Assembly: GCA_022113835.1 (NCBI GenBank)
Contig: JAILWY010000028.1
Span: 4,340,001-4,404,000, forward strand
Source of the DNA: Atopsyche davidsoni
Taxonomy: Eukaryota > Arthropoda > Insecta > Trichoptera > Hydrobiosidae
Length of the DNA stretch: 64,000 nt
Direction of reading: 5' to 3'
This document shows, one piece after another, positions 1 to 64,000 of the stretch (its first letter is position 1; each line of letters opens with the position of its first letter). The position numbers and the translations under genes are program-made. Under the pieces are notes generated by a model. That model was not told where the DNA came from. It was given only the letters and a program-made list of their open reading frames with translations, and did no database searches.

Positions 1-3000
1 GAGGTGGATTGTTTTTGACTTGTCGTATGGCGTTGATTTGACGTTAGGCCGCCGCCAAGTGTAGTCGCGACGGCACATATTATTTAATAAATCCCCGTTC
101 GGTGCGTCGAATAGTGTATATTGTGATATAATTGTTACGTCCAACAAAGTCCGGTGAGTTTCCAAAATATCAATCGCATCAGCTCGGCGTAAAAATTGAG
201 AAAAACAATCACCGGTTGTAACATCATAAAATTATATATATTTTGTAAAATGTAAAGTTTTTTCCGAACAAAACTAAACCTTGTAAAATATCCTTATAAA
301 CGCGAAATAAAATACTACATTCGTTGATCCGGCAATTTTTTTTTTTAATTATTTGTTTCTTTATAACTCTTATTCCCGAGAATCAAGTATATTAAAGCTG
401 TTTGTTTAAAATATCAGGCATTTTTGGCTTGATTAGACGATGGTCTATAATTTTATGCCCATTCCACTTTATATGAGTAAAATTTTTTTTTATCTTCCCA
501 GGCACAATGACATTTGAAATAAGCTATAAAACTTATTTGTACAACAATTTTTTTGGTTTTAGCCCTTAAATACTCAATGATCTACAGTGTTAGAATTTTT
601 TGTTGAATTTTTAATGTTTTTTTTTTACCCTAAATGTTGATGAAATTATATTAAAATATCCTGATCTGATTGATAAGTTTTTATGCGTTAAATATTATAA
701 CTAATTAGAAAACATTTTAGACTTTGTTTGCTTCGTATTTCAAAGAGAAAAAAAAACTCCGATCTAAGATTCTCTAATGGCAGGAGCATGATTTAATCAA
801 AAATAAAAAAATGTATGTAAATTAATCGTTTTTCCGGAGTTTCTATTGCTATGCAGTCGATTTTGATTGATTTGGTGTTCGTGGACTTTCAGATAATTCC
901 ATGAAGCGTTTTTATAAGGATCACCTAAGTTTATCAAGGGAGCTGGTAATAACACTAAATACGGCATTAGCAACTTTCTATCATATCTCGTTGCCCAGTG
1001 CAGATGAGTCGAATTGATGTGAGGATTGCAATTGACTATTCAAATCTGTCATGAGAGTGTAAAGGTTTGACTTTAGTTAAAAATTTCCATAGTATAAAAT
1101 CACTCTTTTAGATACTGAAAATTGACAACTTGCTGATACTCTAACAATAGAGCAGCTTTTTGTGATTCATGTATAGTTATTATTGTAAATCGATGCTTCC
1201 GTTCAAGCAGTTCGTAGATTTACTCAAGTCCAAGGAAATATATTCAATGTCTAGCCTTTTAACAGTAAGCTATTTTAGTTCAATATCTCAATAATAAAAA
1301 AAACACAATGAAACTCTATATAGTATGTATTAAAAAAAAAAACATGTTTTTTATGGGATTATTTATGGATGTTTTTAAATAATAAATTATTGCCATTGTT
1401 GTAATGTCACCGTCACCGAAGATGGAAATAGCTTTATTTTTCGAGACGGAAAAGATTTGTGTTTAAGATTGCTTTTTACCGTGAATACGATAAAAAATTG
1501 TATTAGCAGATAAATAACCAAGTTTGGTTTGTACTTTGGATGCACTCTTGTTGACTAACTGATGTTTTTGTGCGAGGGAAATGCTCAGAGCCAACTTGTG
1601 GTGTAAGAGAATTTGACCTTGACATTTCAATTTGTAGATGCCATCTGTTTCCAGAGTAAATTTATCATAAAAAATCGCTGCTCAGAGCAGCTTTATGAAA
1701 TAAGAAAGCAATTTCTCAAATAATGACCCGTAAAACCTGCGAACTTTACGATATTTTACTATAAAAAAATACGTATAAGTCTACACCTGTTAGTGCCGTT
1801 TTACACTTGTGTCTTATTAGATATATGCCTACGTCCGTTTGTGATATTTTTCATTAATTTTTAACAATTGTTTTTATTAATTTCATTGTAGTAGCAAAAT
1901 TTACTCGTTCACCTTGCACTTGTGTGCTTAAAATATTATTTAATCATCGTCAGAATTCGTGAAATTAACCAGTTTCGACAAACGCTCGAGTGGCAAAATG
2001 GGTTTTTTCCCTCCCATTATCGTTAAATTTATATTCAAAAATTCTTATTATAAATTTATTTCTTTTTTACACCTTTTCACACAAATATTATTTAAAATAG
2101 TCGCTCGAATTTAGACAGGTTTTTAAATTTTTTTTTATCGTTATTCATTTAAGTTTTACGCATATAATTATTCCGAATAATGATTATGAAAACTTTAAGT
2201 TTAGTTTGAGTCATAAAAAAAAGGCATAAACAGTTTTTTTTTATTTTCCCATTTTATTTTGTATACAAAAAAGATCACGACAAAATGGGTAAGTGCGATA
2301 TTAAATCACCAAAAAAAATGTAAAAAATATTTAATGCTATTATTCGGATAAGACTTTAATACTTTCCACGGCAGACCGGTTTAATTTAAAATACTCCACA
2401 TTTAAACAATAAATAGGTTTGTGTTCGCCCATCGCTGGAGACCCGATCAGTCCAGCGTCAGACATCAACCTATTTAGTGATTTGCGTAGTATCCTAGCCA
2501 TTCTGCTATTTGCACTGCAAGGTGAGACTCGGTCGTCTATACCGCAGTTCTAAAACTGTGTAAAAATAGTCCGCGTTAAAATAAGTCCCGCTATAGATAA
2601 TTGGAATACCAGTTCTTGTGGCCTTCATAAACACTTGCAAGCAAATTATATTTTATTTACATTTACTGATATTTTAAATTCTTGCTTCATCTGGTGCCTC
2701 TACACGGAGGTTCAATTTCGCATCCATGTTAACTTTCTCCTTGCGGTGCCTCTGTTTCATGGATTTTCCCAGTACGGCTTTTTTATTTTTACCATCGTCA
2801 TTCTCCCCTAAAGCCTGAATTAAATCACACGTAATCGACTGTCGTTTTTAAAACTCAGTGATCACTGTTCAATTTAAATTAATTGCTATCATAAATATTT
2901 TAAATATAAAAAAACTCTGCCGCATTGATGATAAAAATTAAACACTGCGAAAGTGTCCGCATGCTTGGTTCGATCGAATTAATTAATTAACGCAAATGAA

Positions 3001-3100
3001 TTAATTAAATATTAGTTTTTGTTCATTTGTAATTTCCAATACTATCACTTTCTAAGCAAACATTTCAAATGCACGCCAGGTTTCGCATCGGTCCGGTGGT
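1..3100. other. Non-coding AT-rich stretch upstream of FAR
   Basis: I see no gene that can be defended here. Two segments look exon-like at their 3' ends: about 1-153, ending in CCG|GTGAGT, and about 2410-2521, ending in AAG|GTGAGA. Either could be an untranslated first exon of the downstream FAR gene, because its first coding exon begins with a splice acceptor, but nothing in the sequence links them. On the minus strand a short open frame (about 2842-2674) ends in a basic stretch around KQRHRKEK. It has no recognisable family and no clear start. The rest is A/T-rich with homopolymer runs. Confidence 0.4.
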
Positions 3101-4611
3101 TTCTACACGCGCGCAGCACTGAACAAATATATTTTTTTTATTGACGACCGGAAGTGGCTTTATAAAAATAATTATAATTTTACGCCATTTCCACGTTGTT
3201 TGCCTAACTGTATTATTACCGCAGTTTGAGTATCTAATTGACTACCAGATCATAAAAAAATGAATAAAAATGTTAACCGTACTGTGCTAATAACGAAAAC
3301 CTTAAGAAAAAGGGGCATCGGAAGGTTAAAGTTAACATGGATGCGGAATTCGCTGCAACAGTGTCTGGGAGTCGCGAATACAGTCGAACCAATTTTGTAT
3401 AGAAATATGTTCAGCGAGATGGTCGAGATGTTCAACACACCGAGAAGAAGATACGAATAAAATTATTAATAAATTTCTAAGCGACTGCATCTTGTAAGGT
3501 TACCAGGTACAGTCGAAAAGAGTCGTAAGCTAAGAAATGCTCGGTGTATACTACAAGGCGAATTCCTGTGTCTACACGGCCGCAACGCTTGCCTATTTGA
3601 TCGCAGACAAACCGGTATAATGTATATTTTATCATTATAAAAATTTCTCAGAAAAAAAAATCCCACTCAAACTAGAAAAGGCGAGACAGAACCGTGTCCC
3701 AAACTGCTTTCCGAATCCAGATAGTGCGAGCAGTGCTCGCTTTGGTGTGAAGTACTCCATCGCGTGTTGAGTTGTTCCCGTGCTGCACCGGTCCGACTCG
3801 TCGGTTGCATCAGCCGACCGATCGAGCCAATCGACGGGGCTTCCCGGCTGGCGCAAACTCGCCTGATTGCGTACGGCGTTTTTCTAAACCACACACAACC
3901 GAGAACCGATAAATTTCCTAACCCCACCCCCCCCCTCCTCCGCGCCAACTCGACTTTGTCTATGAAACTGAAAATGTCTATGGCGTTAATGCGTTTTTTA
4001 AACACTTCGCCTTCTGACTCGCTATACCGCTGCGGGGGCGGATCAAAAGTCGTGCGCCCGTCGAATATAGCGATCGGTGAACTCGACTGTGACTAATGAT
4101 TGCAACAGGGTGGTTATTTTTTATGTGTATTTAGAAAGCTTGTTATGTGTATGTGCAAGGTACAGGGTGGTACTGTATGAATTAAAATAAATTAAAAAAA
4201 AAAAAACAACACATTCACTACTACACGTGTTTTTTTTTATTAAATGGCTTTTAATAAAAAAGTGTTTCTTGGTATAAATGGTATATAAGAATAAAAAATA
4301 TTCGATGCTCGCAAATGTAATACTTGAACGTGTTTTTTGGCGTCAGTTTTTGTCGCAAATAATGTCTACCTGTTGGGTTATTTACCACTGCAGGCCCCTA
4401 CATGAGATAAGTATTATATAAACACACAAGAAGTGTACAAACGCCAGCTTGCGGGCAGTCGAAGGACGCTACAAAGTCCAAGAGATACTTTACGCTTTTA
4501 TTATCTTGTTGTATTCACAGACCTTGATTAGGCATGCGAGTTAGACGTCGTCATACTATTCCTTTAAATATATCGTTTCAAGTGTATTTTTTATTTGAAT
4601 CTAGTACTAGA
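3101..4611. other. Upstream region with a GC-rich segment (3680-4090)
   Basis: The segment 3680-4090 is clearly richer in G+C and CpG than its surroundings and is open on both strands, with frames of about 110 aa. Neither translation resembles a protein family, so the openness is best explained by base composition. It could be a promoter or untranslated exon. A short plus-strand frame at 3260-3460 (66 aa) also has no recognisable similarity. The remainder (4100-4611) is AT-rich and featureless. Confidence 0.35.
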
Positions 4612-4621
4612 AGTAATATAT

Positions 4622-5043
4622 ATATATACAGGATGTCCCAAAATTTACTGTCTAGTTGAAACCACAAGTCGTCCACATCCGTATGGATGTAATGAAAATG
4701 AGCCTCGTCGTTTACTACGATTGTGTCAGCCTTAGCTATATAAACCTGTACTGCATCTTCTCCATCTTCTGGTGCCTCTCCTCTCATCGGTGGCAGTCTC
4801 ACCGATTCGGCTGCACTTCCGATCTCTTTTCCTTCGATTTGTCCTTGGACAATCAGCTGAGGGATTATATACTCTATTCTATAAGAGACCCTTTCATGGT
4901 AGCTTGAGGATCCTCATATACAGCCACATTTCTGGGACACCAATTCTTAGCATGGTGGCTGTCTTGAGTGTCCAAGCTTCGACTGCACAAAGTAGTATAC
5001 TTGTAATTATTTCTTGCGCGGATTTTGGGACACCCTGTATATA
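4622..5043. mobile_element. Short non-autonomous TIR element
   Basis: The left end reads ACAGGATGTCCCAAAAT. The right end, read on the opposite strand, gives ACAGGGTGTCCCAAAAT, a 17-bp terminal inverted repeat with one mismatch. Both ends abut TATATA runs, so a TA target duplication is plausible but cannot be delimited. The interior of about 0.4 kb has short open frames on the minus strand, one including DEAHFHYIHTDVDD. I cannot assign these to a transposase with confidence. It is most likely a decayed or deletion-derived DNA transposon. Confidence 0.6.
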
Positions 5044-5059
5044 TCATATGTATAGGAAT

Positions 5060-5290
5060 AAGGTCTAAAATCCACTTGGCAGAGTGGACCGGACCCGGCG
5101 CAGCGGAGAACCGGTTCCGCCCTGGCTCTCGCCGTGACGTCACCACGCGCTTCGGACATGTCGCACCATTCTCGCGATGTGTTTATTTTAGCACTCGAGG
5201 AATACCCACCCGGTAGTTGTGATCGGATATTCGATGCCGACCAAGCCCGCGAAGTACGCAAACGCGGCACAACACCCAAGAACGCAAGCG
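5060..5290. promoter_or_regulatory. CpG-rich segment with CRE palindrome, candidate promoter or first exon
   Basis: A compact G+C and CpG-rich patch in otherwise AT-rich DNA. It contains the palindrome TGACGTCA near 5135, a consensus CRE/ATF site. It lies about 3 kb upstream of the first FAR coding exon and could hold the promoter or an untranslated exon of that gene. No TATA box or initiator stands out, so this rests only on composition and one motif. Confidence 0.25.
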
Positions 5291-8262
5291 ATTGTAATAA
5301 ATTTAGAAATCAGTTTTTTTTTTTTTTTAGATCATGTTATTGTACAACGAAACCTTTGAATGCTTATTGTATTATTATTTTTATATCGCTCATACCGTAC
5401 ACGCCTCCTACCGCTTGCGGCCTGCTGCTCTTACAGAGTAGTGTGGTTATAGACTCCACGTTTTCGGACCACTTGACCTTGTATGTCTGCGTAGTGGAAA
5501 CTTGAATTGTACGTCAAACGCAAACCAGCAAGAGGAAAAATCAATACAAAATCACTGATGACTTGGCAGTTTTTTTTTATTACTGTTTTAAAATTTAAAC
5601 ATAAATTTGTAAATCGGGAAAATCTTACGTAAAATCAGAATCACTCAATTTTTCTGTTGTTTTAGCCAATATTGATTTAACAATTCAAACACACTCTGTA
5701 TATATATTTTTTAAATGAACTCTCCATATGCCTCAATGATGCATTGAAAGTTTTAAAGCAAGCAGTTGTATGTAATATTTATATAATATATAGTTAAATA
5801 TATATGTTGAATTTTGTGACGTAGTAGCCAGGGGCGTGCGTTGAGTTTTGAGATAAATACAAAATAAAAAATATTATTTATTTATTACGTCTATTTACAG
5901 GTTTACTAGGTGTAGCTTACGTGGATTTCTATATTTCTGTTAGATTATAAGTGCTTGTCGGCCTCTAAAGCTGACGTCGCGACACTTTCAGCAAATCGGT
6001 CGCAAGCTGTAGAGGGCTTTAAGCACAACTATAAATATTTTTTTTGTAAAACACCCAAAACAAGAGGTACTGGCTCTGTCCACGCGTGTAGGCCGCTTTA
6101 ACGAGAACACGTTTCCAACCTGTTATCTGACGGCTGTATTGTTATTTTTGATGTTCTCCTCAGCCTAAAATATTTCACGAAACTCAAGGTGAGGCGCAAT
6201 GCGCACTTGAAATTCATAGCATGTCAGCGAGAACTCAGCTGACGACACAAATATTACCACACTGAAAAAAAATGCTGTCCCATAAATGTAAATCGTTTTG
6301 TGCAAGCGCGGAAATAAGCAGTGGTTCAAAGGCTTGCAAAGAGTCAAATGTTGCGTCGTTTACTTCTTCTTCGCCGAGTGTCTCTCCTCAGTTAGGGTTA
6401 GGTTAGGTTATTTTTATATAATGCTTTCCTTACAATGCTCCGGCGTTCAGGTCTGCTATGCTTTCTGCAGCAAGCCAGCAGGACACCTCCTCTTCTCCGG
6501 GTGCTTCCAGAGCTCATTCCAAGATCCTTTACTCAGGGTACAGAAATGGTGGGTTGTAGTGTGCTGAATAAATTGGCTGATCGATATTGATGAATGTTCG
6601 GTGAGGCGCGGGTTCGAGTCCCTCCTCTGTCTGCCGTGTAATTGAATACGCCATTTGCCAACAATGGCCCTGCTAAGAGCCGGAACGGTGTCAGCCGCCA
6701 TGGCAGAACAGGTTATTTGCTCGGCGATTTCACATATTTTCTGCAATTGCGCGAAAACTGTCAGGGCTTTGCGTGCATTTATTATATGCAACTGTATTTT
6801 TACTTTGAGTACTTTTTTTGCAAGATGGCAAGATGCCTAAACCTCAATCGGGAAAACGCACATTTATCATATTAAAAGTAATTTTATATGAAATAAAAAA
6901 ATCTTCGGCGTAGAACAAGGAATGTATGTAACTTTTGGCATAAATTTTTTTTTTATTGGCGCAGTAGATTTTTTGCAAAAAAATATCAAAATACTCGAAA
7001 ATGGGCATGGGTAATTAAAAATATATTATTCGCGAACTTCTTGACGACTGTGGTCTCAAGGTCACCAACTCGTAAGGAACCGGCTCAATTTATTCCTGAA
7101 GATGTCCACGGGCCAGCTGCTCTGCGATGTAGTCGATAATTGCGAGATCTATTATAAAATCAACGCTATGTACTTGAATAAATAAATGTATAAATTAAAC
7201 CACGATGGGATTGTGCAACAGGTTTGAGTTTTTACTAATTTTATAATTTAAAGTAAACGGTCCAACGGGGAAAAATATGCAAGGTCTCCTCAGAGTAATA
7301 TAAAAATACGGTTGTTTAAAAAAAATTATTGATAATATAATTTGATAACAGTATACTAAACAAAATACATCAAAATATATTTTAAAGGTGTACTCATATT
7401 GGACTTTCAGTTTTACCCATTTACATAATAGTTATGAAAAAAAATTTATGCAGTGGTTTCCTTTTATTTTCTAAGGTTAATTGTTTTAAAAAAAAAACGA
7501 CCTTGAAATAAATATACAGGTTTATATTCAAACACTAATTAAATATATAGATTTTTTTTTAATATATTGTGTCAAAGTACAAAAGTAAGAACATAGGATT
7601 TCACATATTATTTTATATATACTGTATAAAAATAAAAGTGAATATTGCAAACTGAAGAATGCAGGTCTTATATTATTATGCGTGACTGCGTGATTAATTA
7701 ATTATAATATTAATGCAAATTGATACACGCCTATTGTGTCAATGCATAATGATATTCTTAGATAGAAAATCTAACTCAGTGTTAATGAACCCTAAGTTTT
7801 ATTTTTTCCCAGCCTTCGGTGGTGTTTTCCAATTAAAATATTTATCGAGTGCCAAGCGGTCATAGTTTGACGTTTCCTTCCATTAGGTTTTATTAATTTA
7901 TTAATATTAAATAAATACTTGTAATTAATATTTTTTAGGCATCCTTAGATATTTGATAGTGATTACATAATTTACCTTTCATGTTAGGATTTCCGTTTAT
8001 GAAACATCAAATAAGTCATTTCTATATCTTTTATAAGTATTATGTACACGTCATCTGTTTTATGTGTATTATGTCATCAACAGAAGGCTTAAATATTGAC
8101 GATGACTTACCGGATGAGGTACACCTTTGATCCTCATCTCATACGTCTTCATTTTTTTCTCTCACCGATATGATCCCCCAGCAGATCAAAACCAACCCCA
8201 AGATGATCTATTTATCACTTTGGGAATCCATGATCTTGATGTGGTTATTATTTTCTCTGCAG
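5291..8262. other. Non-coding stretch upstream of the first FAR coding exon
   Basis: No gene is supported. A moderately GC-rich piece near 6370-6700 contains GGTTAGGTTAGGTTA and, at about 6608-6622, GGGTTCGAGTCCC. The latter resembles a tRNA B box and may be left from a tRNA-derived SINE, but no A box or cloverleaf can be folded around it. The part from 6860 to 8250 is AT-rich. The last bases (TTTTCTCTGCAG, ending at 8262) are a good 3' splice site, so the distal part is probably a 5' UTR intron of the FAR gene. Confidence 0.4.
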
Positions 8263-8267
8263 TCAAG

Positions 8268-11200
8268 ATGCCGGACATCTCAGAGGTGGCAGACTTCTAC
8301 TCGGGCAAGACTTTCTTCATCACCGGCGGTACGGGCTTCCTGGGTGTGAGTCTCATCGAGAAGATCCTGCGCTCCTTGCCCGATGTCTCCCGTATTTACC
8401 TGATGCTGCGACCGAAGAAGGGCAAACCTATCCAGGACCGCCTCCAGGAAATCACCAGCAACACGGTAAAAAAATTTGTTACGATGCTCGCAAGTGCGTG
8501 TACAGCTTTAACTTAACTACTTAATCGTTGTTATTTTAAAAATTATGTATTTTTTTACTTTAAGTGACTAATAAGTTCTTCCCAACATTTATTATGTTCA
8601 AGATTTTATACAATGAAACCAAATAATAAAAAAAACTTATAAGAAAAACTGTCATCTTAACAAAATGGCTAATATAATAAAAAATATATATTTTCCATGT
8701 TTTTTTCTCATAATGATAATTGTAATAATTTACAAGTGTCGAGGCAGGTATTTATGTCTAAATACTAATATTTTAATTACATACTCACTTTTTTATAAGA
8801 CTGCATTAAGATGCCAGTAAGATTGCAATTTCTTTAATGATATATTTTATTTTAATTACTATCCATTCATCATAGTGTGTAATAAATATTTTTTTTTAAA
8901 GAAAACCATAAAAACGCAAAAATGTGTATTATTCCCGCAAGTTGAGATATTTACTGATTGCTTGTTTGATTTTTTGTATGAAAACGAAATTAATACAGTT
9001 ATATTTAATATTTTTTTATGTTTGACTGATTATTTGAGCAACAAGTAACAACAAATGTGTTTGAACGCTTGCAACCTAGTCTAACCTAACCTGAGACCCC
9101 CAATAGGTCCCAATAATCCTAAACTGATGTTACTGGTCTCACATCTGTTTGCAATGTCAATACATTTATTTTTTTTTTATAAAAAAATAACTTTTAGACG
9201 GCGATCACTAAATACATAACCTAGAAATAAATTTTTCACAGATCTTTGAAAAGTTACTGGAGACCGAGTCGCCGGACATCTTCAGCAAGTTGGTGGCCGT
9301 AGCCGGAGAAATGGACGTGCCAGACCTGGGGCTGAGCGAAGAGGACCGGGGGCGGTTGTGCCGCGAGGTGAACGTGGTGGTGCACTCTGCAGCCACCCTG
9401 GACTTTCAGCAAAACCTGCGTCCCACCGTCTCTATTAATCTGCTGGGCACCCGTGCCGTTATGGATCTTTGCAAGCAGATGACCCAACTCAAGGTATGTT
9501 TCGTCATCAGTGTTGTGATACAATCTTTCTCATACTCATACTTTAGAAGAACTGCTGGACATGCTCACAACAATCTACATATAAAACGATGAAAAAATTG
9601 ACGTTGAATTGATAGCCAGGTGGCAAATTCTGAAATTATGATTTTTTCCGAGCAGGTGGTAGTCCACGTTTCCAGTGCCTATGTGAACTCTTTCCGCCTG
9701 TCTTGTGAGGAGATTCTATATGCTGCCCCTGAAAATGTTGAAAAGGTCATCGGCCTCTCCACCACCCTCACGGATGCTGCTCTCGAAGTTATGGAACCAA
9801 AGTAAGCCTCAGCAATGTTCCCATCGTTCATATTAGCTGTTAAAATAACAGACTCGTATAATTTAAATTTACCAACGAATGTTTTTTTGCAGATTGCTGG
9901 GGAATCATCCGAACACTTACACATTCACAAAGCACTTCGCCGAGCACGAGGTCGCCAAAGTGTCTCACCTGTTTCCGTGCACCATCGTCCGACCCAGCAT
10001 GAGTAAGCATCCTTCGTACTGAACGGCAAGCTGTTTCGTACTGCTTTGCATAATATTGTATTATTGACTATACTAAAAGATGTTTTGTATCTTCCACCAA
10101 AGATTTAATTCGAATTCCCTTTGTGATTTTCAGTTACCGGTGCTTGGAAAGAGCCCATTCCGGGGTGGACAAATTCCAAGAACGGACCTCAGGGTTTCTT
10201 GATGGGCGCAAGCCGAGGGGTGGTGCGACGTCTTCCCATTGTGCTGTCCAACATTACGGATTACATTCCTGTGGACGTGGTCGTAAATGAACTACTCGTA
10301 GCGGGCTTCCGCTCGGGATCTGATGGGTTGGTTTATAATATTATTATTATAATATTCATATTTGATTTGGAAGACTTTTCAACCTTTATGAACATTTTAG
10401 ATTTAATTGACTTTTAAGTCAATTCTAATACTATGTGCTATCGTAAGGGATATTTTTATTAGTATTAATAATAACAAACCTCGAACCCTGTGTGATACTT
10501 TATAGTAATTATTTCTTATTACAGTGGACCTCTCGCTATCTACCACTGCACGTCTTCCACAGTGCGACCATTCACTTGGGCCTCCATCGAACATAAGATG
10601 AACAAATACCTCCGTAAATATCCTCTCAAAGGAGCCGTGTGGTAAGAAATATATTATATATTATTTATTATACTATTGTATATAAAGTTACTTCAACTAT
10701 GTCATTGGCAACAAGAATTAAAAAATTTTATGCTTTATGGTAAAAAAAATTCAGGTACCCAAATGTGAAGTTTGTCTCGTCCATCTGGAGGTTCCGACTT
10801 TCTGCAATATTCGTGCACTTCATCCCTGCGTACATCCTCGACTTCGTCACTAGAATCTCCGGAGGAAGACCCATGTTAGTATTGATTATTAATATTATAT
10901 TTAAAATTTATACCAAAGATACCCACACAGCAACACCATCATGCTTCAAGAACCGGACCTCATCCATCTTAACACATTCTAAGCGGCTGATATGCTTATT
11001 TATAATACCAACCCGAAGTGTAACGATAACAACCCGAAAGAACATCGTTAATGTTACTAATACAAACGTTTTCCGTTGCAGTCTTGTGCGATTGCACACA
11101 AATGTGAATGCGTCGGTGCAGCGGCTGAGGCGCTTTGTTTTCGAGGAGTGGAAATTTTACAATACCAAAACCATGGAACTGAGTCGCACTCTCAACGAAA

Positions 11201-12079
11201 CTGACAAAAAGAAATTCTACATCGACATTACTTCACTACAGGTGAGATTCTCTTCGATTACCGACTCAAATGCTACTTTAGTGTGTAGAACGGTATTGCT
11301 TTCCATAATGTTGCATTATTGTCTATTTAACTAAATTAAACTTGCACCTGGTCACCAGTCGGCAGCAGAGAGGTGGCCGGGAACATGTATTCGAGTCATT
11401 TATCATATATAAAAATGTATACTTATATTCATTATGAATCATAAACTAAGCAAATAATTTCGTCAGGTTATTTTTTAGTTAAATTGTAAAATCATCTTAT
11501 TTATAGTGGGATAGCTACTTTGATGACCTGACCCTCGGAGTCAGGAGATACCTGACCAAAGAACCCGACAAGACTCTTCCTGCAGCGCGGGGAAAACAGA
11601 CCATGTAAATATTGAATCAATTATTTTTTTTACTGTTTATTTTTACAATATAATATAGATCTCGCTTTATCAAGTGGTGGCCTCATCCCTTGAGAGAATA
11701 TCAAAAACTGCGCTTGCCACCTCTTACCAGGTCTGGTTGTGTAAAGCAGACGAGTGGAAGTAGTTTGAGCATCACAACTGCATAGAAGCGTCCTTAAAAC
11801 ATCCCTTGAGGATTGTCAGCACTGGACTTCGGTCAGAGTTTTCTGCGGTAGCCATGCTAATATAGCCTAAAACTACAGACTAGAACTAGACCTATAAATT
11901 TAATATATGTGCTCATGTGTTTTTTTTAAATTAAATGAAGGCTCATGATCTTCCACCTGATGCTGAAGTTGTTCCTGCTGGTGGGGGCGTGGTTCATCGT
12001 ATCCCGACTGATGGGAACGAGCATGCGCCAGTGCGCCTGGTTCATCCCCATTGGCTACTTTGTGAGCACCCTGATCTAA
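8268..12079 (+). CDS. Fatty acyl-CoA reductase, ten coding exons
   Basis: Reduces fatty acyl-CoA to fatty alcohol with NADPH, for wax, hydrocarbon or pheromone precursors, at the ER or peroxisome membrane. The coding exons are 8268-8465, 9242-9493, 9656-9801, 9893-10002, 10134-10326, 10525-10641, 10755-10874, 11082-11241, 11507-11604 and 11941-12079. All introns are GT-AG. The joined frame is 510 aa, the usual FAR length. Residues 19-26 (TGGTGFLG) form the Rossmann nucleotide-binding loop, HVSSAY at 154-159 is the conserved strand, and Y208-x3-K212 (YTFTK) is the catalytic pair. The C-terminal Sterile/FAR_C domain includes WDSYFDD at 433-439, followed by a hydrophobic membrane segment from about 466. 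The start was chosen because the ATG follows a splice acceptor and leads directly into the fold. It is similar to the insect CG5065-like FAR group, but the exact paralogue is not resolved. Confidence 0.93.
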
Positions 12080-12440
12080 GACTCCCACAACATACCTTAT
12101 TTTTTATGTTTAGTTTCAATACATGTAAAAAAAAATTATGTACTCCTTTATCTTATCGATACATTATATAGTAGTTTAAAAGTATCGATCAAACATACAA
12201 GACCCTTCAACTATTCAAAAGTTTTAGTTTAGTTATTGCTAATAATGCATGCAGTTCTTCATGCTGAATATAAGTTATCTAAAATAACGACGCGGGGAAC
12301 TTTTAATCTGAGAAAAACTTTACATATGTCGTTATGTATCTATAAAGTATCATTTTGGTAAAATGAAGCAAAATTTTAGTTAACAATTTAAGAACGATTG
12401 TAAAACATGCATTGCTTCTGTATGTTCGTATGCTACAGCT

Positions 12441-12446
12441 AATAAA
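12441..12446 (+). terminator. Candidate poly(A) signal of FAR
   Basis: The first AATAAA after the FAR stop codon, about 360 nt downstream. Further AATAAA hexamers follow at about 12567 and 12601. The same sequence is preserved in the duplicated copy near 39836. Confidence 0.4.
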
Positions 12447-13499
12447 ATTAAAATTATAGATTATAAATACATCGTACATCAATCCAATTGTTTTATTAAG
12501 TATGCTATTTTGCTTTCCGATATTTTCCCTGTTCGTGATGTATAAAAATTCTCATCGACCTTTTTAAATAAAAATTGGATTTAAATCCACGAATTGTCGA
12601 AATAAAATCATTCTGCTAAGATTATCCGAATAAACGATAGTTTTTGTGTTTGTCAAGATGTGAAATTATATTATATTATGATAATTTACCTGCAGTATTT
12701 TATAATAACGTGTTAAGGGTTTCATAATTTAATACTAATAAATTAAGCTTCATTGTAGTTTTAGGGAATTTTTTTGTTCATCGAGTAAATGTTATCGTGT
12801 GTGAAATTTTAGACATTAGAAGTGAGTGGTGTTCATGGGTCTATATTGTAAATAGTTTTGGTTTACAGGTTTTTTTCGATAATTGTAATTATTTTGAGTG
12901 GTTTTTTTTTACCAAACGAAGTAGATTCAATGCATTAAGAATGTGTATATTTCCATTAATTGAAAACAGAGGTATATTTTAGGTTATGTTTCGATAAAAA
13001 AATTGTACTTCGTCAATTTAAAAGTCACAACCACTGTGAAAAACCAAGCAAATAATATATAAATTGTTTGTTTTAATTGTAATTAAGCACATCTTGTTAT
13101 CAATTGAAATAATAATTTTATTGTTGCACCACCACTCAATTGCTTTGACTGTTAATTTCCGCTAATGCCAATAGGCGTACAAAAATTTCTAGATTCAATT
13201 CAAGTTAGCAATTTTTATATTTTGACTTGTTGCATTACATGAGATGTGCCTTATAAATTAATATTACGAAGTAAAATAAACTCTACCTACTTTTTTACAT
13301 TCCATTAATTTACTTTTTAACAAAGTGCACTGATAATAATAATTTTATAACGAAAGGTACTCGAAGAAAATAAAATTTGGTCTAATCGGTTGAAATTAAT
13401 GAATGCAATATAATATATTTAGTAAATTAGTTAGCAAAAAAATGTTGTGGCCATATATATATAAAAATATATAATTGATTGTAAAAAAATAAATAATAT

Positions 13500-13850
13500 T
13501 CACTATAATTTTGTGAGGGATTTCTTTGTTTCTTTCTCCTCCTCCATAACATTTTGCTGTTGTTATTCCCCCCACAAGACCTTCAATGTCGTCTTCATCC
13601 ATCTCCTTGGTTTTTCCCAAGGACACATTTCCATCGGCAATTGGCGGCTCTGCCTCATGACCGATCATGCCGCAGTTTTTTCCAAGCAGAATTGAAGGTT
13701 CTCTCCTTCTCCACTCCACGAGACATCGCTCCACATTGCTCTTTGCAGACAAAACCGCAATTACCACACCTACGTCTTCCCTTGCAGCCTTTCCTCTCAC
13801 AGAGTAGTTTGGTTGTAGCATCCTCCCACAAACGTTCACCCTTAAGACTT
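13500..13850 (-). pseudogene. Cysteine-rich coding remnant repeated in NACHT 3' flanks
   Basis: The minus strand encodes a short stretch with regularly spaced cysteines (LCERKGCKGRRRCGNCGF, then CKEQC), which looks like a zinc-binding tail. It is followed by stops in all frames. Copies lie at about 22890-23220 and 40910-41230. The copies differ by frameshifts, so none is an intact gene. A piggyBac-type transposase tail is one possibility, since such proteins end in a Cys-rich domain, but the spacing does not clearly match. I do not assign a function. Confidence 0.4.
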
Positions 13851-14535
13851 GATATTTATTCCGAAAAACAAATGAGCAACCATACCGGGTGGTCCAATAG
13901 TTACCGCGTTAAGCGTGTCCGCTGAGAAATCTCATTTCAATGAATAAAATACCTTAGAATTATTTTTTACTTAAGAAAACTTGAGGATTGAGGAAAAATG
14001 TAAAATTGTTGCTTCAACAAGCAATGAATTGTTTCAAAATGCATTTATAAAAAAATGTAATTTTCATATGGGCTATAATTTGTCTCGGAGAAAGGTGTGG
14101 TGTAAGTTTTAATGTTTCATGCATTGTATTTGGTGTAGGTATCCAATAAATGCACAAAAAATGTACAAAAAATTATTAGGTTTGATTTTTTTTATTCAGG
14201 TGCCTCTCCTCTGAGGAGGTCAGCGACCATCTCACTGAAGATATCTCTCCTAGGCTAGTCTTATAAATTTTGGCTTTACTCCCGACTTCCGGCCACTGGT
14301 GTATTGTTTAACACTTTTTTGTTAATTTTAAAATTATAATTAAATTACTTGCAGATAATTAAACCACAGTTTATAAATCACTTCTATGTGATCATCACTA
14401 AATGAGAAGTTCATTTTCTTGTTATATATATATTAATGATTTACATAATTCATCCCGACACTAAACAGATGGTCGATTCTTTCTCTCGGGCATATTAACA
14501 ATTAAATAAACGCATAGATCAATAATCATAAGTAA

Positions 14536-14541
14536 TTTATT
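14536..14541 (-). terminator. Candidate poly(A) signal of NACHT1
   Basis: AATAAA on the minus strand about 220 nt past the NACHT1 stop codon. It lies in the repeated 3' flank and could serve as the cleavage signal. Confidence 0.3.
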
Positions 14542-14762
14542 TTTACTTGTATAAATTTACAATTCATTGAATAATTAACAAGTTTTTTTTATAATTAAGG
14601 TTATTTGCGAAATAGTTATTTAAACATCTTCTCATGACTAACAAATATTTCATAGTAAAAAAATATATAAAAAACAATATCCCTTAAAACAATATCAATA
14701 ATAAAAATTATAAACAATCAAAAAAATTAACAACAATATTAATAATAAAACAATATATTCTG

Positions 14763-17250
14763 TTAATTATCATTGACAACATTTATGTCACACCCCAAAT
14801 CTAGCAACCATTCAACCACATCCGGTCTTTCTTCTCTAGCAGCCATGTGTAGTAATGATGCACCAGCACTGTCCCTCGTGTGAATATCTACTCCAAGTGT
14901 TACAAACCTCTTCAGCGTTTCTATCGTACAGTTACAATAAATACTTGAAAACAATATATTCTGTCCGTAATTATCGACAACGTTTATGTCACACCCCAAT
15001 TGTACCAACCATTCGACCACATCCGGTCTTTCTTCTCTAGCAGCCATGTGTATTAATGATAGTCCAACACTGTCCCTCGTGTGAATATCTACTCCAAGTG
15101 TTACAAACGTCTTCAGCGTTTCTATCGTACATTTATTTAAAATACCTAAATACAATATATTACGTCCATTATTAGTAACACCGTTTATGTCACACCCCAA
15201 TTCTAGCAACCATTCAACCACATCTAGTCTTTCTTTTCTAGCAGCCATGTGTATTAATGATTCGCCATCACTGTCCCTCGTGTGAATATCTACTCCAAGT
15301 GTTACAAACGTCTTCAGCGTTTCTATTGTACATTTATTTAAAATACCTAAATACAATATATTACGTCCATTATTAGTAACACCGTTTATGTCACACCCCA
15401 ATTCTAGCAACCATTCAACCACATCTAGTCTTTCTTTTCTAGCAGCCATGTGTATTAATGATTCGCCATCACTGTCCCTCGTGTGAATATCTACTCCAAG
15501 TGTTACAAACGTCTTCAGCGTTTCTATTGTACATTTATTTAAAATACCTAAATACAATATATTACGTCCATTATTAGTAACACCGTTTATGTCACACCCC
15601 AATTCTAGCAACCATTCAACCACATCTAGTCTTTCTTTTCTAGCAGCCATGTGTATTAATGATTCGCCATCACTGTCCCTCGTGTGAATATCTACTCCAA
15701 GTGTTACAAACGTCTTCAGCGTTTCTATCGTACAGTTACAATAAATACTTGAAAACAATATATTCTGTCCGTTATTATCGACAACGTTTATGTCACACCC
15801 CAATTGTACCAACCATTCAACCACATCCAGTCTTTCTTTTCTAGCAGCCATGTGTATTAATGATAGTCCAACACTGTCCCTCGTGTGAATATCTACTCCA
15901 AGTGTTACCAACGTCTTCAGCGTTTCTATCGTACATTTACAGAAAATACCTAAATACAATATATTATCTCCATTATTAGTAACAACACTTATGTCACACC
16001 CCAATTCTAGCAACCATTCAACCACATCCAGTCTTTCTTTTCTAGCAGCCATATGTATTAATGATTCGCCATCACTGTCCCTCGTGTGAAAATCTACTCC
16101 AAGTGTTACCAAAGTCTTCAGCATTTCTATCGTACAATTATTTACAATACCTAAAAACAATATATTCTGTCCATAATTATTGACAACGTTTATGTCACAC
16201 CCCAAATCTAGCAACCATTCAACCACATCCAGTCTTTCTTTTCTAGCAGCCATGTGCATTAATGATTCGCCATTACTGTCCCTCGTGTGAATATCTACTC
16301 CAAGTGTTACAAACGTCTTCAGCGTTTCTATCTTACATTTACAGAAAATACCGAAAAACAATATATTATGTCCTTTATTAGTAACAACGCTTATGTCACA
16401 CCCCAATTCTAGCAACCATTCAACCACATCCAGTCTTTCTTTTCTAGCAGCCATGTGTATTAATGATTCGCCATCACTGTCCCTCGTGTGAATATCTACT
16501 CCAAGTGTTACCAATGTCTTCAGCGTTTCTATCTTACATTTACAGGAAATACCTGAAAACAATATATTACATCCTTCATTATCAACAACATTTATGTCAC
16601 ACCCCAAATCTAGCAACCATTCAACCACATCCAGTCTTTCTTTTCTAGCAGCCATGTGCATTAATGATTCGCCATTACTGTCCCTCGTGTGAATATCTAC
16701 TCCAAGTGTTACAAACGTCTTCAGCGTTTCTATCGTACATTTATTATAAATACCTGAAAACAATATATTATATCCATAATTATTAACAACGCTTATGTCA
16801 CACCCCAATTCTAGCAACCATTCAACCACATCCAGTCTTTCTTTTCTAGCAGCCATGTGCATTAATGATTCGCCATTACTGTCCCTCGTGTGAATATCTA
16901 CTCCAAGTGTTACAAACGTCTTCAGCGTTTCTATCGTACATTTATTATAAATACCTGAAAACAATATATTATATCCATAATTATTAACAACGCTTATGTC
17001 ACACCCCAATTCTAGCAACCATTCAACCACATCCAGTCTTTCTTTTCTAGCAGCCATGTGCATTAATGATTCGCCATTACTGTCACTGTTCGTGTGAAAA
17101 TCTACTCCAAGTGTTACCAAAGTCTTCAGCATTTCTATCGTACAATTATTTACAATACCTAAAAACAATATATTCTGTCCATAATTATTGACAACGTTTA
17201 TGTCACACCCCAATTCTAGCAACCATTCGATAACATCCACCCTTTTCACT
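14763..17250 (-). repeat. 201-bp tandem repeat array encoding ankyrin double units in NACHT1
   Basis: About twelve units of 201 bp. Each encodes 67 aa, made of one repeat around IHMAARKERLDVVEWLLELG and a second around NILYLGILNKCTIETLKTFV. Three consecutive units (about 15060-15720) encode identical peptides, and so do two others (about 16700-17070). The VQLGCDINVVDN type recurs four units apart, giving an 804-bp higher-order period. One unit carries an extra codon near 17090. Confidence 0.95.
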
Positions 17251-20200
17251 ATAGTAGCTTGAAGTAGAGTGGTGAAATTGAAAACGTTTTTCGTGTCTTT
17301 ATTAAATTCTTGAGGTTTCAAACTATGTATTACTTCTAGATCGTTGTTAAACCAAATCCCCGTTTGTAAGGGAATATCGCCTTCACGGTCTTCAGCATTT
17401 AAATCCACATTATTTTGCATTAATATGCGTACTCCATCATTGCACTTGTAAGTTAGAGCCAAATGAATTGGATTTTTCTTATCTGCAATATGTGTCGGTT
17501 TGTTTACATCCGCTCCGTACTTAATCAGAAGTTGCAGCGAAGCGAGCTGCTGATTAGATATAGCTTCCCCGAGGAGAGATGCGTGTGCTGTACTGCTGTC
17601 AAAAATATACTCTTTATCTGCAGCCACAGCATTGGCGTCCATACACCTTAAGGCGTTCTCCAGAATCATCTCAGTGCCTTCTATCACCGAATATCTTATT
17701 ATATCCCGGAAAAGCTGCTTTTCATAACACTTCTCGAAAAAAAACATATATTCATCATCAGCATATTCTCCGTTGAAAAATTTTCGTACGTACATAAAAT
17801 CTTCAGTAGCTAATATATTATTCAAAAAGACATTGATTTGCACTTCCATTGCCGATTTACTTTTTAGTAACGCACTGAAGTATTTTGCCAAAAAATATTC
17901 AGCAAAGGTCTGGTGTATGAACTGCGGCTTATCGTGGACAACTGCCGTGATCAACCCCTCGTTTTTATTGCCTTTCGAGTAATTGGACAAGTTTTTAAGG
18001 CATTCTTTCCTTTTGTCCTCAGATAATAAAGCATTAATATGTTCGCTCAACAGTGCATAGATAGCCAAGTCCTGGTGACATTGTATAAATCTCTTATACT
18101 TTTCATCATTATCGTCCATTAAATAAGGACTACTTAATGCCAACTCAGTGTGCACTTTCCTAATGAATGTTTTGAATTTCTTCTCCACGAAAATTTGGAA
18201 TAACTTGTTTAACCCGTTTCTAGTTGTAAATGCCACATTCCCAAAATCATTTTCTTGCAGAACCTCCGCCAGCATGTTTAGGTGAAGAGGCAGGCAGCAG
18301 AAAGACTTCAGGTTACTTGCAATGTCTTTAAAATCACAATTATTTAATTTTTCATGGCTTTGTTCAGATGATTCCAACTTCAACTTGCATATATTATTGA
18401 TAAAGAGATCTTGGTCACGTTCGGTAAGAGGTTCTAAGTGGTGGCTGAATACCCCCAATGATTTCTCCACAAACTGGCACATGTGACTCCTAGTGCTGAC
18501 GACGAGTCCGATGTTAAATTTTTTCAGTTCTTTTAGCAAGTCTCTGACAATATCCTTGTAGTGTGGACTGATCTCGTCGTACCCATCGAACAAAAGAACT
18601 ACCTTCTCTGGTTTATTCAGAAGAGAGTATTGTAGCAGATCACTGCCGAGTGAATCGTTGTTGAGATGCATTTGTAATATATTTTTACAAAGAAATTCTA
18701 TCACTTTTTTTCCATCTAAATATCCAAGATCGTTGCTGATTTTCACACGGTCTATTAATTTCATAAGATCATCAGTATGATCTTTGAGATCTATCTTAAA
18801 AACCCATTTATTATGGAACCGATTTTTTCTATCTTCTGCTAGATGAGAAAGAAAAGTTGACTTTCCTGCGCCGGCACCGTTACTGATTATGAAAGTGAAG
18901 GGAGTCGACTGAGGTAAGAATTCCCCCTCTTCAAGGCTCTGTCCTCCGGAGCTCTCTTCAGTGATACGCATAATCCTATAATTTAGCAACTGTTCTCTTT
19001 GTCCGTGTGTGTCCACCCATGTCAAAATCTTCGAATTGTTTATGTGAATCCAATGTATATTTTTATTACTATATTTTTTACAGATATTTTTAAATTTTTT
19101 CTCATTTTCAGTACCATCTAAAATGAAGTATTTAGGTGTAGAATTGAACTGCACTCGGTGATTATCTGTTTTAAATGAATAAATACGAGGGTCAGACGCA
19201 GTTGCATCGTAAAATTCACTGATCATTTCTTCACATTTTGCAGAATCTGATTTAGAAATTTCCTTTTCTTCTTTGCCCGTGGACAGAATATGATTAAATT
19301 TAAGCATATTTTTAAAATTACTATAAATCACTCCAGACACATCAAAAAGGTCCTGTACTTTTTCATTCCTCAGAATTTCCGAATCAATGTTGATAACTTG
19401 AGATATTTTCCGTTGAATGTAATTTGGATCACATTTGGGTATTTTGGTTCCAATATGAATCTCTGCATCTCGAAGGAGCTTCTCAAAGGTACCAGTATCT
19501 ATATTCTTATAAAACTCTGCTGGGAGAAGATTGTTCAAGGAAACACAGTGACCTTGGAAATTCACTGTCGTCTCCATCAGAGAAGCCCGAGATTCCTCGG
19601 TGAGATCTATAAACTTATACTTGACCAGTGAATGTACGCACATAGTTTTCCACTTTACGATGTTCAAATGAAGTTCACCATGGTGCACCAGCATGACAGT
19701 TGCCGTGGTGTTAAGAAGTATACTTTCTAGAACGTGATGCGCCTCTGCTGTCCACTTGGTGTCGTCGCACTCCACGAGCAGCAGCTCCATACTGCCGGCC
19801 TTGCAAATGCTGCTATCAACCATCTCACGCGTCTCGGGCATCTGCAGCGTGCTCAGTTTGAGAAATATGAATTTGTCTTCTTTTGAGAACCTCTCACATC
19901 CGTGCAACATCTGTAAAACAACAGCTGCCCCAATAGCCGTGTGCTGTATTTGAAAGCAGATGAGCCGCTCCCTTGCGTTAATTAATCTCATCAATGGCTC
20001 CGTGTCAGCTTTTACTTTTTGAAAATCTTTAAAAATGCATCTCTTGAGTTGAGCTTTATAATTCATGCTGATGCCGACACACACCTGATCGATTACTTCG
20101 GATTTTACTTCATTAAAAAGATTTTTACCGCTCTCGAGTGTTAAAGCACTTCGATCTTTCGCCTTGAACCAGTCCATTATTTTAATTTGTAAGCCATCAT

Positions 20201-21275
20201 AAAACCTCTTGCCTGGGCTGACCTGTATCTTTTCTAAGCTCTTAATGATTATATCATCCAGCTGGGTCTCCGAGGGCTGCTCCAGAGCAAGCAGCAGTCT
20301 GTCCATAAATAACATAAAATCTCTTTTTGCTACTGGCTCCGGGAATTGTTCTTCCGAATTGTTGAAATCTTTATCAAATTTATTCGGCAATTTCAAATCC
20401 ATTTTTAGCAAATCCTCAAAGTTTGGTAGTTTACATTCATTCTCGTTATCGTCTTTTTTAAGTCGTTTACTGTTACATTGTTCTTTGTGTTCATCAATGC
20501 ACTTGACAAAAATATCCCGGAAATTGCTTGCATCAGGAAGCTCATTCTTCTGAAATTCAATGCGGAAGCTGGCTTTTTTATTGTTGATATTCAGAACTCC
20601 GGCGAGCGGTTTTTGGTATCGCTTTATAAGGTCAGATCGCAGACTCAACGTTCCGTCACTGCAAAAGATCACGCACAGCTCCATAGCCAGCTTGTACCCA
20701 TCCGTGCCTCTCCAGATACTCTCGAACAGTTCTTCTTGGGCACTCTCCGTCAGCTGGAACAGTCCAGCCTTGTCACTGCAGTGGAAGAGTTCCATGTACC
20801 CCTGAACGTCAGGATAGTTCTCCGGTCGCACTGCAGACAGTGATTTATCTGATTCCTTAAAAGCAGCATTTGTGCAGAGTATGAGATGCTGAGCTTCTCT
20901 GATGGAAATTCCATATAAAAAATTTTCTTTTTGCTTGATGTCTTGCCACGACTGAAAGTATTTTCCTACACAGAAGTCTCCGCTCTCTGCCTTTAGATCG
21001 TCTATTGATATTATTCTGCTACTGTAATTTTTGTGCTTTGCTTGTATTAAATAAGTGGTCCATAAGTCAATTTTTTTACGGGAAAAAAAAACGTCATCAA
21101 ATATTCCGGCATCCTCAAACTCTGTTCCAAGAAAGAAAGGCTCGTCTTCTGACAGCGCTTGTATGAGGCAGAGGATGACCAGCTTGAGTTGGTACGTGAT
21201 TCCCTTCAAGGACTGCCCAAGGGAGTGGTTGATTCTGTAATTTTCCGTGGTGCATTTTTCTCCGAGTTCTGCCAT
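14763..21275 (-). CDS. NACHT1: nuclease-like, NACHT NTPase, ankyrin-array protein (2170 aa)
   Basis: A single uninterrupted frame. Residues 25-85 hold a PD-(D/E)XK-like core: GTE with E52, FDD at 59-61 and QAK at 78-80. This E, D, QxK order is seen in Mrr and Cap4/DUF4297 nucleases. Residues about 90-780 are an unassigned, mostly helical region. The NACHT domain has Walker A GAGAGKST near 799-806, Walker B LLFDGYDEI near 892-900 and a VSTRSH sensor. FIHQTFAEYFLAKYF near 1115 resembles the NLR winged-helix/superhelical segment. Ankyrin repeats start near 1228, with about twelve 67-aa double units from about 1340 to the end. The architecture is that of a STAND switch: ankyrin sensor, NACHT oligomerisation, nuclease effector. 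Cellular role and target are unknown. The start is the first ATG after a conserved splice-acceptor-like leader. The nuclease call is by motif only; NACHT and ankyrin are firm. Confidence 0.9.
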   Translation of the reverse strand: MAELGEKCTTENYRINHSLGQSLKGITYQLKLVILCLIQALSEDEPFFLGTEFEDAGIFDDVFFSRKKIDLWTTYLIQAKHKNYSSRIISIDDLKAESGDFCVGKYFQSWQDIKQKENFLYGISIREAQHLILCTNAAFKESDKSLSAVRPENYPDVQGYMELFHCSDKAGLFQLTESAQEELFESIWRGTDGYKLAMELCVIFCSDGTLSLRSDLIKRYQKPLAGVLNINNKKASFRIEFQKNELPDASNFRDIFVKCIDEHKEQCNSKRLKKDDNENECKLPNFEDLLKMDLKLPNKFDKDFNNSEEQFPEPVAKRDFMLFMDRLLLALEQPSETQLDDIIIKSLEKIQVSPGKRFYDGLQIKIMDWFKAKDRSALTLESGKNLFNEVKSEVIDQVCVGISMNYKAQLKRCIFKDFQKVKADTEPLMRLINARERLICFQIQHTAIGAAVVLQMLHGCERFSKEDKFIFLKLSTLQMPETREMVDSSICKAGSMELLLVECDDTKWTAEAHHVLESILLNTTATVMLVHHGELHLNIVKWKTMCVHSLVKYKFIDLTEESRASLMETTVNFQGHCVSLNNLLPAEFYKNIDTGTFEKLLRDAEIHIGTKIPKCDPNYIQRKISQVINIDSEILRNEKVQDLFDVSGVIYSNFKNMLKFNHILSTGKEEKEISKSDSAKCEEMISEFYDATASDPRIYSFKTDNHRVQFNSTPKYFILDGTENEKKFKNICKKYSNKNIHWIHINNSKILTWVDTHGQREQLLNYRIMRITEESSGGQSLEEGEFLPQSTPFTFIISNGAGAGKSTFLSHLAEDRKNRFHNKWVFKIDLKDHTDDLMKLIDRVKISNDLGYLDGKKVIEFLCKNILQMHLNNDSLGSDLLQYSLLNKPEKVVLLFDGYDEISPHYKDIVRDLLKELKKFNIGLVVSTRSHMCQFVEKSLGVFSHHLEPLTERDQDLFINNICKLKLESSEQSHEKLNNCDFKDIASNLKSFCCLPLHLNMLAEVLQENDFGNVAFTTRNGLNKLFQIFVEKKFKTFIRKVHTELALSSPYLMDDNDEKYKRFIQCHQDLAIYALLSEHINALLSEDKRKECLKNLSNYSKGNKNEGLITAVVHDKPQFIHQTFAEYFLAKYFSALLKSKSAMEVQINVFLNNILATEDFMYVRKFFNGEYADDEYMFFFEKCYEKQLFRDIIRYSVIEGTEMILENALRCMDANAVAADKEYIFDSSTAHASLLGEAISNQQLASLQLLIKYGADVNKPTHIADKKNPIHLALTYKCNDGVRILMQNNVDLNAEDREGDIPLQTGIWFNNDLEVIHSLKPQEFNKDTKNVFNFTTLLQATIVKRVDVIEWLLELGCDINVVNNYGQNILFLGIVNNCTIEMLKTLVTLGVDFHTNSDSNGESLMHMAARKERLDVVEWLLELGCDISVVNNYGYNILFSGIYNKCTIETLKTFVTLGVDIHTRDSNGESLMHMAARKERLDVVEWLLELGCDISVVNNYGYNILFSGIYNKCTIETLKTFVTLGVDIHTRDSNGESLMHMAARKERLDVVEWLLDLGCDINVVDNEGCNILFSGISCKCKIETLKTLVTLGVDIHTRDSDGESLIHMAARKERLDVVEWLLELGCDISVVTNKGHNILFFGIFCKCKIETLKTFVTLGVDIHTRDSNGESLMHMAARKERLDVVEWLLDLGCDINVVNNYGQNILFLGIVNNCTIEMLKTLVTLGVDFHTRDSDGESLIHMAARKERLDVVEWLLELGCDISVVTNNGDNILYLGIFCKCTIETLKTLVTLGVDIHTRDSVGLSLIHMAARKERLDVVEWLVQLGCDINVVDNNGQNILFSSIYCNCTIETLKTFVTLGVDIHTRDSDGESLIHMAARKERLDVVEWLLELGCDINGVTNNGRNILYLGILNKCTIETLKTFVTLGVDIHTRDSDGESLIHMAARKERLDVVEWLLELGCDINGVTNNGRNILYLGILNKCTIETLKTFVTLGVDIHTRDSDGESLIHMAARKERLDVVEWLLELGCDINGVTNNGRNILYLGILNKCTIETLKTFVTLGVDIHTRDSVGLSLIHMAAREERPDVVEWLVQLGCDINVVDNYGQNILFSSIYCNCTIETLKRFVTLGVDIHTRDSAGASLLHMAAREERPDVVEWLLDLGCDINVVNDN

Positions 21276-21292
21276 TTTTCTTTACATTTCTG
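21276..21292 (-). promoter_or_regulatory. NACHT1 leader: start-stop uORF and 3' splice site
   Basis: Reading the minus strand, TTTTTTTCAG is followed by AAATGTAAAGAAAA and then the main ATG. The upstream ATG is followed at once by TAA (21287-21282), leaving a minimal AUGUAA element 6 nt before the start codon. The pyrimidine tract and CAG look like a 3' splice site, implying an intron in the 5' UTR. The arrangement is conserved in all four paralogues. Confidence 0.5.
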
Positions 21293-21705
21293 AAAAAAAT
21301 TATCGAAACGACCTTTGAGAATAGAAATATATATTTTCTTTGTCTGATAATAAAAGTCTGTCAGGGTCAACATTTGTACATTTTACAAACACATTTGGAT
21401 AATCGTAAACCAATCGTATGCACATATTGTTTTGAGAAGAGATGGATTTTCGTTGGTAATTCCTGTAAAAATGTTTCTAAAAAAATTTGATAGAAAATTG
21501 TAAATACAATGGTTCCATTTATATTTTTATTTGTTTACTACCTAACCCCTAAATATAAATATTGTTTTTATATATTTTTTTAAACACAAATAAATTGTAA
21601 ATTAAGGGTGTAAAACAGCAAAGGATTAAATAAATTGAAGCCTCATGAAAACCAAGCCATAATAAACACAGAATATATAATATATTCATAGAAATTTATT
21701 TATTT

Positions 21706-22240
21706 TATAGTGATTTTTCCACGTGTTAATTTTTATTGGTGACCGGATTAGCTTCATTATTAGTTTGTTAATGCCAGCAATGAAAATTAACATGTGAAAA
21801 AATCACTCAAGTTTTTTATTTAAAATATTAAAGTTTATTATTAGTCAGCTAGCCAGTTTTAATAATACGAGTTTTGGAAAATATTTTTTTTTATCCATCA
21901 AAGATAACAAATGAGTTTATCTCTTTATCTATTCAGATATCACAAAACTGGGCGGAGTTAAGTCTGAAACGGACTGCCAAATAATTACATTTTACGAGTT
22001 ATGTAAATAATATAAATAATGAAATTAAATTTAAAATATAATCACCTCAAACTTTATCTGCAATGGTTATTAATTTCTAGACAATGGAGTTATCTTGTGC
22101 TTTAAAACTACTGCAACAACACTGCTGACGACTGATGAGCACCACACGCACTTCGTCAGTTATCTGCAAAAACCAAAGAGAAAAACGAGTTTGAAAATGC
22201 CAATGTGAAAGGTTGGCAAAACCGGTCCCATTTATTATAA
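21706..22240. repeat. Foldback and interspersed repeat block, copy 1
   Basis: AGTGATTTTTCCACGTG at about 21709 is matched in inverted form by CATGTGAAAAAATCACT near 21790, with variable DNA between. Downstream the block shares CTTTATCTGCAATGG and the phrase ending CTTCGTCAGTTATCTGC with copies near 34.0, 34.5, 49.7, 50.1 and 62.9 kb. It has no coding potential and looks like a non-autonomous element family. Confidence 0.6.
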
Positions 22241-24238
22241 AAAAATCACTCAATTATTTTATTCTATTTTAAATATATTCGATTAACTTGAATTCATTAA
22301 TAAATAACATCACAACTATAGCAATATTTAGAGCTGACGATTAAAAAAAATGTGGAACATTATAAAATTATACTTAAATTAAATGCTACTTCAAGAAAAA
22401 AATATTCTAAAATACTGTTTCGCTACAAATACTGAAGTGACAATAAAACTTGTTATTTGATAGGTCAGAAATTTTAATTTTAAAACTTAGTTGCTAGCTT
22501 ACGGCACAGGCTAGAAAGGTATTTAGGATTTTAAACATTAAAAGTGAGCGGTGTTAATGGGTCTATATTCTAATTAGTTTTGGTTTATAGGTTTTTTTTT
22601 TTAAAATTGTTACTATTTTATTTTTAATTGTAATTAAGCACATCTTGTTTACGATTGAAATAAACTCTACCTACTTTTTTTACATTCCAATAATTAACTT
22701 TTTGACAAAGTGCACTGATAATAATAATTTTAATACTAAAGGCACTCGAAGCAAATAAAAATCGGTTGAAATTAATGAATGCAATATAATATATTTAGTA
22801 AATTAGTTAGCAAAAAAATGTTGTGGCCATATATATATATAAAAGTATATAATTGATTGTAAAAAAAATAAATAATATTCACTATAATTACGTGAGGGAT
22901 TTCTTTGTCTCTTTCTCCTCTTCCGTGACTTTTTGCTGTTGTTATTCCCCCCACAAGATCTTCAATGTCGTCTTCATCCATCTCCATGGTTTTCCCCAAG
23001 GACACGATACCATCAGCAATTGATGACTCGGTTAGTGAGTAAACTGCTCGACATGATCATGCTGCAGTTTTCTCCAAGCAGAATTGAAGGTGACCACGCT
23101 CCACGCTTTATCAACTTATTACTCATACTGCGAGACATCGCTCTTTGCAGACAAAACCGCAATTACCACACTTGCCTCTTAACTTGCGGCCTTCCCTCTC
23201 ACAGAATAGTTTGGGTGTAGCATCCTCCCACGGTTATTTATTCCGAAAAACAAATGTGCGACCGTACCGGGAGGACCAATAGTTACCGCATTAAGCTTGT
23301 CCACTGAGAAATCTCATTTCAATGAATTAAATATCTTAGAATTTATTTTTACTTAAGAAAACTTGAGAATGTAGAAAAATGTAAAATCGTTGCTTCAACA
23401 AGCAATGAATTGTTTCAAAATGCATTTATAAAAATATTATTTTTATATTTACTACTGTTTGCGCAATAATTTTATTATTTGTAATATCATCATACTTTTA
23501 ATTTTTTTATGTGTGCTAGGCTTTAATTGGGGTTCTGTAGAACAATATAAAAAAGTTTTTTTTAATTATAAAACTCAATTTCGTGTCTTAGGAATATGTG
23601 TAAAATATTTTTTAGATTTCAGGGGACGTTGTTATTATTATTGTATTAAAAATACTGCATTGCTCCAGGGAATGCGATTTATTTAAGTACAAAAAATGTA
23701 TAAATAATTATTGTGTTTGAGTTTCTTTAAATTATAGTAAAATTGGCTGCAGTTAATTCAACCCGAATATATAAATCACTTCTCAGTGATCATCACTAAT
23801 TGAGAAGTTCTTTTTCTTGTTATATATATACTGATGATTTACATAATTCATCAAAAACATCCCAACTCGACGCTGAACAGTTGTAAGATGGTCAAACGCA
23901 GACAGTCGATTCTTTCTCTCGGGCATATTAACAATTCAATAAACGCATAGATCAATAATCATAAGTCATTTATTTTTACTTGTATAAATTTACAATTCAT
24001 TGAATATAATTAAGGTTATTTGCGAAATAGTTATTTAAACTTCTTCACATGACTATCAAAAATTATCGTAGCATAAAAATATATTTTAACATTGCATGTT
24101 TCGATATTTATAATAATTGTATATATAATAATATATTAAAAATTTTATATGGTATTGATTTATCACAAAAGTATATTTTAAGATTCTTTACAAAATTTTA
24201 TATTTTAACTAAAGAAGAAATCTACAAGGATATACATT

Positions 24239-24244
24239 TTTATT
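24239..24244 (-). terminator. Candidate poly(A) signal of NACHT2
   Basis: AATAAA on the minus strand about 230 nt after the NACHT2 stop, within a 3' UTR unlike those of the other NACHT genes. Confidence 0.35.
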
Positions 24245-24475
24245 GCACAGTAAAAAAATTGCGTATTTCTGCAATCTTCTTGCTTCTGCCACTCGCGATA
24301 CTGGTATTTGGGAAAAGTAGCACTGGTCTTGCAACCCTAAGACCCTTCAAATGTGCTCTGAGAGTTGCAAACCTCTGGACTCAACATCTCAATGTGCCTA
24401 AAATAATATTTCCATTGCAGCTAAGCTCTGAATCGTGTAAGCACAATGATATCCAAATGACACTATAAGCCTCAA

Positions 24476-27400
24476 TTATGCAGCACGAGTCCTTTCAATA
24501 ACATCAAGCCGTTTCTCTTTCTTAGTTGTACGTGAAAGCGATTGATTTTTTTTTTTTTTTCTTTTATTTTCTCCGGGCAATTTGCGGAGTTTAGATTTCT
24601 TCAATGCAGATCGTCCTTCATTATCAATTTCATACGCATCGCATCCTAATTTTACTAACCAATCTATCACGTCATCTCTTTTTTTCTTGATAGCTACGTG
24701 GAGCGGATTTTGGCCCTCGTTGTTTTTTATATGAATATCTAGTCCGCATGAAACTAATTTTTTTAATGTGCTTAGCTTGCTATCATGTGTAATACCAAAA
24801 ATCAAGGCAGTCCGACCTATATTATCCACCTCATTCATATCACACTTATGCTTTAACAGCAATTCTATGACATTTACTCTATCTTTTCTAGTAGCCACAT
24901 GAAGCAGTGGTATGCCGTAATTGTCTCTTGTATGAATATTTAAACCGAGTGACAGTAATTTTTCAAACATTTTATAATCACAGTAAAATAATGCATTTCG
25001 ACCCATATCGTCAACATCGTTTAAATCACACTTGGATCTTAGCAACCATTTAATAACATTGAGACTATCTTTGCTGGCAGCTGCATGTAGCGGGGTCATG
25101 CCATTCTTATCCTTAGTGTGAATATTTATTCCAAGTGATTCCAGTTTCTGTAAAGATTTGAGTTTACATTTGTAAAAAATGCAATTATACAATGCAGTCT
25201 GACCTTTGTTGTCAACCTCGTTTATATCACAGTTCAATTCTATCAACCATTCGACCACATTCAGTCTTTCTTTTCTAGCAGCTATGTGTAGTGATGATGC
25301 ACCACGGCTGTCCCTCGTGTGAATATCTACTCCAAATGATACCAACATCTTCAACGTTTTTATCGAACATCGATTTGAAATGCCTAAAAACAATATATTC
25401 TGTCCATAATTATTGACAACGTTTATGTCACACCCCAATTCTAGCAACCATTTGATAACATTCATTCTTTCCACTATAGTAGCTCGAAGAAGAGGAGTGG
25501 CACCGTGAACGTTCCTCGTGTCTTTATCAAATTCTCGAGGTTTCAAACTTTGTATTATTTCTAGATCGTTGTTGAACAAAATCCCCGTTTGTAAGGGAAT
25601 ATCGCCATGACGGTTTTCAGCATTTAAATCCACATTATTTTGTATTAATACGCATACTCCTTTATTCCAATTGTAAGTTAGGGCCAAATGAATTGGATTT
25701 GTCTTATCTGCAATATGGGTCGGTTTGTTTACATCCGCTCCGTATTTAATCAGAAGTTGCAACGAAGCGAGCTGCTTATTAGATATAGCTTCCCCGAGGA
25801 GAGATGCGTGTGCTGTACTGCTGTCAAAAATATACTCTTTATCTGCAGCCACAGCATTGGCGTCCATACACTTTAAGGCGTTCTCCAGAACCATCTCAGT
25901 GCTTTCTATCACCGAATATCTTATTATATCTCGGAAAAGCTGCTTTTCATAACACTTCTCGAAAAAAAACATATTTTCATCATCAGCATATTCTCCATTG
26001 AAAAATTTTCTTACGTCCATAAAATCATCAGTAGCCAATATATTATTCAAAAAGACATTTATTTGCACTTCCATTGCCAATTTACTTTTTAATAACGCAC
26101 TGAAGTATTTTGCCAAAAAGTATTCAGCAAAGGTCTGGTGTATGAACTGCGGCTTATCGTGGACAACTGCCGTGATCAACCCCTCGTTTTTATTGCCTTT
26201 CGAGTAATTGGACAAGTTTTTAAGGCATTCTTGTTTTTTGTCCTCAGATAATAAAGCATTAATATGTTCGCTCAACAGTGCATAGACAGCCAAGTCCTGG
26301 TGACATTGTATAAATCTCTCGTACTTTTCATCAATTTCTTCTATTAATAAAACACTACTTAACGACGACTCAGTGTGCACTTTCCTAATGAATGTTTTGA
26401 ATTTCTTCTCCACGAAAATTTGAAATAACTTGTTTAACCCGTTTCCAGTTGTAAATGCCACATTCCCAAAATCATTTTCACACGCTTCTCTCGACCCTTC
26501 TTGCAGAACCTCTACCAGCATCTTTAGGTGGAGAGGCACGCAGCAGAAAGACTTCAGGTTACTTGCAATCTCTTTAAAAACATAATAATTTATTTTGCCT
26601 TGGCTTTGTTCAGAATCTTCCGACTTCACCGGCCATATCTTTTGGATAAAGAGATCTTGATCACGTTCGGTTAGAGGTTCTATGTGGTGGCTGAATACCC
26701 CCAAGGATTTCTCCACAAACTGGCACATGTGATTCCTAGTGCTGACGACGAGTCCAATGTTAAATTTTTTCAGTTCTTTTAGTAAGTCTCTGACAATATT
26801 CTTGTAGTGTGGACTGATCTCATCGTACCCATCGAACAATAGAACGACCCCCTCTCGTTTATTCAGAAGAGAGAATTGTAGCAGATCACTGCCGAGTGAA
26901 TCGTTGTTGAAATGCATTTGTAATATATTTTTACAAAGAAATTCTATCACTTTTTCTCCATTTAAATGTTTAAGATCGTTGCTGATTAATTTCATAAGGT
27001 CATCAGTATGATCTTTGAGATCTATCTTAAAAACCCATTCATTGTGGAACCGATTTTTTCTATCTTCTGCTAAATGAGAAAGAAAAGTTGACTTTCCTGC
27101 ACCGGCACCGTTACTGATTATGAAAGTGAAGGGAGTCGACTGAGGTAAGAATTCCCCCTCTTTGATGCACTGTCCTCCGGAGCTCTCTTCAGTGACACGA
27201 ATGATGTTATAATTTAGCAACTGTTCAATTTGTCCATGTGTTTTCACCCATGTCAAATTCTTCGAATTATGTATGTGAATCCAATGTATATTTTTCTGGC
27301 TATATGTATCACAGATATGTTTAAAGTTTTTCTCATTTTCAGTACCGTCAGAGTCTAATATGAAGTATTTAGCTGCAGAATTGGACTGCAATTGGTGATT

Positions 27401-30400
27401 ATCTGTTTTAAATGAATAAATAAGAGGGTCAGACGCAGTTGCATAGTAAAATTCACTGTTCATTTCTTCACATTTTGGAGAATCTGATACAGAGATTTCC
27501 TTCTCTTCTTTGCCCGTGGACAGAATATGATTAAATTTAAGCATATTTTTAAAATTACCATAAGTCACTCCGGACACAGCAAAAAGGTCCTGTACTTCTT
27601 CATTCCTCAGAATTTCCGAATCAATTTTGATAACTTGAGATAAATTCCGTTGAATATAATTTGGATCACATTTAGATATTTCGGTTCCAATATGAATCTC
27701 TGCGTTTCGAAGGAGCTTCTCAAATGTATCAGTATCTATATTCTGATAAAACTCTTCTGGGAGAAGATTGTTCAAGGAAACACAGTTACCTTGGAAGTTC
27801 ACTGTCCTTTGCATCAGAGTACCCTGAGATTCCTCTGTGAGATCAACGAACTTATACTTGACCTCCGAAAGTACGCACGTAGGTTGTGCGATGTTCAAAT
27901 GAAGTTTACCATGGTGCACCAGCATGACAGTTGCCGTGGTGTTAAGAAGTATACTTTCTAGAACTTTATGCGCCTCTTCTGTCCACTTGGTGTCGTCGCA
28001 CTCCACGAGAAGCAGCTCCATACTGCCGGCCTTGCAAATGCTGCTATCAACCATCTCACGTGTCTCGGGCATCTGCAGCGTGCTCAGTTTGAGAAATATG
28101 AATTTGTCTCCTTCAGATCCGTCCAACATCTGCAGAATGACGGCTGCCCCTATGGCCGTGTGCTGTATTTGAAAGCAGATGAGCCGCTGCTTTACCGTAA
28201 TTAATCTCGTCAATGGCTCCGTGTCAGCACTTGCTATTTGAAAATCTTTAAAATTGCATCTCTTGTTGAGTTGAGCTTTATAATTATTGCTGATGCCGAC
28301 ACATGCGTGATCGATTACTTCGGATTTTACTTCATTAAAAAGTTTTTTACCGCTCTCGAGTGTTAAATCATTATGATCTTGGTCCATGAACCAGTCCTTT
28401 ATTTTAATTTGTAAGCCATCATAAATCCGCTTGCCCAGACCGGCCTGTACCTTTTCTATGTTCCTAATAATTATATCATCCAGCTGGGTATCCGAGGGCT
28501 GCTCCAGAGCAAGCAGAAATCTGTCCATAAATAACATAAAATCTCTTTTTGCTACTGGCTCCGGGAATTGTTCTTCCGAATTGTTGAAATCTTGATCAAA
28601 TATATTCGGCAATGTCAAATCCATTTTTAGCAATTTCTCAAAGTTTGGTAGTTTACATTTCTTCACGTTTTCATTAAGTCGTTTACATTGTTTTTTGTGT
28701 TCATTAATACACTTGACAAAAATATCCCGGAAATTGCGTGCATCAGAAAGTTCATTCTTTTGAAATTCAATGTTTAAGCTGCCTTTTTTATTGTTGATAT
28801 TCAGAACTCTGTCCAGCGGTTTTTGGTATCGCTTTAAAAGGTCAGATTGCTGACTACTTGTTTCGCCATTACAAATGATCTTGCACAGCTCCATAGCCAG
28901 CTTGTACCCATCCGTGAATCTCCAGATATCCTTGAACAGTTCTTCTCGCGCACTCTCCGTCAGCTGGTACAGTCCAGCCTTGTCACTGCAGTGGAAGAGT
29001 TTCATGTACCCCTGAACGTCAGGATATTTCTCCACAGGCAGTGTTTTATCTGATACCTCAAAAGCAGCGTTTGTGCAGAGTATGAGATGCTGAGCTTCTC
29101 TGATGGAAATTCCACGTAAATTTTTGTTTTCTCGCTGGATGTCTTGCCACGACTGAAAGTATCTCCCAACACAGAAGTCTCCTTTCTCTGCCTTAAGATC
29201 GTTCATTGATATTTTGTTCTCACTGTAATTTTTGTGCTTTGCTTGTATTAAATAAGTGGTCTGTAAGCCATCTTTTTTACGGGAAAAAATAACGTCATTA
29301 AATAATCCGGCAACCTCAAACTCCGTTCCAAGAAAGAAAGGCTCTTCTTCTGACAGCGCTTGTATGAGGAAGAGGATGATCAGGTGGAGTTGGAACTCAG
29401 GTCCATTCATGGACAGCGCAAGGGAGCGGTTGATTTCGTCATTTGCCTGCGAAAGTACACACTTAGGTTTCCTCTTTACGATGTCTGAATGAAGTTCACC
29501 ATGGTGCACTAGCATGACAGTTGCTGTGGTGTTACGAAGTATACTTTCTAGAACTTGATGCCCCTCTGCTGCCCACTTGGTGTCGTCGCACTTCACGAGC
29601 AGCAGCTCCATACTGCCGACCTTGCAAATGCTGCTATCAACCATCTCACGTAGCTCGGGCTTCTGCAACGTGCTCAGTTTGAGAAATATGAATTTGTCTT
29701 CTTTTGAGAACCTCTCACATCCGTGCAACATCTGTAAAACAACAGCTGCCCCAATAGCCGTGTGCTGTATTTGAAAGCAAATGAGCCGCTCTCTTCTTGC
29801 GTGAATTAATCTCATCAATTGCTCCGTGTCAGCACTTGCTATTTTAATTTTTTTATGATTGCATGTCTTGAGATGAGCTTTTTTATAATTCATGCTGATG
29901 CCGACACATATCTGATTGAATTCTTCGGATTTTACTTCATTAATAAGATTTTTACCGCTCTCGAGTGTCAACCACCACGAGTGTCGAGCACCTTTATCTT
30001 GGTCTATGAACCAGTCCTTTATTTTAATTCGTAAGCCATCATAAATCCTCTTGCCCATTCTGGCCTGCACCTTTTCTATGTTCTTAATAATTATAACATC
30101 CAGCTGGGTATCCGAGGGTTGCTCTAGAGCAAGCAGAAATCTGCCCATAAAAAACTTAAAATCTTTATCTAAATCTTGGTCCGGGTATTTTTCTTCCGAA
30201 TTTTCGAAATCTTGATCAAATATATTCGGCAATGTCAAATCCATTTTTAGCAATTTCTCAAAGTTTGGTAGTTTACATTTCTTCACGTTTTCATTAAGTT
30301 GTTTACATTGTTTTTTGTGTTCATTAATACACTTGACAAAAGTATCCCGGAAATTGCGTGCATCAGAAAGTTCATCCTTCTGAAATTCAATGCTGAAGCT

Positions 30401-31096
30401 GCCTTTTTTATTGTTGATATTCAGAACTCTGTCCAGCGTTTTTTGGTATCGCTTTATAAGGTCAGATTGCAGACTACTTGTTTCGTCATTGCAAATGATC
30501 TTGCACAGCTCCATAGCCAGCTTGTACCCATCCGTGAATCTCCAGATACCCTTGAACAGTTCATCTCGCGCACTCTCCGTCAGCTGGTACAGTCCAGCCT
30601 TGTCACTGCAGTAGAAGAGTTCCATGTACCCCTGAACGTCAGGATATTTCTCCACAGACAGTGTTTTATTTGATTCCTCAAAAGCAGCGTTTGTGCAGAG
30701 TATGAGATGCTGAGCTTCTCTGATGGAAATTTCATATAAATTTTTGTTTTCTCGCTGGATGTCTTGCCACGACTGAAAGTATTTTCCTACACAGAAGGCT
30801 CCGCTCGCTGCCTTAAGTTTGTTCATTGATATTTTGTTCTCACTGGCATTTTTGTGCTTTGCTTGTATTAAATAAGTGGTCCGTAAGCCATTTTTTTCAC
30901 GGGAAAAAATAACGTCATTAAATAATCCGGCATCCTTAAACTCCGTTCCAAGAAAGAAAGGCTCCTCTTCTGACAGCGCTTGTATGAGGAAGAGGATGAT
31001 CAGGTGGAGTTGGAACTCAGTTCCCTTCGTGGACAGCGCAAGGGAGCGGTCGATTTCTTCATCTTTTGTGGTGCGTTTTGCTCCGAATTCAGCCAT
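24476..31096 (-). CDS. NACHT2: duplicated nuclease-like module, NACHT NTPase, ankyrin protein (2206 aa)
   Basis: This paralogue has the N-terminal module twice. Copy A is residues 1 to about 548 (GTEFKDAG, FND, QAK near 78-80). Copy B starts at ANDEINRSLAL near 549 and repeats GTE, FND and QAK. In both, the first D of FDD is N but the second D, the E and the K are kept. Walker A GAGAGKST is near 1328-1335, Walker B LLFDGYDEI near 1420 and FIHQTFAEYF near 1645. Ankyrin repeats begin near 1765. Only about two 67-aa style units occur, followed by divergent canonical 33-aa repeats (HTKDKNGMTPLHAAASKD type) and a basic tail with KRKKKK and KKEKR, a possible nuclear localisation signal. It is uninterrupted over 6.6 kb. 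Copy B joins copy A where other genes read CVLSQV, so it arose by in-frame unequal recombination with a MANDEI-type start like that of NACHT3. Confidence 0.9.
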   Translation of the reverse strand: MAEFGAKRTTKDEEIDRSLALSTKGTEFQLHLIILFLIQALSEEEPFFLGTEFKDAGLFNDVIFSREKNGLRTTYLIQAKHKNASENKISMNKLKAASGAFCVGKYFQSWQDIQRENKNLYEISIREAQHLILCTNAAFEESNKTLSVEKYPDVQGYMELFYCSDKAGLYQLTESARDELFKGIWRFTDGYKLAMELCKIICNDETSSLQSDLIKRYQKTLDRVLNINNKKGSFSIEFQKDELSDARNFRDTFVKCINEHKKQCKQLNENVKKCKLPNFEKLLKMDLTLPNIFDQDFENSEEKYPDQDLDKDFKFFMGRFLLALEQPSDTQLDVIIIKNIEKVQARMGKRIYDGLRIKIKDWFIDQDKGARHSWWLTLESGKNLINEVKSEEFNQICVGISMNYKKAHLKTCNHKKIKIASADTEQLMRLIHARRERLICFQIQHTAIGAAVVLQMLHGCERFSKEDKFIFLKLSTLQKPELREMVDSSICKVGSMELLLVKCDDTKWAAEGHQVLESILRNTTATVMLVHHGELHSDIVKRKPKCVLSQANDEINRSLALSMNGPEFQLHLIILFLIQALSEEEPFFLGTEFEVAGLFNDVIFSRKKDGLQTTYLIQAKHKNYSENKISMNDLKAEKGDFCVGRYFQSWQDIQRENKNLRGISIREAQHLILCTNAAFEVSDKTLPVEKYPDVQGYMKLFHCSDKAGLYQLTESAREELFKDIWRFTDGYKLAMELCKIICNGETSSQQSDLLKRYQKPLDRVLNINNKKGSLNIEFQKNELSDARNFRDIFVKCINEHKKQCKRLNENVKKCKLPNFEKLLKMDLTLPNIFDQDFNNSEEQFPEPVAKRDFMLFMDRFLLALEQPSDTQLDDIIIRNIEKVQAGLGKRIYDGLQIKIKDWFMDQDHNDLTLESGKKLFNEVKSEVIDHACVGISNNYKAQLNKRCNFKDFQIASADTEPLTRLITVKQRLICFQIQHTAIGAAVILQMLDGSEGDKFIFLKLSTLQMPETREMVDSSICKAGSMELLLVECDDTKWTEEAHKVLESILLNTTATVMLVHHGKLHLNIAQPTCVLSEVKYKFVDLTEESQGTLMQRTVNFQGNCVSLNNLLPEEFYQNIDTDTFEKLLRNAEIHIGTEISKCDPNYIQRNLSQVIKIDSEILRNEEVQDLFAVSGVTYGNFKNMLKFNHILSTGKEEKEISVSDSPKCEEMNSEFYYATASDPLIYSFKTDNHQLQSNSAAKYFILDSDGTENEKNFKHICDTYSQKNIHWIHIHNSKNLTWVKTHGQIEQLLNYNIIRVTEESSGGQCIKEGEFLPQSTPFTFIISNGAGAGKSTFLSHLAEDRKNRFHNEWVFKIDLKDHTDDLMKLISNDLKHLNGEKVIEFLCKNILQMHFNNDSLGSDLLQFSLLNKREGVVLLFDGYDEISPHYKNIVRDLLKELKKFNIGLVVSTRNHMCQFVEKSLGVFSHHIEPLTERDQDLFIQKIWPVKSEDSEQSQGKINYYVFKEIASNLKSFCCVPLHLKMLVEVLQEGSREACENDFGNVAFTTGNGLNKLFQIFVEKKFKTFIRKVHTESSLSSVLLIEEIDEKYERFIQCHQDLAVYALLSEHINALLSEDKKQECLKNLSNYSKGNKNEGLITAVVHDKPQFIHQTFAEYFLAKYFSALLKSKLAMEVQINVFLNNILATDDFMDVRKFFNGEYADDENMFFFEKCYEKQLFRDIIRYSVIESTEMVLENALKCMDANAVAADKEYIFDSSTAHASLLGEAISNKQLASLQLLIKYGADVNKPTHIADKTNPIHLALTYNWNKGVCVLIQNNVDLNAENRHGDIPLQTGILFNNDLEIIQSLKPREFDKDTRNVHGATPLLRATIVERMNVIKWLLELGCDINVVNNYGQNILFLGISNRCSIKTLKMLVSFGVDIHTRDSRGASSLHIAARKERLNVVEWLIELNCDINEVDNKGQTALYNCIFYKCKLKSLQKLESLGINIHTKDKNGMTPLHAAASKDSLNVIKWLLRSKCDLNDVDDMGRNALFYCDYKMFEKLLSLGLNIHTRDNYGIPLLHVATRKDRVNVIELLLKHKCDMNEVDNIGRTALIFGITHDSKLSTLKKLVSCGLDIHIKNNEGQNPLHVAIKKKRDDVIDWLVKLGCDAYEIDNEGRSALKKSKLRKLPGENKRKKKKNQSLSRTTKKEKRLDVIERTRAA

Positions 31097-31113
31097 TTTT
31101 CTTTACATTTCTG
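31097..31113 (-). promoter_or_regulatory. NACHT2 leader: start-stop uORF and 3' splice site
   Basis: Same arrangement as NACHT1. TTTGTTTCAG precedes an AAATGTAAAG segment in which ATG is followed directly by TAA (31108-31103), 6 nt before the main ATG. Confidence 0.5.
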
Positions 31114-31727
31114 AAACAAATTATCGGAATGACCATTGAGAATAAAAGAGTATATTTTCTTTATCTGATAATAAAGTCTGTCAGGGACAACAAAATTAAT
31201 TATTACAATATTTTTACTCTCACCAAAAACTATAACAAACTGTTAAAAGGACTTTATTAATATCAAATACTTGTACTTTTTCCAAAACCGAATTAACTAT
31301 GTAAATATTTTTACTGGTAACTATACAATCAACATAAGAAAGTGCATGCAAATACATTTTGATAATCGTAAACCAATCATAAGCACATATTGTTTTGAGA
31401 AGAGATGGGTTTTCGTTGGTAATTCCTGAAAAAAATATTCTTTTCGTTTAATTTAATACAATTGTTTATTTTAAAAAAATCTGCTGTATTTAGATTCGGC
31501 CATTAATGGCGACATCCATATATGTAACGAAAAAAATTATTAAGACTAATTTTAGATTTTTCCAGAAGGGGTAAGAATTATTTAAGCATTTCAATTTATT
31601 TTATTGCAAAAAAATTTGATAAAAAATTGTAAATTTAATGGTTGCATTTATATTTTTATTTGTTTACTACCTAACCCCTAAATATAAATATTTGACATAT
31701 TTGTTTTAAACTCTTCACTTTGATATA

Positions 31728-32340
31728 TTAGCTGTACAAATATGTTTTCAAGGGTTTTTTTTTCAAGTTTGACGATTTATTGTGGAAAAATTTTTACAAG
31801 TTCATTATTCAAAGCGTTGTCCATCGCTGGCCACAACTTTTTCCCATCTTTCTGGCAATTTTCGGATACCATCTCGATAAAACGATGTGTCTTTTGATGC
31901 TATCCATGAATGGATCCAATTTTGGACTTCTTCGAAAGAGCGGAAGTGCTGACCCTTAAGAGCCTGCGTCATCGTCGAAAACAAATGGTAGTCGGAAGGA
32001 GCAATGTCTGGGCTATATGGCGGGTGGGGTAGGACTTCCCATTTCAGCGTTTCGAGGTATGTTTTGACCGACTGCGCAACATGCGGCCGAGCGTTGTCAT
32101 GTTGCAAAATTACCTTGTCGTGCCTCTCCTCGTATTGTGGCCGTTTTCCCCGCAGTGCTCGGCTCAAACGCATCAATTGAGTTCGGTAAAGTGACCCTGT
32201 GGTGGTTTCACTCGGTGGTAGCAGGTCATAGTACACCACGCCCAATTTGTCTCACCAAATACAGAGCATGACCTTTCCTTTCTACTGTGAATTTTCGGCT
32301 TTGGCATCGATTTTGGCGTATGGCCAGGCATTCATTTATT
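31728..32340 (-). pseudogene. Truncated mariner transposase (C-terminal part), copy A
   Basis: The minus-strand frame at 32245-31805 encodes the catalytic C-terminal half of a mariner transposase. HDNARPH carries the second catalytic Asp, and the third Asp follows after 34 residues in SPDIAPSDYHLF, the D34D signature. Just upstream the conserved MLCIWWD reads MLCIW-stop-D because TGG has become TGA. The N-terminal DNA-binding half and one TIR are missing. The element interrupts the NACHT 5' flank, which is uninterrupted at 21.5 kb and 62.3 kb. It is inactive. Confidence 0.9.
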
Positions 32341-32574
32341 CAAATTGTAAATTAAGGGAGTCAATAGCAAAGGATTGAAAAATTTTAGGCTCATAAAAAC
32401 CAAACTATAAGAAACTAGGAAGATATATATATATATAATGTTGGCACTCGACGATTATAAATATTAATTCAATGGTGGAGATATATCCATTATTCGTATG
32501 TTTCAGAAAGGTTTTGTTCAAAAGTGAATTATGTGACATTTTTTAATAATAGTGAGTAGTGTACAACCGAGTTC
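32341..32574. other. NACHT 5'-flank continuation between mariner and solo LTR
   Basis: Resumes the NACHT 5' flank (AAATTGTAAATTAAGG, also at 21.6 and 62.3 kb) and then AT-rich DNA. No gene is seen. This part is absent from the sister copy near 48.79 kb. Confidence 0.5.
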
Positions 32575-32578
32575 CTGG

Positions 32579-33049
32579 TTTCGCCGATGAATAAGATGTC
32601 ACCGATCGCCGCAGGTAGATGTGTGGTTGTTGGTTGTCGATGATGATGATGTTGTGATTGCAGGATTGATGTATGGATGTAAATCAGAAGGCTGGCGAAA
32701 TATTTGCGTATTCGTAGTTTATTCAGATAACTACACTGGTTAGAAATATACGTGGTTACTGGTTCGATGCCGCGAGGTCTCTCTCGAGAGGGGCGCGGGG
32801 AGGCCGCTTATATAGAGTCCCGCTGCCTTTGTCCATGGAGTAAACAGGAAGATTCCCACGTATCGGGGGTGTCTCATTGCGAGGACATCTCGCCTGCAAT
32901 ACGATCGCCTTTTGACTGACCGCTAATTACTGAGGGTTTATGTTCTATTTTAATGGCAGTCTAATAAAATATCTAATGGATTATGGGTCGAATGTCACAT
33001 TCCCACAGGCCGTGAGAAACGTGTTCAGATGTAGGTACTAACCCCTACA
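32579..33049 (-). mobile_element. Solo LTR, copy A (471 bp)
   Basis: Read on the minus strand it begins TGTAGGGGTTAGTACC, has a TATATAAG TATA box near 32812 and an AATAAA near 32720, and ends GGCGAAA. It is flanked by a 4-bp target duplication CTGG (32575-32578 and 33050-33053). A related copy at 50442-50880 has a different 4-bp duplication. TATA box, poly(A) signal and short TSD identify a solo LTR of a Gypsy-like element. No internal coding region is present. Confidence 0.75.
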
Positions 33050-33053
33050 CTGG

Positions 33054-33895
33054 TCAAAGTTCATATTTAACTCGTCCTTGCGGACTATCCCTAGAAAATT
33101 TAGGGCCTGCATGTGCGCTATATATTGTTAATTTAAGATAAGAAAGTTAGAACATAAGCATTGAATAGGTAATGGCTATTTTAACTATAGATTTCAACTA
33201 CATTGTAAAGGATTAAGAATAACATGTGAAAGGGATGCTCCTTTAGAGCAAACGTATTATTTTTTAATGTGTCGCGAGTTGAATGGTGAAACACCGACCC
33301 TTAGTTAATTGTTAAATATTATTTGAAAGAACTTGTAATAATATCAGGGTTACTTTATTGCACAATTGTGCCAATCACAAATGTTTATTCCGAGAGTTCC
33401 CTTAACCAGAAAATCCTTTTGTTATTTGATTTATTTGACCGTAAGCTCAGCAATATTTAGTTTGTATGCAAAGTTATATAAACCCGGCGGCTTATTTGCC
33501 GTGAAGTATCGCTCCGGTGGATTGAATATCCGTCGTTAGTAAAGTAGAGGTCGTGCAAACCTCAGTGAATATACAGCCGCAAATTGTCACATAAATGAAA
33601 GTCAAAGTGTTAAATTACCGACCCCTGTGTCGGTTCACAGTGAAAATAAGTGGTCACTCTCTGAGACCGCGATATCCGTATACCTGTCGCGAATCTCTGC
33701 AGAAGAATAATCTTACCGACCGCCGTCAGTCGGAGACATAACTCGTCACCATCGCAGAAGTCAACTATCACAGTCCACTCGAGAGCGTGTGACGCCCTAC
33801 AGCGACAAACATAGGGTTGTCACTCCTCAGTGTTTGCGAACCTTGGCGAATTCGTAAATTAAATCAGATGAAATCAATCGGTTGGATTCGCTTCA
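33054..33895. other. Non-coding stretch between solo LTR and foldback block
   Basis: Mixed composition with a moderately GC-rich part (33480-33840) preserved almost unchanged at 49120-49480. It has stops in all frames. TATAAACCCGGCGGC near 33478 may be part of a TE promoter or leader, because a TATA-like motif is followed by a region resembling an LTR retrotransposon leader, but no LTR boundary is visible. Confidence 0.4.
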
Positions 33896-34670
33896 TTTTA
33901 AGTGTGCTAATGTCAACGGGAAAGGTCGGCGAAACCGGTCACCAATTAAAATTAACGCGTGGAAAAAATCACTCAAGTATTTTGTTTAATTGAAATAAGT
34001 ATAAAATATAATCACCTCACACTTTATCTGCAATGGCTGTTAATTTCTACACCTTGGAGCTATGTTGGACTTTAAAACTACTGCAAGATCACCGCTGGCG
34101 ACTGATGAGCACCACCCGCACTTCGTCAGTTATCTGCAAAAACCAAAGAGAGAAAATGAGAGTGAAAATGCCGACGGGTAATGTTGGCGAAACCGGTCAG
34201 CAATAAAAAGTAGCACGTGGAAAATCCACTCAAGTGTTTTGTTTTATTTTAAATATTAATGTTCATTATTAGTCAGCTAGCCAATTTTAATAAAACGAGT
34301 TCTGGAACATTATTTTTTATCAATAAAAGATAACAAACTCGATTATCTCGTTACCTGTTCAGATATCAGAAAACTGGGTGGAGTTTTGTCTGAAACGGAC
34401 TGCCAAATAAATATACATTACGAGATATGTAAATAATATAAATAATTATATTAAGTCAAAAATATAATCACCTCACACTTTATCTGCAATGGTTATTTAA
34501 TTTCTTCACAATGGAGTTATCTTGGGCTTTAAAACAACTGCAAAAACATTGCTGGCGACTAACGAGCACCACCTGCACTTTGTTTGTTATCTACAAAAAC
34601 CAGAGAGAAAACTGAGTTTGAAAATGCCAACGTGAAAGGTTGGCGAAAACGGGCAGCTTACTTGAATTCA
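33896..34670. repeat. Composite interspersed repeat block, copy 2
   Basis: Two direct repeats of a roughly 300-bp unit (around 34010-34200 and 34460-34660) share CACTTTATCTGCAATGG. They are bounded by GTTGGCGAAACCGGTCA-like ends followed by TGGAAAAAATCACTCAAG. A spacer at 34250-34450 also occurs in copies near 21.85 and 62.75 kb. The block is duplicated at 49550-50310. It is non-coding and probably a non-autonomous transposon family. Confidence 0.65.
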
Positions 34671-34990
34671 TTATGATATAACATCACCCCTCTAGCAATA
34701 TTGTAATATCTATTAGAGTTTCACATAGTTTTCATCTCACTTTTAGCAACACAATTATATCAGATAGACTTTCACTTCACGTTTTTCAGCCCAATAATAC
34801 AAAATAGAGTTATACTTCAGATAAATTAACCCAATAAGAAATTGTTTAAGAAGGACGTATTTTCAAAAATAAAAAATTTGCACACTATTCAGCACTATGG
34901 AAAAATCAAGCTAACGATTAAAAATATGTGATAAATATATACATTATATGTTGTTGAGGGACAAGGCATTTGAATGGTGAAGATCCATTA

Positions 34991-35183
34991 ATATAATGAA
35001 AATAATAACTTTTTATTTAAATTTTCACAGTGAGTTTATTAGAATATTGTTTTGCATAACTAGTCAGTTTAGTCATGCATCTGATGATAACCCGGTCTAT
35101 AGGGTCGAAACTAGTTATTCAAAACAATATTCTAATAAACTCACTGTGAAGATTTCAACAAAAAGTTATTATTTTCATTATAT
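34991..35183. mobile_element. Foldback (MITE-like) element with hammerhead-like loop, copy A
   Basis: Arms of about 70 bp, from ATAATGAAAATAATAAC to ACTAGT (35059-35064), match the inverted right arm starting ACTAGTTATTCAAAAC with only a few mismatches. The 40-50 nt loop contains CTGATGA (35081-35087), an ACCC/GGGT stem and GAAAC (35107-35111), in the order of a hammerhead ribozyme core. A near-identical copy lies at 51075-51268. There is no coding capacity. Confidence 0.75.
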
Positions 35184-35427
35184 ATATATAAAAATTATAC
35201 TCAATTTAAACGCTACTTAAGGAGAAAAGTATTCAAAACTACTATTTCGATACAAGCACTGAAGTGACAATAAAACGTGTTATTTGATAGGTCAGAAATT
35301 TTAATTTGAAAACTTTGTTCTAGCTTAATTGCATCGCATAAGGCGCAGGCTAGAAAGGAATGTGACATCAACCATTCTTTAGTTCACTAAGTCCGAGAGT
35401 TGCCATATCGCATACCATAGACGCATA
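35184..35427. other. AT-rich non-coding spacer
   Basis: No gene or repeat boundary is seen apart from preservation in the sister copy (51269-51507). Confidence 0.5.
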
Positions 35428-35435
35428 GACTATAT

Positions 35436-35795
35436 GGTACTTGTCTTTTATCCGACCACCAAAAAACATTGTCCTATTATTTTGTTTTTTTTTATTGGCA
35501 ACAGTGTCTATTTTTTGCTTCTTTTGTTGGCAACAGTGTCTATTGGCGAGAAAACACGTATTGTTTATTTATTTAATTTAAAGTATTAACCTAACCTAAC
35601 CTAACATAACCGTCAAAGATAACCGTTTTTTCATTGTTTGTAAAATATACGATACAAAATTGAAAAAAAACTTTCATTTCTATGACGAGACTCGCTGTTG
35701 CCAACAAAAGAAGCAAAAAATAGACACTGTTGCCAATAAAAAAAAGCAAAATAATAGGACAATGTTTTTTGGTGGTCGGATAAAAGACAAGTACC
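35436..35795. mobile_element. hAT-like MITE with 101-bp inverted repeats
   Basis: The left arm (35436-35536) and right arm (35695-35795) are inverted repeats that differ by one base, with ends GGTACTTGTC and GACAAGTACC. An 8-bp target duplication GACTATAT flanks it (35428-35435 and 35796-35803). An 8-bp TSD is typical of hAT elements. The sister duplication has the empty site with one GACTATAT at about 51507-51514, so this insertion came after the segmental duplication. The interior includes CCTAACCTAACCTAAC and no open frame. Confidence 0.9.
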
Positions 35796-35803
35796 GACTA
35801 TAT

Positions 35804-36189
35804 TAATAGCTACTCTGGCAGCACCAGGAAAGAAAATGGCGTCACATTTTATCCGTCAAAACATGTTGCATAGCGATGTAATGTGACCATCTAATCACCT
35901 CAATATATTTTGTTATTACTTCCCATTTTAATCATTTAGGAGTAAAGTCCTTGTTTTTTTTTTTAACTAACACAGCACAAAGAAATGGACTTTACTCCAC
36001 CTTTCAATATCAATTAACATTTACTAATATGTTTGTTTATTAATTTGACTATGTGTATTAATTTAAATTACAGTTCCAACGGACGAATGTCCATTATTTT
36101 GTACCTCTATTAAGTTAAGTAAACACAAACATCTTCAACTTCAAAAACATATTATGTGTATTCAGCAGCTGGACTACGGTTCATTGTTA
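35804..36189. other. Non-coding spacer before LINE fragment
   Basis: AT-rich DNA shared with 51515-51905. No gene is seen. Confidence 0.5.
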
Positions 36190-37012
36190 TTCATATCTAT
36201 ATATACAGTATCATGCATGAGCATGAGCATCTCCGCCCACGGGCCCGGGCGTTGGAGCCCCGCCAAACCCCCAACCTCTAAAATTCGAGAACCTCACAAA
36301 GATCCTCTGCACCCTGGTGAGCATAGAACACCAACCGCTCCAGTGCACCACGACGATGGAAGCTGTTATGCTTCTGTGCACCACCTTCATCTTCAAGCAG
36401 CCCTGAAATGGCTTCCCCCACAGACCTCAAAATAATCTCATGGAACGCGAACGGCATCCGGACGCGCATACTGGAGCTGCTGGAGCTGGCGGACAGAGTG
36501 AGTGCCCACGTTATTACTATCACCGAGACCCGCCTAACTCCTACCACATCCCTGTTCACACCCGGCTATCGCTGCTACCGAAGAGACCGCCCGACCGTAA
36601 CCACAACCTAGGGTAAGCGACGACGTGTGGCCTCTGGAGGCGTTGCCATCCTCATTAGCGAGCTCATCAAGCACGATGAATTTTACCTCCCACGGACTTC
36701 TGACGATCTGGAGGCGATAGCCATTCGTCTTAAACTTAACGGAAATATGCACACCCTAGTTTCGGCGTACTGCCCCAAACAATCCCACAACCTCCAAAAA
36801 GATCTCGCCGCCGTCATGAGAGCCGGCAGCCACGTCGTGGCTATCGGGGACTTCAACGGCAGACACCCCAGGCTTCATACGCCTGGGACAAATTTAAATG
36901 GCAGGACCCTAATCGAACTAGAGTCCAGCCATCTATTCGAGATCCACACACCCGACTACCCCAATGTACACAGCGATGTACGCCGAATCTGTCTGGTCAA
37001 ACGCCAGCCAAT
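36190..37012 (+). pseudogene. Jockey-like LINE fragment, endonuclease domain, copy A
   Basis: The frame starting at ATG 36408 encodes the N-terminal AP-endonuclease-like domain of a non-LTR retrotransposon ORF2: SWNANGIRTR, ITETRL with the catalytic Glu, PGYRCYRRDR, GGVAILI and GDFNGRHPRL. An in-frame TAG after about 67 codons (near 36609) breaks it, and the same stop is in copy B. The ATG overlaps the end of an upstream frame as in Jockey elements. The element is cut at 37012, where it joins a NACHT 3' flank. Confidence 0.88.
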
Positions 37013-37373
37013 TTTTTCATGAGTTTTAGTTGGAGCTCTGTAAAATCAATATAAAAAGTTTTTTTAATTATAAAACTCAATTTGTATATTGGGAATATGT
37101 GTTAAATATTTTTTGAGTGATTTTTTTAGATTTCAGGGGACGTCGGTATTAAAAATAACGCCTAGTTATTCTTTATAGTTCTCTCTCGTTTTAATGTTTC
37201 ACGCATTGTATTTTACATCTTCTCCAGGGAATGTGATTTAGTATAGGTATCCAATAAATACACAAAAAATGTACAAAAAATTATTAGGTTTGATTTTCTT
37301 ATTCAGGTGCCTCTCCTCAGAGGAGGTTGGCGACCGTCTCACTGAAAATATCTCTATCCTGGGCTAGTCTTAT
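37013..37373. other. NACHT 3' flank attached to a gene fragment
   Basis: Repeats the 3' flank found at 14060-14270, 23490-23720, 41480-41730 and 53745-54130, including the CCTCTCCTCAGAGGAGG hairpin. The flank stops at CTAGTCTTATA and passes directly into NACHT coding sequence. Confidence 0.75.
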
Positions 37374-37804
37374 ACTACTTAACGACAACGCAGTGTGCGC
37401 TTTCCTAATGAATGTTTTGAATTTTTTCTCCACGAAAATTTGGAATAACTTGTTTAACCCGTTTCCAGTTGTAAATGCCACATTCCCAAAATCAATTTCA
37501 CACGCTTCTCTCGACCCTCCTTGCAGAACATCCGCCAGCATGTCTAGGTGGAGAGGCACGCAACAGAAAGACTTCAGAGTACTTGCAATGTCTTTAAAAT
37601 CATAATAATTTATTTTGACATGGCTTTGTTCAGAATCTTCTGAAGATTCCGACTTCACCGGACATATCTTTTGGAAAAAGAGATCTTGATCACGTTCGGT
37701 TAGAGGTTCTAAGTGTTGGCTGAATACTCCCAATGATTTCTCCACAAACTGGCACATGTGACTCCTAGTGCTGACGACGAGACCGATGTTAATTTTTATC
37801 AGTT
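37374..37804 (-). pseudogene. NACHT gene fragment (fifth copy, about 140 codons)
   Basis: The minus strand encodes the piece just after the NACHT sensor (MCQFVEKSLGVFSQHLEPLT onwards to FKTFIRKAHTALSLSS). It corresponds to about residues 925-1070 of NACHT1. It lacks Walker motifs, nuclease and ankyrin parts. Both ends are recombination junctions: the low-coordinate side joins the NACHT 3' flank, and the high-coordinate side joins FAR intron 5 sequence after about 12 filler bases. It is not a functional gene. Confidence 0.9.
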
Positions 37805-37916
37805 AGAGAGATGTGCATTCTAATACTATGTGCTATCCTAAGGGATATTATTATTAGTATTAATAATAACAAACCACGAACCCTGTTTGATACTTTATAG
37901 TAATTATTTCTTACAG

Positions 37917-39469
37917 TGGACCTCTCGCTATCTACCACTGCACGTCTTCCACAGTGCGACCATTCACTTGGGCCTCCATCGAACATAAGATGAACAAATA
38001 CCTCCGTAAATATCCTCTCAAAGGAGCCGTGTGGTAAGAAATATATTATTTTATATAAAGTGACTTCAACTATGTCATTGGCAACAAGAATTTAAAATGT
38101 TTATGCCTTACTTATGTATATGGTAAAAAAAATTCAGGTACCCAAATGTGAAGTTTGTCTCGTCCATCTGGAGGTTCCGACTTTCTGCAATATTCGTGCA
38201 CTTAATCCCTGCGTACATCCTGGACTTCGTCACTAGAATCTCTGAAGGAAGACCCATGTTAGTATTGATTATTAATATTATATTTAAAATTTATACCAAA
38301 GATATCCACACAGCAACACCATCATGCTTCAAGAACCGGACCTCATCCATCTTAATACATTCTTAGCGGCTGATATGCTTATTTATAATACCAACCCGAA
38401 GTGTAACGATAACAACCCGAAAGAACATCGTTAATGTTACAAATACAAACGTTTTCTGTTGCAGTCTTGTGCGATTGCACACAAATGTGAATGCGTCGGT
38501 GCAGCGGCTGAGGCGCTTTGTTTTCGAGGAGTGGAAATTTTACAACACCAAAACTATGGAACTGAGTCGCACTCTAAACGAAACTGATAAAAAGAAATTC
38601 TACATCGACATTACTTCACTACAGGTGAGATTCTCTTCGATTACCGACTCAAATGCTACATTAGTGTGTAAAACGGTGTTGCTTTCCATAATGTTGCATT
38701 ATTGTCTATTTAACTAAATTAAACTTTCACCTGGTCACCAGTCGGCAGCAGAGAGGTGGCCGGGAACATGTATTTGAGTCATTTATCATATATAAAAATA
38801 TATACTTATATTCATTATGAATCATAAACTAAGCAAATAATTTATTTCGTCAGTAGGGTTATTTTTTAGTTAAATTTTAAAATCATCTTATTTATAGTGG
38901 GATAGCTACTTTGATGACCTGACCCTCGGAGTCAGGAGATACCTGACCAAAGAACCCGACAAGACTCTTCCTGCAGCGCGGGGAAAACAGACCATGTAAA
39001 TATTGAATCAATTATTTTTTTACTGTTTATTTTTGCAATACAATATAGATCTCGCTTTATCAAGTGGTGACCTCATCCCTTGAGAGAATATCAAAAACTG
39101 CGCTTGCCACCTCTTACCAGGTCTGGTTGTGTAAAGCAGACGAGTGGAAGTAGTTTGAGCACCACAATTGCATAGAAGCGTCCTAAAAACATCCCTTGAG
39201 GGTTGTAAGCCCTGGACTTCGGTCAGAGTTTTCTGCGGAAGCCGAGCTAATATAGCTTTAAAGTATAGATAGAACTAGAGCTATAAATTAAATGTATGTG
39301 CTCATGTGTTTTTTTTTTAATTAAATGAAGGCTCATGATCTTCCACCTGATGCTGAAGTTGTTCCTGCTGGTGGGGGCGTGGTTCATCGTATCCCGACTG
39401 ATGGGAACGAGCATGCGCCAGTGCGCCTGGTTCATCCCCATTGGCTACTTTGTGAGCACCCTGATCTAA
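37917..39469 (+). pseudogene. 3' partial copy of the FAR gene (exons 6-10)
   Basis: Exons at 37917-38033, 38138-38257, 38465-38624, 38898-38995 and 39331-39469 match exons 6-10 of the complete FAR in length, phase and splice sites. They keep the open frame and carry only a few amino-acid changes (for example F to L and G to E in exon 7). Exons 1-5 are missing, so the Rossmann loop and YxxxK catalytic pair are absent and no promoter is apparent. A protein, if made, would hold only the C-terminal domain and membrane tail. It is best regarded as a truncated duplicate. Confidence 0.92.
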
Positions 39470-42245
39470 GACTCCCACAACATACCTTATTTTTTATGTT
39501 TAGTTTCAATACATGTAAAAAAAAATTATGTACTCCTTAATATTATCTTATCGATACATTATATAGTAGTTTAAAAGTATCGATCAAACATACAAGACCC
39601 TTAAACTATTCAAAAGTTTTAGTTTAGTTATTGCTAATAATGCATGCAGTTCTTCATGCTGAATATAATTTATCTAAAATAACGACGCGGGGAACTTTTA
39701 ATCTGAGAAAAACTATACATATATCGTTATGTATCTATAAAGTATCATTTTGGTAAAATGAAGCAAAATTTTAGTCAACAATTTAAGAACGATTGTAAAA
39801 CATGCATTGCTTCTGTATGTTCGTATGCTACAGCTAATAAAATTTAAATTATAGATTATAAATACATCGTACATCAATCTAATTGTTTTATTAAGTATGC
39901 TATTTTGCTTTCCGATATTTTCTCTGTTCGTGATGTATAAAAATTCTCATCAAGCTTTTTAAATAAAAATTTGATTAAAATCCACGAATTGTCTAAATAA
40001 AATCATTCTGCTAAGATTATCCGAATAAACTATAGTTTTTGTGTTTTTCAAGATGTGAAATTATATTATATTATGATAATTTACCCGCAGTATTTTATAA
40101 TAACGTGTTAAGGGTTTCATAATTTAATATTAATAAATTAAGCTTCCTTGTAGTTTTGGGGACATTTTTTGTTCGTCGAGTAAATGTTATCGTGTGTGAA
40201 ATTTTAGACATTAGAAGTGAGGGGTGTTCAAGGGTCTATATTGTAAATAGTTTTGGTTTACAGGTTTTTTTTCGATAATTGTAATTATTTTGAGTGGTTT
40301 TTTTTTTACCAAACGAAGTAGATTCAATGCATTAAGAATGTGTATATTTCCATTAATTGAAAACAGAGGTATATTTTAGGTTATGTTTCGATCAAAAATT
40401 TGTACTTCGTCAATATAAAAGTCACAACCACTGTGAAAAACAAAGCAAATAATATATAAATTGTACTTTGTTTTAATTGTAATTTAGCACATCTTGTTTA
40501 CAATTGAAATAATAATTTTAATGTTTCACCACCGCTCAATTGCTTTGAATTTAAATTTCCGCTAATGCCAATGGGCGTACAAAAATTTCTAGATTCAATT
40601 CAAGTTAGCAATTTTGATATTTTGACTTGTTGCATTACATGAGATGTGCCTTATAAATTAATATTACGAAGTAAAATAAACCACCTACTTTTTTACATTC
40701 CAATAATTTACTTTTTAACAAAGTGCACTGATAATAATAATTTTATAACTAAAGGTAATCGAAGCAAATAAAAATCGGTCTAATCGGTTGAAATTAATGA
40801 ATGCAATATAATATATTTAGTAAATTAGTTAGCAAAAAAATGTTGTGGCCATATATATATATATAAAAATATATAATTGATTGTAAAAAAATAAATAATA
40901 TTCACTATAATTTCGTGAGGGATTTCTTTGTTTCTTTTTCCTCCTCCATAACATTTTGCTGTTGTTATTCCCCCCACAAGACCTTCAATGTCGTCTTCAT
41001 CCATCTCCATGGTTTTCCCCAAGGACATAATTCCATCGGCAATTGACGGCTCTGCCGCATGACGGATCATGCCGCAGTTTTTTCCAAGCAGAATTGGAGG
41101 TTCTCTCCATGACCACACTCCACGCTTTTATCAATTTTTACTCATATTGCGAGATATTGCTCTTTGCAGACAAAACCGCAATTACCACACTTGCCTCTTC
41201 CCTTGCGGCCTTCCCTCTCACAGAGTAGTTTGGGTGTAGCATCCTCCCATGGTTATTTATTCCGAAAAACAAATGAGCAACCATACCGGGTGGTCCAATA
41301 GTTACCGCGTTAAGCGTGTCCGCTGAAAAATCTCATTTCAATGAATAAAATACCTTAGAATTATTTTTTACTTAAGAAAACTTGAGGATATAGAAAAATG
41401 TAAAATCGTTGCTTCAACAAGCAATGAATTGTTTCAAAATGCATTTATAAAAAAATGTAATTTTCATATGCGCTATAATTTTATTATTAGTTTTTTTAGA
41501 TTTCTGGGGACGTCGTTATTAAAAATACCGCCTAGTTATTCATTAAAGTTCTGTCTCGGAGAAAGGTGTGGTGTAAGTTTTAATGTTTCACGCATTGTAT
41601 TTGGTATAGGTATCCAATAAATGCACAAACATGTACAAAAAATTATTAGGTTTGATTTTCTTATTCAGGTGCCTCTCCTCAGAGGAGGTCAGCGACCATC
41701 TCACTGAAGATATCTCTCCTGGGCTAGTCTTATAAATTTTGGCTTTTCTCCCGACTTCCGGCCACTGGTGTATTGTTTAACACTTTTTTTTTAATTTTAA
41801 AATTATAATTAAACCACAGTTTGTAAATCACTTCTATGTGACAATCACTTAATGAAAAGCCCTTTTCCTGTTATATATATATACTAATGATTTACGTAAT
41901 TCATCAAAAACATCCCGACTCGACGCTGAACAGTTATAAGGTGGTCGATTCTTTCTCTCGGGCATATTAACAATTTAATAAACGCATAGATCATTTTAAT
42001 TAATTAATTAATTTTTCAATTATTTTTACTTGTATAAATTTACATTTAATTGAATAATTAACAAGTTTTTTTATAATTGAGGTTATTTGCGAAATAGTTA
42101 TTTAAACATCTTCTCATGACTAACAAATATTATCATAGTAAAAAAATATATAAAAAACAATATCCCTTAAAACAATATCAATAATAAAAATTATAAACAA
42201 TCAAAACAATAAACTACAATATTAATAATAAAACAATATATTCTG
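39470..42245. other. FAR-copy to NACHT3 intergenic region
   Basis: Sister of 12080-14762 with the same blocks, including the Cys-rich remnant (about 40910-41230), the CCTCTCCTCAGAGGAGG hairpin (near 41675) and the AT-rich flank. It keeps about 90 bp near 41490-41560 that the NACHT1 flank lacks. No intact gene is seen. Confidence 0.7.
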
Positions 42246-43520
42246 TCAATTATCATTGACAGCGTTTATGTCACACCCCAATTCTAGCAACCATTCAACC
42301 ACATCCAGTCTTTCTTTCGTAGCAGCCGTTTGTAATAATGATCGGCCATAACTGTCACTCGTGTGAATATCTACTCCAAGTGCTACAAACGTCTTTAGCG
42401 TTTCTATCGTAGATTTAAAGAAAATACCTATAAACAATATATTATATCCTTCATTAGTAACAACATTAATGTCACACCCCAATTCTAGCAACCATTCAAC
42501 CACATCCAGTCTTTCTTGTATAACAGCTACGTGTAGTAATGATCGGCTATGATGGTCCCTCGTGTGAATATCTGCTCCAAGTGCTACCAATGTCTTCAGC
42601 GTTTCTATCGTACATTTACAGAAAATACCTAAAAACAATATATTATATCTTTTATTAGCAACAAAATTTATGTCACACCCCAATTCTAGCAACCATTCAA
42701 CCACATCCAGTCTTTCTTGTATAACAGCTACTTGTAGTAATGATGCACTAGCACTGTCACTCGTGTGAATATCTACTCCAAGTGCTACAAACGTCTTCAG
42801 CGTTTCTATCGTAAATTTATTTATAATACCTTTATACAATATATTATATCCTTTATTAGTTAAATCATTTATGTCACACCCCAATTGTATCAACCATTCA
42901 ACCACATCCAGTCTTTCTTCCGTAGCAGCCGTTTGTAATAATGATTGGCCATAACTGTCACCCGTGTGAATATCTGCTCCAAGTGCTACCAACGTCTTCA
43001 GCGTTTCTATCGTACATTTACAGAAAATACCTAAAAACAATATATTATATCCTTTATTAGTAACAACATTTATGTCACACCTCAATTCTAGCAACCATTC
43101 AACCACATCCAGTCTTTCTTCCACAGTAGCTACGTGTAGTAATGATACACCAGCAATGTCCTTCGTGTGAATATCTACTCCAAGTTTTTCCAACTTCTTC
43201 AGCGTTTCTATCTTACATTTATTTACAATATTTAAATACAATATATTATATCCTTTATTAGTCACAACATTTATGTCACACTCCAATTCTAGCAACCATT
43301 CAACCACATCCATTCTTTCTTCCATTGCAGCTATGTGTATTAATGATTCGTCAGCACTGTTCCTCATGTGAATATCTACTCCAAGTGCTACCAACGTCTT
43401 CAGGGTTTCTATCGTACATTTATATAAAATACCAAAAAACAATATATTGTTTCCATAATTGTCGACAACGTTTATGCCACACTCCAATTGTAGCAACCAT
43501 TCGATAATATCCACTCTTTC
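42246..43520 (-). repeat. 201-bp ankyrin repeat array in NACHT3
   Basis: About six 201-bp units (positions near 42360, 42561, 42762, 42963, 43164 and 43365), visibly less uniform than the NACHT1 and NACHT4 arrays. Confidence 0.9.
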
Positions 43521-46500
43521 CACTATAGTAGCTTTATGTAGAGGGGTTTCACCGTGAATGTTCCTTGTGTCTTTATCAAATTCTCGAGGTTTCAAACTTT
43601 GTATTATTTCTCGATCGTTGTTGAACAAAATCCCCGTTTGTAAGGGAATGTCGCCATGACGGTCTTCAGCATTTAAATCCACATTATTTTGTATTTGTAA
43701 AACGCATATTCCATCATTCCACTTGTAAGCTAGGGCCAAATGAATCGGATTTATCTTATCTGCAATATGTGTCGGTTTGTTTACATCCGCTCCGTACTTA
43801 ATCAGAAGTTGCAGCGAAGCGAGCTGCTTATTAGATATAGCTTCCCCGAGGAGAGATGCGTGTGCTGTACTGCTTTCAAAAATATACTCTTTATCTGCAG
43901 CCACAGCATTGGCGTCCATACATCTTAAGGCGTTCTCCAGAATCATCTCGGTGCCTTCTATCACCGAATATCTTATTATATCTCGGAAAAGCTGCTTTTC
44001 ATAACACTTCTCGAAAAAAATCATATTTTCATCATCAGCATATTCTCCGTTGAAAAATTTTCTTACGTACATAAAATCTTCAGTAGCCAATATATTATTC
44101 AAAAAGACATGGATTTGCACTTCCATTGCCGATTTACTTTTAAGTAACGCACTGAAGTATTTTGCCAAAAAATATTCAGCATACGTCTGGTGTATGAACT
44201 GCGGCTTATTGTGGACATCTGCCGTGACCAACCCCTCGTTTTTATTGCCTTTCGTTAATTCTGACAAATTATTAAGGCATTCTTTCCTTTTGTCCTCAGA
44301 TAATAAAGCATCAATATGTTCGCTCAACAGTGCATAGATAGCCAAGTCCTGGTAACGTTGTATAAATCTCTCGCGCTCACTCTTAATAAAGTCCATTAAA
44401 TAAGCACTAGTAAATGACGACTCAATGTGCGCTTTCCTAATGAATGTTTCGAATTTCTTCTGCACGAAAATTTTGTACAACTTGTTTAACCCGTTTCCAG
44501 ATGTAAATGCCACATTCCCAAAATCATTTTCTTGCAGAACCTCCACCAGCATTTTTAGGTGGAGAGGCAGGCAGAAGAAAGACTTCAGGATACTTGCAAT
44601 GTCTTTATCACAATAATTTAATTTTCCATGGCTTTGTTCAGAATCTCCTGAAGATTCCGACTTCACCGAACACATCTTTTGGATAAAGAGATCTTGATCA
44701 CGTTCGGTTAGAGGTTCTAAGTGGTGGCTGAATACCCCCAATGATTCCTCCACAAACTGGCACATGTGACTCCTAGTGCTGACGATGAGTCCGATCTTAA
44801 ATTTTTTCAGTTCTTTTAGCAAGTCTCTGACAATATCCTTGTAGTGTGGACTGATCTCATCGTACCCATCAAACAATAGAACGACCCCCTCTCGTTTACT
44901 CAGAAGAGAGAATTGTAGCAGATCACTGCCGAGTGAATCGTTGTTGAAATGCATTTGTAATATATTTTTACAAAGAAATTCTATCACTTTTTCTCCATCT
45001 AAATATCTACGATCATTGCTGATTTTCACACGGTCTTTTAATTTCATAAGGTCATCAGTATGATCTTTGAGATCTATCTTGAAAACCCATTCATTATGGA
45101 ACCGATTTTTTCTAACTTCTGCTAGATGAGAAAGAAAAGTTGACTTTCCTGCGCCGGCACCGTTACTGATTATGAAAGTGAAGGGAGTCGACTGAGGTAA
45201 GAATTCCCCCTCTTCGATGCACTGTCCTCCGGAGCTCTCTTCAGTGACACGCATTATCCTATAATTTAGCAACTGTTCTCTTTGTCCGTGTGTGTCCACC
45301 CATGTCAAAATCTTCGAATTGTTTTTGTGAATCCAATGTATATTTTTATTACTATATTTAACACAGATATTTTCAAATGTTTTCTTATTTTCAGTACCGT
45401 CAGAGTCTAATATGAAGTATTTAGGTGTAGAATTGGACTGCACTCGGTGTTTATCTGTTTGAAATGAATAAATACGAGGGTCATACTCAGTTGCATCGTA
45501 AAATTCACTGATCATTTCTTCACATTTTGTAGAATCTGATTCAGAAATTTCCTTTTCTTCTTTGCCCGTGGACAGAATATGATTAAATTTAAGCATATTT
45601 TTAAAATTACCATAAGTCACTCCGGACACAGCAAAAAGGTCCTGTACTTCTTCATTCCTCAGAATTTCCGAATCAATGTTGATAACTTGAGATATTTTCC
45701 GTTGAATGTAATTTGGATCACATTTGGGTATTTCGGTTCCAATATGAATCTCTGCGTCTCGAAGGAGCTTCTCAAAGGTATCAGTATCTATATTCTTATA
45801 AAACTCTGCTGGGAGAAGATTGTTCAAGGAAACACAGTTACCTTGGAAGTTCACTGTCGTTTGCATCAGAGTAGCGCGAGATTCCTCGGTGAGATCAATA
45901 AACTTATACGTGACCTGTGAAAGTACGCACGTAGTTTTCCACTTTACGATGTTCAAATTAAGTTCACCATGGTGCACCAGCATGACAGTTGCCGTGGTGT
46001 TATGAAGTATTCTTTCTAGAATGTGATGCGCCTCTGCTGTCCACTTGGTGTCGTCGCACTCCACGAGCAGCAGCTCCATACTGCCGGCCTTGCAAATGCT
46101 GCTATCAACCATCTCACGCGTCTCGGGCATCTGCAGCGTGCTCAGTTTGAGATATATGAATTTGTCTCCTTTTGAAAACATCTCAGATCCGCCCAACATC
46201 TGCAGAACAACGGCTGCCCCTATTGCCGTGTGCTTTATTCGAAAGCAAATGAGCCGCTCACTTGCGTGAATTAATCTCATCAATGGCTCCGTGTCAGCAC
46301 TTGCTATTTGAAAATCTTTAAAATTGCATCTCTTGAGTTGAGCTTTATAATTCATGCTGATGCCGACACACATCTGATCGACTACATCGGATTTTACATC
46401 ATTAATAAGATTTTTACAGCTCTCGAGTGTTAAAGCACTTCGATCTTTGTCCTTGAACCAGTCCATTATTTTAATTTGTAAGCCATCATAAAACCTCTTG

Positions 46501-47555
46501 CCTGGACTAACCTGTATCTTTTCTAAGCTCTTAATGATTATATCATCCAGCTGGGTCTCCGAGGGCTGCTCAAGAGCAAGCAGCAGTCTGTTCATAAATA
46601 ACATAAAATCTCTTTTTTCTGCTGGCTCCGGGAATTGTTCTTCCGAATTGTTGAAATGTTTATCAAATTTATTTGGCAATTTCAAATCCATTTTTAGCAA
46701 ATCCTCAAAGTTTGGTAGTTTACATTCATTCACGTTATCGTTTTTTTTAAGTCGTTTACTTTTACATTGTTCTTTGTGTTCATCAATGCACTTGACAAAA
46801 ATATCCCGGAAATTGCTTGCATCAGGAAGTTCATCCTCCTGAAATTTAATGCAGAATCTAGCTTTTTTATTGTCGATATCTAGAACTTCGGCGAGCGGTT
46901 TTTGGTATCGCTTTATAAGGTCAGATCGCAGACTCAACGTTAGACCGTCCCTGCAAAAGATCTCGCACAGCTCCAAAGCCAGCTTGTAACCATCCGTGAA
47001 TCTCCAGATATCCTCGTACAGTTCTTCTCGCGCACTCTCCGTCAGTTGGTACAGTCCAGCCTTGCCTGGAACTGTTGTTCCACTGCAGTGGAAGAGATCC
47101 ATGTACCCCTGAACGTCAGGATAGTTCTCCGGTCGCACTGCAGACAGTGATTTATCTGATTCCTTAAAAGCAGCGTTTGTGCAGAGTATGAGATGCTGAG
47201 CTTCTCTGATGGAAATTCCATGTAAATTTTTGTTTTCTCGCTGGATGTTTTGCCACGACTGAAAGTATTTCCCAACACAGAAGTCTCCGCTCTCTGCCTT
47301 AAGATCGTCCATTGATATTATTTTCCCACTGTAATTTTTGTGCTTTGCTTGTATTAAATAAGTGGTCCATAAGTCATTTTTTTTACGGGAAAAAAAAACG
47401 TCATCAAATATTCCGGCATCCTTAAGCTCCGTTCCAAGAAAGAAAGGCTCGCCTTCTGACAGCGCTTGTATGAGGTAGAGGATGACCAGCTTGAGTTGGT
47501 ACTCGATTCCCTTGAAGGTCCCCGCAAGGGAGTGGTTGATATTGTCATTTGCCAT
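42246..47555 (-). CDS. NACHT3: nuclease-like, NACHT NTPase, ankyrin-array protein (1769 aa)
   Basis: Uninterrupted frame with a shorter N-terminus than NACHT1 (MANDNINHSL). GTE, FDD and QAK are kept in the N-terminal domain within about residues 40-75. Walker A GAGAGKST is near 798, Walker B LLFDGYDEI near 892, and FIHQTYAEYFLAKYF near 1117 has Tyr where paralogues have Phe. Ankyrin repeats start near 1228, with only about six 67-aa double units, making this the shortest paralogue. Its units are more diverged from each other than those of NACHT1 or NACHT4. It ends in LGCDINAVNDN, close to the NACHT1 end (DINVVNDN), so the native C-terminus is probably intact. Flanking sequences tie it to segmental duplication copy B. 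Confidence 0.9.
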   Translation of the reverse strand: MANDNINHSLAGTFKGIEYQLKLVILYLIQALSEGEPFFLGTELKDAGIFDDVFFSRKKNDLWTTYLIQAKHKNYSGKIISMDDLKAESGDFCVGKYFQSWQNIQRENKNLHGISIREAQHLILCTNAAFKESDKSLSAVRPENYPDVQGYMDLFHCSGTTVPGKAGLYQLTESAREELYEDIWRFTDGYKLALELCEIFCRDGLTLSLRSDLIKRYQKPLAEVLDIDNKKARFCIKFQEDELPDASNFRDIFVKCIDEHKEQCKSKRLKKNDNVNECKLPNFEDLLKMDLKLPNKFDKHFNNSEEQFPEPAEKRDFMLFMNRLLLALEQPSETQLDDIIIKSLEKIQVSPGKRFYDGLQIKIMDWFKDKDRSALTLESCKNLINDVKSDVVDQMCVGISMNYKAQLKRCNFKDFQIASADTEPLMRLIHASERLICFRIKHTAIGAAVVLQMLGGSEMFSKGDKFIYLKLSTLQMPETREMVDSSICKAGSMELLLVECDDTKWTAEAHHILERILHNTTATVMLVHHGELNLNIVKWKTTCVLSQVTYKFIDLTEESRATLMQTTVNFQGNCVSLNNLLPAEFYKNIDTDTFEKLLRDAEIHIGTEIPKCDPNYIQRKISQVINIDSEILRNEEVQDLFAVSGVTYGNFKNMLKFNHILSTGKEEKEISESDSTKCEEMISEFYDATEYDPRIYSFQTDKHRVQSNSTPKYFILDSDGTENKKTFENICVKYSNKNIHWIHKNNSKILTWVDTHGQREQLLNYRIMRVTEESSGGQCIEEGEFLPQSTPFTFIISNGAGAGKSTFLSHLAEVRKNRFHNEWVFKIDLKDHTDDLMKLKDRVKISNDRRYLDGEKVIEFLCKNILQMHFNNDSLGSDLLQFSLLSKREGVVLLFDGYDEISPHYKDIVRDLLKELKKFKIGLIVSTRSHMCQFVEESLGVFSHHLEPLTERDQDLFIQKMCSVKSESSGDSEQSHGKLNYCDKDIASILKSFFCLPLHLKMLVEVLQENDFGNVAFTSGNGLNKLYKIFVQKKFETFIRKAHIESSFTSAYLMDFIKSERERFIQRYQDLAIYALLSEHIDALLSEDKRKECLNNLSELTKGNKNEGLVTADVHNKPQFIHQTYAEYFLAKYFSALLKSKSAMEVQIHVFLNNILATEDFMYVRKFFNGEYADDENMIFFEKCYEKQLFRDIIRYSVIEGTEMILENALRCMDANAVAADKEYIFESSTAHASLLGEAISNKQLASLQLLIKYGADVNKPTHIADKINPIHLALAYKWNDGICVLQIQNNVDLNAEDRHGDIPLQTGILFNNDREIIQSLKPREFDKDTRNIHGETPLHKATIVERVDIIEWLLQLECGINVVDNYGNNILFFGILYKCTIETLKTLVALGVDIHMRNSADESLIHIAAMEERMDVVEWLLELECDINVVTNKGYNILYLNIVNKCKIETLKKLEKLGVDIHTKDIAGVSLLHVATVEERLDVVEWLLELRCDINVVTNKGYNILFLGIFCKCTIETLKTLVALGADIHTGDSYGQSLLQTAATEERLDVVEWLIQLGCDINDLTNKGYNILYKGIINKFTIETLKTFVALGVDIHTSDSASASLLQVAVIQERLDVVEWLLELGCDINFVANKRYNILFLGIFCKCTIETLKTLVALGADIHTRDHHSRSLLHVAVIQERLDVVEWLLELGCDINVVTNEGYNILFIGIFFKSTIETLKTFVALGVDIHTSDSYGRSLLQTAATKERLDVVEWLLELGCDINAVNDN

Positions 47556-47572
47556 TTTTCTTTACATTTCTG
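47556..47572 (-). promoter_or_regulatory. NACHT3 leader: start-stop uORF and 3' splice site
   Basis: TTTGTTTCAG, then AAATGTAAAG with ATG-TAA at 47567-47562, then the main ATG 6 nt further on, as in the paralogues. Confidence 0.5.
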
Positions 47573-48190
47573 AAACAAATTATCGAAACGAACATTGAGA
47601 ATAAAAGAATATATTTTCTTTATCTGATAATAAAGTCTGTCAGGGTCAACAAAATAAATTATTATAATATTTTTACTCTCACCAAAAATTATAACTAACT
47701 GTTAAAAGGACTTTATTAATATCAAATACTTGTACTTTTTCCAAAGCCGAATTAACTATACAAATATTTTTAGTAGCAACTATACAATCAACATAAGAGA
47801 GTGCATGTAAATACATTTTGATAATCGTAAACCAATCGTAAGCACATATTGTTTTGAGAAGAGATGGGTTTCGTTGGTAATTCCTGAAAAAAATATTCTT
47901 TTCGTTTAATTTAATACAAATGTTTATTTTAAAAAAATCTGCTGTATTTAGATTCGGCCATTAATGGCGACATCCATATATGTAACGAAAAAAAATCATT
48001 ATGACTAATTTTGTATTTCTCCAGAAGAACAATAAGCGTAAGAATAATTTAAGCTTTTCAATTTATTTTATTGCAAAAAATTTTGGTAAAAAATTGTAAA
48101 TTTAATAGTTGCATTTTTATTTGTTTACTACTACCTAACCCTATATATAAATATTTGACATATTTGTTTTAAACTCTTCACTTTGATATA

Positions 48191-48785
48191 TTAGCTGTAC
48201 AAATATGTTTTCAAGGATTTTTTTTCAAGTTTGACGATTTATTGTGTAAAATTGTTACAAGTTCATTTTTCAAAGTATTGTCCATCGCTGGCCACTATTT
48301 TTTCCCATCTTTCTGGCAATTTTCGGATACCATCTCGAAAAAACGATGTGTCTTTTGATGCAATCCATGAATCGATCCAATTTGGACTTCTTCGAAAGAG
48401 CGGAAGTGCTGACCCTTAAGAGCCTGCGTCATCGACGAAAACAAATGGTAGTCGGAAGGAGCAATGTCTGGGCTATATGGCGGGTGGGGTAGGACTTCCC
48501 ATTTCAGCGTTTCGAGGTATGTTTTGACCGACTGCGCAACATGCGGCCGAGCGTTGTCATGTTGCAAAATTACCTTGTCGTGCTTCTCCTCGAATTGTGG
48601 CCGTTTTTCCCGCAGTGCTCGGCTCAAACGCATCAATTGAGTTCGGTAAAGTGACCCTGTGGTGGTTTCACTCGATGGTAGCAGGTCATAGTACACCACG
48701 CCCAATTTGTCTCACCAAATACAGAGCATGACCTTTCCACCGTGAATATTCGGCTTTGGCATCGATTTTGGCGTATGGCCAGGCT
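48191..48785 (-). pseudogene. Truncated mariner transposase, copy B
   Basis: Same truncated mariner as at 31728-32340, with the same missing N-terminal half and the same TGA in place of the second Trp of CIWWD. In addition a one-base deletion after SFEEVQ (near 48383) shifts the frame, so the C-terminal part is out of frame. Confidence 0.9.
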
Positions 48786-49549
48786 GAATAGGTAATGGCT
48801 ATTTTAACTATAGATTTCAACTATATTGTAAAGGATTAAGAATAACATGTGAAAGGGATGGTCCTTTAGAGCAAACGTATTATTTTTTAATGTGTCGCGA
48901 TTAGAATGGTGAAACTCCGACCCTTCGTTAATTGTTAAATATTATTTTAAAGAACTTGTAAAAATATCGGGTTAAATTTATTGCACAATTGTGCCAATCA
49001 CAAATGTTTATTCCGAGAGTTCCCTTAACCAGAAAACCCTTTTGTTATTTGAGTCTATTTGATTTATTTGAGTCTTACGAACGACCGTAAGCTCGGCAAT
49101 ATTTAGTTTGTATGCAAAGTAATATAAACCCGGCGGCTTATTTGCCGTGAAGTATCGCTCCGGTGGATTGAATATCCGTCGTTAGTAAAGTAGAGGTCGT
49201 GCAAACCTCAGTGAATATACAGCCGCAAATTGTCACATAAATGAAAGTCAAAGTGTTAAATTACCGACCCCTGTGTCGGTTCACAGTGAAAATAAGTGGT
49301 CACTCTCTGAGACCGCGATATCCGTATACCTGTCGCGAATCTCTGCAGAAGAATAATCTTACCGACCGCCGTCAGTCGGAGACATAACTCGTCACCATCG
49401 CAGAAGTCAACTATCACAGTCCACTCGAGAGCGTGTGACGCCCTACAGCGACAAACATAGGGTTGTCACTCCTCAGTGTTTGCGAACCTTGGCGAATTCG
49501 TAAATTAAATCAGATGAAATCAATCGGTTGGATTCGCTTCAAGTGTGCT
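48786..49549. other. Non-coding stretch matching 33163-33895
   Basis: Sister of the region before the foldback block in copy A. The mariner joins it directly because about 0.84 kb present in copy A (32326-33162) is absent. No gene is seen. Confidence 0.5.
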
Positions 49550-50315
49550 AATGCCAACGGGAAAGGTCGGCGAAACCGGTCACCAATTAAAATTAACGCG
49601 TGGAAAAAATCACTCAAGTATTTTGTTTAATTGAAATAAGTATAAAATATAATCACCTCACACTTTATCTGCAATGGCTGTTAATTTCTACACCTTGGAG
49701 CTATGTTGGACTTTAAAACTACTGCAAGATCACCGCTGGCGACTGATGAGCACCACCCGCACTTCGTCAGTTATCTGCAAAAACCAAAGAGAGAAAATGA
49801 GAGTGAAAATGCCGACGGGTAATGTTGGCGAAACCGGTCAGCAATAAAAAGTAACACGTGGAAAATCCACTCAAGTGTTTTGTTTTATTTTAAATATTAA
49901 TGTTCATTATTAGTCAGCTAGCCAATTTTAATAAAACGAGTTCTGGAACATTATTTTTTATCAATAAAAGATAACAAACTCGATTATCTCGTTACCTGTT
50001 CAGATATCAGAAAACTGGGTGGAGTTTTGTCTGAAACGGACTGCCAAATAAATATACATTACGAGATATGTAAATAATATAAATAATTATATTAAGTCAA
50101 AAATATAATCACCTCACACTTTATCTGCAATGGTTATTTAATTTCTTCACAATGGAGTTATCTTGGGCTTTAAAACAACTGCAAAAACACTGCTGGCGAC
50201 TAACGAGCACCACCTGCACTTTGTTTGTTATCTACAAAAACCAGAGAGAAAACTGAGTTTGAAAATGCCAACGTGAAAGGTTGGCGAAAACGGGCAGCTT
50301 ACTTGAATTCATTAT
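49550..50315. repeat. Composite interspersed repeat block, copy 3
   Basis: Near-identical to 33896-34670, with the same two direct units and GTTGGCGAAACCGGTCA-like ends. Confidence 0.65.
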
Positions 50316-50441
50316 GAAATAACATCACCCCTCTAGCAATATTGTAATATCTATTAGAGTTTCACATAGTTTTCATCTCACTTTTAGCAACACAATTATA
50401 TCAGATAGACTTTCACTTCACGTTTTTCAGCCCAATAATAC

Positions 50442-50880
50442 TTTCGCCGGTGGTTAATGATGTCACCGATCGCCGCAGGTAGATGTGTAGTTGTTGATGG
50501 TAGCAGGATTGATGTATGGATGTAAATCAGAAGGCTGGCGAAATATTTGCGTATTCGTAGTTTATTCAGATAACTACACTGGTTAGAAATATACGTGGTT
50601 ACTGGTTCGATGCCGCGAGGTCTCTCTGGTGGGAAGCCGCTTATATAGTCCCGCTGCCTTTGTGGATGGAGTAAACGGGAAGATTCCCACGTATCGGGGG
50701 TGTCTTATTGCGAGGACATCTCGCCTGCAATACGGTCGCCTTTTGACTGACCGCTAATTACTGAGGGTTTATGTTCTATTTTAATGGCAGTCTAATAACA
50801 TATCTAATGGATTAAGGGTCGAATGTCACATTCCAACAGGCCGTGAGACCCGTGTTCAGATGTAGGTACTAACCCCTACA
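50442..50880 (-). mobile_element. Solo LTR, copy B (439 bp)
   Basis: On the minus strand it begins TGTAGGGGTTAGTACC, has TATATAAG near 50640 and AATAAA near 50560, and ends CCGGCGAAA. It is flanked by ATAC on both sides (50438-50441 and 50881-50884), a 4-bp target duplication. The empty site is intact in copy A near 34790-34800. It is an independent insertion of the family at 32579-33049, shorter by several small deletions. Confidence 0.8.
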
Positions 50881-51074
50881 ATACAAAATAGAGTTATACT
50901 TCAGATAAATTAACCCAATAAGAAATTGTTTAAGAAGGACGTATTTTCAAAAATAAAAAATTTGCACACTATTCAGCACTATGGAAAAATCAAGCTAACG
51001 ATTAAAAATATGTGATAAATATATACATTATATGTTGTTGAGGGACAAGGCATTTGAATGGTGAAGATCCATTA

Positions 51075-51268
51075 ATATAATGAAAATAATAACTTTTTAT
51101 TTAAATTTTCACAGTGAGTTTATTAGAATATTGCTTTGCATAACTAGTCAGTTTAGTCATGCATCTGATGATAACCCGGTCTATAGGGTCGAAACTAGTT
51201 ATTCAAAACAATATTCTAATAAACTAACTGTGAAGATTTCAATAAAAAGTTATTATTTTCATTATATA
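51075..51268. mobile_element. Foldback element with hammerhead-like loop, copy B
   Basis: Sister of 34991-35183. The loop with CTGATGA, the ACCC/GGGT stem and GAAAC is unchanged. The arms carry a few substitutions. Confidence 0.7.
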
Positions 51269-51909
51269 TATATATAAAAATTATACTCAATTTAAACGCT
51301 AAGGAGAAAAGTATTCAAAACTACTATTTCGATACAAGCACTGAAGTGACAATAAAACGTGTTATTTGATAGGTCAGAAATTTTAATTTGAAAACTTTGT
51401 TCTAGCTTAATTGCATCGCATAAGGCGCAGGCTAGAAAGAAATGTGACATCAACCATTCTTTGGTTCACTCAGTTCGAGAGTTGCCATATCGCATACCAT
51501 AGACGCATAGACTATATTAATAGCTACTCTGGCAGCACCAGGAAAGAAAATGGCGTCACATTTAATCCGTCAAAACATGTTGCATAGCGATGTAATGTGA
51601 CCATCTAATCACCTCAATATATTTTGTTATTACTTCCCATTTTAATCATTTAGGAGTAATGTTCTTGTTTTTTTTTTAACTAACACAGCACAAAGAAATG
51701 GACCTTACTCCACCTTTCAATATCAATTAACATTTACTAATATGTTTGTTTATTAATTTGACTGTGTATTAATTTAAATTACAGTTCCAACGGACGAATG
51801 TCCATTATTTTGTACCTCTATTAAGTTAAGTAAACACAAATATCTTTAACTTCAAAAACATATCATGTGTATTCAGCAGCTGGACTACGGTTCATTGTTA
51901 TTCATATCT
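51269..51909. other. Non-coding spacer with empty hAT-MITE site
   Basis: Contains the unoccupied target GACTATAT at about 51507-51514. No gene is seen. Confidence 0.6.
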
Positions 51910-53200
51910 ATATATGGTATACAGTATCATGCATGAGCATGAGCATCTCCGCCCACGGGCCCGGGCGTAGGAGCCCCGCCAAACCCCCAACCTCTAAAAT
52001 TCGAGGACCTCACAAAGATCCTCTGCACCCTGGTGAGCATAGAACACCAACCGCTCCAGTGCACCACGACGATGGAAGCTGTTATGCTTCTGTGCACCAC
52101 CTTCATCTTCAAGCAGCCCTGAAATGGCTTCCCCCACAGACCTCAAAATAATCTCATGGAACGCGAACGGCATCCGGACGCGCATATCGGAGCTGCTGGA
52201 GCTGGCGGACAGGGTTAGTGCCCACGTTATTATTATCACCGAGACCCGCCTAACTTCCGCCACCTCCCTGTTCACACCCGGCTATCGCTGCTACCGAAGG
52301 GACCGCCCAACCGTAGCCACGACCTAGGGTAAGCGACGACATGTGGCCTCTGTAGGCGTTGCCATCCTCATTCGCGAGCTCATCAAGCATGATGAATTTT
52401 ACCTCACACAGACTTCTGACAATCTGGAGGCGATAGCCATTCGTCTTAAACTTAACGGAAACATGCACACCCTAGTTTCGGCGTACTGCCCCAAACAATC
52501 CCACAACCTCCAAAAAGATCTTGCCGCCATCATGAGAGCCGGCAGCCACGTTGTGGCTGTCGGGGACTTCAACGGCAGACACCCCAGGCTTCACACGCCT
52601 GGGACCAATTTAAATGGCAGGACCCTAATCGAACTAGAGTCCAGCCATCTATTCGAGATCCACACACACGACTACCCCAATGTACATGGCAATGTACGTC
52701 GAATCTGTCTGGTCAAACGCCAGCCAACACCTCATCGCGAGTATCCAGGCCGCCCAAAACTCCTGCCTACGCCTCATCCTAGGTGCCTACTACCGTACCT
52801 CGACCACCACCCTCTGTGCCCAGACCAAAATCCCATCGATCACAACTCGGACGCTTCACGTCATCGAAAGACTATACCAGTCCATAAGGAAATCAAAAAA
52901 CCCCTTCCTCGAAGGGGTCGGAGACGATACCCCAGACTCACTGCCTATCCACTACAGACACAAATTCCCCCACCACATCCTACTCGGTGAAAATATAGTA
53001 GTCTCCGACAGCTCCCGGGGCACCCTATACAAGAAGGAGCGGAGCGCCAATTTCCCAAAAAACATACCCAGGAGTGATCATTGCATCCTCTTGCCCTACC
53101 TGCTATTGTTATAAATTTTTATCTTTGTTATTTAGTTCGTAGATATTTATTACACATAAACACATGCGAATAAAGGGTTTTTCCCACTCATTTTCCCTGC
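51910..53200 (+). pseudogene. Jockey-like LINE, internally deleted, copy B
   Basis: The endonuclease domain from ATG 52124 carries the same in-frame TAG as copy A (near 52326) and continues through GGVAILI, GDFNGRHPRL and HLFEIHTHDYP. Near 52720 the frame jumps directly into the ORF2 C-terminal region (IQAAQNSCLRLILGAYYRTS, IPSITTRTLHVIERLY), so the whole reverse transcriptase is deleted. An AATAAA at about 53170 marks the 3' end region. The element is dead. Confidence 0.88.
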
Positions 53201-54495
53201 CTAAAACAATATCACAACCACAGTAAATTATGTACGCTACCACCTAAGTCACACATTGAGAGCCCCAAAACCTGCGTGCAGGACGGGGATAGCCAAACAC
53301 TCCACCAAAACATTAGTTATAAGATCTATTGTAATAAACCTACTGAAAAATAAAAGAATTTTGAAATTTAAATTTAAATTTTTTTTGAGTTGATATATCA
53401 CAACTTCACTGATGATCGACGACCACGGTCGGTGTAATAAAATTCATAATAAAAAGTATTGAAAGTGTTATTACAAGTGTACATCCGCGGAGTCGCATGT
53501 CAAGCTAGTGGCGTTCCGAGAGGGGCACGTAACAGCGAAAATAATGCATGCGAAACAAATCATATTTATATTAGTTATTGATGATTTATATGCATGTACG
53601 ATATGGAAAATCATTTTCATCTGAAGTCTTCCTTTCCCTTTGACACAATACCATCAGCAATTGATGGCTCGGTAAGTGAGTAAACCGCTCGACGCGATCA
53701 ATATGCGCATTAATTTAACTATTTGTAAATTCATCATACTTTTAATTTTTTGATGGGTTTTAGTTGGGGCTCTGTAAAATCAATATAAAAAGTTTTTTTA
53801 ATTATTAAACTCCATTTGTATCTTGGAAATATGTGTAAAATATTTTTTGAGTGTTTTTATTAGATTTCAGGGGACGTCGTTATTAAAAATACCGCCTAGT
53901 TATTCATTAAAGTTCTGTCTCAGAGAAAGGTGTGATGTAAGTTTTAATGTTTCACGCATTGTATTTTACATCTTCAAAGCAAGCAATGATTAATCCAGGG
54001 AATGCGATTTGGTATAGGTGTCCAATTAATACACAAAAAATTATTAGGTTTGATTTTCTTATTCAGGTGTCTCTCCTCAGAGGAGGGTGGCGACCATCTC
54101 ACTGGAAATATCTCTATCCTGGGCTAGTCTTATAAATTTTGGCTTTACTCCCGACTTCCGGCCACTGGTGTTTTGTTTAACACTCTTTTTTTAATTTTAA
54201 AATTATAATTAAATTAATTGCAGATAATTAAACCACAGTTTATAAATCACTGCTATGTGATCATCACTAAATGAGAAGTTCATTTTCTTGTTATATATAT
54301 TAATGATTTACATAATTCATCAAAAACATCCCGACACTGAACAGAAGGTCGATTCTTTCTCTCGGGCATATTAACAATTTAATAAACGCATAGATCAATA
54401 ATCATAAGTAATTTATTTTTACATGTATAAATTTACAATTCATTGAATAATTAACAAGTTTTTTTTATAATTACGGTTATTTGCGAAATAGTTAT
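53201..54495. other. LINE 3' end to NACHT4 3' flank
   Basis: Positions 53200-53640 are probably LINE 3' UTR and unique DNA with no open frame. From about 53630 the NACHT 3' flank resumes, including the CCTCTCCTCAGAGGAGG hairpin near 54070. No intact gene is seen. Confidence 0.55.
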
Positions 54496-54499
54496 TTAA

Positions 54500-54820
54500 C
54501 CACCCTACCTACAGGTTTTTTTTTAAAAAGTAGGCAAAAAAACGTCGGGTTATTTTACATAAGATGTCTCAAGGACAATGCTTTTAAACCGTATACCTGA
54601 CGAAATGTTTACATAACATACTCATTTAAGACTCTTTTACGTACCCTTGAAATACTAAATAAAATAATGTACCGTGAGGTCTTAGGAACAAACGGACGAA
54701 CCATGTACGACTTGTTGGTTTCGGATATATCTTTTTTTACCTGGACGTACGTGATACGGGTTGTTGCGATTGGGCCACACTATGGAAGACGTATCACGTA
54801 CGTTCGTGTAGGTAGGGCGG
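54500..54820. mobile_element. piggyBac-like MITE (321 bp)
   Basis: Ends CCACCCTACCTACA and TGTAGGTAGGGCGG form a 14-bp TIR with one mismatch. The element is flanked by TTAA on both sides (54496-54499 and 54821-54824), the piggyBac target. The empty site GTTATTTAAACATCTTCTC is present in the NACHT1 (about 14620) and NACHT3 (about 42100) flanks. An internal 14-bp inverted repeat (ACGTACGTGATACG at 54745-54758 and its complement at 54790-54803) adds a second hairpin. No transposase is encoded. Confidence 0.92.
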
Positions 54821-54960
54821 TTAAACATCTCATGACTATCAAATATTATCATAGCAAAAAAATATATAAAAAACTATATACCTTAAAACAATATACCTAA
54901 AACAATATCAATAATAAAAATTATAAACAATTAAAAACAATATTAATAATAAAACAATAT

Positions 54961-55570
54961 ATTCTGTCAATGACAACGTTTCTGTCACCCCCATTCTAGC
55001 AACCATTCAACCACATCTATTCTTTCTTTTCCAGCAGCTATGTGTAGTGATGATTGGCCATAACTGTCCCTCGTGTGAATATCTACTCCAAGTGTTACCA
55101 ATGTCTTCAGCGTTTCTATCATACATTTATTAAAAATACCTAAAAACAATATATTACATCCTTCATTATCAACAACATTTGTCACACCCCAATTCTAGCA
55201 ACCATTCAACCACATCCAGTCTTTCTACTATGGCAGCCATGTGTATAAATGATAGGCCACAACTGTTCCTCGTGTGAATATCTACTCCAAGTGTTACCAA
55301 CGTCTTCAGCGTTTCTATTGTACATTCATTTAATATACATGTAAACAATATATTCCATCCTTTATCATTGACAACGTTTATGTCTCACCCCAATTCAAGC
55401 AACCATTCAACCACATCTAGTCTTTCTTTTATAGCAGCCACGTGTAGTAATGATGCACCATCACTGCCCTTCGTGTGAATATCTACTCCAAGTGTTACCA
55501 ACGTCTTTAGCGTTTCTATCGTACATTTATTTAAAATACCTAAAAACAATATATTATGTCCCACCCCAAT
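54961..55570 (-). pseudogene. Decayed ankyrin tail of NACHT4
   Basis: Three further 201-bp ankyrin units continue past the NACHT4 stop but are broken. They are out of frame after the 25-bp deletion near 55557. A TGA replaces a Cys/Trp codon near 55387. A 2-bp deletion near 55183 shifts the frame again. The last unit is damaged where NACHT1 and NACHT3 end in VNDN. This was the original C-terminus of NACHT4. Confidence 0.88.
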
Positions 55571-58500
55571 TCTAGCAACCATTCAACCACATCCAGTCTT
55601 TCTACTATGGCAGCCATGTGTATAAATGATTGGCCACCACTGTTCCTCGTGTGAATATCTACTCCAAGTGTAACAAACGTCTTCAGCGTTTCTATCGTAC
55701 ATTTATTTAAAATACCTAAAAACAATATATTATATCCAGCATTATCAACAACATTTATGTCCCACCCCAATTCTAGCAACCATTCAACCACATCCAGTCT
55801 TTCTACTATGGCAGCCATGTGTATAAATGATTGGCCACCACTGTTCCTCGTGTGAATATCTACTCCAAGTGTAACAAACGTCTTCAGCGTTTCTATCGTA
55901 CATTTATTTAAAATACCTAAAAACAATATATTATATCCAGCATTATCAACAACATTTATGTCCCACCCCAATTCTAGCAACCATTCAACCACATCCAGTC
56001 TTTCTACTATGGCAGCCATGTGTATAAATGATTGGCCACCACTGTTCCTCGTGTGAATATCTACTCCAAGTGTAACAAACGTCTTCAGCGTTTCTATCGT
56101 ACATTTATTTAAAATACCTAAAAACAATATATTATATCCAGCATTATCAACAACATTTATGTCCCACCCCAATTCTAGCAACCATTCAACCACATCCAGT
56201 CTTTCTACTATGGCAGCCATGTGTATAAATGATTGGCCACCACTGTTCCTCGTGTGAATATCTACTCCAAGTGTAACAAACGTCTTCAGCGTTTCTATCG
56301 TACATTTATTTAAAATACCTAAAAACAATATATTATGTCCTTCATTATCAACAACATTTATGTCCCACCCCAATTCTAGCAACCATTCAACCACATCCAG
56401 TCTTTCTACTATGGCAGCCATGTGTATAAATGATTGGCCACCACTGTCCCTCGTGTGAATATCTACTCCAAGTGTTACCAACGTCTTCAGCGTTTCTATC
56501 GTACATTTATTTAAAATACCTAAAAACAATATATTATGTCCTTCATTATCAACAACATTTATGTCCCACCCCAATTCTAGCAACCATTCAACCACATCCA
56601 GTCTTTCTACTATGGCAGCCATGTGTATAAATGATTGGCCACCACTGTTCCTCGTGTGAATATCTACTCCAAGTGTAACAAACGTCTTCAGCGTTTCTAT
56701 CGTACATTTATATAAAATACCTAAAAACAATATATTATATCCAGCATTATCAACAACATTTATGTCCCACCCCAATTCTAGCAACCATTCAACCACATCC
56801 AGTCTTTCTACTATGGCAGCCATGTGTATAAATGATTGGCCACCACTGTTCCTCGTGTGAATATCTACTCCAAGTGTAACAAACGTCTTCAGCGTTTCTA
56901 TCGTACATTTATTTAAAATACCTAAAAACAATATATTATGTCCTTCATTATCAACAACATTTATGTCCCACCCCAATTCTAGCAACCATTCAACCACATC
57001 CAGTCTTTCTACTATGGCAACCATGTGTATAAATGATTGGCCACCACTGTCCCTCGTGTGAATATCTACTCCAAGTGTTACCAACGTCTTCAGCGTTTCT
57101 ATCGTACATTTATTTAAAATACCTAAAAACAATATATTATGTCCTTCATTATCAACAACATTTATGTCCCACCCCAATTCTAGCAACCATTCAACCACAT
57201 CCAGTCTTTCTACTATGGCAGCCATGTGTATAAATGATTGGCCACCACTGTTCCTCGTGTGAATATCTACTCCAAGTGTAACAAACGTCTTCAGCGTTTC
57301 TATCGTACATTTATTTAAAATACCTAAAAACAATATATTATGTCCTTCATTATCAACAACATTTATGTCCCACCCCAATTCTAGCAACCATTCAACCACA
57401 TCCAGTCTTTCTACTATGGCAGCCATGTGTATAAATGATTGGCCACCACTGTCCCTCGTGTGAATATCTACTCCAAGTGTAACAAACGTCTTCAGCGTTT
57501 CTATCGTACATTTATATAAAATACCTAAAAACAATATATTATATCCTTTATTATTAACAACATTTATGTCACACTCCAATTCTAGCAACCATTTGATAAC
57601 ATCCATCCTTTCCACTATAGTAGCTTGAAGTAGAGGGGTGGCACCGTAAAAACTCCTCGTGTCTTTATCAAATTCTCGAGGTTTCAAACTTTGTATTATT
57701 TCTAGATCGTTGTTGAACAAAATCCCCATTTGTAAGGGAATATCGCCATAATAGTCTTTAGCATTTAAATCCACATTATTTTGTATTAATACGCATACTC
57801 CTTTATTCCAATTGTAAGTTAGGGCCAAATGAATTGGATTAGTCTTATCTGCAGTATGGGTCGGTTTGTTTACATCCGCTCCGTATTTAATCAGAAGTTG
57901 CAACGAAGCAAGCTGCTCATTAGATATAGCTTCCCCGAGGAGAGATATGTGTGCTGTACTGCTGTCAAAAATATACTCTTTATCTGTAGCCACAGCATTG
58001 GCGTCCATACACTTTAAGGCGTTCTCCAGAATCATCTCAGTGCCTTCTATCACCGAATATCTTATTATATCTCGGAAAAGCTGCTTTTCATAACACTTCT
58101 CAAAAAAAAACATATTTTCATCATCAGCATATTCTCCATTGAAAAATTTTCTTACGTCCATAAAATCATCAGTAGCCAATATATTATTCAAAAAGACATT
58201 TATTTGCACTTCCATTGCCAATTTACTTTTTAATAACGCACTGAAGTATTTTGCCAAAAAGTATTCAGCAAAGGTCTGGTGTATGAACTGCGGCTTATCG
58301 TGGACAACTGCCGTGATCAACCCCTCGTTTTTATTGCCTTTCGAGTAATTGGACAAGTTTTTAAGGCATTCTTTCTTTTTGTCCTCAGATAATATAGCTT
58401 CAATGTGTTCGCTCAACAGTGCATAGATAGCCAAGTCCTGGTGACATTGAATAAATCTCTCGTACTCTTTATTAATAATGTCCATTAAATAAACACTACT

Positions 58501-61500
58501 TAACGACGACTCAGTGTGCGCTTTCCTAATAAATGTTTTGAATTTCTTCTCCACGAAAATTTGGAATAACTTGTTTAACCCATTTCCAGTTGTAAATGCC
58601 ACATTCCCGAAATCATTTTCAGTCGCTTCTCTCGAACCTTCTTGCAGAACCTCCACCAGCATGTTTAGGTGGAGAGGCACGCAGCAGAAAGACTTCAGGT
58701 TATTTGCAATGTCTTTAAAATCACAATAATTTATTTTTCCATGACTTTGTTCAGAATTTTCTGAAGATTCCGACTTCACCGGACATATCTTTTGGATAAA
58801 GAGATCTTGATCACGTTCAGTTAGAGGTTCTAAGTGGTGGCTGAATACACCCAATGATTTCTCCACAAACTGGCACATGTGACTCCTAGTGCTGACAACG
58901 AGTCCGATGTTAAATTTTTTCAGTTCTTTTAGCAAGTTTCTGACAATATCCTTGTAATGTGGACTGATCTCGTCATACCCATCGAACAATAGAACGACCC
59001 CCTCTCGTTTATTCAGAAGAGATGATTGTAGCAGGTCACTGCCGAGTGAATCGTTGTTGAAATGCATTTGTAATATATTTTTACAAAGAAAATCTATCAA
59101 TTTTTCTCCATCTAAATATCCAAGATCGTTGCTGTTTTTCACACGGTCTATTAATTTCATAAGGTCATAAGTATGATCTTTGAGATCTATCTTAAAAACC
59201 CATTCATTATGGAACCGATTTTTTCTATCTTCTGCTAGATGAGAAAGAAAAGTTGACTTTCCTGCGCCGGCACCATTACTGATTATGAAAGTGAAGGGGG
59301 TCGACTGAGATAAGAATTCCCCCTCTCCGAGGCTCTGTCCTCCGGAGCTCTCTTCAGTGACACGCATAATCCTATAATTTAGCAACTGTTCAATTTGTCC
59401 GTGTGTTTTCACCCATGTCAAAATCTTCAAATTGTGTATGTGAATCCAATGTATATTTTTATGGCTATATGTATCACAGATATGTTTAAAGTTTTTCTCA
59501 TTTTCAGTACCGTCAGAGTCTAATATGAAGTATTTAGCTGTAGAATTGAACTGCAGTCGGTGATTATCCGTTTTAAATGAATAAAAACGAGGGTCAGACT
59601 CAGTTGCATCGTAAAATTCACTGTTCATTTCTTCCCATTTTGCAGAATCTGGTTCTGAGATTTCCTTCTCTTCTTTGCCAGTGGACAGAATATGATTAAA
59701 TTTAAGCATATTTTTAAAATTACCATCAGTCACTCCGGACACAGCAAAAAGGTCCTCTATATTTTCATTCCTCAGAATTTCCCAATCAATGTTGATAACT
59801 TGAGATATATTCCGTCGAATGTAATTTGGATCACATTTGGATATTTCGGTTCCAATATGAATCTCTGCGTCTCGGAGGAGCTTCTCAAAGGTACCAGTAT
59901 CTATATTGTTATAAAACTCTTCTGGGAGAAGATTGTTCAAGACAACACAGTGACCTTGGAAGTTCACTGTCGTTTGCATCAGAGAAGCTTGAGACTCCTC
60001 GGTGAGATCAATAAAATTATACTTGACCTGCGAAAGTACACACTCAGGTTTCCACTTTACGATGTCCGAATGAATTTCACCGTGGTGCACCAGCATGACA
60101 GTTGCCGTGGTGTTAAGAAGTATACTTTCTAGAACGTGATGCGCCTCTGCTGTCCACTTGGTGTCGTCGCACTCCACGAGCAGCAACTCCATACTGCCGG
60201 CCCTGCAAATGCTGCTATCAACCATCTCACGCGTCTCGGGCATCTGCAGCGTGCTTAGTTTGAGAAATATGAATTCGTCTTCTTTTGAGAACCTCTCACA
60301 TCCGTGCAACATCTGCAGAACGACGGCTGCCCCTATGGCCGTGTGCTGTATTCGAAAGCAAATGAGCCGCTCTCTTCTTGCGTGAATTAATCTCATCAAT
60401 GGCTCCGTGTCAGCACTTGCTATTTGAAAATCTTTAAAAATGCATCTCTTGAGTTGAGCTTTATAATTCATGCTGATGCCGACACACACCTGATCGATTA
60501 CTTCGGATTTAACTTCATTAATAAGATTTTTACCGCTCTCGAGTGTTAAAGCACTTCGATCTTTGTCCTTGAACCAGTCCATTATTTTAATTTGTAAGCC
60601 ATCATAAAAGCGCTTGACTGGACTGACCTGTATCTTTTCTAAGCTCTTAGTGATTATATCATCCAGCTGGGTCTCCGAGGGCTGCTCCAGAGCAAGCAGC
60701 AGTCTGTCCATAAATAACATAAAATCTCCTTTTGCTACTGGCTCCGGGAATTGTTCTTCCGAATTGTTGAAATCTTTATCAAATTTATTTGGCAATTTCA
60801 AATCCATTTTTAGCAAATCCTCAAAGTTTGGTAGTTTACATTCATTCCCGTTATCGGTTTTTTTATGTCGTTTACTTTTACATTGTTCTTTGTGTTTATC
60901 AATGCACTTGACAAAAATATCCCGGAAATTGCTTGCATCAGGAAGTTCATTCTTTTGAAATTCAATGCAGAAGCTGGCTTTTTTATTGTTGATATTCAGA
61001 ACTCCGGCGAGCGGTTTTTGGTATCGCTTTATAAGGTCAGATCGCAGACTCAACGTCAGACCGTCCCTGCAAAAAATCTCGCACAGCTCCATAGCCAGTT
61101 TGTACCCATCCGTGCCTCTCCAGATACCCTCTAACAGTTCTTCTCGCGCACTCTCCGTCAGCTGGTACAGTCCAGCCTTGTCACTGCAGTGGAAGAGTTC
61201 CATGTACCCCTGAACGTCAGGATAGTTCTCCGGTCGCACTGCAGACAGTGATATTTCTGATTCCTTAAAAGCAGCGTTTGTGCAGAGTATGAGATGCTGA
61301 GCTTCTCTGATGGAAATTCCATATAAATTTTTTTCTTTTTGCTGGATGTCTTGCCACGACTGAAAGTATTTTCCTACACAGAAGTCTCCGCTCTCTGCCT
61401 TTAGATCGTCTATTGATATTATTCTGCTACTGTAAGTTTTGTGCTTTGCTTGTATTAAATAAGTGGTTTGTAAGCCATTTTTTTTACGGGAAAAAAAAAC

Positions 61501-61683
61501 GTCATCAAATTTTCCGGCATCCTCAAACTCCGTTCCAAGAAAGAAAGGCTCGTCTTCTGATAGCGCTTGTATGAGGCAGAGGATGACCAGCTTGAGTTGG
61601 TATGTGATTCCCTTTAAGGACTGCCCAAGGGAGTTGTTGATTTTGCTATCTTCCGTGGTGCATTTTTCTCCGTATTCTGCCAT
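55540..61683 (-). CDS. NACHT4: nuclease-like, NACHT NTPase, ankyrin-array protein, truncated C-terminus (2047 aa)
   Basis: Uninterrupted frame. The N-terminal nuclease-like domain has GTEFEDAG, FDD and QAK as in NACHT1. Walker A GAGAGKST lies near 803, Walker B LLFDGYDEI near 898, and FIHQTFAEYFLAKYF near 1120. Ankyrin repeats start near 1240, followed by about ten highly uniform 67-aa units (SFIHMAAIVERLDVVEWLLE, INVVDNEGHNILFLGILNKC). Cys of the ELGCDI motif is Trp (ELGWDI) in nearly every unit, a change spread through the array. The protein ends in the unrelated DIIYCF because a 25-bp deletion between two TATGTCC repeats shifts the frame, but about 95 percent of the protein remains. It may well be functional. 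Confidence 0.88.
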   Translation of the reverse strand: MAEYGEKCTTEDSKINNSLGQSLKGITYQLKLVILCLIQALSEDEPFFLGTEFEDAGKFDDVFFSRKKNGLQTTYLIQAKHKTYSSRIISIDDLKAESGDFCVGKYFQSWQDIQQKEKNLYGISIREAQHLILCTNAAFKESEISLSAVRPENYPDVQGYMELFHCSDKAGLYQLTESAREELLEGIWRGTDGYKLAMELCEIFCRDGLTLSLRSDLIKRYQKPLAGVLNINNKKASFCIEFQKNELPDASNFRDIFVKCIDKHKEQCKSKRHKKTDNGNECKLPNFEDLLKMDLKLPNKFDKDFNNSEEQFPEPVAKGDFMLFMDRLLLALEQPSETQLDDIITKSLEKIQVSPVKRFYDGLQIKIMDWFKDKDRSALTLESGKNLINEVKSEVIDQVCVGISMNYKAQLKRCIFKDFQIASADTEPLMRLIHARRERLICFRIQHTAIGAAVVLQMLHGCERFSKEDEFIFLKLSTLQMPETREMVDSSICRAGSMELLLVECDDTKWTAEAHHVLESILLNTTATVMLVHHGEIHSDIVKWKPECVLSQVKYNFIDLTEESQASLMQTTVNFQGHCVVLNNLLPEEFYNNIDTGTFEKLLRDAEIHIGTEISKCDPNYIRRNISQVINIDWEILRNENIEDLFAVSGVTDGNFKNMLKFNHILSTGKEEKEISEPDSAKWEEMNSEFYDATESDPRFYSFKTDNHRLQFNSTAKYFILDSDGTENEKNFKHICDTYSHKNIHWIHIHNLKILTWVKTHGQIEQLLNYRIMRVTEESSGGQSLGEGEFLSQSTPFTFIISNGAGAGKSTFLSHLAEDRKNRFHNEWVFKIDLKDHTYDLMKLIDRVKNSNDLGYLDGEKLIDFLCKNILQMHFNNDSLGSDLLQSSLLNKREGVVLLFDGYDEISPHYKDIVRNLLKELKKFNIGLVVSTRSHMCQFVEKSLGVFSHHLEPLTERDQDLFIQKICPVKSESSENSEQSHGKINYCDFKDIANNLKSFCCVPLHLNMLVEVLQEGSREATENDFGNVAFTTGNGLNKLFQIFVEKKFKTFIRKAHTESSLSSVYLMDIINKEYERFIQCHQDLAIYALLSEHIEAILSEDKKKECLKNLSNYSKGNKNEGLITAVVHDKPQFIHQTFAEYFLAKYFSALLKSKLAMEVQINVFLNNILATDDFMDVRKFFNGEYADDENMFFFEKCYEKQLFRDIIRYSVIEGTEMILENALKCMDANAVATDKEYIFDSSTAHISLLGEAISNEQLASLQLLIKYGADVNKPTHTADKTNPIHLALTYNWNKGVCVLIQNNVDLNAKDYYGDIPLQMGILFNNDLEIIQSLKPREFDKDTRSFYGATPLLQATIVERMDVIKWLLELECDINVVNNKGYNILFLGILYKCTIETLKTFVTLGVDIHTRDSGGQSFIHMAAIVERLDVVEWLLELGWDINVVDNEGHNILFLGILNKCTIETLKTFVTLGVDIHTRNSGGQSFIHMAAIVERLDVVEWLLELGWDINVVDNEGHNILFLGILNKCTIETLKTLVTLGVDIHTRDSGGQSFIHMVAIVERLDVVEWLLELGWDINVVDNEGHNILFLGILNKCTIETLKTFVTLGVDIHTRNSGGQSFIHMAAIVERLDVVEWLLELGWDINVVDNAGYNILFLGILYKCTIETLKTFVTLGVDIHTRNSGGQSFIHMAAIVERLDVVEWLLELGWDINVVDNEGHNILFLGILNKCTIETLKTLVTLGVDIHTRDSGGQSFIHMAAIVERLDVVEWLLELGWDINVVDNEGHNILFLGILNKCTIETLKTFVTLGVDIHTRNSGGQSFIHMAAIVERLDVVEWLLELGWDINVVDNAGYNILFLGILNKCTIETLKTFVTLGVDIHTRNSGGQSFIHMAAIVERLDVVEWLLELGWDINVVDNAGYNILFLGILNKCTIETLKTFVTLGVDIHTRNSGGQSFIHMAAIVERLDVVEWLLELGWDINVVDNAGYNILFLGILNKCTIETLKTFVTLGVDIHTRNSGGQSFIHMAAIVERLDVVEWLLELGWDIIYCF
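55570..57600 (-). repeat. 201-bp ankyrin repeat array with 603-bp higher-order period in NACHT4
   Basis: Units at 201-bp spacing from about 55647 to 57456. Combinations of DNEGH/DNAGY, TFV/TLV and HTRN/HTRD recur every three units. Segments near 56430-56630 and 57033-57233 encode the same peptide 603 bp apart, showing that blocks of three units were copied together. Confidence 0.93.
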
Positions 61684-61700
61684 TTTTCTTTACATCTCTG
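61684..61700 (-). promoter_or_regulatory. NACHT4 leader: start-stop uORF and 3' splice site
   Basis: CAG, then AGATGTAAAG with ATG-TAA at 61695-61690, then the main ATG 6 nt later. The base before the uORF ATG differs from the other genes (GATG instead of AATG), but the start-stop is kept. Confidence 0.5.
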
Positions 61701-64000
61701 AAACAAATTATTGAAACGAACATTGAGAATAAAAGAATACATTTTCTTTATCTGATAATAAAGGTCTGTCAGGGTCAACAAAATTAATTATTACAATTAT
61801 TTTACTCTCACCAAAAATTATAACAATAAGAGAGTGGATGCGAATACATTTTGATAATCGTAAACCAATCATAAGCACATATTGTTTTTGAGAAGAGGTG
61901 GGTTTTCGTTGGTAATTCCTGAAAAAATTATTCTTTACTATTTCTTAATTCTATTCTTAATTTAATGCAAATATTAATTTTAAAAAATCTTAGCCGGAAA
62001 AGTTGATACCTCGAGCGCAGCACACCCTGTGTGGGCAGCGGCCGTTATTTACAGCTGTATTTAGATTCGGCCATTAATGACATCATCCGTATATTTTAAA
62101 AAACAAACACATCGCATGAAGATTTTATCGAAAAAATATTATGACTAACTTAAGGTTTTTCTAGAAGAACAATTAGCGTAAGAATAATTTAAGCTTTTCA
62201 ATTTATTTTATTGTAAAAAAAAAAAATGGTTGCATTTAAATTTTTATTTATTTATTATAAATGAAAACATATTTTTTAGACTCTGCACTTAGATATAAAT
62301 TGTAAATTAAGGGTGTAAAAAAGCAAAGGAGTACAAAGGATTTAAAAAAATGTAGCCTCATAAAAATCATGCTATAAGAAACTCAGAAGGTAAGTATATA
62401 CGATAAAACGCTTCATTCTCGGTGTCCAGTGCACGGAGCCTCGCTCTACTTCTCTGAATGGGCCGAATGTTTTTCTCATTTTGCAGATCTTCATCTTGGT
62501 TTTCAAACGTAGCTTTAAAAAAAAAAACCTCTCCATATGGAAATTAGAGTAATGCAGCATAATTTACTGAAAACAGTGACTCCGCAAAAGGGGAATCCCC
62601 CAATACTTTCACCTGCGCACACTTAAAAAAATTCACAAAGATTTTTTAATGAAATATTTATAGAAGGATATGTGGCTATGGATATGATATGTGATATGCA
62701 GTGTGAGATATATAAAAAGTGTGATCAATAATGTGCGTTAGTTAACATCAATGTTTAATAATACGAGTTCCGGAAAATAATTTTTCATTATCAAAGATAC
62801 ACAATTGCGATAATCTCGTAACCTGTTCAGATATCACAAAACCGGATGGTGTTTTGTCTGAAACGGAGCGCCAAATAAATACGCTTCACGAGATACGTAA
62901 ATAATATAAATAATGACAGTAGGTTTAAAATATTATCAACTCACACTTTATCTGCAATGGTTACTTAGTTTCTACACAGTGGAGTTATCTTGGGCATTTA
63001 AAACTATTGCAAAAACACCGCCGGTGACTGATAAGCGCCGCCCGCACTTCGTCAACAGTCTGCAAAAACCAGAGATGCAAAAATTTCACCGGCTGCGAAA
63101 TAGTGATGGGCACGAAAGAATAATTCGCTTTTTTTTTATCATACTCGATTAAATAATAAATATTTTGCCAGAGAGTACATGGTGGAATTCCATTTTAATA
63201 TTTTAAATAGAACGAAATACTTGAGGGATTTTTCCGCATGTTAATTTTTATTGGTGACCGGTTTCGCCAACTTTTCACGTTGGCAAAACCGGTCACCAAT
63301 AAAAATTAGCATGTGGAAAAAATCACTCAAGTATTTTAATTTTATTTTAAATATATTAAGAGAAAAAGGCGTTGAAGGAGAACAGCCATAGCTATATAGC
63401 TTTCACCTCACATATATTAACCAAATAAGACAATTTAGACTTTCGCATAGCTTTCACTTCACATTTTTCAAATTAATAATACAAAATAAAGCTTCACATA
63501 GCTTTCACCTCACTTAAAGCAACACAAAAACATTTATTTTGCTTTCACCTTCATCTGTTGTTAATACCCCACTAAATACAGTCAGTGATACTAACAAGGC
63601 ATAAGGCCTGTTGAAAGTTCCTGCTACTGAACTCTTGAGGTACACAAAAAGAGTACTGACTTCGATGTTGGCTTCCGGCAGGTAATTAATGACTAAAAGT
63701 TAGGAATTCCTCAAACAAGACTCACGAGATAAAGTTGCAGGTAGTTAGTAGTAGACTTATGGTTAGGTAAAAAAATATATTTATATACATACATATTTAC
63801 ATATTGATAAGAAATTATAAAAAAATTACATATTTTCTAAAAAAAGAAAATTTGAGACAGCACTACGGAAAAAAACAAGCTGACAATAAAAAAATGTGGA
63901 AAATATTTAAAAAAATACAATACTGAAATTAAATGCTAATCAAAAAGAAAATGACTTAATAATACTATTTCAATACAAATACTGAAATGACAATAAAACT
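61701..64000. other. NACHT4 5' flank and repeats to the window end
   Basis: Positions 61701-62380 repeat the NACHT 5' flank without the mariner insertion. Positions 62740-63060 hold another copy of the interspersed block (TTTATCTGCAATGG and the CTTCGTCAAC phrase). A long palindrome lies at 63215-63336. The remainder is AT-rich with short repeats around TTTCACCTCAC. No gene is supported; the short open frames here are within repeats. Confidence 0.6.
63215..63336. repeat. Long perfect-type palindrome (foldback repeat)
   Basis: Left arm 63215-63271 and right arm 63279-63336 are inverted repeats of about 57 bp with roughly six mismatches around a 7-nt loop (TTTTCAC). Each arm contains ATTGGTGACCGG and TACTTGAG. 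The same sequences end the repeat blocks at 21.7, 33.9 and 49.55 kb, so this is a compact form of that foldback family. Confidence 0.85.

Follow-up and report, generated by a model that had tools for sequence, protein, structure and literature searches.

Four long genes on the minus strand of a caddisfly contig raise the question of whether insects, which are generally said to lack classical NLR receptors, possess intracellular sensors of another kind. The window, meaning the whole 64-kb stretch of Atopsyche davidsoni DNA that was analysed (C28:4340001-4404000), belongs to a genome of 370.7 Mb in 80 contigs. The original prediction saw in these genes a possible animal counterpart of the bacterial Avs defence proteins. 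We suggest, with a probability of roughly 0.6, that they encode intracellular STAND (NLR-like) receptors in which ankyrins would sense a ligand, NACHT domains would oligomerise and a nuclease of the LmuA/Cap4 type would cut DNA. This explanation rests on the domain order, the nuclease motif, the LmuA match, the NACHT domain, the turnover of the arrays, the expansion of the family and a relative in Wolbachia phage WO. The features of the window are as follows, with the basis of each in brackets.

14763..21275, minus strand: gene g1, 2170 aa, with LmuA/Cap4-type nuclease, linker, NACHT, post-NACHT region and ankyrin array (ORF, translation, Pfam, alignment)
20037..21275, minus strand: putative g1 nuclease (LmuA-like) module, about aa 1-413, with E52, D61, Q78 and K80 (profile and alignment; extent by analogy with g3)
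18351..18890, minus strand: g1 NACHT, about aa 796-975 (Pfam and alignment)
14766..17555, minus strand: g1 ankyrin array of 201-bp two-repeat units (Pfam and repeat-period analysis)
24476..31096, minus strand: gene g2, 2206 aa, with the nuclease module twice (ORF, translation, alignment)
29882..31096, minus strand: first g2 nuclease module, approximate limits (sequence comparison)
28217..29446, minus strand: second g2 nuclease module, from aa 551, approximate end (sequence comparison)
26597..27133, minus strand: g2 NACHT, approximate limits (Pfam and alignment)
24479..25789, minus strand: g2 ankyrin region, units mostly diverged (Pfam and repeat-period analysis)
42246..47555, minus strand: gene g3, 1769 aa (ORF, translation)
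46329..47555, minus strand: putative g3 nuclease (LmuA-like) module, aa 1-409, with E43, D52, Q69, A70 and K71 (LmuA profile, 7.1e-8 over aa 6-409)
44646..45188, minus strand: g3 NACHT, about aa 790-970 (Pfam and PDB profile search)
42249..43838, minus strand: g3 ankyrin array (Pfam and repeat-period analysis)
55540..61683, minus strand: gene g4, 2047 aa, with a 25-nt register shift that interrupts the array (ORF, translation, repeat spacing)
60442..61683, minus strand: putative g4 nuclease module, approximate end (profile and alignment)
58759..59301, minus strand: g4 NACHT, approximate limits (Pfam and alignment)
55543..57924, minus strand: g4 ankyrin array, several units 98-100% identical (repeat spacing)
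54927..55539, minus strand: decayed, out-of-frame tail of the g4 array (repeat spacing and period analysis)
37317..37802, minus strand: broken fifth copy, a NACHT/post-NACHT fragment 73% identical to g3 aa 916-1053 (sequence comparison)

The ORF listing and translations of the window returned four uninterrupted minus-strand frames, the only closed ATG ORFs of at least 250 aa listed, with exactly the coordinates, strand and lengths that had been predicted. The description of all four as intact held only partly for g4, in which the array spacing is 176 instead of 201 at one point, a register shift of 25 nt, and an array remnant continues past the end of the ORF, out of frame and with stops, down to about 54927. 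All four share one domain order, in which the nuclease-like N-terminus is followed by a linker several hundred residues long, then by NACHT, the post-NACHT region and ankyrins, and this architecture is supported by sequence for the family. The predicted motifs were found in every gene by alignment, including E...D...QAK in the N-terminus, Walker A (GAGAGKST) and Walker B (LLFDGYDE) in NACHT and FIHQT(F/Y)AEYF in the post-NACHT region, and the Pfam ankyrin matches were overwhelming. In g2 the nuclease module is duplicated, occupying aa 1-550 and appearing again from 551 (sequence comparison and alignment). Mariner and LINE fragments and a fragmented gene of the male-sterility type (fatty acyl-CoA reductase-like) lie near the four genes; a bacterial or viral origin of the DNA, which they also counter, was ruled out by the 7.4 Mb contig within a 371 Mb genome.

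The window genes belong to a large family. Genome searches gave 41 matches with g3 (27 of 124 candidates scored) and 53 with the L022 core (41 of 70 scored), and from the latter we counted at least 30 loci on six contigs with nuclease and NACHT in one stop-free frame: 6 on C28 (four of them in the window), 19 on C24, 2 on C11 and 1 each on C27, C20 and C13. These counts are lower bounds in which extra rows within a counted frame were not recounted, and they leave out broken or partial C28 loci at 4.408, 4.423 and 4.46 Mb, C24:8329325 and five short C24 pieces. Identity to g3 was 78-87% among the C28 copies compared, 32-38% on C24 and C11, 31% on C20 and 26% on C13.

The NACHT region has both Walker motifs, the features by which STAND/NACHT ATPases are recognised. 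Pfam NACHT matched g1-g4 at 1e-5 to 5e-5, slightly below the curated cut-off, which the relatives L041 and L029 passed (28.6 and 26.9 bits against 26.7). A PDB search with profile A6, made of 12 NACHT regions, brought up NLRC4 (5.7e-5) and NLRP3 (1.2e-4). Since entries of the NLRC4/NLRP3 type are abundant in the PDB, these matches are no proof of animal over bacterial descent. In PADLOC, mad8 alone matched the 12 NACHT regions, in two of them (best 3e-4), and no Avs-named profile was among the matches of the window proteins or of these regions.

A relative with the same domains exists outside insects. An IMG/VR scan with A2 detected two contigs of Wolbachia phage WO, and in one (L029) nuclease, linker, NACHT and ankyrins follow each other in a single frame in the insect order; in the second (L030) the frame is broken. 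In tblastn against a database of these two loci only, L017 matched L029 at 5e-45 over aa 319-1123 and at 5e-16 over aa 22-245. The whole ORF (L040, 4713-18968) measures 14,256 bp, and its 4751-aa product extends the core on both sides, with ankyrins and an OTU protease in front and ankyrins plus a latrotoxin C-terminal domain behind. Neighbours of this ORF match the solved CinA (445 aa, 6e-295) and CinB (732 aa) of wPip, the latter neighbour being 99.4% identical to phage WO AB036666 over 42% of its length. By sequence, the WO core is the closest outside relative of the insect family among those found: no relative was confirmed in GTDB prokaryote genomes, in scans resting on two and six short peptide patterns, and neither plasmid nor phage records gave a closer one, one phage scan yielding matches to ankyrins alone. 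Scanning IMG/VR with A4 and A3 added, beyond the two WO contigs, nine and two loci matching the NACHT part only, and no nuclease motif was seen by eye in their printed frame starts. In a tree with a midpoint root for drawing only, the WO copy branches next to the C13 copy or outside it; the branches of both are long, and their joining may be an artefact.

Part of this relationship is on record. Bordenstein and Bordenstein (2016; PMC5062602) report WO genes of up to 14,256 bp, the length of our L040 ORF, and a WO protein in which ankyrins and latrotoxin-CTD come after NACHT. They also describe NACHT relatives throughout arthropods and crustaceans, with the WO NACHT lying amid those of arthropods. 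Homology to the WO protein in the NACHT region defines that family, and the insect proteins have it. A nuclease is not mentioned in the portion on the WO NACHT protein, a statement that extends to that portion and not to print in general. Neither the 2016 report nor the collinear WO relative figured in the original prediction.

This relative prompts the question of whether the insect genes are domesticated effectors of the endosymbiont type, with a core derived from a WO-like source (or the reverse) and a role in reproduction, in controlling symbionts or in toxin-antidote interplay instead of in recognising pathogens. Such an origin would fit a collinear core beside genes matching CinA and CinB, and would also fit the fact that each of the 30 counted insect frames runs from nuclease to NACHT with no need for an intron. 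However, WO and insect copies are only 23-28% identical, so any exchange is old, and a single WO copy (in two contigs) stands against a diverse insect family; in PMC5062602, moreover, the WO NACHT is placed within arthropod sequences. We regard this explanation as rather unlikely.

Central to the receptor reading is the N-terminus. Across 22 alignment rows, D53, Q72, A73 and K74 are present in all and E44 in 21, the WO copy having N where the other rows carry E; the rows contain the catalytic D...(E/Q)xK of PD-(D/E)XK nucleases of the Cap4/LmuA type. Free variation at the D61 and K80 equivalents had been named as fatal to the nuclease idea, and both residues are kept throughout. The LmuA profile matched 18 of 22 sequences (best 6.7e-10); the WO, C13 and C20 copies gave no LmuA hit, and Pfam gave none to Cap4. 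A first fold search returned weak and heterogeneous matches, the top rows of which included LINE endonucleases and tRNA-splicing endonucleases; in a second, also weak, LmuA was the top row. In profile and motif conservation, and weakly in fold, the N-terminus resembles PD-(D/E)XK nucleases of the Cap4/LmuA type, and LmuA of Lamassu is its best effector match, which shifts the predicted Mrr/Cap4-type effector toward LmuA.

The nuclease fold could instead be an inactive binding or oligomerisation module, making the NACHT-ankyrin protein a scaffold or signalling hub that does not cut DNA. The N in the WO copy would agree with this, as would the rapid evolution of the nuclease region, whose median dN/dS is 0.67 among 15 C28 pairs and 0.64 among 55 C24/C11 pairs, compared with 0.57 and 0.60 in the linker, 0.36 and 0.41 in NACHT and 0.57 and 0.57 in the post-NACHT region (Nei-Gojobori, own script; pairs are non-independent). 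Values for single pairs reach up to 1.64 in the nuclease. These medians point to constraint that is weakest in the nuclease, and the invariance of D, Q and K among sequences down to 24% identity argues against loss of catalysis. We consider an inactive fold distinctly unlikely.

The receptor reading further assigns sensing to the ankyrin arrays, which are built of tandem two-ankyrin units. A period of 201 bp fits the C28 genes best and one of 204 bp fits 15 of 15 C24/C11/C27 genes examined, indicating that the arrays were homogenised separately; periodicity is weak in g2, L017 and L021. The residues that vary between units fall at positions 2, 3, 5, 13 and 14, the sites that are randomised when ankyrin proteins are designed. 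Mean entropy at these contact positions was 1.80 against 0.41 elsewhere in g1, g3, g4 and L009 (38 units; 0/20000 permutations), 1.68 against 0.53 in L015 and L023-L026 (50 units; 1/20000) and 1.61 against 0.38 in L014 and L016 (12 units; 0/20000), in pooled runs that left out L019 and L027 (no enrichment earlier), g2, L011, L017, L018, L020-L022 and L028 and that used, for C24/C11 units, a one-residue register shift chosen after earlier single-gene runs had been seen. Among those single-gene (or gene-pair) runs, 8 of 12 were enriched at less than 5% of permutations, the others being L024 (6.7%), L025, L019 and L027. Because variation at contact sites is common to ankyrins in general, and because pN/pS at contact codons was not above random sets (53, 124 and 19 of 300 in three unit groups), our claim is that array diversity is concentrated at contact positions, short of proven positive selection. 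That repeats and transposons drove a lineage-specific multigene expansion of little selected function, with arrays grown by slippage, is improbable. Several broken copies, adjoining mariner and LINE fragments and array units 98-100% identical would suit it, yet one repeat-bearing frame remains open over 4209 codons, in none of the domains tested does the median dN/dS reach 1, and residue changes gather at contact positions.

For the receptor reading, we infer ligand sensing, oligomerisation, DNA cutting and an immune role by analogy, modelling the steps on Avs, Lamassu and NLR precedents. The C-terminal ankyrin array would bind a ligand, and what it binds could change as near-identical two-repeat units turn over and their contact residues are altered. 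Binding would release the NACHT ATPase switch, allowing nucleotide exchange and oligomerisation, which may bring the N-terminal LmuA/Cap4-type nucleases together to cut DNA, either destroying an invader or killing the cell in a suicide response. With at least 30 genes, this would be a candidate intracellular sensor system in insects whose effector is a DNase of the bacterial-defence type and not a death-fold adaptor. More tentatively, arthropods may hold a large, fast-evolving family of nuclease-STAND receptors, an animal version of the Lamassu/Avs principle with a module-swapping ankyrin face, exchanged with phage WO, where it might serve as mimic, decoy or weapon beside cytoplasmic-incompatibility genes in host-symbiont conflict. 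A sensor system of the kind proposed would connect animal immunity, bacterial Lamassu/Avs defence and the phage WO locus with its cytoplasmic-incompatibility genes.

Among known systems, animal NLRs such as NLRC4 and NLRP3 match the family in NACHT and the post-NACHT region. The insect proteins differ from them in their nuclease-like N-terminus, and a classical animal NLR was rejected since the Pfam scan of g1-g4 gave no LRR, CARD or PYD. Avs proteins (e.g. Avs3) share the combination of nuclease and STAND, and the predicted kinship stands for the order of nuclease, STAND and repeats; it does not extend to the sensor, where ankyrins replace that of Avs, or to any Avs-named profile. The LmuA of Lamassu, the best profile match, acts with a separate SMC-type partner, LmuB, of which no counterpart was found among the long ORFs of the window; in the insects the LmuA-like domain is instead fused to NACHT and ankyrins. 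In the literature, termite transcripts annotated NLR and NACHT are reported in PMC3712931, and the sections of PMC8195603 on STAND-linked bacterial systems list restriction-endonuclease effectors and do not describe the insect family. Unlike the insect proteins, the NACHT protein of the WO eukaryotic association module has ankyrins and OTU ahead of the core, further ankyrins with a latrotoxin C-terminal domain behind it, and N for the E of the motif, at its low identity; like them, it carries nuclease, linker, NACHT and ankyrins in collinear order.

Among the four nuclease-NACHT-ankyrin gene copies in the window, we detected fragments of two kinds of mobile element, and at lower window coordinates lies a neighbouring gene that is apparently an ordinary, intron-bearing one:

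8118-10417, plus strand, NAD_binding_4 gene (male sterility/fatty acyl-CoA reductase-like), in pieces
31805-32251, minus strand, mariner-like fragment (Transposase_1/DDE_3), adjoining gene copies
36612-37022, plus strand, LINE endonuclease fragment (Exo_endo_phos_2), between gene copies
48295-48711, minus strand, mariner-like fragment (Transposase_1/DDE_3), adjoining gene copies
52328-52990, plus strand, LINE endonuclease fragment (Exo_endo_phos_2), between gene copies

The LINE endonuclease fragments, together with the paired mariner fragments, may mark duplicated segments of gene plus flank.

A further relative lies a short way outside the window on the same contig (C28, about 4430502-4441718), covered by two sequence pieces, L009 and L058. 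It runs for 4209 codons without a stop in one frame, which continues open to the edge of the sequence examined. The pieces, which share 1.5 kb, hold 14 and 30 two-ankyrin units, so that by arithmetic from both the array totals ~37 units, or ~75 ankyrin repeats.

In the giant gene of Wolbachia phage WO (L040, 4713-18968), NCFFHAVFGD was read by eye as a second OTU-like motif, separate from the Pfam OTU match. Directly at the end of this gene we detected a PD-(D/E)XK family transposase (PF12784, 3.7e-51, L040 18952-19884), a possible means of transfer.

Elsewhere in the Atopsyche davidsoni genome, a 2883-codon open frame (C24, 8202766-8209173) matches the core query twice, at query residues 5-1111 and then 367-1110. 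Judging from sequence, this is apparently a further gene with an internal duplication, a feature it would share with the window gene g2 (24476-31096), in which the N-terminal nuclease module occurs twice.
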